Assembly: GCF_000819565.1 (NCBI RefSeq)
Contig: NZ_CP004393.1
Coordinates: forward strand, 2,976,001 to 3,040,000
Direction: 5' to 3'
From: Celeribacter indicus
GTDB taxonomy: Bacteria > Pseudomonadota > Alphaproteobacteria > Rhodobacterales > Rhodobacteraceae
DNA: 64,000 nt
This document shows, piece after piece, positions 1-64,000 of this stretch; within the stretch, counting starts at the first letter, position 1, and each line of letters starts with the position of its first letter. Position numbers and translations under genes: made by a program. The notes under the pieces were generated by a model. That model was given only the letters and a program-made list of their open reading frames with translations. It made no database searches and was not told the origin of the DNA.

Positions 1-702
1 GCCTGTTCTTCCATGTCCCCGTTGTCCCTTCCGCCTGTCGGAACCCGCGCCCTTGCCAGCCGCTCCGGCGCTGCCTTAGCGCGACAGGGCGCAGGCGGCA
101 AGTTGGTGAGGCGAAAAAGACGTGCGAAACTTGGGCGCATCCCGTTTTTCGTCACGTCCCGAACCTCTCTCCGGCTCCGTTTCCCGGCGCCGCCCCTGCC
201 CGCCGGTCTCGTGACGACGACAGGCCGGCCATTGCGGGCGGCCGGTCCCAGGCGCGTCGCGGAACCATCGGGCCGTCCCGCGCGGGGCTGTGCCGGACGG
301 CACGAAAACCGTCTTCCGGGCGGAGACATCTCATGGAGCGACGCGAAAGCATGACGCGGAGCCGGCATCGCGAGGCGCGACCTTCATCGGCAGCCGTGGC
401 CGGCGCAGCAGGGTTATACGCCGCTCCGCGCGTGCCAGCCATGGCGCGCAGGTTTCACGAAGAACCGCAGGAGGTCGCGACATGGCCCACCCGCGGCGAC
501 ACCCGCCGCATCGCGTGATCTCCTGATGACCCTCGGGCCCTTCCTGTCGCAGGGGAGCGCAAGGCCGGCGAAGGCGGCGGAGGAGGACACTCTGGAGTAC
601 TCCGCGCGCGCCGACGGTTCCGTATGAGAGCACATGACCCTGGCGACCGGCCGGGGCCGGTGGTGCCGATCCTGTGCGGCCGCCCCTCCGGGCACCGCAG
701 GC
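1..702. other. Gap without a recognisable gene
   Basis: Several short open frames exist here, but all are Arg/Pro/Gly-rich, overlap one another on both strands and look like by-products of high GC. I found no RNA gene, repeat or family motif. One 14-codon frame at 481-525 has a good ribosome binding site but leads to no downstream gene. Confidence 0.5.
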
Positions 703-734
703 AAAAAACGCGCGGGGAAAGCTCCCCCGCGCGT
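703..734 (-). terminator. Rho-independent terminator after the TRAP binding-protein gene
   Basis: The arms AACGCGCGGGG and CCCCCGCGCGTT form a strong hairpin. Read on the minus strand it is followed by a run of six T. It lies 26 bp beyond the stop codon at 760, so the binding-protein gene appears to be transcribed without downstream permease genes. Confidence 0.85.
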
Positions 735-759
735 TCGGTCGTCCGATTGTCCCGAGGGC

Positions 760-1842
760 TCACATGCTCGACAGCACCCGCGTGCGCTGACGGGTGTAGA
801 CGTTGTCCGACCGTCCGAGCCAGCCCGCCGTGGTGCTCATCGCCGCATCGGCGGAGGTCCGGATCTCCCGGAAGATGTCGTCGTCCATGTGGCTGTCGAG
901 CACTTCCTGGGAGGCCTGGCCATAGGCGTCCCAGATCTCGTCGGAGAACTCCTGGATCTGCGTGCCCCCCGAGATGAGGCGTTCGAGCGCCGGGCCGTTG
1001 TTGGCGTTGAACAGCGCGTAGTCGAACTGGTGGCATTCGGCGGCGGCCACCTCGATGATGCGCTGCTGGGCGGGTGTGAGGCTGTTGAACACCTCGAGAT
1101 TGGTGTTCACCGAAAGCGCGGAGCCCGGTTCATGGAAGCCCGCCGGATAGAAATAGTCGCAGACCTCCTGGAGGCCGAGCTTTTCATCGGACCACGGGCC
1201 GACCCATTCGGTGCCGTCGAGCGCCCCCGAGGAAAGCGCCTGGTAGATCTCGCCCGCGGCCATCACCTGCACCGAGGCGCCGAGCTTGCCGACCACCTCG
1301 CCACCGAGGCCCGGCATGCGCAGTTTCAGCCCCTGGAAATCGGCAACCGTGTTGATCTGCTTGCGGAACCAGCCGCCGCCCTGCGCGCCGGTCTGGCCGG
1401 CAATGGTGGTGTGAAGGCCGAAGACCTCGCCCAACTGGCGGTGCAGCCGCTGGCCGTCCATGCCGTAATACCACGTCATCATCTCCGGCGCGGTCATGCC
1501 GAAGGGGGTGGTGGTGAAATAGGCCCAGGCCGGGTGCTGACCGGTGAAGTAGTAATCCGCGGCGTGATACATGTCCGCCTGGCCGGCGGTGACGGCGTCG
1601 AAGACCTCGAGCCCGCCGACGAGCTCGCCCGCGGCGCGCGCGTCGATGGTCAGCGCGCCGTCCGACATCGTCTGCACGTTGTCGACGAAACGTTCCACGG
1701 CATCCCACACGCCCGCGAGGCCGCGCGGCCAGGCGCAGACCATGGTGAGCGTCCGGCCCGCGCCCTGCGCGATGGCCGGCGCGGCCAGCGCGGCGGAAGC
1801 GCCCCCGAGGGCGGAAGTTTTCAGAAAGGAACGGCGGTCCAT
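760..1842 (-). CDS. TRAP transporter substrate-binding protein, DctP/TakP-like
   Basis: Periplasmic solute receptor of a TRAP transporter, 360 residues, normal for the DctP family. The N-terminus carries a twin-arginine motif (DRRSFLK, Arg3-Arg4) and an Ala-rich export signal ending near residue 26. The central segment WVGPWSDEKLGLQ and the Pro/Gly/Trp-rich part after it resemble TakP-type receptors that bind 2-oxo acids, so an organic acid ligand is likely (inference). A GAGGAGA ribosome binding site precedes the ATG. No permease gene is adjacent: PhoX lies upstream and a terminator follows, so its membrane partners must be elsewhere. Confidence 0.92.
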   Translation of the reverse strand: MDRRSFLKTSALGGASAALAAPAIAQGAGRTLTMVCAWPRGLAGVWDAVERFVDNVQTMSDGALTIDARAAGELVGGLEVFDAVTAGQADMYHAADYYFTGQHPAWAYFTTTPFGMTAPEMMTWYYGMDGQRLHRQLGEVFGLHTTIAGQTGAQGGGWFRKQINTVADFQGLKLRMPGLGGEVVGKLGASVQVMAAGEIYQALSSGALDGTEWVGPWSDEKLGLQEVCDYFYPAGFHEPGSALSVNTNLEVFNSLTPAQQRIIEVAAAECHQFDYALFNANNGPALERLISGGTQIQEFSDEIWDAYGQASQEVLDSHMDDDIFREIRTSADAAMSTTAGWLGRSDNVYTRQRTRVLSSM

Positions 1843-2027
1843 GGGTCAGGTCTCCTCACTCTGTCCGGGTCGCGACCGGTAAGCCCGGCCGCGACGAAAT
1901 CGTCGGCAGCCTATAGAGACTGCACGCCGGATTGAAGAGGCTCCGTGAGCTGTTTCGTGCAAAAAGGTGAGTTATTTTGCCGCCCGATCGCAACAAGATT
2001 GCGCAAGGGCATCCCGAAACGCAGCAA

Positions 2028-2055
2028 ACGGGCGCGAGATCTCCCTCGCGCCCGT
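2028..2055 (-). terminator. Terminator after the PhoX gene
   Basis: Perfect 11-bp arms (ACGGGCGCGAG and CTCGCGCCCGT) with a 6-nt loop, followed on the minus strand by a short T stretch. It sits just past the stop codon of the PhoX-family gene and separates it from the binding-protein gene downstream. Confidence 0.75.
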
Positions 2056-2074
2056 CCCGGACCGGCGTGGCGGC

Positions 2075-3949
2075 TCAGCCGATGAGCGCCCCGTCCTCCC
2101 GCCACACGGCGATCACGGCGGAGCGGGGCTTGCCCTCCCCGTCCGGCCAGGACCCGCCGGGGTGCTGGATGCCGACGAAGGCCACCTTCCGGTCGGGCGA
2201 CCAGGTGAGGCCGGTCACCTCGGCGCCCTTCGGCGCGGTGAGGAAACGCGCGATCTCCCCGGTATCGGGATTGCCGAGGAGCATCTGGTTGTTGCCCTGC
2301 CCCTCGAACTCGCCTTCGTTGCTGTCGTCGCCGTCGGTCTGGATCCAGAGCAGCCCGTCGGAGGAAAAGGCCATGCCGTCGGGCGAGTTGAACATGTTGC
2401 CCTCGGTGATATTCTCCGACCCGCGATAGGCGTCGTCGTGGAGTTTCGGATTGCCGGCCATGACATAGAGATCCCAGGTGAAGGTGTCCGCGCCGTGATC
2501 CTCGCCCTCCGGACGCCAGCGCACGATCTGGCCGTATTCGTTGGTCTCGCGCGGGTTCGCCGCGTTCACCGGCATGGCGTCGCCGCCGCGCTTGGAGTTG
2601 TTGGTGAGCGCGCAATAGACCTCCGACCGGCCCGGATGGGCCGCGACCCATTCCGGGCGGTCCATCGTGGTCGCGCCCACTTTCGAGCCCGCCATGCGCG
2701 AGAAGACGAGGATCTCCTCGACCGGCATCCCGGTCGTCTCGGGCGTGAGGGGGAGCCACTCGCCGGTCATGTCGTCGTTGAACTTCGCCACGAAGAGCGT
2801 GCCGTCGGAGAGAAGCCCCTCGGTGGAGCCGCCCTCCTCGTAGACGCCGTTCGAGACGAACCTGTAGATGAATTCGCCGCGCTCATCGTCGCCCATATAG
2901 ACCACGACACGCCCGTCGGCGGCCTGCACCATCTCCGCATTCTCGTGCTTGAACCGGCCGAGCGCGGTGTGCTTGACCGGGGTCGAGGCCGCATCGAGCG
3001 GGTCGATCTCCGTCACCCAGCCGTGGCGGTAGGGCTCGTTCGGCTCCTGGGAGATGTCGAAACGCGCATCGAATTTCTCGTAGGCATAGGGGCTTTCGCC
3101 GCCGATCCCGTAGCGCGCATAATCCTCGCGCTCCTCATGGGCGCCGGTGGCCCCGAAGAAGCCGTTGAAATTCTCCTCGCAGGTCAGGTAGGTGCCCCAG
3201 AGCGTCTTGCCGGAGCCGCAGTTGTTCATCGTGCCCCTGAGCGCGAGACCGGTCGGATCCGCATCGGTCTTGAACCAGTCCGAACCGGCAGCCGGACCGT
3301 CCGCGACCATCTCCGTCTCGTGATGGATGCGCCGGTTGTAGGGGCTGTCCACCACGACCTCATAGCCGTTGCCATTGTCCGCGATCTCCATCACGGTCAC
3401 GCCCTGCATGTGTTTGAGCAGGGTCACCTCCTCGGCCGATTTCGCGACGCCTTCGGAGGCGGCGGGCAGGTTGATCTCCGGGTTCACGTATTCGGAGTTG
3501 ATCGCGAGCACCGTATGGTCGCCGTCGACGAAGGTCTCCATGCCGTCGGTATTCTCGCCGAAGACCTTGTCGGACATCCCGACCGGCACGCCGGTCTCGG
3601 GGGAATAGGCGCCCTCCGCCTCGGAAAAGAGCGGATCGCCCCAGCGCACCAGCACTTTCCACTGGTAGCCCTCGGGGACGTGGATGTCATGGTCGGTGGC
3701 GATGTCGATCGGCGTGAACCGGAAGGCCGCCGCCTGCGCCTGTGCCGAAGTGGTCGAAGACAGAAGCCCCGTGCCCATCACCGCGGCCCCCGACCCGAAG
3801 GCCAGCACACCGCCGAGGAAGCCGCGGCGGGAAATCGCGCGCTCCACCACCGCATCGAAATCGTTCGTCGCCGGGCGCGGATCGCGCATCTCGTCGAATT
3901 CGTCCCAAGACAGTCTGATGATGTCCTTGTCCTTCATCTCTCGCTCCAT
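2075..3949 (-). CDS. PhoX-family (DUF839) phosphatase, Tat-exported
   Basis: A 624-residue protein of the PhoX/DUF839 family, which are monomeric Ca/Fe-dependent alkaline phosphatases built on a beta-propeller. The Tat motif SRRGFLGG (Arg41-Arg42) followed by a hydrophobic stretch indicates export of the folded, metal-loaded protein to the periplasm. Family-like segments include the GTMNNCGSGKT and LTCEENFNG blocks and the later NNSKRGGD segment. The frame continues upstream of 3949, but that part is Arg/Pro-rich and non-protein-like. The ATG at 3949 (MEREMKD) or 3937 (MKDKD) is a better start. No clear Pho box is visible upstream, so phosphate control is not supported by this sequence. Confidence 0.88.
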   Translation of the reverse strand: MEREMKDKDIIRLSWDEFDEMRDPRPATNDFDAVVERAISRRGFLGGVLAFGSGAAVMGTGLLSSTTSAQAQAAAFRFTPIDIATDHDIHVPEGYQWKVLVRWGDPLFSEAEGAYSPETGVPVGMSDKVFGENTDGMETFVDGDHTVLAINSEYVNPEINLPAASEGVAKSAEEVTLLKHMQGVTVMEIADNGNGYEVVVDSPYNRRIHHETEMVADGPAAGSDWFKTDADPTGLALRGTMNNCGSGKTLWGTYLTCEENFNGFFGATGAHEEREDYARYGIGGESPYAYEKFDARFDISQEPNEPYRHGWVTEIDPLDAASTPVKHTALGRFKHENAEMVQAADGRVVVYMGDDERGEFIYRFVSNGVYEEGGSTEGLLSDGTLFVAKFNDDMTGEWLPLTPETTGMPVEEILVFSRMAGSKVGATTMDRPEWVAAHPGRSEVYCALTNNSKRGGDAMPVNAANPRETNEYGQIVRWRPEGEDHGADTFTWDLYVMAGNPKLHDDAYRGSENITEGNMFNSPDGMAFSSDGLLWIQTDGDDSNEGEFEGQGNNQMLLGNPDTGEIARFLTAPKGAEVTGLTWSPDRKVAFVGIQHPGGSWPDGEGKPRSAVIAVWREDGALIG

Positions 3950-4158
3950 TGTATCTCTGTTGCTGGATAGACCAGGCGCGGCGCGAGGGACTCGCACGCG
4001 CTCCGGTCTCAACAGGTGCCAAGCCCGCGCAACAGCGGGATGACGGATTTGCGACAGCCATGTGAAACGCCACGGAGCGCCGCGGGCGCGCCCTGCCCCC
4101 CTTGCACCGCGCGCGCCGAAAGGACTAGGCTTGGACGGACGACGCACAGGAGTGTTCC

Positions 4159-4752
4159 ATGTCCCTGCCCCTCCTCCCGAGGTTCCGCCGTGCGGGCCGC
4201 CTGACGCCCGCCGCCCTTGGCCTCGCGATCGCCGGCCTCGCAGCCCCCCTTGCCGCCGAGGAGAGGGAGTGGATCGGTTTCGAGACGCTCGACCGGATCG
4301 AGGACATCCTCTCCGGCCACGGCGAGGTGACCCGCGATGTGGACGGCGAGGGCGTGCCGATGTTCCAGGGCCGCATGGACGGCATGAAATACAGCCTCCT
4401 GTTCTACAATTGCGAGGAGCGCACCGCCTGCGAGACCGCCTCCTTCTCGGCCTATTTCGACGGCGACTACTACCTGACCGATCTCGAGCGGGTGAACCGG
4501 TTCAACTACGAATACCGGTTCGGCAAGGCCTCCGTGGACCCGGAGGGCGACCTCGCGCTCGATTTCAGCTTCTCCCTGCTCGGCGGGTTGCCGCGGGAGA
4601 CCTTCGAGGACACGATCGAATGGTGGCGCGCGATCATGACCGACGGGGCGGCCTTCTTCGACCCGGAGACGCAATTGCCGGATCCCGGAGGGCCCGAGAT
4701 CCCCGGCGCACCCGATCCGGGGGAGGAGGGCGCGCAGCCCCTCGACCTGTGA
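4159..4752 (+). CDS. YbjN-domain protein, exported
   Basis: A 197-residue protein with a cleavable signal peptide (predicted cut after about residue 33, AAPLAA). The body has the layout of the YbjN family: an N-terminal helix (LDRIEDILSGHGEV), a beta segment with two Cys (FYNCEERTAC), the aromatic FNYEYRFGK stretch and a C-terminal helix ending in IEWWRAIM. The last 30 residues are a Pro/Gly/Glu-rich tail. YbjN proteins are linked to stress and motility traits, but no biochemical activity is established. Divergent from phoX; no operon partner. Confidence 0.75.
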   Translation: MSLPLLPRFRRAGRLTPAALGLAIAGLAAPLAAEEREWIGFETLDRIEDILSGHGEVTRDVDGEGVPMFQGRMDGMKYSLLFYNCEERTACETASFSAYFDGDYYLTDLERVNRFNYEYRFGKASVDPEGDLALDFSFSLLGGLPRETFEDTIEWWRAIMTDGAAFFDPETQLPDPGGPEIPGAPDPGEEGAQPLDL

Positions 4753-4841
4753 TCCCCGCCGCGCCCGACCAAAGGGCGCAACAATGTTTCACCCTGAAGT
4801 TTTCGCACGACATTTTATGCAAGGAAAGCCTTCTTTTGCAG

Positions 4842-4870
4842 TTGACGCCCGCGCGGGGGCGACCTAATGT
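4842..4870 (+). promoter_or_regulatory. Promoter of the ilvB-ilvN operon
   Basis: TTGACG and TAATGT hexamers are separated by exactly 17 bp. They lie just upstream of the leader-peptide ribosome binding site, which fits a sigma-70-type promoter driving the attenuated leader. Confidence 0.75.
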
Positions 4871-4899
4871 CCGCCCACGCAGTAAGGAGCCCGGACGCC

Positions 4900-4947
4900 A
4901 TGACTGGCATTATCGTACTCGTAGGGAACACGCGCATGGGCCGGTGA
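4900..4947 (+). CDS. ilvL: ilv operon leader peptide (attenuation)
   Basis: A 15-codon ORF, MTGIIVLVGNTRMGR, with the ribosome binding site AAGGAG 10 bp upstream. Five consecutive codons for Ile, Ile, Val, Leu and Val match the products of the pathway encoded downstream. Ribosome stalling there when branched-chain aminoacyl-tRNA is scarce would decide which RNA hairpin forms. The gene symbol follows the usual name for such leaders and is my assignment. Confidence 0.85.
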   Translation: MTGIIVLVGNTRMGR

Positions 4948-5002
4948 CGGTTGACCATAACGGAACCCATGCGCCCCCGCTCGAGAGATCCGGGGGTTTT
5001 TT
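4932..5002 (+). promoter_or_regulatory. Transcription attenuator before ilvB
   Basis: Two mutually exclusive hairpins are visible. GCGCATGGG (4932-4940) pairs with CCCATGCGC (4966-4974). CCCCCG (4974-4979) pairs with CGGGGG (4991-4996), followed by TTTTTT at 4997-5002, an intrinsic terminator. The first stem starts inside the leader peptide. A ribosome stalled on the Ile-Ile-Val-Leu-Val codons would change the folding. The arms share position 4974, so they meet directly. Confidence 0.82.
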
Positions 5003-5044
5003 ATTGCCGAAAACACATGAGCGACGCGTGAACGGAGACCGAAG

Positions 5045-6793
5045 ATGACACGTCAGATGACCGGAGCGAAAATGGTGGTCCAGGCCCTGAAGGATCAGGG
5101 TGTGGACACGGTATTCGGATATCCGGGGGGCGCCGTCCTACCTGTCTATGACGAGATCTTCCAGCAGAACGATATCCGGCATATCCTGGTGCGCCACGAA
5201 CAGGGCGCGATCCATGCCGCGGAAGGCTATGCGCGCTCGACCGGCAAGCCCGGCGTTGCGCTGGTGACCTCCGGGCCGGGCGCGACCAATGCCGTCACCG
5301 GGCTGACCGATGCGCTGATGGACAGCATTCCGCTCGTCGTCTTCTCCGGCCAGGTCCCGACCTTCATGATCGGCACCGATGCCTTCCAGGAAGCCGATAC
5401 GGTGGGCATCACCCGCCCCTGCACGAAACACAACTGGCTGGTGAAGGACACCGACAAGCTGTCGGAAACGATTCACCAGGCCTTCCACGTCGCGACCTCC
5501 GGCCGTCCGGGACCGGTGCTCATCGACCTGCCGAAGGACGTGCAGTTCGCCGACGGCGAATATACGCCGCCCGCCAAGGCGAAGGTGAGCCATTACCAGC
5601 CGAAGGTGAAAGCCTCCATCGAGGAGATCAACGACATCGTCGCGCTGATCGAGAAGGCGGAACGCCCCGTCTTCTATACCGGCGGCGGCGTGATCAATTC
5701 CGGCCCCGGCGCCTCGCAACTGCTGCGCGAGCTGGTGGATGCGACCGGCATTCCGGTCACCTCCACGCTGATGGGCCTCGGCGCCTATCCGGCCTCTGGC
5801 AGGCACTGGCTCGGCATGCTCGGCATGCACGGTCTCTACGAGGCCAACATGGCGATGCACGGCTGCGACCTGATGGTCAACATCGGCGCGCGCTTCGACG
5901 ACCGGATCACCGGCCGGATCCAGGATTTCTCCCCGAATTCGAAAAAGGTGCATATCGACATCGACCCCTCCTCGATCAACAAGATCATCCGCGTCGACCT
6001 GCCGGTGATCGGGGATGTGGGTCATGTGCTCGAGGATGTGCTCAAGGTCTGGAAATCGCGCGGGCGCAGGAAACAGGACCTCTCGGCCTGGTGGAAGCAG
6101 ATCGACGGCTGGCGCGACGTCCGCTGCCTCACCTATCAGCCCTCGGAAACGGTGATCAAACCGCAATACGCGCTCGAACGGCTCGAGGCGCTGACCAAGG
6201 GCATGGACCGCTACGTGACCACCGAAGTGGGCCAGCACCAGATGTGGGCGGCGCAGTTCCTCGGCTTCGAGGATCCGAACCGCTGGATGACCTCGGGCGG
6301 GCTGGGCACGATGGGCTATGGCTTCCCCGCCTCGATCGGTGTGCAGCTCGCCCATCCCGAAAGCCTCGTGATCAACGTCGCGGGCGAGGCATCGTGGCTC
6401 ATGAACATGCAGGAGATGGGGACGGCGGTGCAATACCGCCTGCCGGTGAAACAGTTCATCCTCAACAACGAACGCCTCGGCATGGTGCGCCAGTGGCAGC
6501 AGCTGCTGCATGGCGAGCGCTATTCCTCGAGCTGGTCCGAGGCCCTGCCCGATTTCGTCAAGCTTGCCGAGGCTTTCGGCGCGAAGGGCATCCTGTGCAA
6601 GGATCCGAAGGATCTGGACGATGCGATCATGGAAATGCTCGAATACGACGGCCCGGTGATCTTCGACTGTCTCGTGGAGAAACACGAAAACTGCTTCCCG
6701 ATGATCCCCTCGGGCAAGCCGCATAACGAGATGCTCCTCGGCGAAGCCTCGGTCGAGGGCGCGATCCGGTCCGACGGGGCGGTGCTGGTCTGA
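5045..6793 (+). CDS. ilvB: Acetolactate synthase, large (catalytic) subunit
   Basis: Catalytic subunit of acetohydroxyacid synthase, the first common step of valine, leucine and isoleucine synthesis, using TPP, Mg and FAD. The 582-residue length is typical. The N-terminal TPP domain has FGYPGGAVLPVYD and the catalytic Glu52 in RHEQGAIHAAEGYA. The C-terminal TPP domain carries AGEASWLMN followed by FILNN, so the family's usual GD(G/A) motif reads GEA. GERYSSSWSEALPDF follows. Translation is controlled by the attenuator 43 bp upstream. Its stop codon overlaps the next start (TGATG). Confidence 0.96.
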   Translation: MTRQMTGAKMVVQALKDQGVDTVFGYPGGAVLPVYDEIFQQNDIRHILVRHEQGAIHAAEGYARSTGKPGVALVTSGPGATNAVTGLTDALMDSIPLVVFSGQVPTFMIGTDAFQEADTVGITRPCTKHNWLVKDTDKLSETIHQAFHVATSGRPGPVLIDLPKDVQFADGEYTPPAKAKVSHYQPKVKASIEEINDIVALIEKAERPVFYTGGGVINSGPGASQLLRELVDATGIPVTSTLMGLGAYPASGRHWLGMLGMHGLYEANMAMHGCDLMVNIGARFDDRITGRIQDFSPNSKKVHIDIDPSSINKIIRVDLPVIGDVGHVLEDVLKVWKSRGRRKQDLSAWWKQIDGWRDVRCLTYQPSETVIKPQYALERLEALTKGMDRYVTTEVGQHQMWAAQFLGFEDPNRWMTSGGLGTMGYGFPASIGVQLAHPESLVINVAGEASWLMNMQEMGTAVQYRLPVKQFILNNERLGMVRQWQQLLHGERYSSSWSEALPDFVKLAEAFGAKGILCKDPKDLDDAIMEMLEYDGPVIFDCLVEKHENCFPMIPSGKPHNEMLLGEASVEGAIRSDGAVLV

Positions 6794-7095
6794 TGAGCCG
6801 CCTCGGGAAAGTGCTCCGCACCGCCCTCGCCGCACTGGTGGCGAGTTGGGGGCTCGCGGGCTGCATGGCCTCGCCCGACGCGATCCCGGTGTCACAGGGC
6901 GGCTTCGACTTCGCGGTCGAACTCAAGGGCGGCACCGCCGTCGCGCGCAACTACCACACGGGCCGCCTCAATTTCGCGGAACTCGAGGAGGCCGCCCGTT
7001 CCGCCATCGAAACCGCCTCCGGCTGTGCCGTGCGCACGCTGGTGAAACGCGATGAAATCAACACATTCGACGCCACGCTCGACTGCGCGGCCTGA
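6793..7095 (+). CDS. Small lipoprotein encoded between ilvB and ilvN
   Basis: A 100-residue protein with a lipoprotein signal: hydrophobic helix and lipobox LAGC with Cys24 as the acylation site. Two later Cys (SGCAVR and LDCAA) could form a disulfide in the periplasm. The start codon overlaps the ilvB stop by one base, so translation is coupled, and ilvN follows 14 bp downstream. I recognise no functional family. Its position inside a biosynthetic operon is unusual, and nothing in the sequence ties a membrane-anchored protein to acetolactate synthase. Confidence 0.75.
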   Translation: MSRLGKVLRTALAALVASWGLAGCMASPDAIPVSQGGFDFAVELKGGTAVARNYHTGRLNFAELEEAARSAIETASGCAVRTLVKRDEINTFDATLDCAA

Positions 7096-7109
7096 GGGAG
7101 AGGAAAGAC

Positions 7110-7676
7110 ATGTCTGCCCTACGTATCCAGCAAGGCTCCTCCAGCCATTCCGCCTATGACCTCCGCGACTACCATGCCGAGGTGATCGAGAAACACACGC
7201 TCGCCGTGCTGGTCGAAAACGAGCCGGGCGTGCTGGCGCGGGTCATCGGCCTGTTCTCGGGCCGCGGCTACAACATCGAAAGCCTCACCGTGGCGGAGGT
7301 CGATCACGAGGGCCACCGCTCCCGCATCACCATCGTCACCACCGGCACGCGCGATGTGATCGAACAGATCAAGGCCCAGGTGGGGCGGATCGTGCCGGTG
7401 CACGAGGTCCACGACCTGACCGTGGAAGGGCCGTCGATCGAGCGCGAGTTGGCCCTCTTCAAGGTCCAGGGCGCCGGAGAGAAACGCATCGAGGCGCTGC
7501 GGCTCGCGGAGATCTTCCGCGCCAATGTGGTCGACAGCACGCTTGAAAGCTTCGTCTTCGAGATGACCGGCACCTCCGAGAAGATCGACGCCTTTGCCGA
7601 TCTGATGCGCCCGCTCGGGCTTATCGAGACCGCACGCACCGGCGTCGCGGCGCTCGCCCGCGGCAGCAAGGGCTGA
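7110..7676 (+). CDS. ilvN: Acetolactate synthase, small (regulatory) subunit
   Basis: Regulatory subunit that gives acetohydroxyacid synthase its valine feedback control. The 188 residues contain an N-terminal ACT domain (NEPGVLARVIGLFSGRGYNIESLTV) and a C-terminal domain typical of the ilvN/ilvH family (ERELALFKV, RANVVDSTLESFVFEMTG). It is the last gene of the attenuated operon. A ribosome binding site (GAGAGGAAAG) precedes the ATG. Confidence 0.96.
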   Translation: MSALRIQQGSSSHSAYDLRDYHAEVIEKHTLAVLVENEPGVLARVIGLFSGRGYNIESLTVAEVDHEGHRSRITIVTTGTRDVIEQIKAQVGRIVPVHEVHDLTVEGPSIERELALFKVQGAGEKRIEALRLAEIFRANVVDSTLESFVFEMTGTSEKIDAFADLMRPLGLIETARTGVAALARGSKG

Positions 7677-7751
7677 CGCGGCCCTCCCCCGCGCCGGTCC
7701 CGCAGGCCCGCCGGAGGACCGTCGCGGGCGATCTGCACGGAAAGGCCCAAG

Positions 7752-7778
7752 AAAAAAGGGGATCCCGAAGGATCCCCT
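7752..7778 (-). terminator. Terminator facing the nrdJ transcription unit
   Basis: Arms AGGGGATCC and GGATCCCCT around a CGAA tetraloop. On the minus strand the stem is followed by six T, so it ends transcription arriving from nrdJ and the small gene behind it, about 190 bp past the last stop codon. Read rightward it lacks a T run, so it would be a weak end for ilvN. The rest of 7677-7968 shows nothing else. Confidence 0.75.
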
Positions 7779-7968
7779 GAGGTTCGCTGATCAGGCTCGT
7801 ATTGATACTGCCCGGTGGATTTTATGCCTGCGGCCTGATCCGCGCCGGGAGCGAACGCATTCGCTCCGGAAAGGTGTTCCTTCGCCCCCTCGCGGGATGG
7901 TCCGGATCGCGTGGACCGCCCCTGCCCGTCCCGCCCGGATGTGAGGGGGCGGGACGACTTGCTTTGCC

Positions 7969-8232
7969 TCAGTGCAGCACCCGCCCGGCGGAGCTGTTGA
8001 CCGAGAAGATCGCGGTGCAGCGGCTGTCGCCCTCGGCGCGGTAATCCTGCACCGACCAAGTCACCGACAGCGCCGGCATGTTGAGCACGGAAACCGACTG
8101 GCTGCCCTCATAGGCATCGGCCAGGGCGCCCGCGACGTTGCGGTCGAATTCCGCCTCGAGCGTATTGCCGCGCATCTTCACGCGGTCGGCGACGCAGAGA
8201 CGTCCGGCGATGTCGAAAACGAGATCCATCAT
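7969..8232 (-). CDS. Small protein encoded directly behind nrdJ
   Basis: An 87-residue protein of unknown function, starting MMDLVFDIAGRLCVADRV. It is mostly predicted beta strand with two Cys and no signal peptide or membrane segment. The start lies 6 bp after the nrdJ stop; the stop region itself (TGAGGCGCC) supplies a ribosome binding site, which points to coupled translation. A link to the reductase is inferred from position only. Confidence 0.7.
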   Translation of the reverse strand: MMDLVFDIAGRLCVADRVKMRGNTLEAEFDRNVAGALADAYEGSQSVSVLNMPALSVTWSVQDYRAEGDSRCTAIFSVNSSAGRVLH

Positions 8233-8238
8233 GGCGCC

Positions 8239-11200
8239 TCAGCTACAGCCCGACGTGCCGCCGCAGGTGTTGCACTTCATGCAGGTGCCGTTCCTGACCA
8301 GCGTGTAATTACCGCATTCGCCACAGGGATCGCCCTCGTAGCCCTGCATCTTCGCCTTGGTGCGCGCGTCCATCGCGATCGTGCCCGAGGAGAGCGCGGT
8401 GTCGGAGCTCGCGGAGGCGGCCGTCGCCTTCGTTTCCGGCACCAGCGTGTGCAGCGCGGTTTCCGCGTCGAGCGAACCGCCGAGCGCGACCGCGCCCGCC
8501 TGCATCCCGCCTTGCAGCACCACAAGTTCCTGCGGCAGGCGCTTGCGCAGATAGCCCGAGGAGGAGATCTGTTTCAGCACCTCGATGGACTTCGCCGAGG
8601 CGCTTTCCGAGGGCGCCTTGATATTCGACACGCCCTCTTCCTCACCGCGCCCGAGATCGTCGAAGGCCGCGCCCTGCGGTTTGACATGGGCGAGATCCGT
8701 GCGGTCGAGATAGGAGACCGCGAGCTCGCGGAAGATGTAGTCGAGGATCGACGTCGCGTTCTTGATCGAATCGTTGCCCTGCACCATGCCCGAGGGTTCG
8801 AACTTGGTGAAGGTGAAGGCATCCACGAATTCCTCCAGCGGCACGCCGTATTGCAGGCCGACAGAAACGGCAATGGCGAAATTGTTCATCATCGCGCGGA
8901 AGCCGGCGCCTTCCTTGTGCATGTCGATGAAGATCTCGCCGAGCTTGCCATCCGCATATTCGCCGGTGCGCAGATAGACCTTGTGCCCGCCGACGATGGA
9001 TTTCTGGGTATAGCCCTTGCGGCGGGACGGAAGTTTCTCGCGGCCGCGGGCGATCTCCTTGATCACGATCTTCTCGACGATCTTCTCGGCCAGCACGGCG
9101 GCCCTTTCCTGGGCGGAGCCGGTGGCGAGGATCTCCTCGGCCTCCTCGTCATCCTCGATGAGCGCGGTGGCGAGCGGCTGGCTCAGTTTCGAGCCGTCGC
9201 GATAGAGCGCGTTGGCCTTCACCCCGAGCGACCAGGACAGTTCGTAGGCGGCGAGGCAGTCGTCGATCGTCGCATCGTTCGGCATGTTGATCGTCTTGGA
9301 GATCGCGCCGGAGATGAAGCTCTGCGCCGCCGCCATCATGGTGATGTGGCTGTTCACCGACAGGTAGCGCTTGCCCTTCTTGCCGCAGGCATTGGCGCAG
9401 TCGAAGATATGATAGTGTTCTTCCTTGAGGAAAGGCGCGCCTTCGAGGGTCATCGTGCCGCAAACGTGATCGTTCGCCGCCTCGATGTCCTTCCGGGTGA
9501 AGCCGAGCGAGCGCAGCAGGTCGAAGGACGGATCGTTGAGCTTCTCCTTCGGGATGCCGAGCGTGCCGGTGCAGAATTCCTCGCCCAGCGTCCACTGGTT
9601 GAAGACGAAGCGGATGTCGAAGGCCGACGGCAGCGCCGCCTCGATCTTCTCGATCTGCGCCGGGCCGAAGCCATGGCCGATCAGTGCCGTGTGGTTGATG
9701 CCGGGCGCGTTGCCGAGCGTGCCGTGGCCGACCGCATAGGAGACGATCTCCTCGATCTGCGCGGAGGAATAGCCGAGTTTCTCGAGCGCGGCGGGGACCG
9801 AACGGTTGATGATCTTGAAATACCCGCCGCCCGCGAGTTTCTTGAACTTCACCAGCGCGAAATCGGGTTCGATGCCGGTCGTGTCGCAATCCATCACGAG
9901 CCCGATGGTGCCCGTGGGTGCGATCACGGAGACCTGCGCGTTGCGGTAACCGTGTTTCTCGCCAAGCTCCAGCGCCTCGTCCCAGGCCGATTTCGCAAGC
10001 TCCACGAGATGCGCATCCGGGCAGTTGGCGTGATCGAGCGCGACGGGTTTCACCTCGAGCCCCTCATAGCCCGTGGTCTTGCCATAGGCGGCGGTGCGGT
10101 GGTTGCGGATCACGCGCAGCATGTGCGCGGCGTTGCGGGCGTGTCCCGAGAAGGCCCCAAGCTCGCCCGCGATCTCCGCCGAGGTCGCATAGGCCACGCC
10201 GGTCATGATCGCGGTCAGAGCGCCTGCGAGCGCCCGGCCCTCGTCGCTGTCATAGCCGAGCCCCATGTTCATCAGAAGCCCGCCGATATTGGCGTAGCCG
10301 AGGCCGAGCGTGCGGAAATCGTAGGAGAGCTGCGCGATTTCCTTCGACGGGAATTGCGCCATCATCACCGAGATCTCGAGCGTCAGCGTCCAGAGCCGCG
10401 TCGCGTGCATGTAGCTTTCCGCGTCGAAGGCGCCGTCCTTCAGGAAGGTCAGCAGGTTCATCGACGCCAGGTTGCAGGCCGTGTCGTCGAGGAACATGTA
10501 TTCCGAACAGGGGTTCGAGCCGCGGATTTCACCGTCTTCGGGGCAGGTGTGCCAGGCGTTGATCGTGTCGTGGAACTGGATGCCCGGATCGGCGCAGGCC
10601 CAGGCGGCATGGCCGACCTGTTCCCACAGATCGCGGGCCTTCACCACCTTGGCGACCTTACCGTCGGTGCGGCGCAGGAGCTCCCATTCGGCATCGTCCT
10701 TCACCGCCTTGAGGAAGGCATCGGTGACGCGCACGGAATTGTTGGAATTCTGCCCGGAGACCGATGCATAGGCCTCGCTGTCCCAGTCGGTGTCATAGGT
10801 CGGGAACTCGATCGAGGAATACCCCTGTTTCGCGTAGTCGAGCACACGTTTGACATAGGTTTCCGGGATCGCGACCTGTTTCGCCCCCTTGATCGCGGCC
10901 TTCAGCGCCGTGTTCTGCGCCGGGTCGAAGGCGCCGTCCTCGGTGCCGTCCCATTCGCGGATCGCGGCGAAGATCGCGTTGAGCTGGCGCTCGTGCATCT
11001 TCGAACCGGCGACGATGGACGCCACTTTCTGTTCTTCGATGACCTTCCAGTTGATGAATTCCTCGATATCCGGGTGATCCATGTCGCAGATCACCATCTT
11101 CGCCGCGCGGCGCGTGGTGCCGCCCGACTTGATCGCGCCCGCCGCCCGGTCGCCGATCTTCAGGAAGCCCATGAGGCCCGAGGACTTGCCGCCGCCCGAG

Positions 11201-11934
11201 AGTTTCTCGTTGGCGGCGCGCAGGCTGGAGAAGTTCGTGCCCGTGCCCGATCCGTATTTGAACAGGCGCGCCTCGCGCACCCAGAGATCCATGATCCCGC
11301 CGTCGGAGACCAGGTCGTCGGCAACCGACTGGATGAAGCAGGCATGCGGCTGCGGATGCTCATAGGCGGATTGCGAGCGGGTCAGCTCGCCCGTGGCGTG
11401 ATCCACGTAGTAATGTCCCTGCCCCGGACCGTCGATGCCATAGGCCCAGTGCAGGCCGGTGTTGAACCATTGCGGCGAGTTCGGCGCGGCCATCTGCCTG
11501 GCCAGCATGAAGCGCATCTCGTCGAAATAGGCGCGCGCATCTTCCTCGGAGGAGAAATAGCCGCCCTTCCAGCCCCAGTAGCACCAGGCGCCCGCGAGGC
11601 GGTCGAAGACCTGCTTTGCCGAGGTCTCCCCGCCGAAACGGTCCTCTTCGGGAAGCTGCGCGAGCTTGTCCTCATCGGGCACGGAGCGCCACAGGAAGGA
11701 AGGCATGCCCTTTTCGCGCACCTTCTTCACCGCCGCCGGAACGCCCGCCTTGCGGAAATATTTCTGCGCGATGACGTCGGAAGCGACCTGCGACCATTTC
11801 GCCGGCACCTCGCAGGCGTCGAGCTTGAAGACGATCGTGCCGTCCGGGTTGCGGATCTCCGAAGAGGTCGTCGTGAACTCCAGTGCCGCGTAAGCGTCCT
11901 GCCCTGCCGTCGTGAATTTCCGTTCGATCTTCAT
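8239..11934 (-). CDS. nrdJ: Adenosylcobalamin-dependent class II ribonucleotide reductase
   Basis: Makes deoxyribonucleotides from ribonucleotides using a B12-derived thiyl radical, without oxygen demand. I place the start at the ATG of MKIERKFTT, giving 1231 residues, the normal length; the open frame upstream is Arg-rich and not protein-like. Visible features are the N-x-C-x-E active-site block in [10 protein letters not shown], the [10 protein letters not shown] segment, and a C-terminal cysteine-rich tail ([16 protein letters not shown], ending SGCS) that acts as zinc ribbon and redox-active end in this family. Upstream lie a 416-nt leader and NrdR boxes. The small gene at 7969-8232 is co-transcribed. 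Confidence 0.96.
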
Positions 11935-12350
11935 CTTCTTGCCCCGACCTAACTCAAGTCTCTCTTCAATCGCGCCGCGCGGCATAGGCCGCCGCCCGGT
12001 CGTCTTTGCGCTGGTCCTACCGGACCGTCGTTCCGGCGCCCGCACGAGTGCCGGCGGCGCCGCTGAGCGCCACCACATCTTGTGGGGCGCGGACGGGCAC
12101 CGAAACGCCCGTTCCCCAGGCATGCCCTTTCGATTCCGGTCCCGCGGCTGCGGTCCGGCGAATCCCTCAGAAGCCTCGCTCATCGCGGTCGGCCGGTGCG
12201 AAACGATCCTTGTCGAGAGAGCCCGACTTCGCTCCCTCTCCCGTGTTTTCGCCCGCTGGCACGGTCTTCCGGGCGTTCCGTCCCGTGCCCGCACCTTCGG
12301 TCCGTCAGATCGTCTCGTCGACTCGCCTAGTCCCTCGCCGCCCAGATCGC
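11935..12350 (-). other. Long untranslated leader of nrdJ
   Basis: About 416 nt separate the nrdJ start codon from the NrdR box pair. No convincing gene lies in it. The minus strand holds a possible hairpin with arms GCACGG and CCGTGC. I looked for a cobalamin riboswitch because the enzyme needs B12, but saw no B12 box at the 3' end of the leader. Confidence 0.45.
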
Positions 12351-12364
12351 CACTAAATGTAGTG
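12351..12364 (-). promoter_or_regulatory. NrdR box, proximal
   Basis: CACTAAATGTAGTG matches the palindromic NrdR consensus core (CwAtATaTwG with ACAC/GTGT ends). NrdR is the ATP/dATP-sensing repressor of ribonucleotide reductase genes. It is paired with the site at 12382, 31 bp away. Confidence 0.75.
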
Positions 12365-12381
12365 TCCGCCTGATCGGCCCC

Positions 12382-12395
12382 CACAATGTGCAGCG
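12382..12395 (-). promoter_or_regulatory. NrdR box, distal partner of the pair
   Basis: CACAATGTGCAGCG is a weaker match, keeping the outer CAC and the AG-x-G half. Its offset of 31 bp from the proximal box, about three DNA turns, is the spacing usual for paired NrdR boxes. A possible -35 (TTGACC, complement of 12409-12414) lies just upstream, so the site would overlap the promoter. Confidence 0.55.
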
Positions 12396-12558
12396 TGTCT
12401 GCCCCTCTGGTCAACGGCAATTTTAAACTTTCCGCATCCAAAAATCGGTTGACGAAAACTGCCCACAGGACGCCTCGATTCGGCGCGCGCCGTGCGTTCA
12501 CTTTTTCTTTTGTTTTCCATGGATTTCGGCGCGCCGCCTGAGGTTTTACCCAAGCATC

Positions 12559-12567
12559 TGTGGATAA
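12559..12567 (-). promoter_or_regulatory. DnaA box upstream of nrdJ
   Basis: TGTGGATAA is the exact reverse complement of the DnaA consensus TTATCCACA. DnaA controls nucleotide reductase genes in Escherichia coli. Its place between two NrdR-type sites makes a similar replication-linked control plausible, but a single 9-mer can occur by chance. Confidence 0.45.
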
Positions 12568-12630
12568 GCGCCCTGCGACCGGAAAAGCACATCCTGAGGT
12601 TGCGGAAGACTCTCCGCCCAAGGGTTGGGC

Positions 12631-12646
12631 ACACAAGATATAGTGG
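12631..12646 (-). promoter_or_regulatory. Third NrdR-like box, far upstream
   Basis: ACACAAGATATAGTGG agrees with the 16-position NrdR consensus at 14 positions, better than either site of the proximal pair. No partner box is visible 31-32 bp to either side. It may mark a second, upstream promoter of nrdJ. Confidence 0.6.
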
Positions 12647-12869
12647 CGCCCGGCGAGGGACGCCCTGTCAGAAATACAGGTTTTTCTCGGGATTTTCGGG
12701 GATTTTCCGCGCCGGGACCCGTCGTCTCGCTCGGATCCGCGCCGTCCGTGCCCGTGTCACCTCACCGCCTCACACGCGCCGCCCCGTCGAATCGGATCGG
12801 CCGCGCCGGCTGGTGCCGGGAGAATGTCGCCCGGCCCGGCAAAGTGCCGGACCGGACGGGAGTCCGCGA

Positions 12870-14105
12870 TCAGACGGCGGCGGCCTGCCGCGCGTCGAGC
12901 TTCCACTCCGACATGACCGGGTCGAGGTTGAAGAGCTTCTGCGCGTTGCCGCCGAGGATGTTCCGCTTCGCCTGCTCGTCGAGGAAGGGCAGATCGTAGA
13001 TCGTGCTCGGCAGGTCCATGTCCCAGTGCGGATAGTCCGAGGAATAAAGCAACTGGGATTCGGCGTTCATCATCTTAAACGTGACTTCCAGCGCCTCGCG
13101 GTTGTCCACGAGCTCCATCGGCTGCGTCGAATAGAACATCTCGCGCATGTAGTCGCTCGGTTTCTTCTTGAGAAGCGGCGCGTCGGAGGTGCGCATCATG
13201 TATTCGTTGTCGAGCCGCTGCATCAGGAACGGCACCCAGGCGAGGCCGCTTTCGATCCAGAGCGTCTTGAGCTTGGGGAAACGCTCCGGCATCCCGTTCA
13301 GCACCCAGTTCGTCATGTGGATGATGTTGCAGAAGCTGAAGCCGAGCGCGTGCACCGAGATGAACTTGTTCAGCTGCGACAGCGAGGAATCGGCCCAGTG
13401 ATAGGCGGCATGGAAACCGAGCGGCTTGCCGTGCTCCTCGAGCTTGGCAAAGATGCGCATGTTGACGTTGTCATGCACGGGCCGCTTGAGATAGCCCGTG
13501 GACAGGAAGCCGACGACGCCCTTGCGCTCCGCGAATTCGTCGATCATCTTCTCGGCCTCGTGCGGCTCGTTCATCGGAAGATAGACCATGGAGACGATGC
13601 GCTTGTCTTCCTCGAGGATCCGCTCGCACAGCCACCTGTTGTAGGCGCGGGCCATGGTGACCTCGACCTCCGGCTGCGGATGGGTCGCGAGCAGCAGCAT
13701 CGGCGTCGGGAACAGGCAGGCCATGTCCACCCCCATCGCGTCCATCCAGCGCCGGGTCAGCGTGATGTCGCGATGCGGCGTCTCGGGCACGATCTCCTTG
13801 TTCCGGCCGGCATAGCGCGTCACGCGGCCGGCCATGTCCTGCGAACCGATGGCCTGCGGGATCAGCCCCGCGCGGCCGACGTTCCCCGCCGAGAGGCCGA
13901 GATGGCGCATCACCGGGTCGTCCATGTATTGCAGGATTTCCGGCAGGGCCTCGGTCTCGTAGTGATGGCTGTCCACATCACAGATGAAGAAATCCTTGTA
14001 ATTCCGGTCCAGCGCCTGCTTCTTCGCGTTCTTCAGAAGCGTCGTGGTGTTGAATTCCTGGATTGCCGGATCGGTGTCGGATCCGAAGTTCGGTGTCAGT
14101 GTCAT
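12870..14105 (-). CDS. Amidohydrolase-2 family metalloenzyme
   Basis: A 411-residue TIM-barrel protein of the amidohydrolase-2 group, which includes aromatic-acid decarboxylases such as ACMSD and 5-carboxyvanillate decarboxylase as well as hydrolases. Metal-ligand candidates are Asp/His in ICDVDSHHYE near the N-terminus, the His in LGFHAAYHW mid-protein, and the C-terminal YSSDYPHWD. The first His motif reads D-x-D-x-H rather than the textbook H-x-H. It ends an operon with a 93-residue protein and a Rieske ferredoxin, divergent from a MarR gene. An aromatic-acid substrate is likely from context, but the reaction is not fixed by the sequence. Confidence 0.82.
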   Translation of the reverse strand: MTLTPNFGSDTDPAIQEFNTTTLLKNAKKQALDRNYKDFFICDVDSHHYETEALPEILQYMDDPVMRHLGLSAGNVGRAGLIPQAIGSQDMAGRVTRYAGRNKEIVPETPHRDITLTRRWMDAMGVDMACLFPTPMLLLATHPQPEVEVTMARAYNRWLCERILEEDKRIVSMVYLPMNEPHEAEKMIDEFAERKGVVGFLSTGYLKRPVHDNVNMRIFAKLEEHGKPLGFHAAYHWADSSLSQLNKFISVHALGFSFCNIIHMTNWVLNGMPERFPKLKTLWIESGLAWVPFLMQRLDNEYMMRTSDAPLLKKKPSDYMREMFYSTQPMELVDNREALEVTFKMMNAESQLLYSSDYPHWDMDLPSTIYDLPFLDEQAKRNILGGNAQKLFNLDPVMSEWKLDARQAAAV

Positions 14106-14124
14106 TTGTCTCGCTCCCGCGTCT

Positions 14125-14406
14125 TCAGTGTTTCAGCGTTTGCCACATGCCGAGTTCGAAAGCCGCCATATCGGCAGCGTCGAGGATCCCGGTTGCGGCA
14201 ATTGCGACTTCAGTCGCCGAAATGTCGTGGTTCCTGGGAAAGGCGGCCACACCCTCGTCATTCTCCCGCAGGCCGGCGTAGACGCGCACGACCTGGGCGA
14301 AGAGGGCCTGGACCTGTTCGAGGCTCAGCGCGCCGGTCTCCGGCGAACGCAGGGCACGGAGGACGTCATCAAAGGATGCGTCCAACTGGGACTTGTCCGC
14401 GCTCAT
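14125..14406 (-). CDS. Small helical protein between Rieske ferredoxin and amidohydrolase
   Basis: About 93 residues from the ATG at 14406 (MSADKSQL), 4 bp after the ferredoxin stop; ATGs at 14424 and 14436 are alternatives that overlap the ferredoxin end. The product looks all-helical and acidic, with no Cys and no membrane segment. I recognise no family. Tight packing between a ferredoxin and a metalloenzyme suggests a subunit or assembly partner of that enzyme (inference). Confidence 0.65.
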   Translation of the reverse strand: MSADKSQLDASFDDVLRALRSPETGALSLEQVQALFAQVVRVYAGLRENDEGVAAFPRNHDISATEVAIAATGILDAADMAAFELGMWQTLKH

Positions 14407-14410
14407 CTGC

Positions 14411-14776
14411 TCAAACTTCGACATAGATCTGCTCATCGCGCTCGGTCACCTTGTAGCGGCTCAAGCGGATTTTCGGATCGCCCACGGCCTCGCCGGTCTC
14501 GATCCTGAATTCCCAGCCGTGCCAAGGGCAGACGAAGTGCAGCTCGGCGCCGTCGAAAGTCTGCCGCAGGGGCCGTTTCTCCTCGTCGAACTCGACGCAA
14601 ACCTTCGGCATTTTAAGACCTTCGCAGACCGGCCCGCCCTGATGCGGGCAGATGTTGCGATAGGCCACGACCTGATCCTTGTGGCGAATGACACCGATCT
14701 CGACACCGTCGATTTCGAAGATTTTCGCAGTCGTATCGCTGAGATCGGACGCGGCGCATAACAGTCTTTGTGGCAT
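14411..14776 (-). CDS. Rieske [2Fe-2S] ferredoxin
   Basis: A 121-residue soluble ferredoxin with the two Rieske motifs: Cys43-x-His45 in NICPHQGG and Cys83-x2-His86 in VCPWHGWEF. Such small proteins pass electrons to ring-hydroxylating or related oxygenases; no catalytic iron domain is present. A strong ribosome binding site (GGGAGGAGCC) precedes the ATG. It is the first gene of a three-gene operon, and its promoter region contains the MarR-type palindromes. Confidence 0.9.
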   Translation of the reverse strand: MPQRLLCAASDLSDTTAKIFEIDGVEIGVIRHKDQVVAYRNICPHQGGPVCEGLKMPKVCVEFDEEKRPLRQTFDGAELHFVCPWHGWEFRIETGEAVGDPKIRLSRYKVTERDEQIYVEV

Positions 14777-14806
14777 GAAGGCTCCTCCCGTTATCCTAAA
14801 TGTGGC

Positions 14807-14817
14807 AAGATAGTCTT
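14807..14817. promoter_or_regulatory. Second MarR-type site in the marR/ferredoxin promoter region
   Basis: AAGA-TAG-TCTT repeats the core of the larger palindrome centred 25 bp to the right. It lies nearer the ferredoxin gene, so the pair could shut both divergent promoters. Confidence 0.5.
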
Positions 14818-14826
14818 ACTGTGCGT

Positions 14827-14847
14827 ATAGTAAGATTGTCTTACTAT
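14827..14847. promoter_or_regulatory. MarR operator between the Rieske ferredoxin and marR genes
   Basis: A perfect inverted repeat with 9-bp arms around TTG; its core reads TAGTAAGATTGTCTTACTA. It lies midway between divergent starts at 14776 and 14891. MarR proteins usually bind palindromes of this length beside their own gene, so autoregulation and control of the operon is the simplest reading. Confidence 0.75.
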
Positions 14848-14890
14848 TATCGTTGCACTACGGTTTGTCAAGAAGTGAGGTTCGACAATC

Positions 14891-15349
14891 ATGCTGGAAA
14901 ACGACCACAGTCCCGCTCCCCTTTCCCAGAGGCGGGGTCTCGGCGCCTCGCTCCGACTTGCGCATCACCTTTACGGCAAGCTGTTGCAGAAGCGCCTGGT
15001 CGGCGCGGAACTGAGTATGGCGCAGTATATCCATCTCAGGACGCTGCGGGAGGAAGGCCGGGTCAGCCAGTCCGAGCTCTCCGCCCAGCTCGGTCTGGAA
15101 AAGGCCTCCTCGACACGGGTTCTCGACGAACTCGCGCAGCGGGGTCTCATCCATCGCGAACGCCACCATCAGGACCGGCGCATGATCATGGTCAGCCTGA
15201 CGGCAGAGGGCCGTGCGAAGATCGACCAGTCGATGACCTCGGCCCGTGCCGTTGCCGAACTCGCATCGAGGAATTTCGACGAGGGCGAGCTGCTCCAGCT
15301 CTTCACGGCGCTCGACAAGATGATCGGGAATCTCGCCTCGGAGATCTGA
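14891..15349 (+). CDS. MarR-family transcriptional regulator
   Basis: A 152-residue winged-helix repressor or activator of the MarR family. The helix-turn-helix lies around residues 50-90 (VSQSELSAQLGLEKASSTRVLDEL), followed by the wing with the typical DRRMIMVSLT strand. MarR proteins often sense aromatic acids. The gene is divergent from the Rieske/amidohydrolase operon with a clean palindrome between them, which makes that operon its likely target. Confidence 0.9.
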   Translation: MLENDHSPAPLSQRRGLGASLRLAHHLYGKLLQKRLVGAELSMAQYIHLRTLREEGRVSQSELSAQLGLEKASSTRVLDELAQRGLIHRERHHQDRRMIMVSLTAEGRAKIDQSMTSARAVAELASRNFDEGELLQLFTALDKMIGNLASEI

Positions 15350-15387
15350 GGGCGCCCGGCCCCTCCCCCGCGGTCAGCGCGGCGCGC

Positions 15388-16323
15388 TCATTCCAGCACC
15401 GGCGCCACCGCGAGAAGCACGACACCGATCGCGGCAATCAGCGCGGCGACGTAGAACCGCGCGCCCGGCGCGCGTTCGGTCTTGAAGATGTGGGCGGCGA
15501 GCCAGGCGGCGAAGAACATCTCGACCGAGGAGATGATGGCGACCGAAGTCACGTTGGCGAGCCGCAGCGCGAAGAACTGGGAAATCTGGCCCACAGTCAT
15601 CGCGCTGGCGGCAAGGAACTGCCAGCCGCTCGGCCTTTGCAGCGGCAGGCGCACCCGGATCCGGGAGCGCGGCATCGCCACGGAGGAGGTTCCGAACCAC
15701 AGAAGCCCCGTCAGCGCCCCGATGAACACGCCCAGAAGCGGATCGGGCAAGGTGATCATCGCAAGCTTGCGCGCCACGAAGGAGCCGCCATAGCCCCCGG
15801 CGGAGATGACCGCGAGCGCCCTGCCCCTGGTGCGGTCCGCATGCGGGCGCTGCACCGTCTCCGCGAGCGCCCTGCTCTTCTGCAAGGGACGCACCATCAT
15901 GATCAGCACGCCGGCGGTCACGAGGAAAAAGGCGATGACGATCAGCGGCGTGATGACCTCGCCCAGCAGCAGGAAGGCGAAAACCGCCGCAAAGACGGGA
16001 ATGAGCCGGCGGATCAGCCCCGTCTCGATGGCGCCGCTCAGTTCGACCGACCGGAACAGGGTGAGCCGCCCGATGACATTCGCCAGAAGACCGGCCGCCG
16101 CGAAATAGCCGACGCCGTAGAGCACGGCACTTTCGTAGTCGGGCAGCGGCGGGCCGATCGCGACCCACAGCACGCCCGCCACGGAGGCCGTCAGCAGGAT
16201 GGACAGGAAGACGTCGTTGCCGCGCCCCTGCGCCGACTGGGAGCTCTTGGCGATGGCGACCGAACTGAGCGCGTAACAGAACGCCCCGAAGGTCGCCAGC
16301 AGCCCACCGAGGACCGGCGTCAT
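15388..16323 (-). CDS. DMT-superfamily (EamA) membrane transporter
   Basis: A 311-residue integral membrane protein with about ten hydrophobic helices arranged as two EamA repeats, as in drug/metabolite exporters. It starts 12 bp after the preceding 148-residue gene and is the last gene of the reductase operon (19912 leftward). In that setting it may export a pathway intermediate or move a related compound; the substrate is not visible in the sequence. Confidence 0.85.
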   Translation of the reverse strand: MTPVLGGLLATFGAFCYALSSVAIAKSSQSAQGRGNDVFLSILLTASVAGVLWVAIGPPLPDYESAVLYGVGYFAAAGLLANVIGRLTLFRSVELSGAIETGLIRRLIPVFAAVFAFLLLGEVITPLIVIAFFLVTAGVLIMMVRPLQKSRALAETVQRPHADRTRGRALAVISAGGYGGSFVARKLAMITLPDPLLGVFIGALTGLLWFGTSSVAMPRSRIRVRLPLQRPSGWQFLAASAMTVGQISQFFALRLANVTSVAIISSVEMFFAAWLAAHIFKTERAPGARFYVAALIAAIGVVLLAVAPVLE

Positions 16324-16335
16324 CGGCGCCGGCCG

Positions 16336-16782
16336 TCAGACCGCATCTTCGAGCAGCCGTTCGAGGAAACGCTCGGAGGACATGACCTCCCGCAGGGGCA
16401 GGCTTTCCTGCACCTCATCGAGCTCCGAGGAATAGGTCAGGCCGCGCCCGTCCCAGAACCACCAGTAGATGATCTGTCCCTGCTTGTCCCGGATCGGGGT
16501 GCGGAAGGTCGGGAACTTCCTTTCGCCATGCGGGATCTCGGCCTCCCCCACCTTGGCGTGGGGCAGGTTCAGCTTCCGCAGGACTCCGGACAGAGGGACC
16601 ATCGCGACGGTCTCCTCCCCCTTGCCCGACAGCGACAGGACATTGTCCGGGCGGTCCTTGTAGCGGCCCTTGAGGAATTTCACGACGGGCGGATAGCTCG
16701 GATGCAGATGGGTGAGCTGGACATAGGCCAGCCCCTTCTCCGTCTGGATCTCGATGATGTCACCGGGTGCGTATTCTTCCAC
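16336..16782 (-). CDS. Conserved-looking protein of unknown function in the phthalate operon
   Basis: A 148-residue soluble protein. I place the start at the GTG of VEEYAPGDII because AGAGGAG sits 7 bp ahead; an earlier TTG at 16800 would overlap the previous gene. The N-terminal YAPGDIIEIQTEKGLAYVQ segment is strand-rich and faintly resembles Imm26-type immunity proteins, but no toxin gene is nearby, so I do not use that name. It lies between the decarboxylase-like gene and the EamA transporter. Confidence 0.7.
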   Translation of the reverse strand: MEEYAPGDIIEIQTEKGLAYVQLTHLHPSYPPVVKFLKGRYKDRPDNVLSLSGKGEETVAMVPLSGVLRKLNLPHAKVGEAEIPHGERKFPTFRTPIRDKQGQIIYWWFWDGRGLTYSSELDEVQESLPLREVMSSERFLERLLEDAV

Positions 16783-16796
16783 GTGAGAACTCCTCT

Positions 16797-17789
16797 TCAA
16801 AGGCTGTAGGCTTCAAGGGTCGACGGGTGGAACAGCTCGTCAATCTGGACACGGCGCGGCGAGAGGCCCTGGCTTGCATGATAGTCGAGGAAGCGGTCGA
16901 GCACACCTGCGTTCGCCGCGACGCCGTAGCTCCAGGGATCCTTGCCCATGAGCGTCTGGACGCGGTTCAGCGTATCCTCGACGAAGGGCATCGTCACCTT
17001 CGTCGCGGAAGTGTCCGACAGCGCCTCTTCCGCCAGCCGCTTCGAGTCCGTGAAGGCCTTGAGCAGGGCCGCGGGAAGGAAGGGATATTCCTCCGCGAGG
17101 CTGCGGCGCACGCCGAGGACGTGCATGATCGGGAAGATCTTCGTGCGGCGATAGTAATCCTCCGCCGCCCCGATGCTGTCCGCAAAGAGCCGCCCGACAT
17201 GCGGATGACCTTCGGAGAAGCAGCGCGGCCAGCGCGGACCGACGAAGCCATCGATCTCGCCCGCGGCGAGCATCTCGTTCAGCGTCTTGCCTTCCGGCGC
17301 CTCCTCGACCGTCAGGTCGGAGGGCAGGTCGACCTTGATCTTCTCGGGGCGTCCCGCCGTGTCCATGCCGCCGCGCACCCAGATGACGTCGGAGGGCTTC
17401 ACGCCGTAATCATCCTCGAGAATGCCGCGCACCCAGACGTTCGCGGACAGCTGGTATTCGGCGATGCCGATCCGCTTGCCCTTCAGGTCCTCGGGCGTCT
17501 CGATGCCCTTGTCGGTGCGGATATAGACCGAGGTGTGGCGGAAGGCGCGGCTGAGGAAGACCGGGATCGCGACATAATGCGGGTTTCCGCGCGCGACCGA
17601 GATCGAATAGGAGGACAGCGACAGTTCGCTGATGTCGAAGGCCTGGTGGCGGAAGGCGCGGAAGAACATCTCCTCCGGCGAAAGCAGCATCGGAACCGGA
17701 TCGACCCCGTCGATCTGCACGCGGCCGTCCACGATCGCGCGCGTCCGGTCGTAGTTCCCCATGGCCAGGGAAAGCTTGAGCTTCGTCAT
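16797..17789 (-). CDS. 4,5-dihydroxyphthalate decarboxylase family protein
   Basis: A 330-residue protein of the Pht5 / 4,5-dihydroxyphthalate decarboxylase family, which shares the fold of NMT1/THI5-like binding proteins. It would turn 4,5-dihydroxyphthalate into protocatechuate. There is no signal peptide, which favours an enzyme over a periplasmic receptor. Typical parts are the SPEEMFFRAFRH block, the DLKGKRIGI strand and the DGFVGPRWPRCF segment. The ATG at 17789 has GGAGAACAGG upstream. It follows the dihydrodiol-dehydrogenase-like gene by 13 bp, in pathway order. Confidence 0.82.
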   Translation of the reverse strand: MTKLKLSLAMGNYDRTRAIVDGRVQIDGVDPVPMLLSPEEMFFRAFRHQAFDISELSLSSYSISVARGNPHYVAIPVFLSRAFRHTSVYIRTDKGIETPEDLKGKRIGIAEYQLSANVWVRGILEDDYGVKPSDVIWVRGGMDTAGRPEKIKVDLPSDLTVEEAPEGKTLNEMLAAGEIDGFVGPRWPRCFSEGHPHVGRLFADSIGAAEDYYRRTKIFPIMHVLGVRRSLAEEYPFLPAALLKAFTDSKRLAEEALSDTSATKVTMPFVEDTLNRVQTLMGKDPWSYGVAANAGVLDRFLDYHASQGLSPRRVQIDELFHPSTLEAYSL

Positions 17790-17802
17790 CCTGTTCTCCT
17801 CC

Positions 17803-18978
17803 TTATTGATGAGCGTTGCACTGGTGCTGCAACGCGACCGGCTGGCCGGTTTCGGCCGAGCGCAGGATTGCGTGACAGACTTCGAGGCTGGCGAGACCCC
17901 ATTCGCCCGTCTGGACGGGCGGAACATCCTCGCGGACGGCCCGGACCAGGGCCTCCACGACGGTCTTGCGCGGCGCCGGGCCAAAGGGCGCCTCGATAAA
18001 GCGGCGCTCGGTATCTCCAAACACCTCGATCCCGTCGGGGGTGAGCCGCAGGTCGGCACGGTCGCACAGCGCGATCACCGGGCCGAAATGTTCGTTATGG
18101 GCGGCCTCGATCGGCGCCGCCCCGCTGCCGAAGGTGCGCGTGCTCTTCAGCCGCGCCTCCTCCTCCGGATCGAGATCCATCAGCGCCCGGCGGGCCTTGC
18201 CATAGCTCGCGGGATCCTTGGCCTGACCCAGCTCACCCACATCGTTCATCCAGATATCGCTGTCGAAATGCGCATAGCCGGAATAGGTGAGATTGGCGAC
18301 GCAGCCGCCCGCAAAGCTCATGAGCGCGGTGAAGGCGCCCTCGGTCGGGCGTTTCGGATCCCAGTTGCCGGTGAAGGCCACGACCTTTTCGGCCATGCCG
18401 CCGGCCAGCCGCCGCACCACGTCGATCTGGTGGATGGCCTGGCTGAACATCACGCCGCCGCCCTCCTCGGTACGAAGCTCCTCCGGGCGCCGGGGCCGGT
18501 AGAGGAAATCCGTGTAGTTCAGCGCCTGGATCATCCGCAGCGCGCCGAACTCGCCGCTTTCGATCAGCCGCGCGGCAAGATCCACGGGCAGGTCGAAACT
18601 GTGGCTCGGGCCGACGATCAGGTGGACGCCGGCCTCGCGCGCGGCCCGCACCATCCTGTCGGCATCCTCCATGGAGATCGCCAGCGGCTTCTCCACGAGG
18701 ATGTGCTTGCCGGCCTTCGCGGCGGCAAGGACGTGATCGACATGCATCTGGTGCGGCGTGGCGATATAGACCGCTTCGACATCGGGATCGGCGCAGAGCG
18801 CCTCGATGCTCTCGTAGCCCTTGCCACCGTATTCCTGTTCGAAGGCCGTGCGGCTTTCCTGCCTGGGGGCGGCTGCGGCCACGAGCTTCACGCGCGGATC
18901 GGCGTCGAAGGTCGGGATCATGAGCATGAAGGCACGCCCGAGCCCGACCACGCCGAGGCGGACGGGATCAGAGGTCAA
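17803..18978 (-). CDS. Gfo/Idh/MocA oxidoreductase, phthalate cis-dihydrodiol dehydrogenase-like (Pht4)
   Basis: A 391-residue NAD(P)-dependent dehydrogenase. The Rossmann motif is LGVVGLGRA near the N-terminus and the family Lys lies in HILVEKPLA. Pht4 of phthalate degraders belongs to this family and oxidises the cis-dihydrodiol to the catechol-type diol. The start appears to be TTG with GGAGG 7 bp upstream. It overlaps the end of the reductase gene by 11 bp, so the two are translationally linked. Confidence 0.85.
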   Translation of the reverse strand: MTSDPVRLGVVGLGRAFMLMIPTFDADPRVKLVAAAAPRQESRTAFEQEYGGKGYESIEALCADPDVEAVYIATPHQMHVDHVLAAAKAGKHILVEKPLAISMEDADRMVRAAREAGVHLIVGPSHSFDLPVDLAARLIESGEFGALRMIQALNYTDFLYRPRRPEELRTEEGGGVMFSQAIHQIDVVRRLAGGMAEKVVAFTGNWDPKRPTEGAFTALMSFAGGCVANLTYSGYAHFDSDIWMNDVGELGQAKDPASYGKARRALMDLDPEEEARLKSTRTFGSGAAPIEAAHNEHFGPVIALCDRADLRLTPDGIEVFGDTERRFIEAPFGPAPRKTVVEALVRAVREDVPPVQTGEWGLASLEVCHAILRSAETGQPVALQHQCNAHQ

Positions 18979-19912
18979 GAACCAGCCTCCCCGACTTCGC
19001 CCGCGACACGCAGATCATGATGAAATCTTCTTTTTCCTCATCCATCAGGACCATGTCGCGGTGATCGACCTCGCCGCTGAGAAGCTTCGTCTTGCAGGTG
19101 CCGCAGGTGCCGCTTTCGCAGGAACTGACGGTCTTGTAACCCGCGTCCCGCAGGGTTTCGAGGATCGTGCGGTCTTCGGGAACGGTCAGCGTCTCGCCGC
19201 TTTTCGACAGTTCGACCTCGAAGGGCTTGTCGTCCTCGCGCACCACTTCGACGGGTTTGAAATCCTCGAAATGGATGCGCCCCTCGGGCCAGTGGCCGGA
19301 GACCGCCTTCACCTCTTCCATGAAGGGTTTCGGCCCGCAGCAGAACACATGCGTCGCGCGCGGCGTCAGGAAATCGTCCCAGAAATCGTAGGATTTCGAC
19401 GGGTCGCCCTCGTCGTGGTGGACGATGATACGCCCCTCGAAATCCTTGTTCAGGTCCTCGAGATAGGCGGATTCCTCGGGGCTGCGGCTGCAATAGATGA
19501 TCCGCAGTTCCTTGCCCTTCTTGGCGAGATGGCGCGCCATCGCGTAGATCGGCGTCACGCCGATCCCGCCGGCGATCAGCAGGTATTTCGACACGTCGGT
19601 CAGCGGGAAATCGTTCTCGGGCGGCTCGACGTTGAGCTCGGTCCCCTCCTGGGCCTCGTCGTGCATCGAGGCCGACCCGCCCCGCGAGGCCGGTTCGCGC
19701 TTCACCGCGATGACATAGGACTTGGGATGATCGCTGCCGTCGCTGACGAGCGAGTAGCGCCGCATCGCCCCGGAGGGCGTCTCGACGGTGATATGCGCCC
19801 CCGGATCGAAATCCGGCAGCGTGACCTGATCGTCGACCGGCGCGAGGGTGAATTCCGAAATGCTCGGAGTCAAAGCGCGCCGTTTCTCGACGCGCATTCT
19901 GATCTGCTCCAT
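18968..19912 (-). CDS. PDR-type reductase of an aromatic dioxygenase (phthalate dioxygenase reductase-like)
   Basis: A 314-residue flavin-iron-sulfur reductase that would carry electrons from NADH to the Rieske oxygenase encoded at 21317-22597. Domain order is that of phthalate dioxygenase reductase: flavin-binding barrel with RRYSLVS, NAD domain with LIAGGIGVTPIY, and a C-terminal plant-type [2Fe-2S] domain with CESGTCGTC and a fourth Cys in FIMICVS. First gene of an operon with the dehydrogenase, decarboxylase, 148-residue protein and EamA transporter. A TTAGATTGCTAA palindrome lies 61 bp upstream. Confidence 0.93.
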   Translation of the reverse strand: MEQIRMRVEKRRALTPSISEFTLAPVDDQVTLPDFDPGAHITVETPSGAMRRYSLVSDGSDHPKSYVIAVKREPASRGGSASMHDEAQEGTELNVEPPENDFPLTDVSKYLLIAGGIGVTPIYAMARHLAKKGKELRIIYCSRSPEESAYLEDLNKDFEGRIIVHHDEGDPSKSYDFWDDFLTPRATHVFCCGPKPFMEEVKAVSGHWPEGRIHFEDFKPVEVVREDDKPFEVELSKSGETLTVPEDRTILETLRDAGYKTVSSCESGTCGTCKTKLLSGEVDHRDMVLMDEEKEDFIMICVSRAKSGRLVLDL

Positions 19913-19972
19913 GAGTTCCTCCCGATCTTTCGAGCGTTTTCTTCAGTGCGTTTGGAGTGCGTTTGCTTTTAT

Positions 19973-19984
19973 TTAGATTGCTAA
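19973..19984 (-). promoter_or_regulatory. Shared 12-bp regulon palindrome, reductase operon
   Basis: TTAGATTGCTAA, one arm base away from the inferred consensus TTAGATNTCTAA, 61 bp ahead of the reductase start codon. It lies in an A/T-rich patch within otherwise GC-rich DNA. Confidence 0.65.
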
Positions 19985-20056
19985 GTTTATGATGTCAATG
20001 GCCCCCTGCCCCTGCACCGGCCGCGCCGGGCCCGTGAGATCGGGAGCCGCATGCGA

Positions 20057-21220
20057 TCACGTCGGCGGCGGATCCGTCCGCAGGGCAAGGTGGTCCCGGC
20101 CGAGATGCCGCGGCGCGTCGCAGCCGGTGAGGATCATCGTGCGCTGCATCTCGTCGGCGAGAATCGCCAGCGCCCGCGCGACGCCCTCCCGCCCTCCGGC
20201 GGCAAGGCCGTAAAGCGGCGCCCGGCCGAGAAGCACGCCCTGCGCGCCCAGGGCCAGCGCCTTGACGATGTCGCTCCCGCGCCGGATGCCCCCGTCGAGC
20301 AGCACGGTTGCACCCTCGTCCAGCGCGGCCACGATCTCCGGCAGCACGGACAGGCTCGCCGGCGCACCGTCGAGCTGTCGCCCGCCGTGGTTCGACACGA
20401 CAATGCCGTCCGCCCCTTCGGCCCGCGCCCGGATCGCATCCTCGGCGCACATCACGCCCTTGATCAGCAGCGGACCGGGCCACAGCCCCCGGATACGGCG
20501 CACGTCCTCCCAGGAGAAGTGCGGATTCCTCTGGGAGCGCGTGAATTCGGCGAGGTCGCGGTCGCTGGCCGCGTCGCCCAGGAACGGGATCAGGTTCTCG
20601 AACCGCGGCCGGTGCCGGCCGAACCAGACGGAGGCGAGCCATCGCGGGTGCATCAGCCCGTCGAGCACCACCGGGGCGCTCATTCGGATTTCATGGGAGA
20701 ATCCATGCCGCAGATCCCGCTCGCGCTTCCCGCCGACGAGCGAATCCAGCGTGAGGATGAGGGCGGAATAGCCCGCTGCGGCGGCGCGTTCGACGAGCGC
20801 CTCGGAAAATTCCGGTCCGCCCCAGGGATAGAGTTGGAACCAGCGCGGCGCGTCGATGCGCCGGGCGATGGTTTCCATCGAGGCGTTGGACCCGGTCGAG
20901 AGGGCAAAGCCGATCCCCGCCTCGGCCGCGGCGCCCGCGAGGTGCAGATCGCCCTCCGGCCAATAGATGCCGCTCAGCCCGGTGGGCCCGATCAGGAAGG
21001 GGGCGGAATAGCTCTGCCCGAAGATCTCGGTCGACAGATCGACCCGCCCGCCACCAAGCAGTCGCGGCCGGAGCGTGAGATCGTCAAAGGCGCGACGGTT
21101 CGCCCGAAGCGTCAACTCATCCTCGGCGCCCCCGTCGAGATAGTCGAACACGACACGGGGCAGACGGCGCCGCGCCAGCCGGCGCAGATCGTCGATATTG
21201 ACGGCATTCTTCATCTTCAT
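20057..21220 (-). CDS. FMN-dependent alpha-hydroxyacid dehydrogenase (lactate/mandelate type)
   Basis: A 387-residue FMN-binding TIM barrel that oxidises an L-2-hydroxy acid to the 2-oxo acid. Visible family parts are SAPFLIGPTGLSG, WFQLYPWG, the catalytic-Lys strand LIKGVM, the active-site His with substrate-binding Arg in SNHGGRQLD, and the phosphate loop in LDGGIRRGSDI and ALGAQGVLLGR. The family includes lactate, glycolate and mandelate enzymes, and the sequence alone does not choose. It lies between the dioxygenase and reductase genes, so an aromatic hydroxy acid is possible. The ATG at 21220 or 21214 may be the start. Confidence 0.9.
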   Translation of the reverse strand: MKMKNAVNIDDLRRLARRRLPRVVFDYLDGGAEDELTLRANRRAFDDLTLRPRLLGGGRVDLSTEIFGQSYSAPFLIGPTGLSGIYWPEGDLHLAGAAAEAGIGFALSTGSNASMETIARRIDAPRWFQLYPWGGPEFSEALVERAAAAGYSALILTLDSLVGGKRERDLRHGFSHEIRMSAPVVLDGLMHPRWLASVWFGRHRPRFENLIPFLGDAASDRDLAEFTRSQRNPHFSWEDVRRIRGLWPGPLLIKGVMCAEDAIRARAEGADGIVVSNHGGRQLDGAPASLSVLPEIVAALDEGATVLLDGGIRRGSDIVKALALGAQGVLLGRAPLYGLAAGGREGVARALAILADEMQRTMILTGCDAPRHLGRDHLALRTDPPPT

Positions 21221-21260
21221 ATGACGGACGCTGCATCTCCGCCCCGCCTCGTCAAAAGAC

Positions 21261-21294
21261 GATCCGCCCGGATCGAAGCGACGCCGGGCGGATC
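21261..21294 (-). terminator. Terminator-like hairpin after the dioxygenase gene
   Basis: Perfect 11-bp arms GATCCGCCCGG and CCGGGCGGATC with a 12-nt loop. On the minus strand the stem is soon followed by TTTT. It lies between the oxygenase stop and the hydroxyacid dehydrogenase start, so expression of the latter may be reduced or separate. Confidence 0.65.
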
Positions 21295-21316
21295 GGGGAA
21301 GAGATGGAGACGGTCG

Positions 21317-22597
21317 TTACTCCGCCGCCTCGGTGGTGCCGGAGCCGTTCACCAGCGTGCGCCAGTCGACGTCCTTGGGATAGACACCTTCATGCGACGC
21401 GATCTGCGCCTGCGGAATGTCGGAAGCGGTCCCGATGGCCTGGCCCCCTTCGGCGACCTTCTTGGCCGCATCCGCCATCAAGCGGCGGAATTCGACGATG
21501 GCAAGGTCAGAGGCCCCGAGCGTATCCGTGTGACGCTGCACACGGCTGCCCATCGACACCCACATCACGATATCCTCGTTCGGGATACCGTCGACGCCGG
21601 TGAAATGGCCTTCCTTCATGCGCTGGCGGTCCTGCTTGAAGTCGTTTTCCAGCGTGCGCAGCGTGCGCCACTTGTGGTCCACGTCCACGCCCGGCACCGC
21701 ATGGGCGAACTTGCGCCATTCCTCGGTCGAAGGCACGTTCGGGCCGCCGAAGGCGATGAAGTGGAACGCCGTCTCGTCGTCGTTGATCGGAACGATGACG
21801 CTGGCCACCTTGTAGTTGTTGTTCGGCGGGATCAGCGAGTAATAGGGCGCGATGAACTCGGTGATGCGCAGGTAGTTATGCGTGGCCGAATTCTTGATCG
21901 GCTTGCGGATCGCCGCATAGTGGAAACCGTAGCTGGTGGTCTCGGTCTGCATCCGCGGCGACTTGTCGGTCGAGGGACGATACCAGGACTTGTCGTCGGC
22001 CGAAGCCCCCTCGACCCGCGCCGGCACCATGTGCGACGAGTGCAGCGAGGACGAGTGCGCGCTGTCGATCTGGCCCTCGTGGATCTGCGCCCAGTTGGCC
22101 GGGATGCGGATCTTCAGGATCGCGACCGGCGTATCCTCGGTCGGCGCGAAGGCCGGCGGCTGGAATTCCGGCATCTCGTCCTTTTCGCCGAGCCAGGCCC
22201 AGACGAACCCACCCCATTCGCGGGTCGGATAGGCGCGCGCCTTCACCTTGTCCATCAGCGGGCTGCCTTCCGGCTCGGAGGACATCGCGACGACATTGCC
22301 TTCGACGTCCATCTTCCAGCCGTGGTAGAGGCAGCGGAGCCCACATTCCTCGTTCCGGCCGTAGACGAGCGACGCCTTGCGGTGCGGGCAGAGTTCGTCG
22401 AGCATGCCGAGCTTGCCCTCGGTGTCGCGGAACGCGACATAGCTGTTGCCGAGCACTTCGACCCGCAGGGGCTTCCCGTCGGGTTCGGCGACCTCCTCGA
22501 TCAGACACACGGGTGTCCAATGCTGGCGCATCAGTTTTGCCATCGGCGCATCACCCGTCACGCGGGTCAGCAGTTCATTTTCTTCAGGCGTAAGCAT
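21317..22597 (-). CDS. Rieske aromatic dioxygenase, phthalate 4,5-dioxygenase-like oxygenase subunit
   Basis: A 426-residue ring-hydroxylating oxygenase of the single-subunit phthalate dioxygenase class. It has the Rieske ligands Cys70-x-His72 (CPHR) and Cys89-x2-His92 (CLYHGW). The mononuclear iron site is in IDSAHSSSLHSSH, and the C-terminal half is family-like. The ATG at 22597 has GGAGGAG 6 bp ahead; an upstream TTG would include that site in the coding frame. With the PDR reductase and Pht4/Pht5-like genes it forms a route from a phthalate-type diacid to protocatechuate. Isophthalate or pyridine dicarboxylates cannot be excluded. Confidence 0.92.
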   Translation of the reverse strand: MLTPEENELLTRVTGDAPMAKLMRQHWTPVCLIEEVAEPDGKPLRVEVLGNSYVAFRDTEGKLGMLDELCPHRKASLVYGRNEECGLRCLYHGWKMDVEGNVVAMSSEPEGSPLMDKVKARAYPTREWGGFVWAWLGEKDEMPEFQPPAFAPTEDTPVAILKIRIPANWAQIHEGQIDSAHSSSLHSSHMVPARVEGASADDKSWYRPSTDKSPRMQTETTSYGFHYAAIRKPIKNSATHNYLRITEFIAPYYSLIPPNNNYKVASVIVPINDDETAFHFIAFGGPNVPSTEEWRKFAHAVPGVDVDHKWRTLRTLENDFKQDRQRMKEGHFTGVDGIPNEDIVMWVSMGSRVQRHTDTLGASDLAIVEFRRLMADAAKKVAEGGQAIGTASDIPQAQIASHEGVYPKDVDWRTLVNGSGTTEAAE

Positions 22598-22684
22598 TAT
22601 GGCCTCCTCCAGCAAACAACGTAGCCGGCAGCGCGCCGGCGTCCAATACGGCCGGCAGGTCTTTGCCAGCGGCTCGCAATATTC

Positions 22685-22696
22685 TTAGCTATCTAA
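22685..22696 (-). promoter_or_regulatory. Shared 12-bp regulon palindrome, dioxygenase promoter
   Basis: TTAGATAGCTAA on the minus strand, one arm base from TTAGATNTCTAA, 88 bp before the oxygenase start codon. It is followed by the A/T-rich stretch expected of a promoter. Confidence 0.65.
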
Positions 22697-22911
22697 TAAC
22701 TTTTTGTCAACATCCCCTGCGACATTTTGGTTTCTCCCGGACAAAGCCAAGGCTTGCACGCCCTCCCCGTCGCGGCGTCAGACCCGAATCGCCTCGCCGC
22801 CGCACCGGCCGTTCCCACCGCCCTCCCCGGCCCCTCCCGAGGGGGCCGCGCGGCGAGGAAACATTCCGGGACGACAATACCAGATTGACTCGCCCGCTCA
22901 TGTCATGAAAC

Positions 22912-22923
22912 ATAGATCTCTAA
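22912..22923 (+). promoter_or_regulatory. Shared 12-bp regulon palindrome, TAXI permease promoter
   Basis: ATAGATCTCTAA, one base from TTAGATNTCTAA. It lies 108 bp before the start of the leader ORF that overlaps the permease gene, and 216 bp from the divergent dioxygenase copy. Confidence 0.6.
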
Positions 22924-23030
22924 GAACACGGGCCGCCGGGGAGGCGGTCGAAACGCATGGTGATCACGCGGCAAGTCAGGAAAGGGGCGCGCACACGCCC
23001 CTAGCCGCGTGGAAAAAAGGGAGGATTTGT

Positions 23031-23183
23031 ATGTACCTATACACCATAGACTCTGATTCTGCGCGTGCGGTCCGTTCCGCCGCAGGATCCCGCCGGCTGG
23101 CCGCGCGCGCACAGAATCGGCATGAGCCATCGAAGAGCGCCACACCGGGTGCACACACCCTTCGGACGTCGGGGCAGGCATGA
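23031..23183 (+). CDS. Small leader ORF coupled to the TAXI permease
   Basis: A 50-codon ORF beginning MYLYTIDSDSARAV, with a strong GGGAGG ribosome binding site 6 bp upstream. Its stop overlaps the permease start as ATGA. The permease lacks a good ribosome binding site of its own, so translation of this ORF may load ribosomes onto it. The product is basic, has no membrane segment and resembles nothing I know. It could be a real small protein, a regulatory leader, or a decayed gene. Confidence 0.5.
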   Translation: MYLYTIDSDSARAVRSAAGSRRLAARAQNRHEPSKSATPGAHTLRTSGQA

Positions 23184-25090
23184 TGATTCCCTCTCTGACG
23201 GAAACCGGGCGCCGCCGGAACCTCGCGCCCAAACTGAAAAAAGCCATCATCCTTCTCGCCGCGGCCTTCGCGCTCTGGGTGATCTATGCCAACCTCTTTG
23301 TCATCTCCGACCCGCTGATCCTCGGGATCCTGTTCATCTCGGGCATCTTCACGATCCTGTTCCTCGCCATCGGCGCGACATCGCGCGCCCCGGATGCCAT
23401 TCCGGTCTACGACTGGGGCCTGTCGGCGCTCAGCCTGGCGTCGGGCATCTACTTCTTCCTGAGCACGGGCGTGATCGCGGATCGCATCAGCCTGCTCGAT
23501 CCGTTCACGCCCGATCAGCTCTTCTTCGGGTCGGCCCTGCTGTTCCTGACGCTCGAAGCGACCCGCCGCACCACCGGCCTCGGGTTGACCGGCGTCGTCA
23601 TGCTGTTTCTCATCTACAACCTGTTCGGCTATCTGCTGCCCCCGCCCTTCGGCCATCGGGTCAGCGAATTCAGCTACCTGCTCGACATCCTCGTGTTCAC
23701 CACGGACGGGCTGTTCGGCGTGCCGATCCAGGTCGTGGCGAGCTATGTCTTCCTGTTCGTGATGTTCGGCACCTTCCTCGCGAAGGCGGGCGGCGGCGAC
23801 TTCTTCTTCAATCTCGCCTCCCTCGTCACGGGCCGGGCCCGCGGCGGCCCCGCGAAGATCGCGGTGATCTCCTCGGGCCTCTACGGCACCATGTCGGGCA
23901 GCCCCACCTCCGACGTCGTCGCCACCGGCTCGATCACGATCCCGGTGATGAAGCGGCTTGGCTACAGCTCGCGCTTCGCCGCCGCGGTCGAGGTCGCGGC
24001 CTCCACCGGCGGCAGCGCGATGCCCCCGATCATGGGCTCGGCCGCCTTCATCATGGCCGAATACACGGGCATCGCCTATAACGAGATCGTGCTCGCCGCA
24101 TTGCTGCCCGCGATCTTCTACTACAGCGGCGTCTTCACCCAGGTGCACCTGCGTGCCGTGAAGCTCGACCTGCGCCCCGCCGAGGGAGAGATCCCGACAG
24201 CGGCCGAGACGTTCAAGACCGGCTGGGTCTTCCTGCTGCCGATCATCGGCATCGTGATCGCCCTGATCCTCGGATATTCCCCGACCCTCGTGGCCGGGAT
24301 CGGCATCATCTCCACCATCCTCGCCTCGATGATCCTCAAGGAAACGCGCATGACGCCCTGGCAGATCATCGAGGGGCTCGGCACGACGACGTTGCAGATC
24401 CTGCCCGTCGCCGGGGCCTGTGCCGCGGCCGGCCTCGTCATCGGCGGCCTGTCCATGACGGGTCTGGGGATGAAATCCGCGAACGTCATCCTCGAAATCA
24501 GCAACGCCCAGCCGATCCTCACCCTCGTGATCGCGGCCGTCGTGACGATCGTCCTCGGCCTCGGCATGCCGACCCCGAGCGCCTATATCCTCGCGGCGGT
24601 TCTCGTCGGGCCGGCGCTGGCGAAGCTCGGGTTCCCGACCCTGCCGAGCCAGATGTTCCTGCTCTACTACGCGATCCTCTCGGCCCTCACGCCGCCGATC
24701 GCGGTCGCGGCCATCGCCGCCTCCGCCATCGCCGAAGACGATCCGTTCAAGATCGCCTTCTCCGCGGTGCGGCTCGCGGTCGTGGGCTTCCTTCTGCCCT
24801 TTGCCTTCGTCTGGAATCCCGGTATCGTTCTCGCCGGGGATCCGGTGACGAACACGCTCGCCGTGATCGGGGCGGCCTTTGCGACGCTCGCCATCGCCTG
24901 TTCGGTCGAGGGCATGCTCAAACATCCGTTGAGCACGCTCGAGCGGCTGGTGCTGACGCTCGCGGCGGTCGGGGCGGTCTGTCCCTACCCGCTCATCTCG
25001 CTCGTCGCCATCCTGGTGATCGCGGCGACGATGGGGCGTCAGATCTTCCTGATGCCGAAACCGCTGGCAAAAGAGTCGCTCGAGAACTGA
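23180..25090 (+). CDS. TRAP transporter fused permease, TAXI type
   Basis: A 636-residue inner-membrane protein in which the small and large TRAP permease subunits are fused, the form that works with TAXI receptors. Roughly 16 or more hydrophobic segments are visible. The DctM-like half has the SGSPTSDVVATGSITIP and GGSAMPPIMGSAAFIMAEY blocks and a repeat of the same pattern in GLGMPTPSAYILAAV. No receptor gene is adjacent; the only TAXI receptor in the window is at 45429-46418, under the same palindrome. Confidence 0.93.
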   Translation: MMIPSLTETGRRRNLAPKLKKAIILLAAAFALWVIYANLFVISDPLILGILFISGIFTILFLAIGATSRAPDAIPVYDWGLSALSLASGIYFFLSTGVIADRISLLDPFTPDQLFFGSALLFLTLEATRRTTGLGLTGVVMLFLIYNLFGYLLPPPFGHRVSEFSYLLDILVFTTDGLFGVPIQVVASYVFLFVMFGTFLAKAGGGDFFFNLASLVTGRARGGPAKIAVISSGLYGTMSGSPTSDVVATGSITIPVMKRLGYSSRFAAAVEVAASTGGSAMPPIMGSAAFIMAEYTGIAYNEIVLAALLPAIFYYSGVFTQVHLRAVKLDLRPAEGEIPTAAETFKTGWVFLLPIIGIVIALILGYSPTLVAGIGIISTILASMILKETRMTPWQIIEGLGTTTLQILPVAGACAAAGLVIGGLSMTGLGMKSANVILEISNAQPILTLVIAAVVTIVLGLGMPTPSAYILAAVLVGPALAKLGFPTLPSQMFLLYYAILSALTPPIAVAAIAASAIAEDDPFKIAFSAVRLAVVGFLLPFAFVWNPGIVLAGDPVTNTLAVIGAAFATLAIACSVEGMLKHPLSTLERLVLTLAAVGAVCPYPLISLVAILVIAATMGRQIFLMPKPLAKESLEN

Positions 25091-25212
25091 GCGTCTCGCG
25101 CGACATGGAAACCGAGAAGTGGCCGCCTTCCGGGGCGGCCACTTGCCACGTTCAGAGGGGTGCATGATCCGCGCCCCTTCAGCAAAGACACGAGAAACAG
25201 GATGTTCCGCGG

Positions 25213-25779
25213 ATGACGAACTGTTCGAACGACCTCGCCCGCCCCGCCCCGCCGCCCGCCGCGGCCGCGCCACGGGGCTTTACCCTCTCCGCCTCCGCCA
25301 CGGCGGAACGCGCGGCGGGACTGGCCGCGGACATGAGCGAGGCACTCGCCGCGCTCCGGCGCAACCCGCTCGTCGACAGCATCGAATTCCGCGAAAAAAG
25401 ATCCGAGACCGGGCACAGGTTCCAGATCACCGTCCACGCGCGCGCGCATCCCGAGACGGATGAAAACCCGCTCGGGGAGCTGATCCGGGAGTTGCAGGAC
25501 GCGCCGGACGTCGATGTCGTGACCGAGACGAGCTGCCTGTCGGCGCTCAAGAACAAGCTGCCGCACACACCGCTGCCGCCCTTCTGGAAACGCTGGCTCG
25601 TGAGCATGATCGCGGTCTATCCCGCGCTGATCGTGATCTTCTACATGCTCCGGCCGGTGGCGGCGAACCTGCCGACGCCGCTGTCGCTGTTTCTGGTCGC
25701 GTTCTTCCTGACCGGGCTGAATGCGCGCTATATCCTGCCCTTCCTCAACCGGCGCCTGCCGCGCTGGCTTTTCACCTAG
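25213..25779 (+). CDS. Membrane-anchored protein with an antibiotic-biosynthesis-monooxygenase-like fold
   Basis: A 188-residue protein. The N-terminal two thirds look like a ferredoxin-like ABM/dimeric barrel domain (FREKRSETGHRFQITVHA region). The C-terminus has two membrane helices in the pattern seen with this family: LVSMIAVYPALIVIFYML, then FLVAFFLTGL followed by NARYILPFLNRRLPRWL. The start at 25213 follows the permease gene by about 120 bp on the same strand, so it may be co-transcribed. The function of the membrane-bound ABM group is not established. Confidence 0.7.
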   Translation: MTNCSNDLARPAPPPAAAAPRGFTLSASATAERAAGLAADMSEALAALRRNPLVDSIEFREKRSETGHRFQITVHARAHPETDENPLGELIRELQDAPDVDVVTETSCLSALKNKLPHTPLPPFWKRWLVSMIAVYPALIVIFYMLRPVAANLPTPLSLFLVAFFLTGLNARYILPFLNRRLPRWLFT

Positions 25780-25796
25780 AATCTTCACATTAAAAA

Positions 25797-25822
25797 GGCG
25801 GGCCGCCGCACAGCGCCCCGCC
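25797..25822 (-). terminator. Terminator of the 11-kb minus-strand operon
   Basis: Arms GGCGGG and CCCGCC enclose a 14-nt loop. On the minus strand the stem is followed by five T. It lies about 95 bp past the stop of the D-2-hydroxyacid dehydrogenase gene. Confidence 0.7.
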
Positions 25823-25881
25823 CCTCGCGCGTCCGGATCGCGCGGGTGTCCCGGTCCCTCCTGACGAGAGAGGGGAATGAT

Positions 25882-25912
25882 CCGCCGGCCGGAGGAGCGC
25901 TCCGGCCGGCGG
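25882..25912. terminator. Strong hairpin between convergent genes
   Basis: Perfect 12-bp arms CCGCCGGCCGGA and TCCGGCCGGCGG with a 7-nt loop, followed rightward by only TTT. It lies 5 bp from the stop codon at 25918 and probably protects or ends both convergent transcripts. Confidence 0.55.
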
Positions 25913-25917
25913 TTTCG

Positions 25918-26958
25918 TCAGGCCGTCAGGCCGTCGAGCCGCTTGCGCCAGTCGCCTTCGACCTCGGGGTTGCGCGGATAGAGCGGCAGTTCGCCGCGCA
26001 TGATCCGCGTCGCGTTCTCCACCAGCACATCGGGCATGACGGTATAGAGGTCCACCGTATGCCCGAGGATATGCGGCGTGAGGATCACCCGCTCGAGCGA
26101 CCTGAGCGGATGGTCGTCCGGCAGAGGTTCGGTCTCCGTCACGTCGAGACCGGCGCCGCCGAGATGGCCCTCGCCCATCACCCGCACCAGCGCATCCTCG
26201 TCGATCAGCCCGCCGCGCGAGGTGTTGATGAGGATCGCGTCGGGCTTCATCGCGCGCAGTTCCGCCTCGCCGATCATGCCGCGGGTCTCGGCATTGAGCG
26301 GGACATGCAGGCTGATCACGTCGGCCTGCCCCAGCACCTCCTCGCGCGACACGAGCCGCACGCCCTCGGGCGCGGTCTCCGGCGTGAGGAAGGGATCGTG
26401 GATCAAGATTTCCGACGGATCGAAGGCCCGCAGGCGTTCGACCACACCGCCGCCGATCCGGCCGGAGCCGATCAGGCCGATGGTCCGCCCGCGCAGCATG
26501 CGGGCGTACATCTGCTGCGGCCGGCCCGCGTTCTCGCGCAGGAGACGCTCGGATTCATGCAGCCGGTAGAGCAGCACGAGCATCAGCATCACCGTCGCCT
26601 CAGACATGGCGAGGAAGTTCTCCGGCGTCGCGCCGTTCGCGACCATCAGCCCGCGCGCGGTGCAGGCCTTGAGATCGACCGCATCGACCCCGATCGTAGG
26701 GAAGACCAGCGCGCGCAGCCGCGGCGAGGCGTCGAGATCCTCCTCGCTCAGCCGCGAGCGTGAGCTGGCCACGATGATGTCGACATCCCCGAGCAGCGAC
26801 TGGCGCTGCTCGGGGGTGAGGCGCAGGGGCACGCCGGGCGTGATCGCAGGACCACGCACGACATCCCATCCCTGCCCGTCCAGCGTGGCGGAGGCGCGGT
26901 CGAGCACCTCCTCCAGCACCGGATCCTGAGCGATGTAGATCTTCGGAGCCATCGTCAT
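25918..26958 (-). CDS. D-isomer-specific 2-hydroxyacid dehydrogenase
   Basis: A 346-residue NAD(P)-dependent dehydrogenase. The Rossmann motif is GLIGSGRIGGG. The catalytic triad is visible as Arg in NTSRGGLIDE, Glu in VTETEPLP and His in LTPHILGHT. It interconverts 2-oxo acids and D-2-hydroxy acids. The start overlaps the stop of the TPP-enzyme gene as ATGA, so it is the last gene of the long operon. Together with the TPP enzyme this points to 2-oxo or 2-hydroxy acid chemistry. Confidence 0.92.
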   Translation of the reverse strand: MTMAPKIYIAQDPVLEEVLDRASATLDGQGWDVVRGPAITPGVPLRLTPEQRQSLLGDVDIIVASSRSRLSEEDLDASPRLRALVFPTIGVDAVDLKACTARGLMVANGATPENFLAMSEATVMLMLVLLYRLHESERLLRENAGRPQQMYARMLRGRTIGLIGSGRIGGGVVERLRAFDPSEILIHDPFLTPETAPEGVRLVSREEVLGQADVISLHVPLNAETRGMIGEAELRAMKPDAILINTSRGGLIDEDALVRVMGEGHLGGAGLDVTETEPLPDDHPLRSLERVILTPHILGHTVDLYTVMPDVLVENATRIMRGELPLYPRNPEVEGDWRKRLDGLTA

Positions 26959-28727
26959 TCGCTCCGCGTCAGGCCGGCGACCATGTTCGGGTTGTAGCCC
27001 GGCTGGACGCGGGCGTCGATCACCACGCTCTTGCCCTCCTTGACCAGTTCCAGACCCTTCTTCACCGCCTCGACAAGCTCGCCCGCGGTCGAGACCGGGC
27101 CGATTCCCTCGCAGCCCTGGGCACGCGCCACGGCCGCGATGTCGATGTCCGGATCGCCGATCCGCTGGCCGATCCACTTGTTCTCGACCGGACGGTTGCG
27201 GGCGACCGCGACGCGCTCCTGGTGCACCTCGTCGTTGTAGAAGGAGCGGTTGTTCGACACCACCGCAAGGAAGGGCGTGCCGTAATGCGCCGCGGTCCAG
27301 AAGGCCGAGGCGGCCATCATGAAGTCGCCGTCGCCAAGCACCGCCACCGGCACGCGCCCGCTGTCCTTCAGCGCCAGAGCCGCGCCGATCAGCATGCCCG
27401 GACCGGAGCCGATGCCCGCGCCGCCGTCGGAGCCGAGGAAGTCGAGCGGGTGGCGGAAGTGCCAGGCCTCGCCCGCCCAGCCGAGCGGCAGGCGCACCAT
27501 GCTGGCGCAGACGCCGTCGAGCCCTTCGCCGAGCGCGCCCGCGAGCGTCATGATGTCGAGCGGCGTCTCCGCAGAGGGGGCCGACAGCGCGGGCTTGACC
27601 GGCTGGTCCGCCGGCTCGGTCCCCGCCCCGACACCGAGCGCATCCGCGATCGCGTGGGTCGCGCGGTCGGGCGCGCAGGCGAGGTGCAGATCGGTCGCCG
27701 GCATTGCCTGATGCTCCATGCCCCAGCCGTTGTGGAGCTGGTGGTCGAGCGAGACCTGGATGACCTTCGCCTCGACCTTGCCCGCGAGCTTCAGCGTGCC
27801 GGCGAGGTCGAGCCAGTCGAGGCTGAGGATCACATCCGCCCCGCGCAGCACCTCACCCGCCGCATCGTCGATGAAGAAGGCGGGCTTGCCGCGATGCTGC
27901 GCATGGTCGGTCGGGAAGGAGGCACCGATGCGGATGTCGGTCAACACCTCGGCGCCGAGCGCCTCGACCAGCGCCACGCGCCGCGCCCAGTCGGCGGGAT
28001 CGCGCGAGACGCGGCCCGCGAGCACCACGGGTTTCTTCGCGTTTTTCAGCAGCTCGGTGGCCCGCGCCACGCCCTCGGCGGAAGGCGCGGCCGGCAGCGG
28101 CGGCTGGTAGCGCGCATAATCCGGCAGGGCCGGCACGGACTGGTGCTGCTTCTCCTGGATCGACACGTCGAAATTCACATAGGTCGGGCCGGTCGGCTCC
28201 GTGCGCGCGATCATGCTGGCGCGCACCATGGAGTCGATTGCCGCCTCCATCGAGCCGGGCTGGTCGTCCCATTTCACGTAGTTGCGGATCATCGCCGCCT
28301 GGTCGCGGCAGGTGTGCAGCCAGTCGATCCACGGCCGCCGCAGCGCCGCATCCACCGGACCCGTCGCGCCGTAGATCAGCACCGGCACCCGGTCGCACCA
28401 GGCATTGAAGATCGCCATCGTCCCGTGCATCAGCCCCACGTTGCTGTGCAGGATCACCGCCAGCGGCTCCCCCGTCACCTTCGCATAGCCATGCGCGATC
28501 GCCACCGCGTGCTCCTCGTGCAGGCACAGGAGCATCTGCGGATCGTGGTTGCCCAGGTGGTTCACCAGGCTGTCATGCAGCCCCCTGAAGCTCGATCCCG
28601 GATTGAGCGCCACATATTTCACGCCAAGGCCGCGCAGAACCTCCGCAAAGATATCGCTCCCCCAGACCCCGTTGCCCTCCGACGGGACAGGCGTTTCAAC
28701 GCGCGTTGGTTTCTGTTCGCTCATCAT
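26955..28727 (-). CDS. TPP-dependent enzyme, benzoylformate-decarboxylase-like
   Basis: A 590-residue enzyme of the acetolactate synthase/benzoylformate decarboxylase superfamily. By eye it aligns with benzoylformate decarboxylase at NPGS (residues 42-45), the cofactor-activating Glu71 in LHEEHAVAIAHGYA, and His94 in the VILHS segment, matching the family's active-site His. The TPP/Mg motif is LGDGDFMMAASAF ending in NN. Decarboxylation or carboligation of a 2-oxo acid is expected; the exact substrate is inference. It follows the isomerase-like gene and overlaps the dehydrogenase gene. Confidence 0.88.
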   Translation of the reverse strand: MMSEQKPTRVETPVPSEGNGVWGSDIFAEVLRGLGVKYVALNPGSSFRGLHDSLVNHLGNHDPQMLLCLHEEHAVAIAHGYAKVTGEPLAVILHSNVGLMHGTMAIFNAWCDRVPVLIYGATGPVDAALRRPWIDWLHTCRDQAAMIRNYVKWDDQPGSMEAAIDSMVRASMIARTEPTGPTYVNFDVSIQEKQHQSVPALPDYARYQPPLPAAPSAEGVARATELLKNAKKPVVLAGRVSRDPADWARRVALVEALGAEVLTDIRIGASFPTDHAQHRGKPAFFIDDAAGEVLRGADVILSLDWLDLAGTLKLAGKVEAKVIQVSLDHQLHNGWGMEHQAMPATDLHLACAPDRATHAIADALGVGAGTEPADQPVKPALSAPSAETPLDIMTLAGALGEGLDGVCASMVRLPLGWAGEAWHFRHPLDFLGSDGGAGIGSGPGMLIGAALALKDSGRVPVAVLGDGDFMMAASAFWTAAHYGTPFLAVVSNNRSFYNDEVHQERVAVARNRPVENKWIGQRIGDPDIDIAAVARAQGCEGIGPVSTAGELVEAVKKGLELVKEGKSVVIDARVQPGYNPNMVAGLTRSE

Positions 28728-28758
28728 GTTACTCCATGTTCTGTTTCGCGTTTGTGGT

Positions 28759-29535
28759 TCAGTGTGCGCCGAGCAGGCGGCCGAAGCCTTGCGGCCGGTC
28801 CGGAATACCCGCCTTGCGCAGCATGTGCCAGGCCATGACCTGATTGCTCGTGATCACGGGCTTTCCGAGCACGGCCTCGAGCCGTTCGACGACGGGAAGC
28901 GACCGGATCGCGGTGCAGCTGATGAAATAGGCATCCGCCTCCGTGCTCCGGTGCGCGCGCGTCATGTCGTGCCAGCGCTCCGGATCGACCCGCGCCATCT
29001 CGTCGGTGGTGTTCAGGCCGGCGCCGAAGGCATCCGTCACGGCGATGCCGTGCCGGTTCAGGAAGGCGACCTCGCTCGCGACGATATGATCGAGATAGGG
29101 CGTCACCAGAACGATCCGGCGCGCGCCGAGCGCGGCGAGCGCGGCGACGGCCGCTTCCGACGTGGCCACGACCTCCCGGCCCGAGGCCTGTCGCGCCCGT
29201 GCGAGGATGTCGGCCTCGGCATCCGCATCCGCCATCGACACGGCGGTGCAGTGGAAGCCGATCAGGTCGGGCCGGACATCGGCGACGAGCGAGGCCGCGC
29301 CCTCGATATCCTGCGTCATCGCCGCAAGCTCCTCGGGCGAGCTTCCGGTCAGCCGCAGCCGCGTGACATGCAGCGAAATATCGGCGGGCACCATCGCGGC
29401 GAGCTCGCCCTCCGCGACGCTGTTGCCCGAAGGCATGAGGATGCCGAAACGCGCGCGCGTGCCGAACCGGATCGTGCCGGCCCGTCCGGCGGGCGCGCTG
29501 TCGGTGGTGGTCTGCTGTGGGGTCGGTCTGGCCAT
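28759..29535 (-). CDS. Maleate isomerase / arylmalonate decarboxylase family protein
   Basis: A 258-residue Asp/Glu-racemase-superfamily protein. Both Cys expected of maleate cis-trans isomerases are present, Cys96 in GFHCTAVS and Cys207 in FISCTAIRS. Arylmalonate decarboxylases keep only one, so an isomerase or racemase mechanism is more likely. The ATG at 29535 has GGAAGGACAG upstream; the open frame before it is not protein-like. It lies between the TRAP receptor and the TPP-enzyme genes. Confidence 0.8.
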   Translation of the reverse strand: MARPTPQQTTTDSAPAGRAGTIRFGTRARFGILMPSGNSVAEGELAAMVPADISLHVTRLRLTGSSPEELAAMTQDIEGAASLVADVRPDLIGFHCTAVSMADADAEADILARARQASGREVVATSEAAVAALAALGARRIVLVTPYLDHIVASEVAFLNRHGIAVTDAFGAGLNTTDEMARVDPERWHDMTRAHRSTEADAYFISCTAIRSLPVVERLEAVLGKPVITSNQVMAWHMLRKAGIPDRPQGFGRLLGAH

Positions 29536-29653
29536 CTGTCCTTCCAGTTGAGTTGGGCCGTTCAGCACGGCGGACGCGCGCCGGCACAAGCGGGCGCGCG
29601 TCATGTCCGGAAACCGTCGCGCCGGTCGGGCGCGGGCCGTCCGGATCGCCGGG

Positions 29654-30757
29654 TCAACGCTCGAGCTTCGAGAAGATCTCCTGTTCAAGCAGCGCGGTAA
29701 AGCCCTCCACATCGCCCTCGACGCCCTGCACGAGACCGTTCCAGCGCTCGAGCGTGTCGATATGCTGCTGGACGATCTCCTGCGCGTTCTCCGATCCGCC
29801 GAGCTGGACGATATCGTTCGCCACCGCCTCGAGCTCATGGGCGCGGAACTCCTCCATCGCCGCGTTATAGGCCTCGTCGGGTTGCCAGAAGACGATGCCC
29901 TTCTCCTCGCCTGCCGCGCGGGCGGAGGCTTCCTGGTCGGCATAGGTCTTGCTGATCTGGGCGATACGTCCGGGGATCGCGGCGAGAAGCGCCTCCCGGT
30001 TGGCCTCGTCGAGCCCGTCGACCGTGTCGCGGTTGAAGATGAACTCGCCGAGGCCGTGATAGCTCCCGATCGGCTGATCGACGATGCCGCGCACGGAATC
30101 GATCAGGCCCAGCGTGTCGAGCCAGGCAAGGTTGCCCACGGCGCAATCGACCTGCCCCTGCTGGAGCGCGGGTCCGACCTCGCTCGCCGGCAGCGCCACC
30201 GGCACGGCGCCGAGCGCGTTGACGAGCCGCACGGCGAAGCCGCCTGTCACCCGGACCTTCTTGCCGGACAGGTCGGCGAATTCGTCGATCGGCCGGGCGC
30301 ACATCATGTACCAGGGCGAGGCGGCGTGACCGCCCAGCCAGACCGCGTTCTGCCGCTCGAGATCGGCGATGCACTCCTCGCAGTTCAGCATCATCGTCTC
30401 GTTCGTCGCCCCGGCCGCGGCCCAGAAGTTGTCCGCGAAGGGCAGCAGCTCCGGCAGCATGGCAACATGCGGGATCTCGCTCGAGTTCAGCGTCGGGACG
30501 ATGAAGCCGCCGTCGACGAGGCGGTCGCGGATGCCCCCGAGCGTGGCCTGGCCGCCGAGCATCTGCCCGCCGACGAAGACCTGGGTCTCGAGCCCGCCGT
30601 CGGTCTCCTCCGCGAGCCCGTCGAAGAAGGCCTGGGCTTCCGTCGCCTCGATGGCAAGCGGCGGCATGAAGGTGTTGTACCTGAGATTGTCGGCGCCGGC
30701 CGCGGTTGCCGCCCCGGCGACCGCGGTTCCGATCAACAGTCCGAACCATTTTTGCAT
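29654..30757 (-). CDS. TRAP transporter substrate-binding protein (DctP family)
   Basis: A 367-residue periplasmic receptor with a signal peptide ending near residue 22 (TAAGA). The DctP-type core is recognisable in the SGKKVRVTGGF segment, which contains the Arg that usually binds a carboxylate, and in PASEVGPALQQGQVDCAVGN. The ATG at 30757 has GGGAGG upstream. It follows the DctM and DctQ genes, giving a complete three-part transporter in one operon with metabolic genes for the imported acid. Confidence 0.92.
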   Translation of the reverse strand: MQKWFGLLIGTAVAGAATAAGADNLRYNTFMPPLAIEATEAQAFFDGLAEETDGGLETQVFVGGQMLGGQATLGGIRDRLVDGGFIVPTLNSSEIPHVAMLPELLPFADNFWAAAGATNETMMLNCEECIADLERQNAVWLGGHAASPWYMMCARPIDEFADLSGKKVRVTGGFAVRLVNALGAVPVALPASEVGPALQQGQVDCAVGNLAWLDTLGLIDSVRGIVDQPIGSYHGLGEFIFNRDTVDGLDEANREALLAAIPGRIAQISKTYADQEASARAAGEEKGIVFWQPDEAYNAAMEEFRAHELEAVANDIVQLGGSENAQEIVQQHIDTLERWNGLVQGVEGDVEGFTALLEQEIFSKLER

Positions 30758-30798
30758 GTGCGTTTCCTCCCTTTTTTGAGCCGGGCGAACCGGCCGTT

Positions 30799-32109
30799 TC
30801 ACAGACCCATGACCCTCGGTAAGAACAGTGTAATGCCGGGAAATGCGATCAGCAGTCCGATCACCAACAGATCCACCACGAGGAACCACAGGACGCCCTT
30901 GAAGATCGTCGTGAGCGGGACGTCCGAGCCGACGAGCGACTTCACGGCGAAGACGTTGAGCCCGACGGGCGGCGACATGAGGCCGATCTCGACGAATTTC
31001 ACGATCAGCACCCCCATCAGCGTCAGGTCGAGCCCGACCGTCTTGAACATCGGCAGCATGATCGGAAGCGTCAGGAACAACAGCCCCAGCGGATCGAGGA
31101 ACATCCCGAGCACGAGATAGCAGGCCCCCGCCAGCAGGATCACGCCCAGCGGCGAGACATCCGCGTCGGTGATGAGCTGCGCCAGGAACATCGGCAGGCC
31201 GGAGAAGGCGAGGAACCGCGTCAAAAGCACCGCGCCGAGCACGATGAAGAACAGCGTGGCCGTTCCGACGAGCGCGTCCCAGAAGCTCTCCTTCACCACC
31301 TTCCAGGACAGGGTCCGGTTCGCGAGCGCGATCACGAAGGTCAGCGCGGCCCCGAAGGCGCCGGCCTCGGTGGCGGTGACGATCCCGCTGTAGATACCGC
31401 CGATGACGCCGAGGATCAGCACCGGCAGCGGCCAGATGCCGGCGGTGGCGACGAGCTTCGTGCGCAGGTCGGTCTTCTCCACCGCCCCCGGCGCGAGGCC
31501 GGGGCGCAATCTTGCGCGCACGATGATCATCGCCGCGAAGGCGACCGCCGAAAGCAGGCCCGGAATGATCCCGGCCACGAAGAGCTTGATGATCGAGGTC
31601 TGCGCGAACACGCCGATCAGGATCATCAGCACGCTCGGCGGGATGAGCGAGCCCAGCGTGCCGGCGGAGGCGACGACGCCCGTCGCGAGCCCCATGTCGT
31701 AGCCCGTCTTCCTCATTTCCGGCAGTGCGATCCGGCCCATGGTCAGCGTCGTCGCAAGGCTCGATCCCGAGGCCGCGGCAAAGCCCGCGCAGGCGAAGTT
31801 CGTCGCCACCGCGACACCGCCCGGCAGCCAGCCGAGCCAGAGCCGCGCCGCATCGAAGAGCGATGTCGTCAGCCCCGAGCGGAAGGCGAGCGCGCCCATC
31901 AGCAGGAACATCGGGATGGCCGACAGCTCCCAGTTGGCGGCGGTCTCGAAGGGGATGAGGCTGAGAATGCTGAAGGCGGCGTTCCAGCTCGTCACCACCG
32001 CGATCCCGACGAAGGCCACGAGCCCGAGCGCCAGCCCGATCGGGACGCGCAGCGCGATCAGCAGGAGGGCGATCCCCATGCCGCAGAAACCTATGGCAAG
32101 AGCACTCAT
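30799..32109 (-). CDS. TRAP transporter large permease (DctM)
   Basis: A 436-residue membrane protein with about 12 hydrophobic segments and the DctM signature regions (ASGSSLATTLTMGRIALPEM, SLIPPSVLMILIGVF, LFLTLPIMLPMF). It forms the Na-driven transport channel together with the small permease. The start overlaps the small-permease stop by 4 bp. Confidence 0.95.
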   Translation of the reverse strand: MSALAIGFCGMGIALLLIALRVPIGLALGLVAFVGIAVVTSWNAAFSILSLIPFETAANWELSAIPMFLLMGALAFRSGLTTSLFDAARLWLGWLPGGVAVATNFACAGFAAASGSSLATTLTMGRIALPEMRKTGYDMGLATGVVASAGTLGSLIPPSVLMILIGVFAQTSIIKLFVAGIIPGLLSAVAFAAMIIVRARLRPGLAPGAVEKTDLRTKLVATAGIWPLPVLILGVIGGIYSGIVTATEAGAFGAALTFVIALANRTLSWKVVKESFWDALVGTATLFFIVLGAVLLTRFLAFSGLPMFLAQLITDADVSPLGVILLAGACYLVLGMFLDPLGLLFLTLPIMLPMFKTVGLDLTLMGVLIVKFVEIGLMSPPVGLNVFAVKSLVGSDVPLTTIFKGVLWFLVVDLLVIGLLIAFPGITLFLPRVMGL

Positions 32110-32684
32110 AGAGACGTCACCTTCTTCTCGTCCCTGTCGGGATCGGGTCCGTCCGGGATGTCATGCCGGATGAACCGCTCGATATCGACCGCCAGCCCGA
32201 GGCCGGAGACGATGACGAGCAGCCCCATCGCCAGGACCGGGATCCAGCGCGACGGCCAGGTCGGCAGGAAGAATGCCGCGGTCTGGATCTGCTCGTTGAT
32301 CCCGGTCGCGCGCAGCGCCTCGGCGCCGGTGCGCCAGGCGAGCAGCACGCCGAAGACGACCATGAGCAGCGACGTCAGGCAGTCGAGCAGGACGCGGGAT
32401 TTCGCAGAGAGCATGTCGCTGACCAGGCTGGCGCAGATGTTCTGGTCGGTGACATGGACGAAGGCGATCGGCAGGAAGATCAGCGTCACCATGTAGTAGC
32501 GCGACACGATCTCCGTCGTGCCCGAAAGCGGCACGCCGGAGAGATAGCGCAATCCGACATCCGCGACGACATGCACGACCATGAGCGCCATCACGATGCC
32601 CGAGACCGTCACCGCGATCTCGCTGATCCTTCTGCCTCCGCGCAGCGCATTCCCGAGCGGGCTGTTCGTGGGCACAGCCATCAC
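32106..32684 (-). CDS. TRAP transporter small permease (DctQ)
   Basis: A 192-residue membrane protein with four predicted helices, the layout of DctQ subunits that support the large permease. The start overlaps the HyuB-like gene by 4 bp and its stop overlaps the DctM start, so four successive genes of this operon are translationally linked. Confidence 0.92.
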   Translation of the reverse strand: MMAVPTNSPLGNALRGGRRISEIAVTVSGIVMALMVVHVVADVGLRYLSGVPLSGTTEIVSRYYMVTLIFLPIAFVHVTDQNICASLVSDMLSAKSRVLLDCLTSLLMVVFGVLLAWRTGAEALRATGINEQIQTAAFFLPTWPSRWIPVLAMGLLVIVSGLGLAVDIERFIRHDIPDGPDPDRDEKKVTSL

Positions 32685-34747
32685 GAGGCCTTCGAGACTT
32701 CGGGACGGGAGGCCGCTCCGCCCGCGGTGGACCCGCCCTGCGCGATCCCCGCCGGCACGGTCTCGCGCCAGCAGCGGTCGATATCCGCAGCCGAGAGCGC
32801 GCCGCCGTTCCTTTCGTCGCTGAGCCGTTGCGCCGCGGTCCAGAGGCGCCGGCGCATCGAGGCGCGCAGCGGGACCGGAAGCGTGAAGACATGCCCGATG
32901 AGGCGGCTCCAGGCCTCGGCGGTCCAGACGGCTTCGTAGGCGTCTCTCTCCGCTCCGTAGTTGAACATCTCCGTTCGCTCCTGTGCCGCCTTCTCACGTC
33001 GCAGCCGTTCGGTCGCGACCTGGTCCAGGGCTCCATCGTGCACGATCACGCCGTAGATGTCATGCGCCGCCTCGGGCGACACGAGCCCGTTTCGAAGATC
33101 GTGAACGACCTTCGCCGGATCGCGTTCGAGCGGCGAGCCATATCCGCCGCCGCCCGGCGTGAGCACGCGCAGGATATCGCCGCAATCGACGTTGAGCGAA
33201 TCGATCTTGTCGAGCGGTTCGAACCGGTCTTCTCCGGCCCGTTTGATGAAGACTGACGCCTTCTCGCCGCAATGGCCGCCCATCAGGCCCCAGGGCCGGA
33301 AGCGGTGCCGCTCCTGTCCGCGCGCGGTGACGAGACAGTCGTGTTCCAGCACCTCGAATTCGAAGACGATGCCGAGACCGCCGCGATACTTGCCCGCGCC
33401 GCCGGAATCCGGGCGCAGGGCATAGGTCAGGATGCGCACGCCCGACACGTTCTCCACGATCTCGATGGGGCTGTTGCGCAGGTTCGCGATGTCCACCACG
33501 TCACGCGCATTGAGCCCGTCGCCGTCCTCGTGCCCGCCGGTGCCGCCGACCATCGGTTCAAGAACGTTCACCTTCAGCCCGCCCTTGGCGAGATCCGGCT
33601 CGGTGAAGACGATGGGCGCGATATAGCCGGCGCCGGCCGCGGGGATGACCTCCGGCAGGGCCTGCGCCAGCGCGCCGCGGATCGCGTCCTGCACCCGCAC
33701 GCCCGTCGTGGTCCGCAGGCCCACCGCCGCCGGCGCCTCGCAATTCACCACGGAGCCGGGCTCGGTGACGACCTTCACCGACCGCATCAGGCCGGCGTTG
33801 ACGGGAATGTCCCGGTCGATCGTCAGCAGCACGAACATGATCGTGTAGACCAGCCAGGGATGCGCCTGCCCGTCGGAATAGATGTTGAACGCGGTGCGGA
33901 GCTGGGAATCGGTGCCGGTGAAATCGACGGAGATCTCCTCGCCCGCGACGGTCAGCGCGACGCAGAACTTGATCGGGATTTCCGACACCACGTCGTCGTC
34001 CAGATAGTCCGAGAACCTGTAGGTGCCGTCGGGAATGCCGGCGATCACCGCGCGGGCGCGCATCTCGCTGTAGTTCAGCACGTCGCGCATCGCGTCGACG
34101 AAGCCTTCCATGCCGTATTTCTCCACGCATTCGTCCACCCGGCGCTCCGCGACGCGCAGCGCCGTGACCATCGCCTTGAGATCGCCCCAGTTGTCGTCGG
34201 GAATGCGGCAGTTGCAGAGGATCAGGTTCAGCAGCTCCTCGTTGAGCTCCCCCGCCCTGTAGAGATGGGAGGGGGGAATGCGGATGCCTTCCTGGTAGAT
34301 CTCGTAGCTCGAGGGCGACAGGCTCCCGGCCACGCGCCCGCCGACATCAGTCGAATGCACATAGGCATAGGCGAAACAGACGAGCTCGCCGCCGGAGAAG
34401 ACCGGCGCCAGCAGGCTGACGTCGGGCAGGTGCGAGGACAGGCCGGCGCTGCGATAGGGATCGTTGCAGATGAGGATGTCGCCCGGTTCGAACCTGTCGA
34501 AGCCCTCGATCATCTTCCTGAAGTTCAGGTTCGCGAACATCGTGATCCCGATGCTGTGCGGGTAGCCGAAGATTTCGCCGTCGGGGGTGACGAGCGCCAC
34601 GCCGAGATCGGCGGTCTCGTTCACGAAGGCCGTGTGGCCGGTGCGTTGCAGCGAATAGCCCATTTCCTCCGCGATCGAGCGGAAGCGCTGAACGAAGATG
34701 TCGAGCTGGGCCGAATCCGTGCGCAGCGAAGAGATTTTCTGTGTCAT
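32681..34747 (-). CDS. Hydantoinase B/oxoprolinase family subunit
   Basis: A 688-residue protein of the HyuB family, which partners HyuA-type ATPases in hydantoinases, 5-oxoprolinases and acetone or acetophenone carboxylases. Recognisable segments include ETADLGVALVTPDGEI, FICNDPY-like GDILICNDPYRS, SLLAPVF and the C-terminal GGGGYGSPLERDPAKV. The ATG at 34747 has GGAGGACA upstream. Paired with the gene at 34770-36818. Hydrolase versus ATP-dependent carboxylase cannot be decided from the sequence. Confidence 0.9.
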   Translation of the reverse strand: MTQKISSLRTDSAQLDIFVQRFRSIAEEMGYSLQRTGHTAFVNETADLGVALVTPDGEIFGYPHSIGITMFANLNFRKMIEGFDRFEPGDILICNDPYRSAGLSSHLPDVSLLAPVFSGGELVCFAYAYVHSTDVGGRVAGSLSPSSYEIYQEGIRIPPSHLYRAGELNEELLNLILCNCRIPDDNWGDLKAMVTALRVAERRVDECVEKYGMEGFVDAMRDVLNYSEMRARAVIAGIPDGTYRFSDYLDDDVVSEIPIKFCVALTVAGEEISVDFTGTDSQLRTAFNIYSDGQAHPWLVYTIMFVLLTIDRDIPVNAGLMRSVKVVTEPGSVVNCEAPAAVGLRTTTGVRVQDAIRGALAQALPEVIPAAGAGYIAPIVFTEPDLAKGGLKVNVLEPMVGGTGGHEDGDGLNARDVVDIANLRNSPIEIVENVSGVRILTYALRPDSGGAGKYRGGLGIVFEFEVLEHDCLVTARGQERHRFRPWGLMGGHCGEKASVFIKRAGEDRFEPLDKIDSLNVDCGDILRVLTPGGGGYGSPLERDPAKVVHDLRNGLVSPEAAHDIYGVIVHDGALDQVATERLRREKAAQERTEMFNYGAERDAYEAVWTAEAWSRLIGHVFTLPVPLRASMRRRLWTAAQRLSDERNGGALSAADIDRCWRETVPAGIAQGGSTAGGAASRPEVSKAS

Positions 34748-34769
34748 GTCTGTGTCCTCCACGTCGCGA

Positions 34770-36818
34770 TCACGCCGCCTTGGTCAGAAGAAGGTTTCCG
34801 GCGCTGTCGCAGCGCGCGACGAAGCCGGGGGTCACGATCGTGGTCGTGTCGAACTGCTCGATCACGGCCGGTCCGGCGATGATGTCCCCGTCGCAGATGC
34901 TGTCGCGGCTGTAGACCGCGGCCTGATGGCCCTGCCCGCCGTGGTAGATCTCGCGATGACCGGTGCTCTCGAGCGCCTCGGAGGCCGCGCGCTGTCGGGC
35001 CGGCGGCAGTGTCGGCTTCGGCCGGCGTCCGAGCACCTTCACCCGCAGGGAGACCAGATCGACGGCGGCGGCCGGATCGCTGTTGTGATAGAGCGTCTCG
35101 TAGGTCTCGTGGAACTTCCGGGCCAGCAGCTCCGGCGTCAGATCGCCCGGCGCGACATCCGCCGGCAGGGTCACGTCGACGTCGAAGGCCTGTCCACCGT
35201 AGCGCATGTTGGCCGAGCGTACGATCTCGACCCGCTCGATCATCGGGTTCTCCGCGGCAAGGTTCTCCCTGCCCTCCTCCTCGAGCTCGGCATAGATCGC
35301 CTGCACGCTCTGGAGGTCGAGCTCGGCCAGCGGTCGGCGCAGGCTGCGGATGTAATTATACTGGTAATCCGCGATGGTCGCGCCCAAGGCGCACATCGTC
35401 CCCGGCGAGGGCGGCACGAGGATCTGGCCGATGCCCACCTCCTCGGCCAGCAGACAGGCATGGGTCGGCCCGGCGCCGCCGAAGGCGATGAGGGTGAAGT
35501 CGCGCGGATCGAGCCCGCGCTTCGTCATCATCGGCAGGATCGCGCTCGTCATCGTCGCGGTGCCGAGGCGCAGGATCGCCTCGGAGGCGGCCTCCGGCGA
35601 ACAGCCGAGCCGTTCGGCGATCCGGCCCACGGCCTCGACCGCGTTCTCGCGTTTCAGATGCAGCGTGCCGCCCGCGAATTTCTCGGCGTCGATGAAGCCC
35701 GCGACCATATAGGCGTCGGTTACGGTGGCATCGGTGCCGCCCCGGTCGTAGCAGGCCGGCCCCGGTTCCGCGCCGGCGCTGTGCGGCCCGAGCTTGAGGA
35801 TGCCGAAGGGATCGAACCAGGCGATGGAGCCGCCCCCCGCGCCCACGGCGAAGACGTCCACGGTCGGCATGACGATGGGGAAATCCCCGATCTCCGCATC
35901 GGTGGAATAGACCGGCTCATTGTCGCGGATGATCGAGAAATCGGCGCTGGTGCCGCCGATATCGAGCGTCACCGCATCGGCCACCCCGCTGAGGCCGGAG
36001 ACATAGGCCGCCGCCACCACGCCCGAGGCCGGCCCCGACAGCATGGTGTTCACCGGCTTCGCCTTCGCGCTCTCGGCGCTGAGCACGCCGCCGTTCGACT
36101 GGGTGATCTGCAACGCCGTGTCGAGCCCGACCTCCTGCGTGTCGATCACGAGATTGTCGACATAGCGGCTCATGATCGGCTGCACGAAGGCGTTGAGCGA
36201 GGCGACGCTGGCCCGTTCGTATTCGCGGATCTCCGACCACAGGTCGGAGGAGCAGGACAGGTAGAGGTCCGGCCGCGCCGCGCGGATCCGCTCCGCGATC
36301 TGCTGCTCCGCCGCCGCGCTGCTGTAGGAGCCGAGGAGGCAGATCGCGACGCTCTCGACCTCGGGCGCGAACCCGGCAATCGCCGCGTCGACCGCCGCGA
36401 GCCCGGCCGAAAGGTCGGTGTCGCCGCCGCGAAGCGGAATTTCGAACACGTCCTCGCGCGCGATGATCGCCTCCGGCAGGCTGGCCTTCAGGTTGAAGAT
36501 GTCCTTCTTGCGCAGCCGCGCAATCTCCAGGATGTCCCGGTTGCCCTCGCTGACGATCAGCGCACAGCGCGCGCCGCGGCGCTGGAGAACCGCGTTCAGG
36601 GCGATGGTCTGGCCGTGAACGAAATAGGAAATGGCGTCCGGCGTGCTGCCGACAGATGCCATCAATTCGCTGATACCCCGCGCAACCGCCTGCGACGGCG
36701 ACGAGGGCGTGCTCGCGACCTTGTGGGTGTGCGAGGCGGCACCGTCGAGCGCAAGCAGGCTCAGATCCGTGAAAGTCCCCCCGATGTCGATGCCAAGCTG
36801 GAAACGGCCTTCGCTCAC
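34770..36818 (-). CDS. Hydantoinase A/oxoprolinase family subunit
   Basis: A 682-residue ATP-binding partner of HyuB. The N-terminal phosphate motif is LGIDIGGTFTD; later blocks VTLDIGGTSADFS and VGAGGGSIAW complete the ASKHA-type ATPase fold. I place the start at GTG (36818) because GGGAGGACAAT sits ahead of it; a TTG at 36851 would be further upstream. It is the first gene of the long operon and has a tandem operator-like repeat 30 bp upstream. Confidence 0.9.
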   Translation of the reverse strand: MSEGRFQLGIDIGGTFTDLSLLALDGAASHTHKVASTPSSPSQAVARGISELMASVGSTPDAISYFVHGQTIALNAVLQRRGARCALIVSEGNRDILEIARLRKKDIFNLKASLPEAIIAREDVFEIPLRGGDTDLSAGLAAVDAAIAGFAPEVESVAICLLGSYSSAAAEQQIAERIRAARPDLYLSCSSDLWSEIREYERASVASLNAFVQPIMSRYVDNLVIDTQEVGLDTALQITQSNGGVLSAESAKAKPVNTMLSGPASGVVAAAYVSGLSGVADAVTLDIGGTSADFSIIRDNEPVYSTDAEIGDFPIVMPTVDVFAVGAGGGSIAWFDPFGILKLGPHSAGAEPGPACYDRGGTDATVTDAYMVAGFIDAEKFAGGTLHLKRENAVEAVGRIAERLGCSPEAASEAILRLGTATMTSAILPMMTKRGLDPRDFTLIAFGGAGPTHACLLAEEVGIGQILVPPSPGTMCALGATIADYQYNYIRSLRRPLAELDLQSVQAIYAELEEEGRENLAAENPMIERVEIVRSANMRYGGQAFDVDVTLPADVAPGDLTPELLARKFHETYETLYHNSDPAAAVDLVSLRVKVLGRRPKPTLPPARQRAASEALESTGHREIYHGGQGHQAAVYSRDSICDGDIIAGPAVIEQFDTTTIVTPGFVARCDSAGNLLLTKAA

Positions 36819-37171
36819 ATTGTCCTCCCAAACTTCCGTGATATTCCTCAATTCATAAATTGATTACACATTTCATAAATTAGGGTCAACCGCGAACCGG
36901 GAGCGACCGGCAAAGACTCCGGCGCATTTCCGCGCGCCGATGGTCGCGCCAATCGTCTCCGTGGGGATGAAAAACAAGGATCTCATGGGAACGGCTCCCT
37001 CTCCGCCCGCGCGGGGGCGGCCTTTGGGATGGCGATGCGGCGGCGCCCCGCCGCGCGGGGCATCGCCGGGCCTGGCTCCCGCTCACGCCATCCGGCTGCG
37101 CGGGAGGAGCAGGATGTCCAGAAGGCGCCCGCCACCGCTTCGGCCGCAGGCGCTCGGCCGGTCGGGCCGGA
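36819..37171. other. Gap between hyuA and nadC genes
   Basis: The left 65 bp contain the A/T-rich tandem repeat listed separately. The remaining GC-rich part up to the nadC stop shows no gene, RNA or clear terminator. Confidence 0.5.
36848..36881 (-). promoter_or_regulatory. Tandem operator-like repeat ahead of the hyuA operon
   Basis: The 10-mer TTCATAAATT occurs twice (36852-36861 and 36872-36881), exactly 20 bp apart, two DNA turns. The first copy is embedded in the perfect palindrome TCAATT-CATA-AATTGA. It lies 30-60 bp before the HyuA start codon. No other copy was noticed in the window. Confidence 0.6.
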
Positions 37172-38023
37172 TCAGAAATCCAGCCCGAAATCGACCGTGC
37201 CGGCCGAATGGGTGAGCGCCCCGGAGGAAATATAGTCGACGTTGGTGGCGGCGATCTCCTTCAGGCGGTCGAGACGGACATTGCCGCTCGCCTCGGTCTT
37301 CATGCGGCCGTCGATGCGCCGCACCGCGGTCGCCATGTCCTCGGTCGTCATGTTGTCGAACAGCACGGCATGCGCGCCGCCGACCTCGAGCACCTCGTCG
37401 AGCTGCCCGAGCCCGTCGATCTCGATCTCGACCACCACCATGTGCCCCGCATTGCGCTTCACCGCTTCCAGCACCGGACGGACGCCGCCCGCGGAGGCGA
37501 TGTGGTTGTCCTTGATCAGGATCGCATCGGAGAGGGAAAAGCGGTGGTTGAAGCCGCCGCCGTGGAGAATCGCGAGCTTCTCGACGATCTTCATCCCCGG
37601 CGTCGTCTTGCGCGTGCAGGTGATCCGCGTTTCGGTGCCTTCGAGCTCGCGGGCATAGCGCGCCGTCAGCGTCGCCGTCCCCGACAGACGCCCCGCGAAA
37701 TTGAGCGCGACGCGCTCGGCCGCGAGGATCGAGGCGGCGGCCCCCTCGATCGTCATCAGCGTGTCCCCCGCCTTGCAGGCGGTCCCGTCCGCGACGCGGA
37801 TCTCGACCGCGAGCGTGGGGTCGATCAGCCGGAAGGCCAGCGCGGCCACCTGCATGCCGGAGACGACGGCGTCCTGCCGCGCGTTCAGCTCCGCACGATA
37901 CCGCGTGCCCGCGGGAATGACGGCCCGCGTGGTGACGTCACCCGCGGCGCCGAGGTCTTCCATGATCGCGTTGCGGACCAGCGGCTCGAGGATGATGTCC
38001 GGGACATTGGCAAAACTGTTCAC
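37172..38023 (-). CDS. nadC: Nicotinate-nucleotide pyrophosphorylase (quinolinate phosphoribosyltransferase)
   Basis: A 283-residue QPRTase that joins quinolinate to PRPP with decarboxylation, in NAD synthesis. Family motifs are EDLGAAGDVTT, LNFAGRLSGTAT, TCTRKTTPGMK, LHGGGFNHR and IKDNHI. The start is GTG with GAAGGAG 7 bp ahead. No nadA or nadB gene is nearby. It follows the aldehyde dehydrogenase gene on the same strand by 252 bp, so its role may be in the catabolic region rather than in routine NAD synthesis (inference). Confidence 0.9.
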   Translation of the reverse strand: MNSFANVPDIILEPLVRNAIMEDLGAAGDVTTRAVIPAGTRYRAELNARQDAVVSGMQVAALAFRLIDPTLAVEIRVADGTACKAGDTLMTIEGAAASILAAERVALNFAGRLSGTATLTARYARELEGTETRITCTRKTTPGMKIVEKLAILHGGGFNHRFSLSDAILIKDNHIASAGGVRPVLEAVKRNAGHMVVVEIEIDGLGQLDEVLEVGGAHAVLFDNMTTEDMATAVRRIDGRMKTEASGNVRLDRLKEIAATNVDYISSGALTHSAGTVDFGLDF

Positions 38024-38275
38024 GTAAGTGCTCCTTCTTTGATGTCGCGCCCCCTCCGGCCGGTCTGCCGGCACCTGGAGGAGAGGATATGTCATGGCCT
38101 GCATCGGCGGGCGGCGCCGGGGTCCGAAGCGCGAACAGGGCCCGCGCGGGGATGCCCCGCGCAGACCCTCATGCGTCTCCATCCGTCAGGATGCGATCCC
38201 GCCCCTGCCCGCGCCTCGGCCGGACTGGCCATGCCGGGGCAGCGTCACAGGACCGCGGACCTCCGCGCCCCGCAC

Positions 38276-39757
38276 TTACTGGCCGGAAAGATTGATATGG
38301 ACGTTTTTCTCGTGGGTAAAGGCAATCAGCTCGCCGATCCCCTCCTCACGGCCGATCCCCGATTGCTTGACCCCGCCGAAGGGCGCGCCGAGGAAATGGC
38401 GGCCGACCTCGTTGACCCAGACAAAGCCCGCCTCGACCCGTGCCGCGGCGCGGTGCGCAGTGACCAGATCGCGTGTCCAGATGGCACAGGTCAGGCCGAG
38501 TTCCAGCCCGTTGACCTCGCGCAGCATCTCGGTCTCGTCGCTCCATTTGCGGACCGCCAGGACCGGGCCGAAGATCTCCTCGCGCGCGATGCGCATCTCG
38601 GGGGTCACGTCGGCGAAGATGGTCGGCTCGATGAAGCAGCCCTTGCCCAGCGGCCCGTCGGTGACGGCATTGCCGCCGGTGACGGCGCGCGCGCCCTCGC
38701 TCTTGGCCGACTCGATATAGCCCATCACCCGGTTGAACTGGTCCCGGCTGACGATGGCGCCCATCGTGGTCTCGGGGTCGGTCGGGATCCCCGGCTTGTA
38801 GCGCGCGATCTTGTCGGAGAGGTAGGACAGCACCTCGTCATGGATATCCTCATGCAGGAAGGCCCGGCTCGTCGAACCGCAGGACTGGCCGCACCAGCCG
38901 AAATTCATGCCGGCGACAAGGGCGTCGGCGATCTTTTCGGGCTTGCTGTCGGGATAGGCGATCAGCGCGTTCTTGCCGCCGAGCTCCAGCAGCACCGGCT
39001 TCACCGTCGAACTGGCGCTGCGCATCACCGCGCGGCCCGCGCCAACCGACCCGATCAGCGTCACCTTGGCGACGCCCGGATGTTCGGCCAGCGCCGCGCC
39101 CGCCTCGGTCCCGCCGGGCAGCACGCTGAACGTGCCCTTCGGCAGCAGCCCGTCGACGATCTCCGCGAGGCGCAGCGCCGAGAGCGGCGCCTGCACCGGC
39201 GGCTTGATGATCACGGCGTTGCCGGCCGCGAGCGGGGCGGCCATCTTGCCGCCGCAGAACATGAACGGGTGGTTGAACGCCAGGATGCGCGCCACGACGC
39301 CGAGCGGCTGGCGCAGCGTCATGTTCACCCGGTCGGGCCCCATCGGGATCGTGTCGCCCTTCATCTCGGTCACGAGACCGGCAAAGAGGTCCATCTGCGC
39401 CGCCGCAATGGCCGCGTCACCGCGCATTTCCGTATAGGGGTTGCCGCAGTTGGCCGCGTCGATCAGCGCCAGCTCGTCGCCATGCTTGCGCAGGAGGGCG
39501 GCGATCTCCTTCAGGATGCGGCCGCGCTCCAGCGGCGGCACGTCGCGCCATTCGAGAAAGCCGGCCTGCGCCGCCGCGACCGCCGCGTCCACGTCGGCCG
39601 TGCCCGCGGTGGCGACGGCGCGGATGACCTGTCCCGTCGCCGGGTTCAGCGTGTCGTCGTAGGAGCCGCTTGCCGGCTTGTGCCATTCCCCGCCGAAATA
39701 CAGATCGACATGCTGCGGCAGCGACTGATCGACGTCAATTTTCAGAGCGTGCGTCAA
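38276..39757 (-). CDS. NAD(P)-dependent aldehyde dehydrogenase
   Basis: A 493-residue ALDH-superfamily enzyme. The catalytic Cys lies in GMNFGWCGQSC, the general-base Glu in LLELGGKNAL, and the cofactor motif in VTLIGSVGAGRAV. The C-terminal EEIFGPVLAVRKW block is typical. The start is TTG with GGAGGATC 8-9 bp ahead. The regulon palindrome lies 37 bp upstream. A benzaldehyde-type substrate would fit the nearby benzoylformate-decarboxylase-like gene, but the family is broad. Confidence 0.92.
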   Translation of the reverse strand: MTHALKIDVDQSLPQHVDLYFGGEWHKPASGSYDDTLNPATGQVIRAVATAGTADVDAAVAAAQAGFLEWRDVPPLERGRILKEIAALLRKHGDELALIDAANCGNPYTEMRGDAAIAAAQMDLFAGLVTEMKGDTIPMGPDRVNMTLRQPLGVVARILAFNHPFMFCGGKMAAPLAAGNAVIIKPPVQAPLSALRLAEIVDGLLPKGTFSVLPGGTEAGAALAEHPGVAKVTLIGSVGAGRAVMRSASSTVKPVLLELGGKNALIAYPDSKPEKIADALVAGMNFGWCGQSCGSTSRAFLHEDIHDEVLSYLSDKIARYKPGIPTDPETTMGAIVSRDQFNRVMGYIESAKSEGARAVTGGNAVTDGPLGKGCFIEPTIFADVTPEMRIAREEIFGPVLAVRKWSDETEMLREVNGLELGLTCAIWTRDLVTAHRAAARVEAGFVWVNEVGRHFLGAPFGGVKQSGIGREEGIGELIAFTHEKNVHINLSGQ

Positions 39758-39793
39758 GGTATGATCCTCCCTTTTTCTTGGGCCTGAAATAAC

Positions 39794-39805
39794 TTAGATT
39801 TCTAA
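39794..39805 (-). promoter_or_regulatory. Shared 12-bp regulon palindrome, aldehyde dehydrogenase promoter
   Basis: TTAGATTTCTAA is the perfect form of the motif (arms TTAGA and TCTAA around TT), 37 bp before the TTG start codon. Confidence 0.7.
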
Positions 39806-39930
39806 CGGATGTCAAGGGAACGCACCCCTGCCCCGGCGTTTCCACGGCAGATTTTCGCACGAGGAGCCTGTGCATCCATGCACCGGAAAGGCGGATATGT
39901 TGAAAAATATCGCCACCGCGCCTGGAACGC

Positions 39931-39961
39931 CCCGGTCATGGCCTGCGAAAGCTTGACCGGG
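39931..39961. repeat. Palindromic intergenic element
   Basis: Arms CCCGGTCA and TGACCGGG flank a 15-nt loop, and a second GC-rich imperfect palindrome follows at about 39987-40018. The composition resembles small dispersed palindromes common between genes in this group, but I cannot see a second full copy here. The rest of the 39758-40068 gap holds only the regulon box. Confidence 0.35.
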
Positions 39962-40068
39962 AAACGACATCATGTGCAGGAGGTTATACCCGCACGCGCA
40001 GGGATCTCCCGATCCGGGCCGGGGGCGGCCAAGTTTTTCACAGGCGCATTTTACAGGCAATTCGATAC

Positions 40069-40890
40069 ATGACCACTCAGCAAGCGAAGGAAACGGATGT
40101 GGAAGAAAAAGGTGGCGCCCGTCAGCACATTCAATCTGTCGTCGTGGGAGCCAGGCTGCTGGAGGCGCTGGTCCGCCGCAACGACTCGATGTCGCTCACC
40201 GCGATTTCCAAGGCGGCGGACATGGCTCCGGCCAAGGCGCACCGCTATCTCGCGAGCTTCATCGAGACCGGTCTGATCACGCAGAGCAAGACGACGGGAT
40301 ATTACGATCTCGGCCCGCTGTCGCTGGATCTCGGCCTCGCCGCGATCCGGCGCCTCGATGTGGTCGAACTGGCCTATCCGTTCATGGTCTCGCTGCGCGA
40401 GGAGACGGGCGAGACCGTGTCCCTCTCGGTGCTCGGGAATTTCGGGCCGACGCTCGTGCGCTGGGTGCCGAACAACGCGCCGGTGAACATCACCGTCAAT
40501 GTCGGCTCCGTCCTGCCGCTGCTCACCTCCTCGAACGGGCGCGCCTTCGCCGCCTTCCTGCCGCCCGAGAAGGCCGACCCGCTGATCGAGAAGGAACTGG
40601 CCGAAGGCTCCGCCGCGCTCGAGGCCGCAAACATCCGCTCGCGGGCCGATGTCGACCGCGTGCTGAACTCCGTGCGCGAGAGCGGCGTCGCGGAAGCGGT
40701 GGGGCTGGTGCTTCCGGCCATCGCGTCGCTGAGCTGCCCGATCTTCGACCGGACCAACACCGTCGTGGCCGTGCTCACGGTGCTCGGGATCACCGGGATG
40801 ATCTCCACGGAAAGGGACAGCCCGATATCGCAGACCCTCCGCAGGACCGCCGCGCGCATCTCCGAGATGCTCGGCGCGCGGATGGGCTGA
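40069..40890 (+). CDS. IclR-family transcriptional regulator
   Basis: A 273-residue regulator. An N-terminal winged helix (about residues 20-80, MSLTAISKAADMAPAKAHRYLASFIETGLI) is followed by the IclR effector domain (AYPFMVSLREETGETVSLSVL onwards). IclR proteins often respond to aromatic acids. It is divergent from the aldehyde dehydrogenase gene and is one of two plausible regulators of the catabolic region; the 12-bp palindrome nearby looks more like a MarR-type site. Confidence 0.92.
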   Translation: MTTQQAKETDVEEKGGARQHIQSVVVGARLLEALVRRNDSMSLTAISKAADMAPAKAHRYLASFIETGLITQSKTTGYYDLGPLSLDLGLAAIRRLDVVELAYPFMVSLREETGETVSLSVLGNFGPTLVRWVPNNAPVNITVNVGSVLPLLTSSNGRAFAAFLPPEKADPLIEKELAEGSAALEAANIRSRADVDRVLNSVRESGVAEAVGLVLPAIASLSCPIFDRTNTVVAVLTVLGITGMISTERDSPISQTLRRTAARISEMLGARMG

Positions 40891-40912
40891 CCCGCCCCCC
40901 GTCCATGCGAAA

Positions 40913-40935
40913 GGGGCGCCACATCGTGACGCCCC
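40913..40935. terminator. Hairpin between convergent iclR and alcohol dehydrogenase genes
   Basis: Arms GGGGCG and CGCCCC with an 11-nt loop lie between the two stop codons. On the minus strand the stem is followed by TTT. Moderate as a terminator. Confidence 0.5.
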
Positions 40936-40956
40936 CTCCTTCGTCTCGCGACCGGC

Positions 40957-43155
40957 CTACTGGTTGTTGGCCAGCTCTTCGCGCAGATCCTCGTTGCGGC
41001 GCGCGATATACTGCTTGAGCTCCTCCTGCTCCTCCTCGCTCAGCTTCGTGCTGAAATCGGGCATGCCCGAGCTCGCCAGCCCGCCCTGGAGGATGACGTC
41101 GAAGACCTCGTACCTGTCCTGCGACATGTAGCGCAGGTCGGGGACCACCCCGCCGCTGATCGCGTCGACCCCGTGGCAGGCCGCGCAATGGACGAGGAAG
41201 TTGAACGCGCCATGCGCGAGCTGCTCCTCGCTCATCTCGGTCTGGGCCAGGACAGAGGGTTCGGGAAGCGGCGACGGCGCCGGCGGCATCTCGGCCGTTC
41301 CGCCGAGCTTGAACACCATGACCTGCGCATTCGCCTGCTGTTCGGCCTGCTGGGCGACAGGACCGGAGAACAGCGTATAGCCCCCGCCCCAACCGACGGA
41401 GACGGCGATATACTGCTCTCCGTCGACCCGGTAGGTCACCGGCGCCGCGACGATCCCGGTGTTGACCGGCGTCTCGTAGAGCACCGCGCCGTCTTCCGCG
41501 TCATAGGCGAAGAATTCGCCCGCGCCGGTGCCCTGGAACACCAGCCCGCCCGCCGTGGTGAGCGTCCCGCCATTATACATGGCGGTGTAATCCTTGGACC
41601 AGCGAGCCTCCTGCGCCACCGGATCCCAGGCGATGAGGCGCCCGTGCCAGGCCTCCTGCATCTTCTCGCGATCCTCCAGCTTGGACAGGTCGGGAATGTC
41701 CTCCGCCGAGGGCCGGACCTCGCTCCCCTCCTCGGGCGGCAGACCCATGGTGATGATCGCGCCGAAGTTGTAGGTGCCCTTCTCCGCGGGCATCGGCGAT
41801 TCATCGATCGCCTGGAAATACCACGCCCCGATCATCGCCGGGATATACATCAGCCCCGTCTCCGGGTTGAAGGACATCGGGTGCCAGTTGTGCCCGCCGA
41901 AGCCCGAGGGCGTCACGAGCTTGAGCTCGCCGTCGTCGTAGCGCGCGATCTCCTCGTTGAAGATCGGGCGCCCGGTCTCGATGTCGATCCCCTCGGCCCA
42001 GTTCACCGGCACGTAGTTCTCGGCCGAGATCAGCGTCCCGTCGGTCCGGTCAATCACGTAGAAGAAGCCGTTCTTCGGCGCCTGCATGATGACCTTGCGG
42101 AGCTCTCCGTCGATCTCGATATCGGCCAGCGTCATCTGCTGGGTCGCGGTGAAGTCCCACTCGTCCCCCGGCGTCGTCTGGTAGTGCCAGACATACTCGC
42201 CCGTGTCGGGCTTCAGCGCCACGATGGAGGAGACGAAGAGGTTGTCGCCCTCCCCCTCGCTGCGCAGCTTGCGGCTCCAGACCGACGCGTTGCCGACCCC
42301 GATGTAGAGCAGGTCCAGCTCCGGGTCGTAGGACATCGAATCCCACACCGTGCCGCCGCCGCCGTATTCGGCATAATCCGTGCCGAACCAGGTCTCGCGC
42401 GCCATCGCCATCGCGTCGTTTTCCGGCGGCAGCTCGGGATCGCCCGGCACCGTGAAGAAGCGCCAGGCCTCCTCCCCGGACTCCGCGTCATAGGCCGTGA
42501 CATAGCCCCGCACGCCGTATTCCGCACCGCCGTTGCCGATCAGCACCTTGTCCTTCACGATCCGGGGCGCGCCGGTGATCGTGTAGTTCCGGCTGGCGTC
42601 GATCACCGTGTCCACGATCCACTCGACCTCGCCCGTCTCCGCATCGAGCGCGGCGAGGCGACCGTCGATCACGCCGACATAGACGCGCCCCTTCCAGACC
42701 GCGACCCCGCGGTTGACCACGTCGCAGCAGGCGGATGCAGCCACCTGGCGATCCACGTCGGGATCGTATTTCCACAGCAATTCTCCGCTCGTCGCATCGA
42801 GCGCATAGACTTTGCTCCAGGGGCCGGTGACATACATCACCCCATCGACGACGATGGGCGTCGCCTCCATCCCGCGGTCGTCGTCGATCTTGAAGGACCA
42901 TGCGAGGCCAAGCTCATCGACATTCTCGCGGTTGATATCCGCCAGAGGGCTGTAGCGTTTCTCTTCATAGGTCCGGCCGTGCAGCAGCCAGTTGTCGATA
43001 TCGTCATCGGCGGCGACCGCGCGCGCCTCGTCGATCTGACCTTTCGCCGGGGTGCCGTCGTTCGTTTGCGCGACGGCAAGGCCGGCAGGGGCAATCATCA
43101 CGCATGACAGCCACGCAGCCCGGACCATTCCCGTCAGAAACAGGTTCCTGGACAT
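40957..43155 (-). CDS. PQQ-dependent quinohemoprotein alcohol dehydrogenase
   Basis: A 732-residue periplasmic enzyme: signal peptide ending near residue 29 (GLAVAQ), an eight-bladed PQQ propeller and a C-terminal cytochrome c domain with the heme motif CAACH. The vicinal disulfide typical of PQQ enzymes is ASACCDVV. The segment around the catalytic Asp reads GDEWDFTATQ; lanthanide enzymes have a second Asp two residues after the catalytic one, here Thr, so a calcium enzyme is predicted. It oxidises primary or secondary alcohols and passes electrons to cytochromes. It is preceded by HbpS-like and SDR genes on the same strand. Confidence 0.93.
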   Translation of the reverse strand: MSRNLFLTGMVRAAWLSCVMIAPAGLAVAQTNDGTPAKGQIDEARAVAADDDIDNWLLHGRTYEEKRYSPLADINRENVDELGLAWSFKIDDDRGMEATPIVVDGVMYVTGPWSKVYALDATSGELLWKYDPDVDRQVAASACCDVVNRGVAVWKGRVYVGVIDGRLAALDAETGEVEWIVDTVIDASRNYTITGAPRIVKDKVLIGNGGAEYGVRGYVTAYDAESGEEAWRFFTVPGDPELPPENDAMAMARETWFGTDYAEYGGGGTVWDSMSYDPELDLLYIGVGNASVWSRKLRSEGEGDNLFVSSIVALKPDTGEYVWHYQTTPGDEWDFTATQQMTLADIEIDGELRKVIMQAPKNGFFYVIDRTDGTLISAENYVPVNWAEGIDIETGRPIFNEEIARYDDGELKLVTPSGFGGHNWHPMSFNPETGLMYIPAMIGAWYFQAIDESPMPAEKGTYNFGAIITMGLPPEEGSEVRPSAEDIPDLSKLEDREKMQEAWHGRLIAWDPVAQEARWSKDYTAMYNGGTLTTAGGLVFQGTGAGEFFAYDAEDGAVLYETPVNTGIVAAPVTYRVDGEQYIAVSVGWGGGYTLFSGPVAQQAEQQANAQVMVFKLGGTAEMPPAPSPLPEPSVLAQTEMSEEQLAHGAFNFLVHCAACHGVDAISGGVVPDLRYMSQDRYEVFDVILQGGLASSGMPDFSTKLSEEEQEELKQYIARRNEDLREELANNQ

Positions 43156-43191
43156 GTTCTCTCCTCCCTAATGATGTGCAGAGGCCGGGGT

Positions 43192-43599
43192 TCAGCCGGC
43201 TGTGCGCTCTGCGGCTGCGACACCGGCGGTTGCCGCCGCCGTATCCTGATCGGTCGAGCCCCCCGCGACGCCGACCGCGCCGATGAGCTGCCCGTCCCTG
43301 CGGATCGGCAGTCCTCCGGCAAAAACCACCGGCAGGCCGCCATGGGTGGTCTGGAACCCGTAATAGGGCGCCCCCGGCTGCACGGCGCCGAGCAGGTCGC
43401 CGCTCGGCATTCCCATCGCGGCGGCGGTAAAGGCCTTCCCGCGCGAGATCTCGATGCTCGCGAGCGGCGCACCGTCCATGCGGGCGAAGGCGACGAGGTT
43501 GCCCCCCGCGTCGAGGATGGTCACGCTCGAGGGCGCTTCGCTCGCCTCGATGGCTTCACGCAGCACACGGGCCGCGAGGTCGTAAGGAAATGTGGTCAA
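43192..43599 (-). CDS. HbpS/GlcG-family protein (DUF336)
   Basis: A 135-residue protein of the GlcG/HbpS family. Typical parts are VTILDAGGNLVAFARMDGA, SRGKAFTAA and GLPIRRDGQLIGAVGVAGG. Members bind heme or small molecules and often sit beside quinoprotein dehydrogenases, as here. The best start is TTG with GGAGGAG upstream. There is no signal peptide from this start. It lies between the SDR and the alcohol dehydrogenase genes. Confidence 0.82.
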   Translation of the reverse strand: MTTFPYDLAARVLREAIEASEAPSSVTILDAGGNLVAFARMDGAPLASIEISRGKAFTAAAMGMPSGDLLGAVQPGAPYYGFQTTHGGLPVVFAGGLPIRRDGQLIGAVGVAGGSTDQDTAAATAGVAAAERTAG

Positions 43600-43633
43600 G
43601 GTCTCCTCCTGTCTTGCTGTTCCACGAAAGATG

Positions 43634-44380
43634 TCAGACGACGCCGCCATCGACGCCGATGGCCTTGCCGGTCAGGTAGCTGGCCTCGTCGGAGGCCAGG
43701 AACACGTAGGTCGGTGCGATCTCCGGCGGCGTGGCCTGCCGCCCGAGGGGAACGGTGGCGCGGATCATCGCGTCATGCGCCTCGGTGCCGCCCATCTGCC
43801 GGATCACCGGACCGTTGAACGGCGTGTCCACCCAGCCCGGACAGACGGCGTTGACGCGAATGCCCCGCGGCCCGAGTTCTGCCGCCGCGGCGGTGGTGAA
43901 CAGGATCTGCCCGCCCTTGCTCGCGCAGTAGCCCGACACGCCGGGCGCGCCGCGCAGGCCGGCCGCCGATGAGGTATTGATGACCGACGCACCCGCCGAC
44001 AGGTGCGGCAGTGCCTCGCGCAGGACCAGGAAGGGCCCGCGCATGTTGACGCTCATCTGTAGATCCCAGTCCTCGACCGAGGCCTCTTCGATGCTGCTCG
44101 CGCGCTGCACACCGGCATTGTTCACGACGATATCGAGCCCGCCGAGCACCTCGAGCGCCGCGGCGATCCCCTGTTTCACAGAGGCCTCGTCGGAGACATC
44201 CATCTGAAGTCCTGTGCAACGCGCGCCGATCTTTCCTGCGGCTTCACTGGCGAGATCTCCATTCAGGTCGAGGATCACCACCTGCGCGCCCTCCCGGACG
44301 AAGGCGTCGGCCACGGCAAAGCCGATCCCCTGCGCGGCGCCTGTGACAATCGCTTTTTTTCCAGACAAACGGTCCGTCAT
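43634..44380 (-). CDS. Short-chain dehydrogenase/reductase
   Basis: A 248-residue classical SDR. The cofactor motif is TGAAQGIG (13-20), with NNAGVQ and the catalytic Ser, Tyr-x3-Lys in TSSAAGLRG and SGYCASKGG. The Asp after the second strand (VILDLNGD) favours NAD. It is first in an operon with the HbpS-like and PQQ alcohol dehydrogenase genes and is divergent from the MarR gene at 44714. It may oxidise or reduce an aromatic alcohol or diol (inference). Confidence 0.92.
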   Translation of the reverse strand: MTDRLSGKKAIVTGAAQGIGFAVADAFVREGAQVVILDLNGDLASEAAGKIGARCTGLQMDVSDEASVKQGIAAALEVLGGLDIVVNNAGVQRASSIEEASVEDWDLQMSVNMRGPFLVLREALPHLSAGASVINTSSAAGLRGAPGVSGYCASKGGQILFTTAAAAELGPRGIRVNAVCPGWVDTPFNGPVIRQMGGTEAHDAMIRATVPLGRQATPPEIAPTYVFLASDEASYLTGKAIGVDGGVV

Positions 44381-44713
44381 TATGCGTTTTCTCCTCCTGA
44401 TCCGCGGCGGGATGACAGGAAGGCTCCCTCCGTCGCCCGTCTCCCAGCATGGTTCCGCACCGGATCATTTCTTTTTCCGTAATTGATTTACTTATTATAA
44501 AATACGATCCGCGCTTGTCACTGATTTTTTCCATTTCGCCTCATATTGCAGGATGCGAATGAACCCGGCGTCCTGCCGCTCCCCCTTCCCGCGACCGCGG
44601 GTCGCACCGCGAGCCCGCCCGAGGGGCGAAACCCCGCCGAAGTTTTGGTTGCCAAGCGGTGTTCCGGCCTGCATGCTCTTGGCAACATCGGGTTTTATTG
44701 GTTTAGTCTCCGG
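44381..44713. other. Divergent control region of the SDR operon and marR
   Basis: Near the SDR side lies an A/T-rich patch (44479-44505) containing GTAATTGATTTAC and TTATTATAA palindromes, a likely promoter. Near the marR side lies the long inverted repeat listed separately. I see no gene in the middle. Confidence 0.5.
44648..44686 (+). promoter_or_regulatory. Inverted repeat upstream of marR
   Basis: Perfect 9-bp arms GTTGCCAAG (44648-44656) and CTTGGCAAC (44678-44686), 30 bp apart centre to centre, end 27 bp before the ATG. This could be an operator with two half-sites on one DNA face or an RNA hairpin in the leader. Confidence 0.5.
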
Positions 44714-45253
44714 ATGAACGAACAAACCAAATGCGTCAGCCCTGATCTCGGATCAGCGAGACCTGACGAACGCCTTGCGAGGCTCGTGCGCCTCGCCGCG
44801 CGGGGATTCAACCGCTCTCTCCAGATCCGGCTGAACACGCAGAACGTGACCTTCGGCCAGTGGATCTTCCTGCGGATCCTGTGGAAGGAGGACGGGCTGT
44901 CGCAGCGCGAGCTGAGCGAACGGGCGCATCTGACGGAGCCCACGGCCCATACCGCCCTGCTTCGGATGGAGGAACTTGGGTATATCGTCCGACGCAACGT
45001 CGAGGGCAACAAGCGCCGCCAGCATGCCTTCCTGACGCCAAGGGGCTGGGAGCTGCGCGACCTGCTCGAACCGCTGGCGATCGAGGCGAACGATCTGGCC
45101 GTCGCGGGCCTGAGCGAGGAAGAGCAGCGCACTCTGCGCAAGGCGCTTGCACTCATCATCCGCAACCTCGAACGCGACGAGGCCGAGGCGGCCCGCCGCG
45201 GCATCCGCGTCCCGCCGACCAAGGGCAAGAGCACCCCCGACCAGATCGGCTGA
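44714..45253 (+). CDS. MarR-family transcriptional regulator
   Basis: A 179-residue winged-helix regulator. The DNA-binding region is LSQRELSERAHLTEPTAHTALLRMEELGYI, with the wing around RRQHAFLTPRG; the C-terminus carries a basic, Pro-rich tail. I start at MNEQTKC because the open frame upstream is not protein-like. It lies inside the catabolic region, divergent from the SDR operon and next to the TAXI receptor gene. It is the best local candidate for binding the 12-bp TTAGATNTCTAA palindrome (inference from family and position). Confidence 0.9.
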   Translation: MNEQTKCVSPDLGSARPDERLARLVRLAARGFNRSLQIRLNTQNVTFGQWIFLRILWKEDGLSQRELSERAHLTEPTAHTALLRMEELGYIVRRNVEGNKRRQHAFLTPRGWELRDLLEPLAIEANDLAVAGLSEEEQRTLRKALALIIRNLERDEAEAARRGIRVPPTKGKSTPDQIG

Positions 45254-45375
45254 CAGGGCATCGCCCTCCGGCCTGCGCCACCCGTCGCCCCGCGCCATGG
45301 GTGCAACGGCTGTGCCTGCACGCCCCGCCAGGTGTCGCGCGAGACCCGCGGCCATGATCAGGCGGCCATGAAAAA

Positions 45376-45403
45376 GCCGGCGCACCGTTTCCGATGCGCC
45401 GGC
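45376..45403. terminator. Bidirectional terminator between marR and the TAXI receptor gene
   Basis: Perfect 9-bp arms GCCGGCGCA and TGCGCCGGC with a 10-nt loop. T-rich sequence follows on both strands (TTCTTATTTT rightward, TTTTT leftward), so it can end both convergent transcripts. Confidence 0.85.
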
Positions 45404-45428
45404 TTCTTATTTTCGGGAATTCAGGATC

Positions 45429-46418
45429 TTATTCCAGCAGCCCGAGCTCGGTATAGGCCCGCTGCGCGCCCGGATGGAAGGGCAGCGTGGTCTGCGAGAC
45501 CAGAAGCTCGGGAGTGAGTTCCTTCATCGAGCTGTGCACGGAGCGAACCTCGTCCATGTTCTCGACGATGTCCTTCGCGATGGTGTAGCCGGATTCCTCG
45601 TCCAGCGCGTCCGAGGTGATCAGCAGCGCACCGAGGGCAAGCGTCTGGACCGCCTCCGGCTGGTTGCTGTAGCTCCCCGCCGGGATCTCGAACGGCGTCG
45701 TGCCGAATCTCTCGTTCGTCTGGTCGATCACGTCCTGCGGGACCTGAAGAACCACGACCTCGGTGTTCCGGTCGACGCTGAGGAAGGACGAATGGCCGAC
45801 GAAGATGCCGTTGGTGACCATGTCGATCCGGCCGTCGGCCATCAGGTCGGCCTGCTGCGCCGAACCGCCGCGCACCATGGTGCCGCCATTCGCCCTGATC
45901 GTCTCCTCGTCGAACCCGGCCGCGTCGAGCATGAAGCTCGTGATATTGGCCGTCACGTTCCCGGCGTTGTTGTTGCCGACCCGGATGGACGCGCCCGAGG
46001 AGGCAAGGTCGTCAAGGCTGTCGATGCCGTATTCGTCGGCGATCGACTTGCGCAGGAAAAAGTGCATCGGCGCCCAGTTGTACATGTAGCCGATGGCCTG
46101 GAGATTTTCGACCGGCCCCCGGAACGGCTCTGCGCCCTCGAGCGCCAGCTTGATCTCCGCGTCATGCGCGAGCCCCAGATCGGTGCGGTTCGCCTGAAGC
46201 AGGGCGATATTGGCAAAGCCGCCGCCCGTGGCCTGGTAGGTGACGACCCCCCTGGGGTCGGAGGCCTTCACGGCGCGGTCGACGCCGGCCCCCAGAAGGG
46301 ACCACAGACCCGACGGGTTGCCCCCCGAAAGCGTCACGTTGACGCTTTGCGCCGTGACACCGCTGCCGAGCACGGACATGCCGAGCGCAGCAAAAAACAT
46401 GGTAAGTTTGCGTTTCAT
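45429..46418 (-). CDS. TAXI-family TRAP transporter substrate receptor
   Basis: A 329-residue periplasmic receptor with a signal peptide ending near residue 23 (SGVTAQ). The TAXI pattern is visible in LSGGNPSGLWSLLGAGV, VTYQATGGGFANIALLQANRTD and SGASIRVGNNNAGN. No permease is adjacent; the fused TAXI permease at 23180-25090 shares its upstream palindrome and is the likely partner. ATG start with GAGGGAGGAAG upstream. Confidence 0.9.
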   Translation of the reverse strand: MKRKLTMFFAALGMSVLGSGVTAQSVNVTLSGGNPSGLWSLLGAGVDRAVKASDPRGVVTYQATGGGFANIALLQANRTDLGLAHDAEIKLALEGAEPFRGPVENLQAIGYMYNWAPMHFFLRKSIADEYGIDSLDDLASSGASIRVGNNNAGNVTANITSFMLDAAGFDEETIRANGGTMVRGGSAQQADLMADGRIDMVTNGIFVGHSSFLSVDRNTEVVVLQVPQDVIDQTNERFGTTPFEIPAGSYSNQPEAVQTLALGALLITSDALDEESGYTIAKDIVENMDEVRSVHSSMKELTPELLVSQTTLPFHPGAQRAYTELGLLE

Positions 46419-46473
46419 TATCTTCCTCCCTCTTTAGGTAGCTGCATAGAGGCACTGTGCCAGGTGCCTAATA

Positions 46474-46485
46474 TTAGATATCTAT
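46474..46485 (-). promoter_or_regulatory. Shared 12-bp regulon palindrome, TAXI receptor promoter
   Basis: TTAGATATCTAT, one base from the consensus, 56 bp before the receptor start. It overlaps a second palindrome CTAATATTAG. An adjacent GGCACTGTGCC palindrome lies closer to the gene. Confidence 0.65.
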
Positions 46486-46623
46486 GTTGCTTTTTCTTTT
46501 CTAGCCGCGCTCACCCGGCCAGTCAACGACCAAGTCGCGCCCTCCTCTCCGGCCCACGGCCGCCGCCCGGCCGCCGCTTTGCGGCCGGAACACGGCCCGC
46601 GCCGGGGCGCGGCCTCGATGCGA

Positions 46624-47448
46624 TCAATGCGACATGAAGACCGGAACCTTGGCGGTGCGGAGCACCTGATGGGTGACGCCGCCGAACATGTCCTGGGAAA
46701 ACTTGCTGTGCTCGTAGGCACCCATGACGATCAGCTTCGCACCGATCTCGTCGGCGGTCGTCTGAACGACATCCGCGATGCTGCCGCCGGCCTTGGTGCG
46801 GTGGATATGTTCCGCCTTGACCCCGTGCCGCTCCAGATGCCGCGTGATCCAGGTCGCGTCGGGAAGTTCGTGCAGCACGTTGCCGACGGTGACAATGGAC
46901 ACCTTCCGCGGCTTCTCCTCGAGCACCGTCATCGCATCGTTGATCGCCCGCGCCGCCGAGCGTTTGCCGTCCCAGGCGACGAGCGCGTGGCTGGCCAGCG
47001 TCTCGGCCTCGTAGCCATCGGGCACCACCAGCACCGGACGGCCGCTGCGCAGGGCGATGATGTCCGGGCTCACCGCGCGATATTCGTCGTTCCGCAGCTT
47101 CGGCTGATAGCCGGTTACGATGAAATCGAAATTCCGCGCAATCTCGGTCGGGGCGAACTTGCTGACGCTGTCGGGCGGAAGGAATTCGGACCGCTCCACA
47201 ATGCCGCCGGCGGCCGCCTCCTCTTCGAACTGCGCCCGAAGCTCCGCCACCCGGCTGCGCTCGACCTCCTTCAGCTTGGCGCGAAGATCTCCGCCCACCG
47301 CGAGGACCTGGTCGACATAGGACCACGTGCCGCCATAGAGGCCCGTCAGCCACGCGTCATGCCGCTTGGCGATCTTCACCGCATAACGCAGGCTGCTGAG
47401 AAACGCCGTGTTTCCCGTATGTGCCAACAAAACATTCTTGATGCTCAT
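46624..47448 (-). CDS. Universal stress protein family
   Basis: A 274-residue cytoplasmic USP with a tandem arrangement: N-terminal fold starting IKNVLLAHTGN and a second half starting ALVAWDGKRSAARAI. The C-terminal nucleotide-binding region reads VMGAYEHSKFSQDMFGG, where the usual G-S/T run is altered, so ATP binding is uncertain. Found under the same palindrome as the uptake and dioxygenase genes, which suggests a link to substrate stress (inference). Confidence 0.88.
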   Translation of the reverse strand: MSIKNVLLAHTGNTAFLSSLRYAVKIAKRHDAWLTGLYGGTWSYVDQVLAVGGDLRAKLKEVERSRVAELRAQFEEEAAAGGIVERSEFLPPDSVSKFAPTEIARNFDFIVTGYQPKLRNDEYRAVSPDIIALRSGRPVLVVPDGYEAETLASHALVAWDGKRSAARAINDAMTVLEEKPRKVSIVTVGNVLHELPDATWITRHLERHGVKAEHIHRTKAGGSIADVVQTTADEIGAKLIVMGAYEHSKFSQDMFGGVTHQVLRTAKVPVFMSH

Positions 47449-47954
47449 GGTTGCCTCATTTTGCGCCGATACCTGATCCTGCTTAGATGAAATATATTTA
47501 GATGTCTATGATTATGTTGCCGGTCCGCATCCGGCACGAGCAGGCGGAGCGGCGAAATCGGCGCCCCTTCTCCGCCGAGATCCCGCCACATCCCCCGGCC
47601 CGGCGCCGCCGATCGACGGGTCGGCGGCCGGTCACTCATCGGACGGGGTCAGATCAGGATTCCAGACGATGTCGCACACATGCCCGTCCGGGTCGCGCCC
47701 GCTCGAACGGGGGCCGGGCCAACCTTCCCGAGCCTGACCTGTTTCAGACAGCGAAAGGCTAGCCATGTGGATGCCGGGCGTCAACACCGACACCGATGCG
47801 GAGATCTCGCCGAAAAACTCCCTCGCGGGCAGGCCGCAGGCTCAGCGCTTGACCTGTGGTCTGCTTCCGGCTTCGAGGCCGCGGCAAGCCCATCCGAGCC
47901 CCCCCCGGACAGAGCTGCCTTCCGATGATGAGCCATGGCCGTTAGAAGAACATC
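47449..47954. other. Gap between the stress-protein and nucleotidyltransferase genes
   Basis: The left 60 bp hold the regulon palindrome and a TTAGATGA half-site. The rest contains only short overlapping frames without family features. I see no integrase remnant, repeat or RNA gene. Confidence 0.45.
47498..47509 (-). promoter_or_regulatory. Shared 12-bp regulon palindrome, universal stress protein promoter
   Basis: TTAGATGTCTAT, one base from the consensus, 50 bp before the start codon. A half-site TTAGATGA lies 15 bp further left. Confidence 0.65.
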
Positions 47955-48731
47955 ATGCAGAGGGCACCCCATCAGACAGAACAGATCCAGTCGGCTTTGC
48001 TGATCTTGCAGCGCAGTCTCGGCGATGCGCTACTCGGTGTGTATCTGCATGGGTCGGCAGTGTCGGGCGGCCTCCGGCCGCAGAGCGACATTGATCTTCT
48101 GGCAGTGGTTGAATCCGAGCTGACCGGGAACCAGCGCAACGGTCTGCTGAGGAACTTGCTGCACCTTTCCGGACGCCACCCTGCCGTGCCCGGAGGCCCA
48201 CGCTGCCTAGAGGTCATGATATTTCGCCGCTCCGACCTTGCCCGAGGCGACCACCCAGTGCGGGCCGAATTCGTCTATGGAGAATGGCTGCGGGACGCGT
48301 TCGAGGCCGGTGAGAGCCCGATGCCTGAACACGATCCCGAGTATTCACTGGTGATCGCACAGGCCCGTCAGCAGGCCATTCCCTTGCTCGGACCGCCAGG
48401 GGATGACCTGCTGCCAGAAGTTTCGCCGGAGCATATCCGTCAGGCCATGCGCGGTGCGCTGCCGGATTTGCTGGATGGATTGCATGGGGACGAGCGCAAT
48501 GTCCTGCTGACGCTTGCGCGGATGTGGCACACGGCCAGCACCGGGGTGTTCGTCACGAAGGATGCCGCCGCCGACTGGGCGATTCCGCGCCTCTCGGCCT
48601 CGGATGCCATGACACTGGATTATGCGCGCCGGGCGTATCTTGGTGAGATCACGGACGATTGGAGCAGCCAGGGTGACGCCGCCCGGCAGTTGGCAGGGCA
48701 CATGGGCGGATGCGTCAGCAACTCGCTATAA
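47955..48731 (+). CDS. Aminoglycoside nucleotidyltransferase-like protein (AadA/ANT(3'') family)
   Basis: A 258-residue protein with the nucleotidyltransferase motif GSAVSGGLRPQSDIDLL (two metal-binding Asp) and the CLEVMIF and AEFVYGEWLRD segments that match AadA-type streptomycin/spectinomycin adenylyltransferases. The C-terminal helical domain contains the usual LTLARMWHTASTG block. Chromosomal relatives are not always resistance determinants, so actual drug modification is uncertain. It stands alone between the catabolic region and a tRNA gene. Confidence 0.85.
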   Translation: MQRAPHQTEQIQSALLILQRSLGDALLGVYLHGSAVSGGLRPQSDIDLLAVVESELTGNQRNGLLRNLLHLSGRHPAVPGGPRCLEVMIFRRSDLARGDHPVRAEFVYGEWLRDAFEAGESPMPEHDPEYSLVIAQARQQAIPLLGPPGDDLLPEVSPEHIRQAMRGALPDLLDGLHGDERNVLLTLARMWHTASTGVFVTKDAAADWAIPRLSASDAMTLDYARRAYLGEITDDWSSQGDAARQLAGHMGGCVSNSL

Positions 48732-48802
48732 CCGGGATGGGCACCTCCCCGGTCATGTGCGACGGGCAAACCACGTGCCCCGGCTATCGACATCAGGAAA
48801 GA

Positions 48803-48879
48803 TGGTCGGGGCGGCGAGATTCGAACTCACGACCCCCTGTACCCAAAACAGGTGCGCTACCAGACTGCGCCACGCCCCG
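48803..48879 (-). tRNA. tRNA-Pro (anticodon TGG)
   Basis: 77 nt including an encoded 3' CCA. The acceptor arms CGGGGCG and CGCCCCG pair perfectly. The anticodon stem CCTGT/ACAGG holds the loop TTTGGGT with anticodon TGG. The T arm contains GTTCGAATC. The 3' end faces the catabolic region. Confidence 0.97.
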
Positions 48880-48923
48880 ACCGTGCGCCTGTCCTACCCG
48901 CTGCCGATGGCGTTGAAAAGAGG

Positions 48924-49403
48924 TTATTCGCCCGCGCAGGGCGCGGCGGCCTCCGCCCCGAAGACGGGATGGCGCAGCATGTCGCCCGGACCGATGCCGA
49001 GCGCCGCCGCGAGCCCGCCGTTGATCTCCAGCACGGCAAGCACCTCGTCGCCGCCGGGAATGGGGGTGCGGTCGAGCGGCACCGCGCTGTCATGCACCCG
49101 CGTCACCCGCCCCGTCCGGTCGGTGAAGATCATGTCGAGGGGGATCAGCGTGTTCTCCATCCAGAAGGCCACCTGTTGCGGCGCCTCGTAGACGAACAGC
49201 ATGCCATGCGACTGCGCAAGGCTTTCGCGGTGCATGAGGCCGCGCGCGCGCTCCGGCGCGTCATCGGCGATTTCCACGCTGAAACGGGCCTGCGCCGCAC
49301 CGCTCCCACCGTCGAGGATCACCACCTCGTCGGGCCGGCACGCCTCCTGCGCGGAGAGCGTGCCCGGAAGGACGAGCACGAACGCCCAGAGCGCCCGGCG
49401 CAT
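48924..49403 (-). CDS. DUF192-domain exported protein
   Basis: A 159-residue protein with a signal peptide (about residues 1-19, LPGTLSAQ) and a DUF192 domain: FSVEIADDAPERARGLMHRE, GMLFVYEAPQQVAFWMENTLIPLDMIF and VLEINGG. The function of the family is unknown. It starts 13 bp after the cold-shock gene, with GGGGAGGG ahead of the ATG, so the two are co-transcribed, a common pairing in this bacterial group. Confidence 0.88.
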   Translation of the reverse strand: MRRALWAFVLVLPGTLSAQEACRPDEVVILDGGSGAAQARFSVEIADDAPERARGLMHRESLAQSHGMLFVYEAPQQVAFWMENTLIPLDMIFTDRTGRVTRVHDSAVPLDRTPIPGGDEVLAVLEINGGLAAALGIGPGDMLRHPVFGAEAAAPCAGE

Positions 49404-49416
49404 CCGCCCTCCCCGC

Positions 49417-49953
49417 TCACGTTCCGATGTCATTTTCCCGCACCGCGCTGTCCCAGGCGGCAACATGGGCGGCCATCCGTCCGCGCCGCCCCTCGATCAC
49501 GCGCAGCCCCACGGCCTCGCCCGGCAGGAGGTCGGCCAGGCCGGACCGGCGCAGCACCTCGATATGGATGAAGATGTCCTCGGGACGGCCGAAGACATTG
49601 GCAAAGCCGAATCCCTTGCCCTTGTCGAACCACTTCACCCGCGCGGGCTCGAGCGGCAGGTCACGCTCCGCGCCGATGATCTGTTCGAGATCCTCGAGCT
49701 GCGGACCGCCGGGATTTGCGGGCGGCGAGATCTCCAGCACTTCCACGGCCTGCACGCCCCGGTCGGTCTTCTGCACCGACAGGCGGATCACCGCCGCATC
49801 GGCGACGGAACTCTGACCGAAATTCCGCAAGACATTGGCATGCAACAGAATGTCCGGGCCACCGTCGTCCGCGACGACGAAACCAAATCCTCGCGACGGA
49901 TCGAACCATTTCACATGGCCCGAGACGACTTTCCCCAAGTTCGTATCGTTCAT
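49417..49953 (-). CDS. Double cold-shock-domain protein
   Basis: A 178-residue protein with two cold-shock domains. The first has [18 protein letters not shown] and DILLHANVL (about 14-45); the second has [17 protein letters not shown] and [13 protein letters not shown] (about 105-140). These aromatic patches are the nucleic-acid-binding RNP motifs. Such proteins act as RNA chaperones. A/T-rich sequence (TTATATAACTTTT at about 50067-50079) upstream may hold its promoter. Confidence 0.93.
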
Positions 49954-50145
49954 TAGTCCATACTCAGACGGGCGGCGCGAGACGCACCGGCCCAAACACG
50001 TCGGGGCTCGTGCCCCTCATCCCAACGCCGACCCTGTGCCAAACAGGCGCGAGGATCAAGGCCCCCCTTATATAACTTTTCGGTCAAACGCCCAGCTTAC
50101 CTCGCGTCAACCGGCACTCGCGCGCCCTCGAAACACCTGTTCTGC

Positions 50146-50751
50146 TCACGGACTGAGCCTCTGGACGTCCCAGCCGGCCTCCGGATCCGCCCGGCGCCAG
50201 CGGAACCGGTCGTGCAGCCGGAACTCCCCGTCCGCCCAGAATTCGATCTCCACCGGCACGATCCTGTAGCCGCCCCAGAAGGGCGGCCGCTCCGGATGCG
50301 TGCCCCGCTTCAGCCCCTCGCGCGTGACCGCCTCCATCAGCGCGGCCTTCGAGGACAGCGGGCGCGACTGCCGGCTGGCCCAGGCGCCGATCCGGCTGCC
50401 GAGCGCGCGCGAGCCGTAATAGGCGTCCGACCGGTCCGCGCTTTCGCGCAGGACGGTGCCGCGCACCCGGACCTGCCGGCGCAGGCTCTTCCAGTGCATC
50501 ACGAAGGCGGCCTTGCCGCTGGCCTCGATCTCCTCGCCCTTCGCGCTCTCGTAATTGGTGAAGAAGACGAAGGCGTCCGGCGCGATCTCCTTCAGGAGCA
50601 CCATGCGCACGTTCGGAAGCCCCTCCGGATCGACCGTCGCCAGCGCGATCGCATTGGGATCGTTCGGTTCGGCCGCCTCGGCCTCCGCCAGCCAGCGGCG
50701 CGCGATCTCGAACGGGTTCTCCCCGGCAAAGATGCCCCTGCGTGGACCCAT
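50146..50751 (-). CDS. pdxH: Pyridoxamine 5'-phosphate oxidase
   Basis: A 201-residue FMN enzyme that makes pyridoxal 5'-phosphate. Family features are [33 protein letters not shown], the RQVRVRG strand, the ASRQSRPL block and the C-terminal RLHDRFRW. I place the start at 50751 (MGPRRGIF) with AGGAGA upstream. It is divergent from fabI. Confidence 0.94.
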
Positions 50752-50935
50752 GTCAGCTCTCCTGTCTCGCCCGCATTCGATAGCGCGATCACCCGTCCGC
50801 AACAACCCCGCAAAATGCGGGCGCGATGCCGCGAATAACGTTGCGTCATGAATTTCCGTGCGGCAGGCTTGATAGGGTCCGACAAAAGCCCTAAAGCAGC
50901 TTTCACCGAAAAACGACAAAAGGTTGAGGCCACCC

Positions 50936-51739
50936 ATGACCAAACTGATGGACGGCAAACGCGGGCTGATCATGGGCCTCGCCAACGACAAGTCGATTGC
51001 CTGGGGCATCGCCAGGGCCCTCTCCGAACAGGGCGCGGAGCTGTGCTTTTCCTATCAGGGCGAACAGCTCAAGAAGCGGGTCGATCCGCTCGCTGCGCGC
51101 CTCGGGTCGGATTTCGTGGTGGAATGCGACGTTTCCGACGAAGGCTCCATCGACGCGCTTTTCGCCGACATCAAGAACAGATGGGGCAAGATCGACTTCG
51201 TCGTCCACGCCATCGGCTTTTCCGACAAGAACGAGCTGCGCGGCCGCTATGTCGACACCACGCGGGCGAATTTCAACCTGACGATGGACATCTCCGTCTT
51301 TTCCTTCACCGCCGTCGCGCAGCGCGCCGCGAAGCTCATGCCCGATGGCGGCGCGATGCTGACGATGACCTATTACGGCGCCGAACGGGTGATGCCGCAT
51401 TACAATGTGATGGGCGTGGCGAAGGCCGCGCTCGAGGCGTCGGTGCGCTATCTCGCCGAAGATCTCGGCAAGGACGGCATCCGCGTGAACGCGATCTCCG
51501 CCGGGCCGATCAAGACGCTCGCCGCCTCCGGCATCGGCGATTTCCGCTACATCATGAAGTGGAACGAATACAACTCCCCGCTCCGCCGCAACGTCACGAT
51601 CGACGATGTGGGCGGCTCGGCACTCTACCTGCTGTCCGGTCTCGGCGCGGGGGTCACGGGCGAAACCCATCACGTCGACGCGGGCTATCACGTCGTGGGG
51701 ATGAAGGCGGTCGACGCGCCGGACATGTCCAAGGACTGA
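50936..51739 (+). CDS. fabI: NADH-dependent enoyl-ACP reductase
   Basis: A 267-residue enzyme for the last reduction in each round of fatty acid synthesis, the triclosan target. The SDR-like fold shows [13 protein letters not shown] as cofactor loop, [13 protein letters not shown] and the catalytic Tyr-x6-Lys in [11 protein letters not shown]. The ATG at 50936 fits best. A strong terminator follows. Confidence 0.96.
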
Positions 51740-51762
51740 TCCCCGGCTCCGGCAAATTCCGG

Positions 51763-51800
51763 CGCAGCTTGCGGTATGCCTTGCCGCAGGCTGCGTTTTT
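51763..51800 (+). terminator. Terminator after fabI
   Basis: Arms CGCAGCTTGCGG and CCGCAGGCTGCG pair at 11 of 12 positions plus one G-T pair, followed by TTTTT. Confidence 0.88.
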
Positions 51801-51875
51801 CGTCAAAAGGCACGGCAACCGCCCCGACCGTCCCGCCGGGGACAGTCCAGCCGCCCGAAAAAGAGGTTTCCGAAG

Positions 51876-52379
51876 ATGTCCGACATCCTGCCGCATGAAA
51901 AAGGCTTTCACGTCAGCTGGGACCAGATCCACCGCGACAGCCGCGCGCTCGCCTGGCGGCTCGACGGCAAGGGGCCGGACAACGGAGCCTGGCGCGCCAT
52001 CGTCGCGATCACCCGTGGCGGCATGGCCCCCGCGATGATCATCGCCCGCGAGCTCGACATCCGCACGGTCGACACGATCTCCGTCAAATCCTACGACCAT
52101 CAGACCCAGACCGAGCCCCAGGTGCTCAACGCGCCCGACCCCGACCTGATGGGCGACGGCGAAGGCATCCTCGTGATCGACGATCTCGTCGACAGCGGCA
52201 AGACCCTGGAACTCTGCCGCGCCCGTTATCCGAAGGCGCATTTCGCCACGGTCTACGCCAAGCCGAAGGGCCGCGCGCAGGTCGACAGCTACATCACCGA
52301 AGTGTCGCAGGACACCTGGATCTTCTTTCCCTGGGACATGGCGCTGCAATATGTGCAGCCCTATCGCGGGCGCGACTGA
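51876..52379 (+). CDS. gpt: Xanthine (purine) phosphoribosyltransferase
   Basis: A 167-residue salvage enzyme that joins xanthine or guanine to PRPP. The PRPP loop is [13 protein letters not shown]; the N-terminal [19 protein letters not shown] and the C-terminal [10 protein letters not shown] are typical of Gpt. Transcribed alone after the fabI terminator. Confidence 0.92.
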
Positions 52380-52415
52380 CCCCGGACACACCGGACCCGA
52401 TCCGGCCCGCGCCGG

Positions 52416-52712
52416 TCAGGCCGCGTCGCTGGCCGAGCCGACGCGGCGGAACATGTCCTCGACCCGCGCGATGGCGGAAAGCGCGGTCCAGACGCCCTGC
52501 GCCTCGTCCGCCATCCGCAGCACCCGCTCGATCTCCGTACAGGCGGCGCGCACCATATAGGCCGCCTGCCGCGGCTCGAGCTGATAGGAGCGGTCGCGGA
52601 TCCGCTCCGTCAGGCGCTCGACGCGCCCCGCCTCCCCCGCCCGCGCCGCCTCGAGCGCCGCCGTCAGATCCGCGATCACGATATCCCTGTCCGTGTCCTT
52701 GTCCGATGCCAT
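52416..52712 (-). CDS. Small helical protein of unknown function
   Basis: A 98-residue, apparently all-helical protein (MASDKDTDRDIVIADL...), rich in Ala, Arg and Glu. There is no signal peptide or membrane helix. It is convergent with gpt and divergent from the aminotransferase gene. The amino acid pattern is protein-like, unlike the Gly/Arg-rich frame that continues upstream, but I recognise no family. Confidence 0.6.
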   Translation of the reverse strand: MASDKDTDRDIVIADLTAALEAARAGEAGRVERLTERIRDRSYQLEPRQAAYMVRAACTEIERVLRMADEAQGVWTALSAIARVEDMFRRVGSASDAA

Positions 52713-53069
52713 ACCTGTCGATCCTCTGAAACCTGCTGCCGTGCCTCGCACGCGGTCCTCCGTCGGGACGCCTTCTCCGGCGCCTTCCGCGCCGCATGCC
52801 TGTGGTGATCTAGGGACGAAACGGGTTAAAGACCCGTAACCGCGGCCCCACTCTCCCCGCCCTGCCGCCGCAGCGCCCGAAATTTGATCCGCTGGACGAT
52901 TTTTGCACAGCGCGAAGGCGGCTTGTGATCGGGACCGGCCCGCGCGCCGCCTCCCGGCCGCCGCCGCGCGTTTTGCCCTCTCGCGCTCCGCCGCTAGATG
53001 AGGCACAGAGTCCTCCAGGACCGACCGCACGACACCGCACGACACAGACACGACCAAGGAGACCGCCAC

Positions 53070-54266
53070 ATGGCCCGCCCCGCGCCGCTGCCGCTGACAA
53101 CCCCGATGAGCCGCACCGCCCCCTCGCCCATCGTCGAAAGCCGCAAGTGGATCGCGGGCAAGGAGTTTCCCGCAGAGCGCCCGCTGCTGAACGTCTCCCA
53201 GGCCGCGCCGATGGACCCGCCGCCCCGCGCCCTGCGCGAGGAGATCGCGCGGATCGCGCTCGAACTGCCCGAGGCGCATCTCTACGGCCCCGTGCTCGGC
53301 CTGCCGGAGCTGCGCGCCGAAGTCGCGACGCAATGGTCGGCCGCCTATCACGCACCCGTCGCCCCCGCCGAGGTCGCCATCACCTCCGGCTGCAACGAGG
53401 CCTTCACCGCCGTCATGACCACGCTCGCGACCGCCGGGGACGAGGTCATCATCCCGACGCCCTGGTACTTCAACCACAAGATGTGGTGCGACATGTCGGG
53501 CGTCACCGCCGTGCCCCTGCCCACGGGCGCGGGCCTCCTGCCCGACCTGGAAACCGCCGCGCGGCTCATCACCCCGCGCACCCGCGCCATCGTCCTCGTC
53601 TCGCCCAACAATCCCGGCGGGGTCGAATATCCCTCCGAACTGCTCAGCAACTTCTACGCGCTCGCCCGCGACCGCCGGATCGCGCTGGTGCTTGACGAGA
53701 CCTATCGCGATTTCGACAGCCGCGACACCGTGCCCCACGTCCTGTTCCGCCAGCCCGGCTGGCAGGACACGCTGATCCAGCTCTATTCCTTCTCCAAGGC
53801 CTACCGCCTCACCGGCCACCGCGTCGGCGCCATCGTCGCGGGCGAGGACCGGCTCTTCGAGGCGGAGAAATATCTCGACACCGTCACCATCTGCCCCAAC
53901 CAGATCGGCCAGCACGCCGCGCTCTGGGGAATGCGCAACCTCGGCGACTGGGTCGCGGCGGAGCGTGCGGAGATCCTCGCCCGGCGCCGCGCGCTCGAGG
54001 AGGGCTTCGCCGCCCTCTCGGCGCGGGGCTGGCGGCTCCTCGGCTGCGGCGCCTTCTTCGCCTATGTCGAACACCCTTTCGCCATGCCCTCCCCCGACCT
54101 CGCGCCCTGGTATGTCGACCATGCCGGCGTGCTGCTCCTGCCCGGCACCTGCTTCATGCCCGAGGGCAGCAGACAGGGGCCGCGCCAGCTCCGCCTCGCC
54201 TTCGCCAATATCGACCGCGCCGGGATCGGAACCCTTTTCGAACGCCTGTCGACGATCGAACCCTGA
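53070..54266 (+). CDS. PLP-dependent class I/II aminotransferase
   Basis: A 398-residue fold-type I aminotransferase. The PLP Lys lies in YSFSKAYRLTGHRVG; other conserved parts are ITSGCNEAF, PTPWYFNHKMW, SPNNPGG and the Asp-x-x-Tyr in VLDETYRDF. The C-terminal Arg region is RQLRLAFAN. Substrate not fixed by sequence. The ATG at 53070 has AAGGAGACC upstream. Confidence 0.92.
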   Translation: MARPAPLPLTTPMSRTAPSPIVESRKWIAGKEFPAERPLLNVSQAAPMDPPPRALREEIARIALELPEAHLYGPVLGLPELRAEVATQWSAAYHAPVAPAEVAITSGCNEAFTAVMTTLATAGDEVIIPTPWYFNHKMWCDMSGVTAVPLPTGAGLLPDLETAARLITPRTRAIVLVSPNNPGGVEYPSELLSNFYALARDRRIALVLDETYRDFDSRDTVPHVLFRQPGWQDTLIQLYSFSKAYRLTGHRVGAIVAGEDRLFEAEKYLDTVTICPNQIGQHAALWGMRNLGDWVAAERAEILARRRALEEGFAALSARGWRLLGCGAFFAYVEHPFAMPSPDLAPWYVDHAGVLLLPGTCFMPEGSRQGPRQLRLAFANIDRAGIGTLFERLSTIEP

Positions 54267-54284
54267 TCGCCTTCCCCTTCACGC

Positions 54285-54313
54285 TTGCAGAGCGGTGCCT
54301 GACCGCCTAGACA
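54285..54313 (+). promoter_or_regulatory. Possible promoter of ppiD
   Basis: TTGCAG and TAGACA with a 17-bp spacer, 32 bp before the ppiD start. The -10 match is weak. Confidence 0.4.
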
Positions 54314-54344
54314 CTTTGCCAATCGTGAATGGAGACGAAGAACA

Positions 54345-56198
54345 ATGGCGAGCGGCAAGGGATCTGGCGGGAAAATGGTCATCTGGGGGATTCTCGCCCT
54401 GCTGATCGTCGGTCTGGGCGGATTCGGGACCGCGAATTTCGGCTCGGGCGTGAACCGCGTGGGCAGCGTCGGCGACGAGGAGATCACCGTCCCCGACTAT
54501 GCCAACGCCCTGCGCAGCCAGATGCGCGGGATCGAGGCGCAGACCGGACAGGCGCTCTCGCTCCAGCAGGCGCTCGACTTCGGCCTGTCCCAGCAGGTGC
54601 TCTCCCAGCTCATCACCCAGGCCGCACTCGACGGGGAGACGGCACGGGTCGGCATCTCCGTGGGCGACGACCAGGTCCGCCGGGAACTCATGGCGATCGA
54701 CACGTTCAAGGGCGTGAGCGGCCGCTTCGATCCCGAGGTCTATAGCGACCTGCTCGCCCGCAACGGCATGAACCGCAAGGATTTCGAGGCCGGGCTGCGC
54801 AAGGACGCCGCGCGCGCGGTGCTCACCGGCGCCCTCGCGACCGGCATCACCATGCCGAATTCCTACGGTCAGGTCGTGGTGGACTGGCTCGGCGAACGCC
54901 GCACGATCTCGGTGGCGACCCTCACCCCCGCGGATCTTGAGACCGGCACGCCCCTGCCCTCCGACAGCGATCTCGAGGCGTGGTACGACGCCCATCCCGA
55001 GAGCTATACCGCGCCCGAAACCCGCCGCATCACCTATGCCTGGGTCACGCCCGCCATGCTGACCGACGAGGTCGAGCTCAACGAGGAGGCGCTGCGCGCG
55101 CTCTACGAGGAAAACATCTCCTCCTACGTGCAGCCCGAACGCCGCCTCGTCGAACGCCTCGTCTTCGGCAGCACCGAGGAGGCGCAGGCCGCCGCCGACC
55201 GGATCGCCGCGGGCGAGACCGGATTCGAGGAGGAGGCGCGCGCGCGCGGCCTCGAGCTGATCGACACGGACATGGGCGATGTCGGCCGCGACGACCTCGC
55301 CGCGCCGACCGCCGAGGCGGTGTTCGGCCTCGAGGGCACGGGCGTCGTCGGCCCGGTGGAAAGCGATCTCGGCCCGGCGCTCTACCGCGTGAACGGCACG
55401 CTCGAAGGCCATGAGATCCCCTTCGAGGAAGCCCGCGACGAACTGGCGGTCGAGATGGCCGGCGATGCCGCCGCCCGGCTCATCGCCGACCGGCTCGAGG
55501 AATTCGATGACCTGCTCGCCTCCGGCGCGACGCTCGAGGACCTCGCCGCGGAGACGCCGATGGACCTCGGCACGATCGACTGGACGCCCGACAGCGAGGG
55601 CGGGATCGCCGCCTATACCGATTTCCAGAACGCCGCCGCCGCGGTGCAGGAGGGCGACTTCCCCGAGATCGTCGAACTGTCGGACGGCGGCATCTTCGCC
55701 CTGCGCCTCGACGGGATCGTGCCGGCCACGCTGCGCCCGTTCGAGGAGGTGCGCGACCAGGTGAGCGCCGACTGGGAAGCCGATGCCGTGCTGCGCGCGC
55801 TCACCGCCCGCGCCGAGGCGCTCGAGACCCAGGTGGCGACGGGCACCGCGATCGCCGATCTCGGCCTGCCCTCCGAGACCTTCGAGGCGATCACCCGGCA
55901 GGGCTATGTCGCCTCCATGCCGCAGGGCTTCATCGACGCGGTCTTCGCCCCCGGCCTCACCGCGGGCGGCACCACCATCGTCCCCGGCGAGGGACAGGTC
56001 GTGATCGCGAAGGTCAACCGCATCGACGCCCCCGAGCAGAACGAGGACAACGCCGCCATCGCCCAGGGCTATATCACCTCGGCCGCGCAGGGCGCCGCGC
56101 AGGACGCGATCGCCGCCTTTGCCAACGCCATCCGCACGCGCGAGGGCGTGACGGTGAACGACAGCGCGCTCACCGCCGTCCACAGCCAGCTGCAATAG
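54345..56198 (+). CDS. Membrane-anchored peptidyl-prolyl isomerase, PpiD/SurA type
   Basis: A 617-residue periplasmic chaperone tied to the inner membrane by one N-terminal helix (about residues 8-27, MVIWGILALLIVGLGGFG). A SurA-like N-domain follows (VPDYANALRSQMRGIEAQTG). The central parvulin-like region lies around 250-370, and there is a long C-terminal part. PpiD helps outer-membrane and secreted proteins fold. It is followed closely by trpE, the usual order in this bacterial group. Confidence 0.88.
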   Translation: MASGKGSGGKMVIWGILALLIVGLGGFGTANFGSGVNRVGSVGDEEITVPDYANALRSQMRGIEAQTGQALSLQQALDFGLSQQVLSQLITQAALDGETARVGISVGDDQVRRELMAIDTFKGVSGRFDPEVYSDLLARNGMNRKDFEAGLRKDAARAVLTGALATGITMPNSYGQVVVDWLGERRTISVATLTPADLETGTPLPSDSDLEAWYDAHPESYTAPETRRITYAWVTPAMLTDEVELNEEALRALYEENISSYVQPERRLVERLVFGSTEEAQAAADRIAAGETGFEEEARARGLELIDTDMGDVGRDDLAAPTAEAVFGLEGTGVVGPVESDLGPALYRVNGTLEGHEIPFEEARDELAVEMAGDAAARLIADRLEEFDDLLASGATLEDLAAETPMDLGTIDWTPDSEGGIAAYTDFQNAAAAVQEGDFPEIVELSDGGIFALRLDGIVPATLRPFEEVRDQVSADWEADAVLRALTARAEALETQVATGTAIADLGLPSETFEAITRQGYVASMPQGFIDAVFAPGLTAGGTTIVPGEGQVVIAKVNRIDAPEQNEDNAAIAQGYITSAAQGAAQDAIAAFANAIRTREGVTVNDSALTAVHSQLQ

Positions 56199-56230
56199 GC
56201 CGCGCGCCGCAAGAAAGAGACAGGACAGAC

Positions 56231-57745
56231 ATGGCCACGCTCATTCCCGCCTTCGAGGCGTTCGAGACCGCCTATACCGCCGGAAAGAACCAGCTCGTCT
56301 ATACCAAGGTCGCCGCCGACCTCGACACGCCGGTGTCGATCATGCTCAAGCTCGCCGGCGCGCGCACCGACAGTTTCATCCTCGAATCCGTGACCGGCGG
56401 CGAAGTGCGCGGGCGCTATTCGATCATCGGCATGAAACCGGACCTGATCTGGAAATGCGCCGGCACCGACGCCTTCCTCAACCGCGACGCCCGCTTCGAC
56501 CCGGAGGCTTTCGAACAGGAGGCGCGCGACCCGCTCGCCTCGCTGCGCGCGCTGATCGAGGAAAGCCGGATCGAACTGCCCGACGGCCTGCCGGGCTCCG
56601 CCGCGGGGCTGTTCGGCTATCTCGGATATGACATGATCCGGCTCGTGGAACACCTGCCGGACGTCAACCCGGACCCGATCGGCCTGCCCGACGCGGTGCT
56701 GATGCGCCCCTCGGTGATCGCCGTGCTCGACGGGGTGAAGGGCGAGGTGACGCTGGTGTCCCCGGCCTGGACCGGATCGGGCCAGAGCGCGAAGGCCGCC
56801 TATGCGCAGGCTGCCGAACGGGTGATGGACGCGCTGCGCGATCTCGAACGCGCGCCGACGGAAACCTCCCACGACCTGGGCGAGAGCTTCGTCGCCCCGC
56901 CGCCCGTGTCGAACTTCACCCACGAGGGCTACAAGGAGGCGGTGGAGAAGGCAAAGGCCTATATCACCGCCGGCGACATCTTCCAGGTGGTGCCGGCACA
57001 GCGCTGGACCCAGGACTTCCCGCTCCCGCCCTTCTCGCTCTACCGCAGCCTGCGGCGCACCAACCCCTCGCCCTTCATGTTCTTCTTCAACTTCGGCGGG
57101 TTCCAGATCGTCGGCGCCTCGCCGGAGATCCTCGTGCGGGTCTTCGGTGGCGAGGTGACGATCCGTCCGATCGCCGGCACGCGCAAGCGCGGCGCGACGC
57201 CCGAGGAGGATCGCGCCCTCGAGGAGGATCTGCTGTCGGATCAGAAGGAACTGGCCGAACACCTGATGCTGCTCGATCTCGGCCGCAACGACGTGGGCCG
57301 CGTGGCGAAGATCGGCACGGTGCACCCGACCGAGGAATTCATCATCGAACGCTATTCCCACGTCATGCACATCGTCTCCAACGTCGTGGGCGAACTCTCC
57401 GAGGAGCACGACGCCCTCTCCGCCCTGCTCGCGGGCCTGCCCGCAGGCACCGTCTCGGGCGCGCCGAAGGTGCGGGCGATGGAGATCATCGACGAGCTCG
57501 AGCCCGAAAAGCGCGGCGTCTATGGCGGCGGCGTGGGCTATTTCTCCGCCGGCGGCGACATGGACATGTGCATCGCGCTCAGGACCGCCGTGCTGAAGGA
57601 TGAAAAGCTCTATATCCAGGCCGGCGGCGGCGTCGTCTACGACAGCGACCCGGAGCTCGAATTCCAGGAGACGGTCAACAAGTCCAACGCCCTGCGCAAG
57701 GCGGCCGAGGATGCGGGCCTGTTCACCGGATCGGGCAATCACTGA
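56231..57745 (+). CDS. trpE: Anthranilate synthase component I
   Basis: A 504-residue enzyme that makes anthranilate from chorismate, first step of tryptophan synthesis. Chorismate-binding motifs are GDIFQVVPAQRW, RPIAGTRKRGATPEED, LLDLGRNDVGRVAKIG, GTVSGAPKVRAMEII and GGGVGYFSAGGDMD. No leader peptide or attenuator is visible in the 32 bp after ppiD, so control, if any, lies upstream of ppiD or elsewhere. trpG is not in the window. Confidence 0.96.
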   Translation: MATLIPAFEAFETAYTAGKNQLVYTKVAADLDTPVSIMLKLAGARTDSFILESVTGGEVRGRYSIIGMKPDLIWKCAGTDAFLNRDARFDPEAFEQEARDPLASLRALIEESRIELPDGLPGSAAGLFGYLGYDMIRLVEHLPDVNPDPIGLPDAVLMRPSVIAVLDGVKGEVTLVSPAWTGSGQSAKAAYAQAAERVMDALRDLERAPTETSHDLGESFVAPPPVSNFTHEGYKEAVEKAKAYITAGDIFQVVPAQRWTQDFPLPPFSLYRSLRRTNPSPFMFFFNFGGFQIVGASPEILVRVFGGEVTIRPIAGTRKRGATPEEDRALEEDLLSDQKELAEHLMLLDLGRNDVGRVAKIGTVHPTEEFIIERYSHVMHIVSNVVGELSEEHDALSALLAGLPAGTVSGAPKVRAMEIIDELEPEKRGVYGGGVGYFSAGGDMDMCIALRTAVLKDEKLYIQAGGGVVYDSDPELEFQETVNKSNALRKAAEDAGLFTGSGNH

Positions 57746-57816
57746 GGCCGGCGCCGCCCGGCCCTCCCGACGGGGTTTCCTTTGTGCCGAAAATACTCAA
57801 CGCCCCGCGCCGCGCC

Positions 57817-58278
57817 TCAGAGCGGCAGTTCGGTGGTGGACTTGATCTCCTCCATCGACAGCAACGCGGTGACGTTGTAGATCGTCACCTCCTTGATCAG
57901 CGCCTGGTAGAAGGCGTCATAGGCGCGCGCGTTCTTCACCCGCACCTTGAGGATATAGTCGATCTCGCCGGCGAGCCGGTGCGCCTCGAGCACTTCCGGG
58001 CGCTTCTTCAGCACCTTCAGGAACTTCTCCTGCCAGCCCGCCTCATGCGCGCTCGTCTTCACCAGCACGAAGAAGCAGGTCTCGAGGCCCAGGCTCTCCG
58101 GGTCGAGAATCACCGTCTGCTGGCCGATGACGCCGGCCTCCTTCATCTTGCGGATCCGATTCCAGACCGGCGTCTTGGACGAGCCCACCTTGCGCGCGAT
58201 TTCATCGAGCGACTGGCTCGCATCGCGCTGCAACTCGCCCAGGATTTTCCTGTCCATCGCGTCGATCTGGTCTGCCAT
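57817..58278 (-). CDS. Lrp/AsnC-family transcriptional regulator
   Basis: A 153-residue regulator with an N-terminal HTH (MDRKILGELQRDASQSLDEIARKVGSSKTPVWNRIRKM) and a C-terminal RAM/effector domain (FFVLVKTSAHEAGW, LAGEIDYILKVRV). The start at 58278 fits the family's length. It is divergent from the sulfate-assimilation operon and is therefore its likely regulator; an ATTACAGG direct repeat lies between them. Confidence 0.93.
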   Translation of the reverse strand: MADQIDAMDRKILGELQRDASQSLDEIARKVGSSKTPVWNRIRKMKEAGVIGQQTVILDPESLGLETCFFVLVKTSAHEAGWQEKFLKVLKKRPEVLEAHRLAGEIDYILKVRVKNARAYDAFYQALIKEVTIYNVTALLSMEEIKSTTELPL

Positions 58279-58365
58279 TTCGGATTTGCCTCCATTCGCA
58301 GAACTCTGGACCCCGGCGGAAGAGAGTTTGAAACTTCCGTCCTTATTCGCCGGAGGCCATGTCCA

Positions 58366-58394
58366 ATTACAGGGACAATGTTCTAGATTACAGG
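58366..58394 (+). promoter_or_regulatory. Direct repeat in the lrp/cys promoter region
   Basis: ATTACAGG occurs at 58366-58373 and 58387-58394, 21 bp apart, two DNA turns. It lies 28 bp before the DUF2849 start. A site for the adjacent Lrp-type regulator is likely. Confidence 0.55.
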
Positions 58395-58421
58395 TAAGAA
58401 TTCGCAAGTTGGAAATGAGCC

Positions 58422-58727
58422 ATGCCGCGCCCGTTCACGCCCAAAGCCATCACCGCGAACGCCCTCCTCGAAGGCGACGTGATCTATCTCTCCGCCACGG
58501 GCGAGTGGGTCCGTGCCCTCTCCGATGCCGCGGTCTTCACCGAACAGGCGGCGGCGGAGGCCGCGCTCGCGGAGGCGGCGAAGGACAGGATGGTCGTGGG
58601 CGCCTATCTCACCGATGTGGCGCCCGGCGAGAACGGCCCGGAACCCACCCATTTCCGCGAGGACTTCCGCCGCACCGGACCGTCCAACTACTTCCACGGC
58701 AAGCAGGAGGCCGCGGCCAATGTATAG
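58422..58727 (+). CDS. DUF2849-domain protein of the sulfate-assimilation operon
   Basis: A 101-residue protein of the DUF2849 family (KAITANALLEGDVIYLSATGEWV, FREDFRRTGPSNYFHGK). It is found ahead of sulfite reductase genes in many alphaproteobacteria, and its exact job is unknown. Its end overlaps the next gene by 8 bp. Confidence 0.85.
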   Translation: MPRPFTPKAITANALLEGDVIYLSATGEWVRALSDAAVFTEQAAAEAALAEAAKDRMVVGAYLTDVAPGENGPEPTHFREDFRRTGPSNYFHGKQEAAANV

Positions 58728-60405
58728 GTACAACGACTTCGACGAAGCCTTCGTGCGCGAGCGCGTCGCGCAATTCTCCGGCCAGGTCGCCCGCCGCATC
58801 GACGGCAGCCTGACCGAGGAGGAATTCCGTCCGCTCCGGCTGATGAACGGGCTCTATCTCCAGCTCCACGCCTACATGCTGCGCGTGGCGATCCCCTATG
58901 GCACGCTCTCCTCGCGCCAGATGGACCAGCTTGCCCATATCGCGGAGACCTACGACCGCGGCTACGGCCATTTCACGACGCGCCAGAACATCCAGTATAA
59001 CTGGCCGAAACTTCCCGACGTGCCCGCGATCCTCTCGGATCTCGCGGATGTCCAGATGCACGCGATCCAGACCTCGGGCAACACGATCCGCAACGTGACC
59101 GCCGATCATTTCGCGGGCGCCAGCGCCGACGAGGTGGCCGATCCGCGCCCCATCGCCGAGCTGATCCGGCAATGGTCGACCGATCACCCGGAATTCCAGT
59201 TCCTGCCGCGCAAGTTCAAGATCGCGGTCAGCGGCGCCGAGGCCGACCGCGCCGTGGTGCGCGCCCATGACATCGGGCTCGTGCTGCGCGAACGCGCCGG
59301 CACGCTCGGCGCGGAGATCATCGTCGGCGGCGGCCTCGGGCGCACGCCGATGGTCGGCAAGACGCTGAAGGACTTCGTCCCGCTCCAGGATCTGCTGCCC
59401 TATCTCGAGGCCACGGTGTCGGTCTGGAACCTGCTCGGGCGGCGCGACAACAAATACAAGGCGCGCATCAAGATCACCGTGCACGAGCACGGGATCGAGG
59501 AGATCCGCGCCCGCGTCGAGGAGCGGTTCGCACAGGTGAAACCGGCCTTCGGCGGCATCGACATGGAGATGCTTTCGGAGATCGAGGCGCATTTCGCCCC
59601 GCCCGCCTTCGTCACGAAACCCGTCGATGCCTATACCCGCGCCCATGAGGCCGATCCGGTGTTCCGCGCCTGGGCCGATACCAACCTCGCCGCGCACAAG
59701 GCCGAAGGCTATGCCATCGTCACCGTGTCGCTGAAGAAGCCCGGCCAGACGCCCGGCGATGCCTCCGCCGACCAGATGCGGGCGCTCGCGCAGATCGCGC
59801 GCGACTTCGCCCATGACGAATTGCGGATCTCCCACGAGCAGAACGTGATCCTGCCGCATGTGCACAAATCCGACCTGCCGGCGATCCATGCCGCGCTCAA
59901 GGCCGCCGATCTCGCCACCGCGAATATCGGGCTCGTCTCCGACATCATCGCCTGCCCCGGCATGGATTACTGCGCGCTCGCCACGGCGCGCTCGATCCCC
60001 GTCGCACAGGGCATCGCCACACGCTTCAACGAACTGAAGCTCGAACACGAGATCGGCCCGCTCAAGATCAAGATCTCGGGCTGCATCAACGCCTGCGGCC
60101 ACCACCACGTCGGCCATATCGGTATCCTGGGCCTCGACCGGGCGGGGGTGGAGAACTACCAGATCACGCTCGGCGGCGACGGCACGGAGACGACCGTGAT
60201 CGGCGAACGCACCGGGCCGGGTTTCGCCTATGACGAGATCGTGCCCGCGATCGAGCGGCTGATCGCGGCCTATCTCGAATTGCGCACGGGGCCGGAGGAA
60301 ACCTTCCTCCAGACCTATCGCCGCTTGGGCATGGATCCGTTCAAGACCGCGCTCTATCCGGAAAAGGACGCCAAGGCGGGCAAGGAAAAAGCCCATGCAG
60401 CATAA
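58720..60405 (+). CDS. cysI: Sulfite reductase hemoprotein (nitrite/sulfite reductase family)
   Basis: A 561-residue siroheme and [4Fe-4S] enzyme reducing sulfite to sulfide. The N-terminal half has YGHFTTRQNIQYNW; the cluster and siroheme Cys lie in CPGMDYCALATARSIP and CINACGHHHVGHIG. The family also contains nitrite reductases, but cysH follows directly, so sulfite is the natural substrate. The start lies inside the end of the DUF2849 gene. Confidence 0.94.
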   Translation: MYRYNDFDEAFVRERVAQFSGQVARRIDGSLTEEEFRPLRLMNGLYLQLHAYMLRVAIPYGTLSSRQMDQLAHIAETYDRGYGHFTTRQNIQYNWPKLPDVPAILSDLADVQMHAIQTSGNTIRNVTADHFAGASADEVADPRPIAELIRQWSTDHPEFQFLPRKFKIAVSGAEADRAVVRAHDIGLVLRERAGTLGAEIIVGGGLGRTPMVGKTLKDFVPLQDLLPYLEATVSVWNLLGRRDNKYKARIKITVHEHGIEEIRARVEERFAQVKPAFGGIDMEMLSEIEAHFAPPAFVTKPVDAYTRAHEADPVFRAWADTNLAAHKAEGYAIVTVSLKKPGQTPGDASADQMRALAQIARDFAHDELRISHEQNVILPHVHKSDLPAIHAALKAADLATANIGLVSDIIACPGMDYCALATARSIPVAQGIATRFNELKLEHEIGPLKIKISGCINACGHHHVGHIGILGLDRAGVENYQITLGGDGTETTVIGERTGPGFAYDEIVPAIERLIAAYLELRTGPEETFLQTYRRLGMDPFKTALYPEKDAKAGKEKAHAA

Positions 60406-61171
60406 TCTCGCGCAGACCGTTTCGCTCTACGACGAATTCGGTACGGTCGACGAGCGGGTGGCGCGCCTCAACGCGCGCTACAAGCACCATTCGGCCACAT
60501 CCGTGCTCGATCTCGCGTTGCGCGACCGCGAACTCGGGCGCATCGCGCTCGTGTCCTCCTTCGGCGCGGAATCCGTGGTGCTGCTGCACATGATCTCGGT
60601 GATGAAGCCGGACACGCCGGTGATCTTCATCGACACGGAGATGCTCTTCGAGGAGACGATCCACTACCAGCTCGAGCTGATCGAAAAGCTCGACCTGCGC
60701 GACGTGCGCCGCATCCGCCCCGCCCCCGCGGCGCTCGACGCGCATGACCCGGAGGGGCTGCTGCACCTTTCCGACAAGGATGCCTGCTGCAACCTGCGCA
60801 AGACCGTGCCCCTGCAAAACACGCTGGGGGATTTCGACGCCTGGATCACCGGACGCAAGCGCTTCCAGGGCGCGACCCGCGCCACGCTCGACTTCTTCGA
60901 GAACGAGGGCGACACCCGGATCAAGATCAACCCCCTCGCCTATTGGGCACCCGAGGATCTGCGCGATTACATGGTGAACAACCGCCTGCCGCGCCACCCG
61001 CTCGTGGCGAAGGGCTATCCCTCCATCGGCTGCGCCCCCTGCACCAGCCCGGTGAAGGAGGGCGAGGATCCGCGCGCCGGACGCTGGCGCGGCGAGGAGA
61101 AGACCGAATGCGGGATCCACTTTCTGGACGGCAAGATCGTCCGCGGCCCGCTCAAAGGAGATGCAGCATGA
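60395..61171 (+). CDS. cysH: Adenylyl-sulfate (APS) reductase
   Basis: A 258-residue thioredoxin-dependent reductase giving sulfite. The P-loop-like SSFGAESVVLLHM is present. Two Cys pairs, KDACCNLRK and GCAPCT, are the [4Fe-4S] ligands that mark the APS-using form; the catalytic Cys is in TECGIHF. It overlaps cysI by 11 bp and the next gene by 4 bp. Confidence 0.95.
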   Translation: MQHNLAQTVSLYDEFGTVDERVARLNARYKHHSATSVLDLALRDRELGRIALVSSFGAESVVLLHMISVMKPDTPVIFIDTEMLFEETIHYQLELIEKLDLRDVRRIRPAPAALDAHDPEGLLHLSDKDACCNLRKTVPLQNTLGDFDAWITGRKRFQGATRATLDFFENEGDTRIKINPLAYWAPEDLRDYMVNNRLPRHPLVAKGYPSIGCAPCTSPVKEGEDPRAGRWRGEEKTECGIHFLDGKIVRGPLKGDAA

Positions 61172-61542
61172 CCCAGATCGTCCAGGACATGGGCTTCGTC
61201 GCCGAGGATTTCACCGGGGAATGGCTCGAACTGCCCTCCGACACCGATCCTTCCACGCTTGCGCAATTCGCCGGCGCGGCGGCGATCCGCATCGCCTTTC
61301 CCGCCTTCTCCGACGGGCGCGGCTTCACCCTCGCCCGGCTTCTGCGGCTCCAGGGCTTCGCCGGCCGGCTGCGCGCCCATGGCCATGTCATCGCCGACCA
61401 GTACGCGATGGCACGCCGCGCGGGATTCGACGAGGTGGAGATCCCCGACGACCTGGCCGCGCGGCAGGACGAGGCGCAATGGCTCCGCCGCGCCGATTGG
61501 CGGGCGCATGATTATCAGGCACGGCTGCGCGCGCGGGCCTGA
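61168..61542 (+). CDS. DUF934-domain protein of the sulfate-assimilation operon
   Basis: A 124-residue protein of the DUF934 family, with the core FPAFSDGRGFTLARLLR. It is nearly always next to cysH/cysI, but its biochemical role is not settled. ATGA overlap with cysH indicates coupled translation. Confidence 0.9.
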   Translation: MTQIVQDMGFVAEDFTGEWLELPSDTDPSTLAQFAGAAAIRIAFPAFSDGRGFTLARLLRLQGFAGRLRAHGHVIADQYAMARRAGFDEVEIPDDLAARQDEAQWLRRADWRAHDYQARLRARA

Positions 61543-61722
61543 CGCGCGCAGTTGTGCAACGCACACTTGCGTGCGCCGGCCCGAATAGCCCTTGCACGCG
61601 GGGCATCCGAAAGTCCAAAAGGGGCGTGAGTGCGCCCTGCCGTGCCTCGCCGGTGCCGCAAGGACCGGGGAGACATCCGAGAAATTCGTTCAGACGACCC
61701 TGAAAAGGCGCGAGAGACCGAG

Positions 61723-62559
61723 ATGACCGAGCTGACAGACGTGACCGAGATCAAATCCAAACCCGTCCCCACCCTTCCCGATGCCGCGACCGTGCTCGAG
61801 GTGACACACTGGAACGACCGGCTGTTCTCCTTCAAGGTGGAACGCCCGGCCTCGCTGCGCTTCCGCTCCGGGGAATTCGTGATGATCGGCCTGATGGGCG
61901 ATCCCGACCCCAACACCGGCAAACAGAAACCGCTCCTGCGCGCCTATTCCATCGCCTCCCCCTCCTGGGAGGAACATCTCGAATTCTATTCGATCAAGGT
62001 GCCGGACGGGCCGCTGACCTCCCGGCTTCAGCACATCCAGCCGGGCGACCAGATCATCCTGCGCCCGAAACCCGTGGGCACGCTCGTGGTCGATGCGCTC
62101 CTGCCCGGCAAGCGGCTGTGGTTCTTCGCCACCGGCACGGGCATCGCGCCCTTCGCCTCGCTGATGCGCGACCCCGAGGTCTACGAGAAATACGACGAGG
62201 TCATCCTCATGCACACCTGCCGCGAGGTGAGCGAACTCGAATACGGCCGCCAGCTCGTCGAGCATATCAAATCCGACGAGATCCTCTCGGAGATCGAACA
62301 GGGCAAGCTGCGCTACTACCCGACGACGACGCGGGAGGAATTTCACCACATGGGCCGCGTCACCGACAACCTCAGCTCCGGCAAGGTCTTCGAGGATCTC
62401 GGCATCGCCCCGATCGACCCGGAGACCGACCGCGGCATGGTCTGCGGCAACCTCGCCTTCAACAAGGACATCATGGCGATCCTCGACGGCTTCGGCCTGC
62501 GCGAGGGCGCGAATTCCGAACCGAAGGAATACGTGGTCGAGAAGGCCTTCGTCGACTGA
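61723..62559 (+). CDS. fpr: Ferredoxin/flavodoxin-NADP reductase
   Basis: A 278-residue FAD enzyme moving electrons between NADPH and ferredoxin, a likely electron source for the sulfite reductase. The FAD motif is LLRAYSIASP, the NADP motif FATGTGIAPFASL, and the C-terminus ends in VEKAFVD as in the short bacterial class. It lies 180 bp after the DUF934 gene; a separate promoter is possible. Confidence 0.94.
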   Translation: MTELTDVTEIKSKPVPTLPDAATVLEVTHWNDRLFSFKVERPASLRFRSGEFVMIGLMGDPDPNTGKQKPLLRAYSIASPSWEEHLEFYSIKVPDGPLTSRLQHIQPGDQIILRPKPVGTLVVDALLPGKRLWFFATGTGIAPFASLMRDPEVYEKYDEVILMHTCREVSELEYGRQLVEHIKSDEILSEIEQGKLRYYPTTTREEFHHMGRVTDNLSSGKVFEDLGIAPIDPETDRGMVCGNLAFNKDIMAILDGFGLREGANSEPKEYVVEKAFVD

Positions 62560-62590
62560 GGCGGACAGCGCCCCCCTTGGCATGACCACA

Positions 62591-62615
62591 GGCCCCGCCC
62601 CTCCCCGGCGGGGCC
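62591..62615 (+). terminator. Terminator-like hairpin after fpr
   Basis: Perfect 9-bp arms GGCCCCGCC and GGCGGGGCC, 7-nt loop, followed by TTCGTCCTT without a true T run. Confidence 0.55.
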
Positions 62616-62722
62616 TTCGTCCTTCCGGCGCCCGTCCCCTGTCCGTGCCGTCCCCTCGACATCGCGGCGCTCCCGGTTACCTTGAGCACGTCGCCCGTCT
62701 CATGGACACGCACGGAGAAGCC

Positions 62723-63442
62723 ATGCCCCTCCCCGCCCCGATCGCGAACCTTGGCCGCAGGATCGAACTCGTGCCGCTTCTCGTCCTGCTGCTGACCGGC
62801 GGCGCGCTCTGGGCCTTCTTCGGGCTCGCCGCGGAGATGATCGAGGGCGATCTGCATGCCTTCGACGAGCGCCTTCTCCTGACCCTGCGCAACCCGGACG
62901 ATCCGGGCGATCCCATCGGCGGCCGGCGCCTCGCCGTCGCGATGCGCGACCTGACCGCGCTCGGCGGCGTCACCGTGCTCACGGTCATCTCCCTGTCGGT
63001 GCTGATCTACCTCCTGCTCGACGGCCGCCGCGCCTCGGCGCTGTTTCTCGCCGTGGCGATCCTCGGCGGGCAGGCCCTGTCCCATCTCACGAAGCTCGGC
63101 TTTTCCCGCCCGCGTCCCGACCTGGTGCCCCACGGGGTCGAAGTGGCCACGGCCTCCTTTCCCTCGGGCCATTCGCTGATGGCGACCGTCACCTACCTCA
63201 CCCTCGCCGTCATGCTGAGCCGCAGCACGCCGAAACGGCGCATCCGGGCGTTTTTCATCCTTACGGCGGCCCTGATCGCGGTGCTGGTGGGGGCGAGCCG
63301 CGTCTTCCTCGGGGTGCACTGGCCCTCGGACGTGCTCGCCGGCTGGTCGCTCGGTGCGGCCTGGGCGCTCGGCGTCTGGCTCGTCGCCCGCTGGCTCGGA
63401 CGGCGGGGGCGGATCGAAGCGGACACCGCATCCGACGCCTGA
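62723..63442 (+). CDS. PAP2-family membrane phosphatase
   Basis: A 239-residue protein with about six membrane helices. The three phosphatase motifs are visible: KLGFSRPRPD, FPSGHSLMA and SRVFLGVHWPSDV. It probably removes phosphate from a lipid such as phosphatidic acid or undecaprenyl pyrophosphate. The ATG at 62723 has GGAG 5 bp ahead; 62702 is an alternative without one. Confidence 0.88.
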   Translation: MPLPAPIANLGRRIELVPLLVLLLTGGALWAFFGLAAEMIEGDLHAFDERLLLTLRNPDDPGDPIGGRRLAVAMRDLTALGGVTVLTVISLSVLIYLLLDGRRASALFLAVAILGGQALSHLTKLGFSRPRPDLVPHGVEVATASFPSGHSLMATVTYLTLAVMLSRSTPKRRIRAFFILTAALIAVLVGASRVFLGVHWPSDVLAGWSLGAAWALGVWLVARWLGRRGRIEADTASDA

Positions 63443-63463
63443 GCCCGCGCGCGCCAAATGACA

Positions 63464-63487
63464 AAAGCCCCGCCTGAGCGGGGCTTT
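63464..63487. terminator. Bidirectional terminator between PAP2 and the edge gene
   Basis: Perfect 10-bp arms AAAGCCCCGC and GCGGGGCTTT with a CTGA loop, between convergent stop codons. Confidence 0.8.
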
Positions 63488-63518
63488 CACCGGGTCTCCT
63501 GAACGCCTGCGCCGCGGC

Positions 63519-64000
63519 TCACTCGATCCCGAGCAGCGTGCGCGCATTCGCGAGGATCTGCCCGAGCAGTTCGGGATTGTCCTGCGCCTGCGTCATCGCC
63601 GTGGTGATCGTCTCCTTCGCCGTCTGGCCCAGCGACGAGGCATTCACCAGCTCCACCGCGCGGTCCAGATCAAACCCGTCGGTGGTCAGCACCTCGGCCG
63701 CCTCCTCCTCGGAATAGCCGTCACCCGGCGTGCCCGGCTCGGTCGCCTCGCCGGCGGTGGTGGCTTCCTCGACCGCGCCCGCGGCGGCTTCGTTGGCGGT
63801 GTCGGCAAGAGCCTCCGCCGTTTCGGCCGCATCTTCCGCGCCCTGCGTCGCCGCGGAGCTTGCCGCATCCGAGGCATCCGTGGCAGCCTCCCCGGCATCC
63901 GTGACGGCATCGGCCGCGTCCTCTGCCGCCTCGCCCGCGCTCTCCACCGTCGCATCCGCCGCCTGCCGGGCCGCATCGACCGCCTCGTTGGCCGCGTCGA
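63519..64000 (-). CDS. Ala/Glu/Asp-rich repetitive protein, 5' end outside the window
   Basis: The C-terminal 160 or so residues of a protein whose reading frame runs through the window edge. The visible N-terminal part is built from short Ala-rich repeats (DAAxxA, EAAxDA), predicted as long amphipathic helix. The last 65 residues form a more ordinary domain (EEAAEVLTTDGFDLDRAVELV, LGQILANARTLLGIE). An internal GTG at 63947 could be mistaken for a start. I recognise no function; a periplasmic or envelope role is only a guess. Confidence 0.7.
   Translation of the reverse strand, partial: DAANEAVDAARQAADATVESAGEAAEDAADAVTDAGEAATDASDAASSAATQGAEDAAETAEALADTANEAAAGAVEEATTAGEATEPGTPGDGYSEEEAAEVLTTDGFDLDRAVELVNASSLGQTAKETITTAMTQAQDNPELLGQILANARTLLGIE

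Follow-up and report, generated by a model that had tools for sequence, protein, structure and literature searches.

What reads a 12-bp palindrome that recurs ahead of catabolic, transport and stress genes in Celeribacter indicus, and what do these genes have in common? A first-pass annotation of the window, by which we mean the whole 64,000-nucleotide stretch of contig NZ_CP004393.1 that was analysed, had listed six sites and proposed that they mark a new regulon. Our analysis leads to the view that the palindrome (consensus CTTAGATATCTAAG) is probably the operator through which MarR-B, a repressor of the MarR family, controls a phthalate catabolon, a reading from sequence comparisons to which we assign a probability of roughly 0.78.

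The palindrome is concentrated in one gene cluster

A sequence check of the window found all six palindromes where they had been placed:

19973..19984, no strand assigned: putative operator TTAGATTGCTAA, ahead of the minus-strand reductase/dehydrogenase/decarboxylase operon; same place in two genomes of the same genus (G012, G018) and in Thioclava
22685..22696, minus: putative operator TTAGATAGCTAA, within the promoter-like TTGACA-18-AAGAAT (22710..22681, minus) of the dioxygenase gene
22912..22923, plus: putative operator ATAGATCTCTAA, 256 bases ahead of the TAXI permease gene; retained in Thioclava (L044:10285)
39794..39805, no strand assigned: putative operator TTAGATTTCTAA, between the aldehyde dehydrogenase gene (minus) and the IclR gene (plus); the site ahead of the former is retained in G012/G018, L044 and L052
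46474..46485, no strand assigned: putative operator TTAGATATCTAT, ahead of the TAXI receptor gene (minus)
47498..47509, no strand assigned: putative operator TTAGATGTCTAT, ahead of the universal stress protein gene (minus); retained in L052 and Thioclava L044

As had been claimed, all are intergenic: no called gene overlaps any of them, in a region of which only 11% is intergenic DNA. Measured to the start codons in the lists of open reading frames, the sites lie 60 bases from the reductase, 69 from the dioxygenase, 36 from the aldehyde dehydrogenase, 55 from the TAXI receptor and 49 from the stress protein gene. The earlier figure of mostly 37-110 bp is about right for these five sites (36-69 bases); the TAXI permease site lies farther off.

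When the consensus was scored on the window's plus strand, the top six scores were the six sites (11-12 of 14), and the runner-up (10 of 14) overlapped one of them. The pattern WTAGATNNCTAW was found at 6 distinct places in the window (7 matches, one site matching both strands), against an expectation of 0.01 from 100 dinucleotide shuffles. Since this pattern was taken from the sites themselves, the whole genome is the fairer test, and a genome-wide scan had also been recommended in the first-pass annotation. Over the 4,969,388 bases (4.97 Mb), WTAGATNNCTAW gave 8 matches at 7 distinct places, six of which fall within this 27.5 kb while the seventh heads a hydrolase gene; the reversed control pattern gave 3 matches in the same genome. 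The probability that at least 6 of 7 random sites fall in one 27.5-kb interval is ~2e-13 (~4e-11 corrected for the number of intervals), which bears out the earlier judgement that a chance origin is unlikely.

The genes of the cluster

The pathway had not been named in the first-pass annotation. The region contains the following genes:

14891..15349, plus: MarR-A, a second MarR protein, unlikely reader of the palindrome
15388..16323, minus: EamA/DMT transporter, last in the reductase operon
16336..16800, minus: conserved 154-aa protein of the reductase operon, without Pfam match
16797..18059, minus: 4,5-dihydroxyphthalate decarboxylase-like (pht5) reading frame; orthologs annotated
17803..18978, minus: GFO/IDH/MocA dehydrogenase, pht4-like; ortholog annotated pht4
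18968..19912, minus: phthalate dioxygenase reductase-like (pht2/ophA1); Pfam Fer2 and NAD_binding_1; ortholog annotated ophA1 in CP031591
20057..21220, minus: FMN-dependent alpha-hydroxy acid oxidase; Pfam FMN_dh
21317..22615, minus: oxygenase of phthalate 4,5-dioxygenase (pht3-like); Pfam Rieske and LigXa_C; ortholog annotated pht3
23180..25090, plus: TRAP transporter fused permease (TAXI type)
25213..25779, plus: conserved 188-aa protein after the permease, without Pfam match
26955..28727, minus: TPP enzyme, benzoylformate decarboxylase-like; the CP031591 cluster has a TPP enzyme annotated mdlC
37172..38182, minus: NadC (quinolinate phosphoribosyltransferase), sole PF01729 match in the genome, without a site of its own
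38276..39757, minus: aldehyde dehydrogenase; the CP031591 cluster has an aldehyde dehydrogenase annotated phdK (2-formylbenzoate dehydrogenase)
40069..40890, plus: IclR-family regulator, rival candidate
44714..45253, plus: MarR-B, proposed regulator, 179 aa; Pfam MarR/MarR_2 and co-occurrence with the motif
45429..46418, minus: TAXI-family solute receptor; Pfam NMT1_3, with TAXI receptors among its PDB sequence matches
46624..47448, minus: universal stress protein

As judged by homology, this gene set is a phthalate catabolon comprising a 4,5-dioxygenase, reductase, dehydrogenase, decarboxylase and TAXI-TRAP uptake. The oxygenase is a Rieske protein of the phthalate dioxygenase type: its best PDB sequence match is 7fjl/7v25/7v28 (E 3.6e-176), and it also matches 7fhr, which carries the PDB name 'Putative Phthalate 4,5-dioxygenase' (E 3e-59). 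The PDB name of 7fjl, which we take to be phthalate dioxygenase, is only 'Rieske (2Fe-2S) domain protein'. Genes for the reductase, the dihydrodiol dehydrogenase and the 4,5-dihydroxyphthalate decarboxylase occur together with it. The real start of pht5 is probably near 17789, because the annotated orthologs are 993 bp long; a 4,5-dihydroxyphthalate decarboxylase is annotated in Polaromonas too. We dropped the idea that NadC is a duplicated, phthalate-proof copy, as it is single in this genome; G012 and G018 likewise have one NadC copy each, on different contigs from the pht cluster.

The palindrome travels with MarR-B

A Pfam scan of the longer reading frame 44546-45253 assigned MarR-B to PF12802 (37 bits, cut-off 27) and PF01047 (34.1 bits, cut-off 24.6). 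Its structure model (pLDDT 85.8) has the MarR fold, with helical dimerisation ends and the winged helix-turn-helix between them, and the five best Foldseek matches are chains of 3s2w (a MarR regulator) and 1lj9 (SlyA), with TM scores by target of 0.80-0.88.

Conservation in relatives, which had been named as a check, was found at several distances. G012 and G018 have sites ahead of the same genes despite a different gene order, Thioclava retains sites, and in G025, from another family, sites lie between the dioxygenase and the reductase, again with a different gene order. Seven of the first eight plasmid loci fetched carried sites. Among 80 MarR-B loci, 64 contained sites, 134 in total against 12 matches of the reversed control, and 124 of the 134 lay at most 400 bp upstream of a recognised cluster gene, 52 being assigned to the reductase gene. 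Of 38 representatives with MarR-B identity under 80%, 30 had sites, versus 2 for the control. In a palindrome scan run without using the motif, TTAG-N4-CTAA came top of 1061 combinations of half-site and gap in promoters of these genes, with 50 occurrences versus 0.94 expected. The motif ranges over Alpha- and Betaproteobacteria and one gammaproteobacterial plasmid. One of the loci comes from Pelagimonas phthalicica, a name that is suggestive and nothing more.

We also picked 16 clusters by their dioxygenase alone. Nine had sites, and all nine of those genomes encode MarR-B above 120 bits, in three cases found only afterwards and elsewhere in the genome. Conversely, three genomes with pht genes that lacked sites, and lacked any TTAGNNATCTAA match anywhere, had no MarR-B above 55 bits; in two of these three clusters without MarR-B, Pfam revealed no regulator among the 10 reading frames scanned. 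In four of the 13 dioxygenase-picked genomes with MarR-B (L140, L145, L146 and L148) the stretch held no strict site; L140 (G089) shares its genus with the three genomes that lack MarR-B. Within these 16 clusters the association is weak by itself (Fisher P 0.06). A strict site was likewise not found in 16 of the 80 MarR-B loci, nor in the plasmid loci of Massilia (L051), Polaromonas (L186) and one Rhizobium (L134), whose MarR-B homologs have 56, 47 and 37% identity, respectively. In Neptuniibacter, sites were present in the first stretch and the MarR-B homolog just beyond it. Dioxygenase paralogs had no site in 20 loci. Autoregulation is common among MarR-family proteins. The gene of MarR-B itself has no site ahead of it within the window; among the 80 loci, eight site assignments fall ahead of it, in six Burkholderiales loci.

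By these comparisons, MarR-B is the one local regulator that travels with the motif. The first-pass annotation had named it the best local candidate, which agrees with sites in 64 of its 80 loci ahead of the same genes, and the proposal of a regulon is largely upheld by the recurrence of the palindrome ahead of those genes in relatives.

Alternative readers of the palindrome and mode of action

The IclR protein (40069-40890) had been ranked second. Site 39794 falls between its gene and the divergently transcribed aldehyde dehydrogenase gene, in their shared promoter region. An IclR gene co-occurs in Thioclava, Phaeobacter P75 and Marinibacterium (as a PcaR/PcaU/PobR-family gene), but the ranking does not survive the wider comparison: operator sites occur without an IclR ortholog in the stretches fetched, including those of G012, G018 and G025, and within flanks of at most 10 kb the gene turned up in only 9 of the 64 loci that carry sites, and in none of the 16 loci picked by the dioxygenase. 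That it adjoins 3-oxoacid CoA-transferase genes in Phaeobacter P75, and lies near them in Thioclava, suggests a PcaR/PcaU-type role instead, and we regard IclR as a very improbable reader. Equally improbable is that MarR-B is a passenger and another MarR protein reads the sites, either MarR-A or one elsewhere in a genome with 43 matches to MarR_2 (28 marked over the cut-off). MarR-A does lie within the clusters of G012 and G018, with a MarR gene at a like place in Thioclava and Phaeobacter P75. However, it is the best label of no reading frame in the 80 loci (flanks of at most 10 kb) and sits at the cluster end beside the EamA gene without a site there, whereas MarR-B is present in every site-bearing genome of the dioxygenase-picked set. 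Most of the 64 site-bearing stretches contained neither IclR nor MarR-A within flanks of at most 10 kb, and both were rejected as readers on co-occurrence. As both promoters and motif are AT-rich, the palindromes might also be a product of chance or a repeat-element artefact of such promoters, but the shuffles, the reversed-pattern controls, the whole-genome counts and the motif-free palindrome scan contradict this so consistently that we rejected it as next to impossible.

How MarR-B would act is a separate matter. Some MarR proteins activate, and the permease site, 256 bases upstream of its start codon and ~321 in C. baekdonensis, is ill-suited to simple occlusion, so that MarR-B could be an activator or repress only at some sites, for example by looping at the TAXI permease. 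Against this stand the predicted promoters of the dioxygenase gene (in the window) and the hydrolase gene (on the other contig), which enclose their sites in the -35/-10 spacer and suggest repression. A strict consensus promoter scan placed only one of the six window sites inside a passing promoter; across 109 non-redundant site-gene pairs, TTGACA-like hexamers are concentrated 11-14 bases before the site, 39 versus 14 on the opposite strand. We therefore consider activation or partial repression unlikely, at perhaps twice the odds given to IclR or to another MarR protein.

Under repression by MarR-B, a dimer bound over the -35 and -10 elements, or between them, would block RNA polymerase, shutting the promoters of the TAXI receptor, the TAXI permease, the phthalate 4,5-dioxygenase, the reductase-dehydrogenase-decarboxylase operon, the aldehyde dehydrogenase and the stress protein. 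To go by the gene content, phthalate or a close metabolite would bind MarR-B and release it from DNA, so that phthalate or a relative would presumably lift the repression. A mobile, phthalyl-amidase-like hydrolase on another contig would come under this control too, through its copy of the operator.

The seventh site heads a mobile hydrolase gene

The seventh genomic place of WTAGATNNCTAW heads this mobile gene; on a Marinibacterium plasmid with pht genes, it bears the annotation o-phthalyl amidase. One tentative account, to which we give slightly less than even odds, is that a mobile 2.3-kb segment with this probably secreted hydrolase has spread nearly unchanged through at least 8 mostly marine genera, its own operator copy connecting it to whichever phthalate repressor is resident, and that man-made phthalates may have driven this.

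Significance and comparison with known systems

For o-phthalate catabolism across the range of the motif, these results provide a concrete candidate operator together with a candidate regulator. The pair would account for how separate units for uptake, ring attack and side branches are switched jointly, and could serve as a ready sensor part; a hydrolase gene of recent spread bears the same palindrome. A 2026 review describes sensors built on the terephthalate regulator TphR as well as a characterised repressor for isophthalate, IphR, and treats o-phthalate clusters as a resource yet to be used (PMC13040137); an o-phthalate sensor from altered XylS has been described (PMC11683335).

TAXI-TRAP transporters for o-phthalate are reported for denitrifiers and proposed for Pseudomonas PTH10, in whose cluster the authors found no regulator gene (portions of PMC13040137 and PMC6362003). 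As far as those portions go, these systems, as here, have a TAXI receptor with a fused permease beside phthalate genes; unlike them, the present clusters are of the 4,5-dioxygenase type, with putative operators at the transporter genes. The portion of PMC6051330 on plasmid pSES189 of Sphingobium yanoikuyae SHJ states that the MarR-family gene PhtR regulates phthalate degradation, and places it, like MarR-B, with phthalate dioxygenase, dehydrogenase, decarboxylase and NadC genes. PhtR and MarR-B share only 33% identity over 136 aa, and the SHJ stretch that we fetched has no site beside PhtR. The title of Han 2008 reportedly names gene organization, regulation and detection. Oph-R is labelled 'MarR family' in a primer table citing that work, and no operator of PhtR or OphR was found described in the parts of the phthalate literature searched (PMC6051330, PMC5031561).

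Literature searches on 'MarR family' and TTAGATATCTAA returned no mention of the motif among the matches listed, nor did we find confirmation, in the papers retrieved, of a likeness of the palindrome to the HucR operator. The likeness to the SlyA site put forward earlier (TTAGCAAGCTAA, as quoted there) holds for length and for the outer TTAG...CTAA and not for the inner bases, which are unlike those of CTTAGATATCTAAG, making it a loose analogy only. The modelled fold of MarR-B is also shared by PcaV, HcaR and HosA, MarR-family proteins of aromatic-acid catabolism with solved structures (Foldseek E ~1e-7 to 4e-7; 21-24% identity in these alignments), that of HosA with p-hydroxybenzoate. Regulators of this type bind short palindromic operators in promoters.

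The gene set by homology

By homology, the genes associated with the palindromes are a predicted phthalate-to-protocatechuate pathway, because the oxygenase matches, the operon content, the pht and ophA1 names of counterparts and the TAXI uptake genes point to it. The main features are as follows.

Features of the cluster (window positions)
14891-15349, plus: MarR-A, a second MarR protein
Downstream of site 19973: operon of reductase, GFO/IDH/MocA dehydrogenase, NMT1-like protein, conserved 154-aa protein and EamA transporter
20057-21220: alpha-hydroxy acid oxidase
21317-22615, minus: oxygenase with Rieske and LigXa_C domains
26955-28727: benzoylformate-decarboxylase-like TPP enzyme
38276-39757: aldehyde dehydrogenase
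40069-40890, plus: IclR protein
44714-45253, plus: MarR-B, 179 aa, the proposed regulator
19973, 22685, 22912, 39794, 46474 and 47498: palindromes ahead of the reductase operon, dioxygenase, TAXI permease, aldehyde dehydrogenase, TAXI receptor and universal stress protein

A PDB sequence search with the oxygenase returned 7fjl, 7v25 and 7v28 as best matches (E 3.6e-176), followed by 7fhr, titled putative phthalate 4,5-dioxygenase (E 3e-59). On Marinibacterium anthonyi plasmid CP031591, counterparts of the cluster genes were called pht3, ophA1, pht4 and pht5 by their depositors. The uptake system is rounded off by the TAXI receptor and a fused permease; o-phthalate uptake via TAXI-TRAP has been reported for other bacteria (PMC13040137, excerpt). 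Related phthalate clusters repeatedly contain the alpha-hydroxy acid oxidase, TPP enzyme and aldehyde dehydrogenase as well. The three may be a side branch running via phthalonate and 2-formylbenzoate; 2-carboxymandelate could be its substrate, passing to phthalonate, then 2-formylbenzoate, then phthalate. Two conserved proteins with no Pfam match (16336-16800 and 25213-25779) travel with the phthalate genes.

The genome's only NadC copy (37172-38182) lies within the cluster; those of the same-genus relatives G012 and G018 are on other contigs. Human QPRT is bound and inhibited by phthalate (excerpt of PMC4726147), and in strain DBO1 a NadC gene is said to aid growth on phthalate (a passage in PMC6051330, citing earlier work). 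Between the TPP and NadC genes, 28759-36851 holds an arylmalonate-decarboxylase-like gene, a DctPQM transporter and hydantoinase A/B, with no palindrome site ahead of them; these genes are missing at that place in Thioclava and partly present, with the TPP gene, in Labrenzia and Stappia loci (L055/L056). At the cluster border (47955-48879) stand an aminoglycoside-adenylyltransferase-like gene and a tRNA gene (48806-48879, minus), which may mark an island end.

Occurrence and conservation of the palindrome

All six palindromes listed by the first-pass annotation were recovered in place and with the sequences as written, and its claim of intergenic placement held for 6 of 6 in a region that is just 11% intergenic. 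WTAGATNNCTAW occurs at six distinct places in the window, against 0.01 expected from shuffles, and at only one further place in the whole genome (seven in 4,969,388 bases; three hits for the same pattern reversed). For six of these seven to fall within a single 27.5-kb interval, P is about 4e-11 once the number of intervals is allowed for. TTAGNNNNCTAA alone is found at four genome places, three of them in this window, and its reversed control gives 22 hits per strand.

Each of the two same-genus relatives carries five sites in a rearranged cluster; the genes they precede are those for the reductase operon, dioxygenase, permease, receptor and aldehyde dehydrogenase. G025, from another family of the same class, has two sites, one of which falls between the dioxygenase and reductase genes. 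Strict sites, that is, matches to the motif pattern, were present in seven of the eight plasmid loci obtained first with MarR-B homologs (five in Thioclava, none in Massilia). Later plasmid loci are split, with sites in Rhizobium L133 and Neptuniibacter L135 and no strict site in Rhizobium L134 or Polaromonas L186.

Searching named genomes with MarR-B gave 314 loci, and the best 80 contain 134 sites, distributed over 64 loci, against 12 reversed-control matches. For 124 of the 134 sites, a recognised cluster gene follows within 400 bp. With up to two genes per site, assignments were reductase 52, dioxygenase 43, TAXI receptor 39, aldehyde dehydrogenase 8, MarR-B 8 and four others one each. Thinning to MarR-B identity below 80% left 38 loci, 30 with sites (63 sites) and two with control matches (2). 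A motif-blind scan tried all 4-base half-sites with gaps of 0-8 in these 38 loci, taking the 250 bases ahead of each of nine kinds of cluster gene. TTAG-N4-CTAA ranked first (50 vs 0.94 expected), followed by CTTA-N6-TAAG, the same palindrome extended by one base (20 vs 0.16).

The candidate regulator

Since loci picked by MarR-B cannot on their own assign the motif to MarR-B, loci were also picked by the dioxygenase. Searches of 385 and 398 genomes gave 17 orthologs with at least 53% identity; 16 were fetched for this comparison, the 17th being G025, described above. Nine of the 16 loci have strict sites. MarR-B lies inside the fetched stretch in six of these and was located later by genome search in the other three (226.5, 221.5 and 122.9 bits). 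In three pht genomes without sites, all of one genus, the genome search gave nothing above 55 bits for MarR-B, and TTAGNNATCTAA is nowhere in the genome. The remaining four have MarR-B and lack a strict site in the stretch; one shares its genus with the three MarR-B-less genomes. Taken alone, the 2x2 table of site against MarR-B gives P 0.06. Among more distant dioxygenase matches (34-42% identity; 20 of 52 fetched), no site and no MarR-B match above 37 bits was seen within 10-20 kb. In the gammaproteobacterium Neptuniibacter, five sites were noticed first, and the same plasmid then proved to encode a MarR-B homolog (44%) just beyond the stretch. Two Rhizobium loci have MarR homologs of 37-38%, one with a site between dioxygenase and reductase, the other without.

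The other local regulators were rejected as readers of the motif on co-occurrence within the stretches fetched. IclR was found in 9 of the 64 loci with sites and 0 of 16 dioxygenase-picked loci, and was not found in the stretches fetched from G012 and G018; across the 80 loci, no ORF had MarR-A as its best label.

Promoter geometry

Thinning 161 oriented site-gene pairs to below 75% identity left 109, in which TTGACA-like hexamers (at least 5/6) begin 14, 13 or 11 bases ahead of the site 39 times; the opposite-strand control, which divergent promoters blur, gives 14. A consensus scan placed TTGACA-18-AAGAAT around site 22685 and TTGACA-16-TATGTT around the seventh site, and found no promoter at the remaining five window sites. 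A dimer on such a site would occupy the spacer together with the upstream edge of the -10. MarR proteins usually act by repression (PMC3737563), and the position fits a repressor; we infer binding, ligand and sign of regulation. The MarR-B structure model predicts a typical MarR fold, near to that of members that bind aromatic acids.

The seventh site and a mobile putative hydrolase

The seventh site is on contig C3 (135,821 bases; G000:C3:125271, L042:7271), ahead of a 479-aa putative hydrolase ORF (L042:7352-8791) with no Pfam or PDB sequence match. The protein is 99.6-100% identical across 17 plasmid records, several being near-identical Phaeobacter plasmids, and one record labels it o-phthalyl amidase (putative; depositors' annotation). 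A 2301-base segment that includes the site is conserved at 99.9-100% identity in the same records, which come from seven genera; in C. baekdonensis, 2240 bases of the segment are identical. Mu/Tni-type and IS transposases neighbour the gene, which is absent from G018. The segment has spread very recently. MarR-B is present as well in 11 of the 17 records. A Phaeobacter sp. G2 homolog (76% identity) has no strict site; TTAGCCATCTAC, one base off, stands at the same place after TTGACA.

Comparison with named phthalate regulators

MarR-type phthalate regulator genes have already been named: the phthalate cluster of Sphingobium SHJ includes phtR (PMC6051330, excerpt), and Oph-R, of the MarR family, appears in a primer table that cites a thesis (PMC5031561, table). 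An operator or regulon for such a regulator was not found described in the literature searched, which covered few subscription papers. SHJ PhtR is 33% identical to MarR-B. On SHJ plasmid pSES189 (L185:8734-9545), a second MarR is 39% identical to MarR-B; the motif comes directly behind it, in front of a serine hydrolase gene, and a further site precedes an alpha/beta hydrolase gene. These site-linked genes are possibly ester hydrolases under a related regulator.
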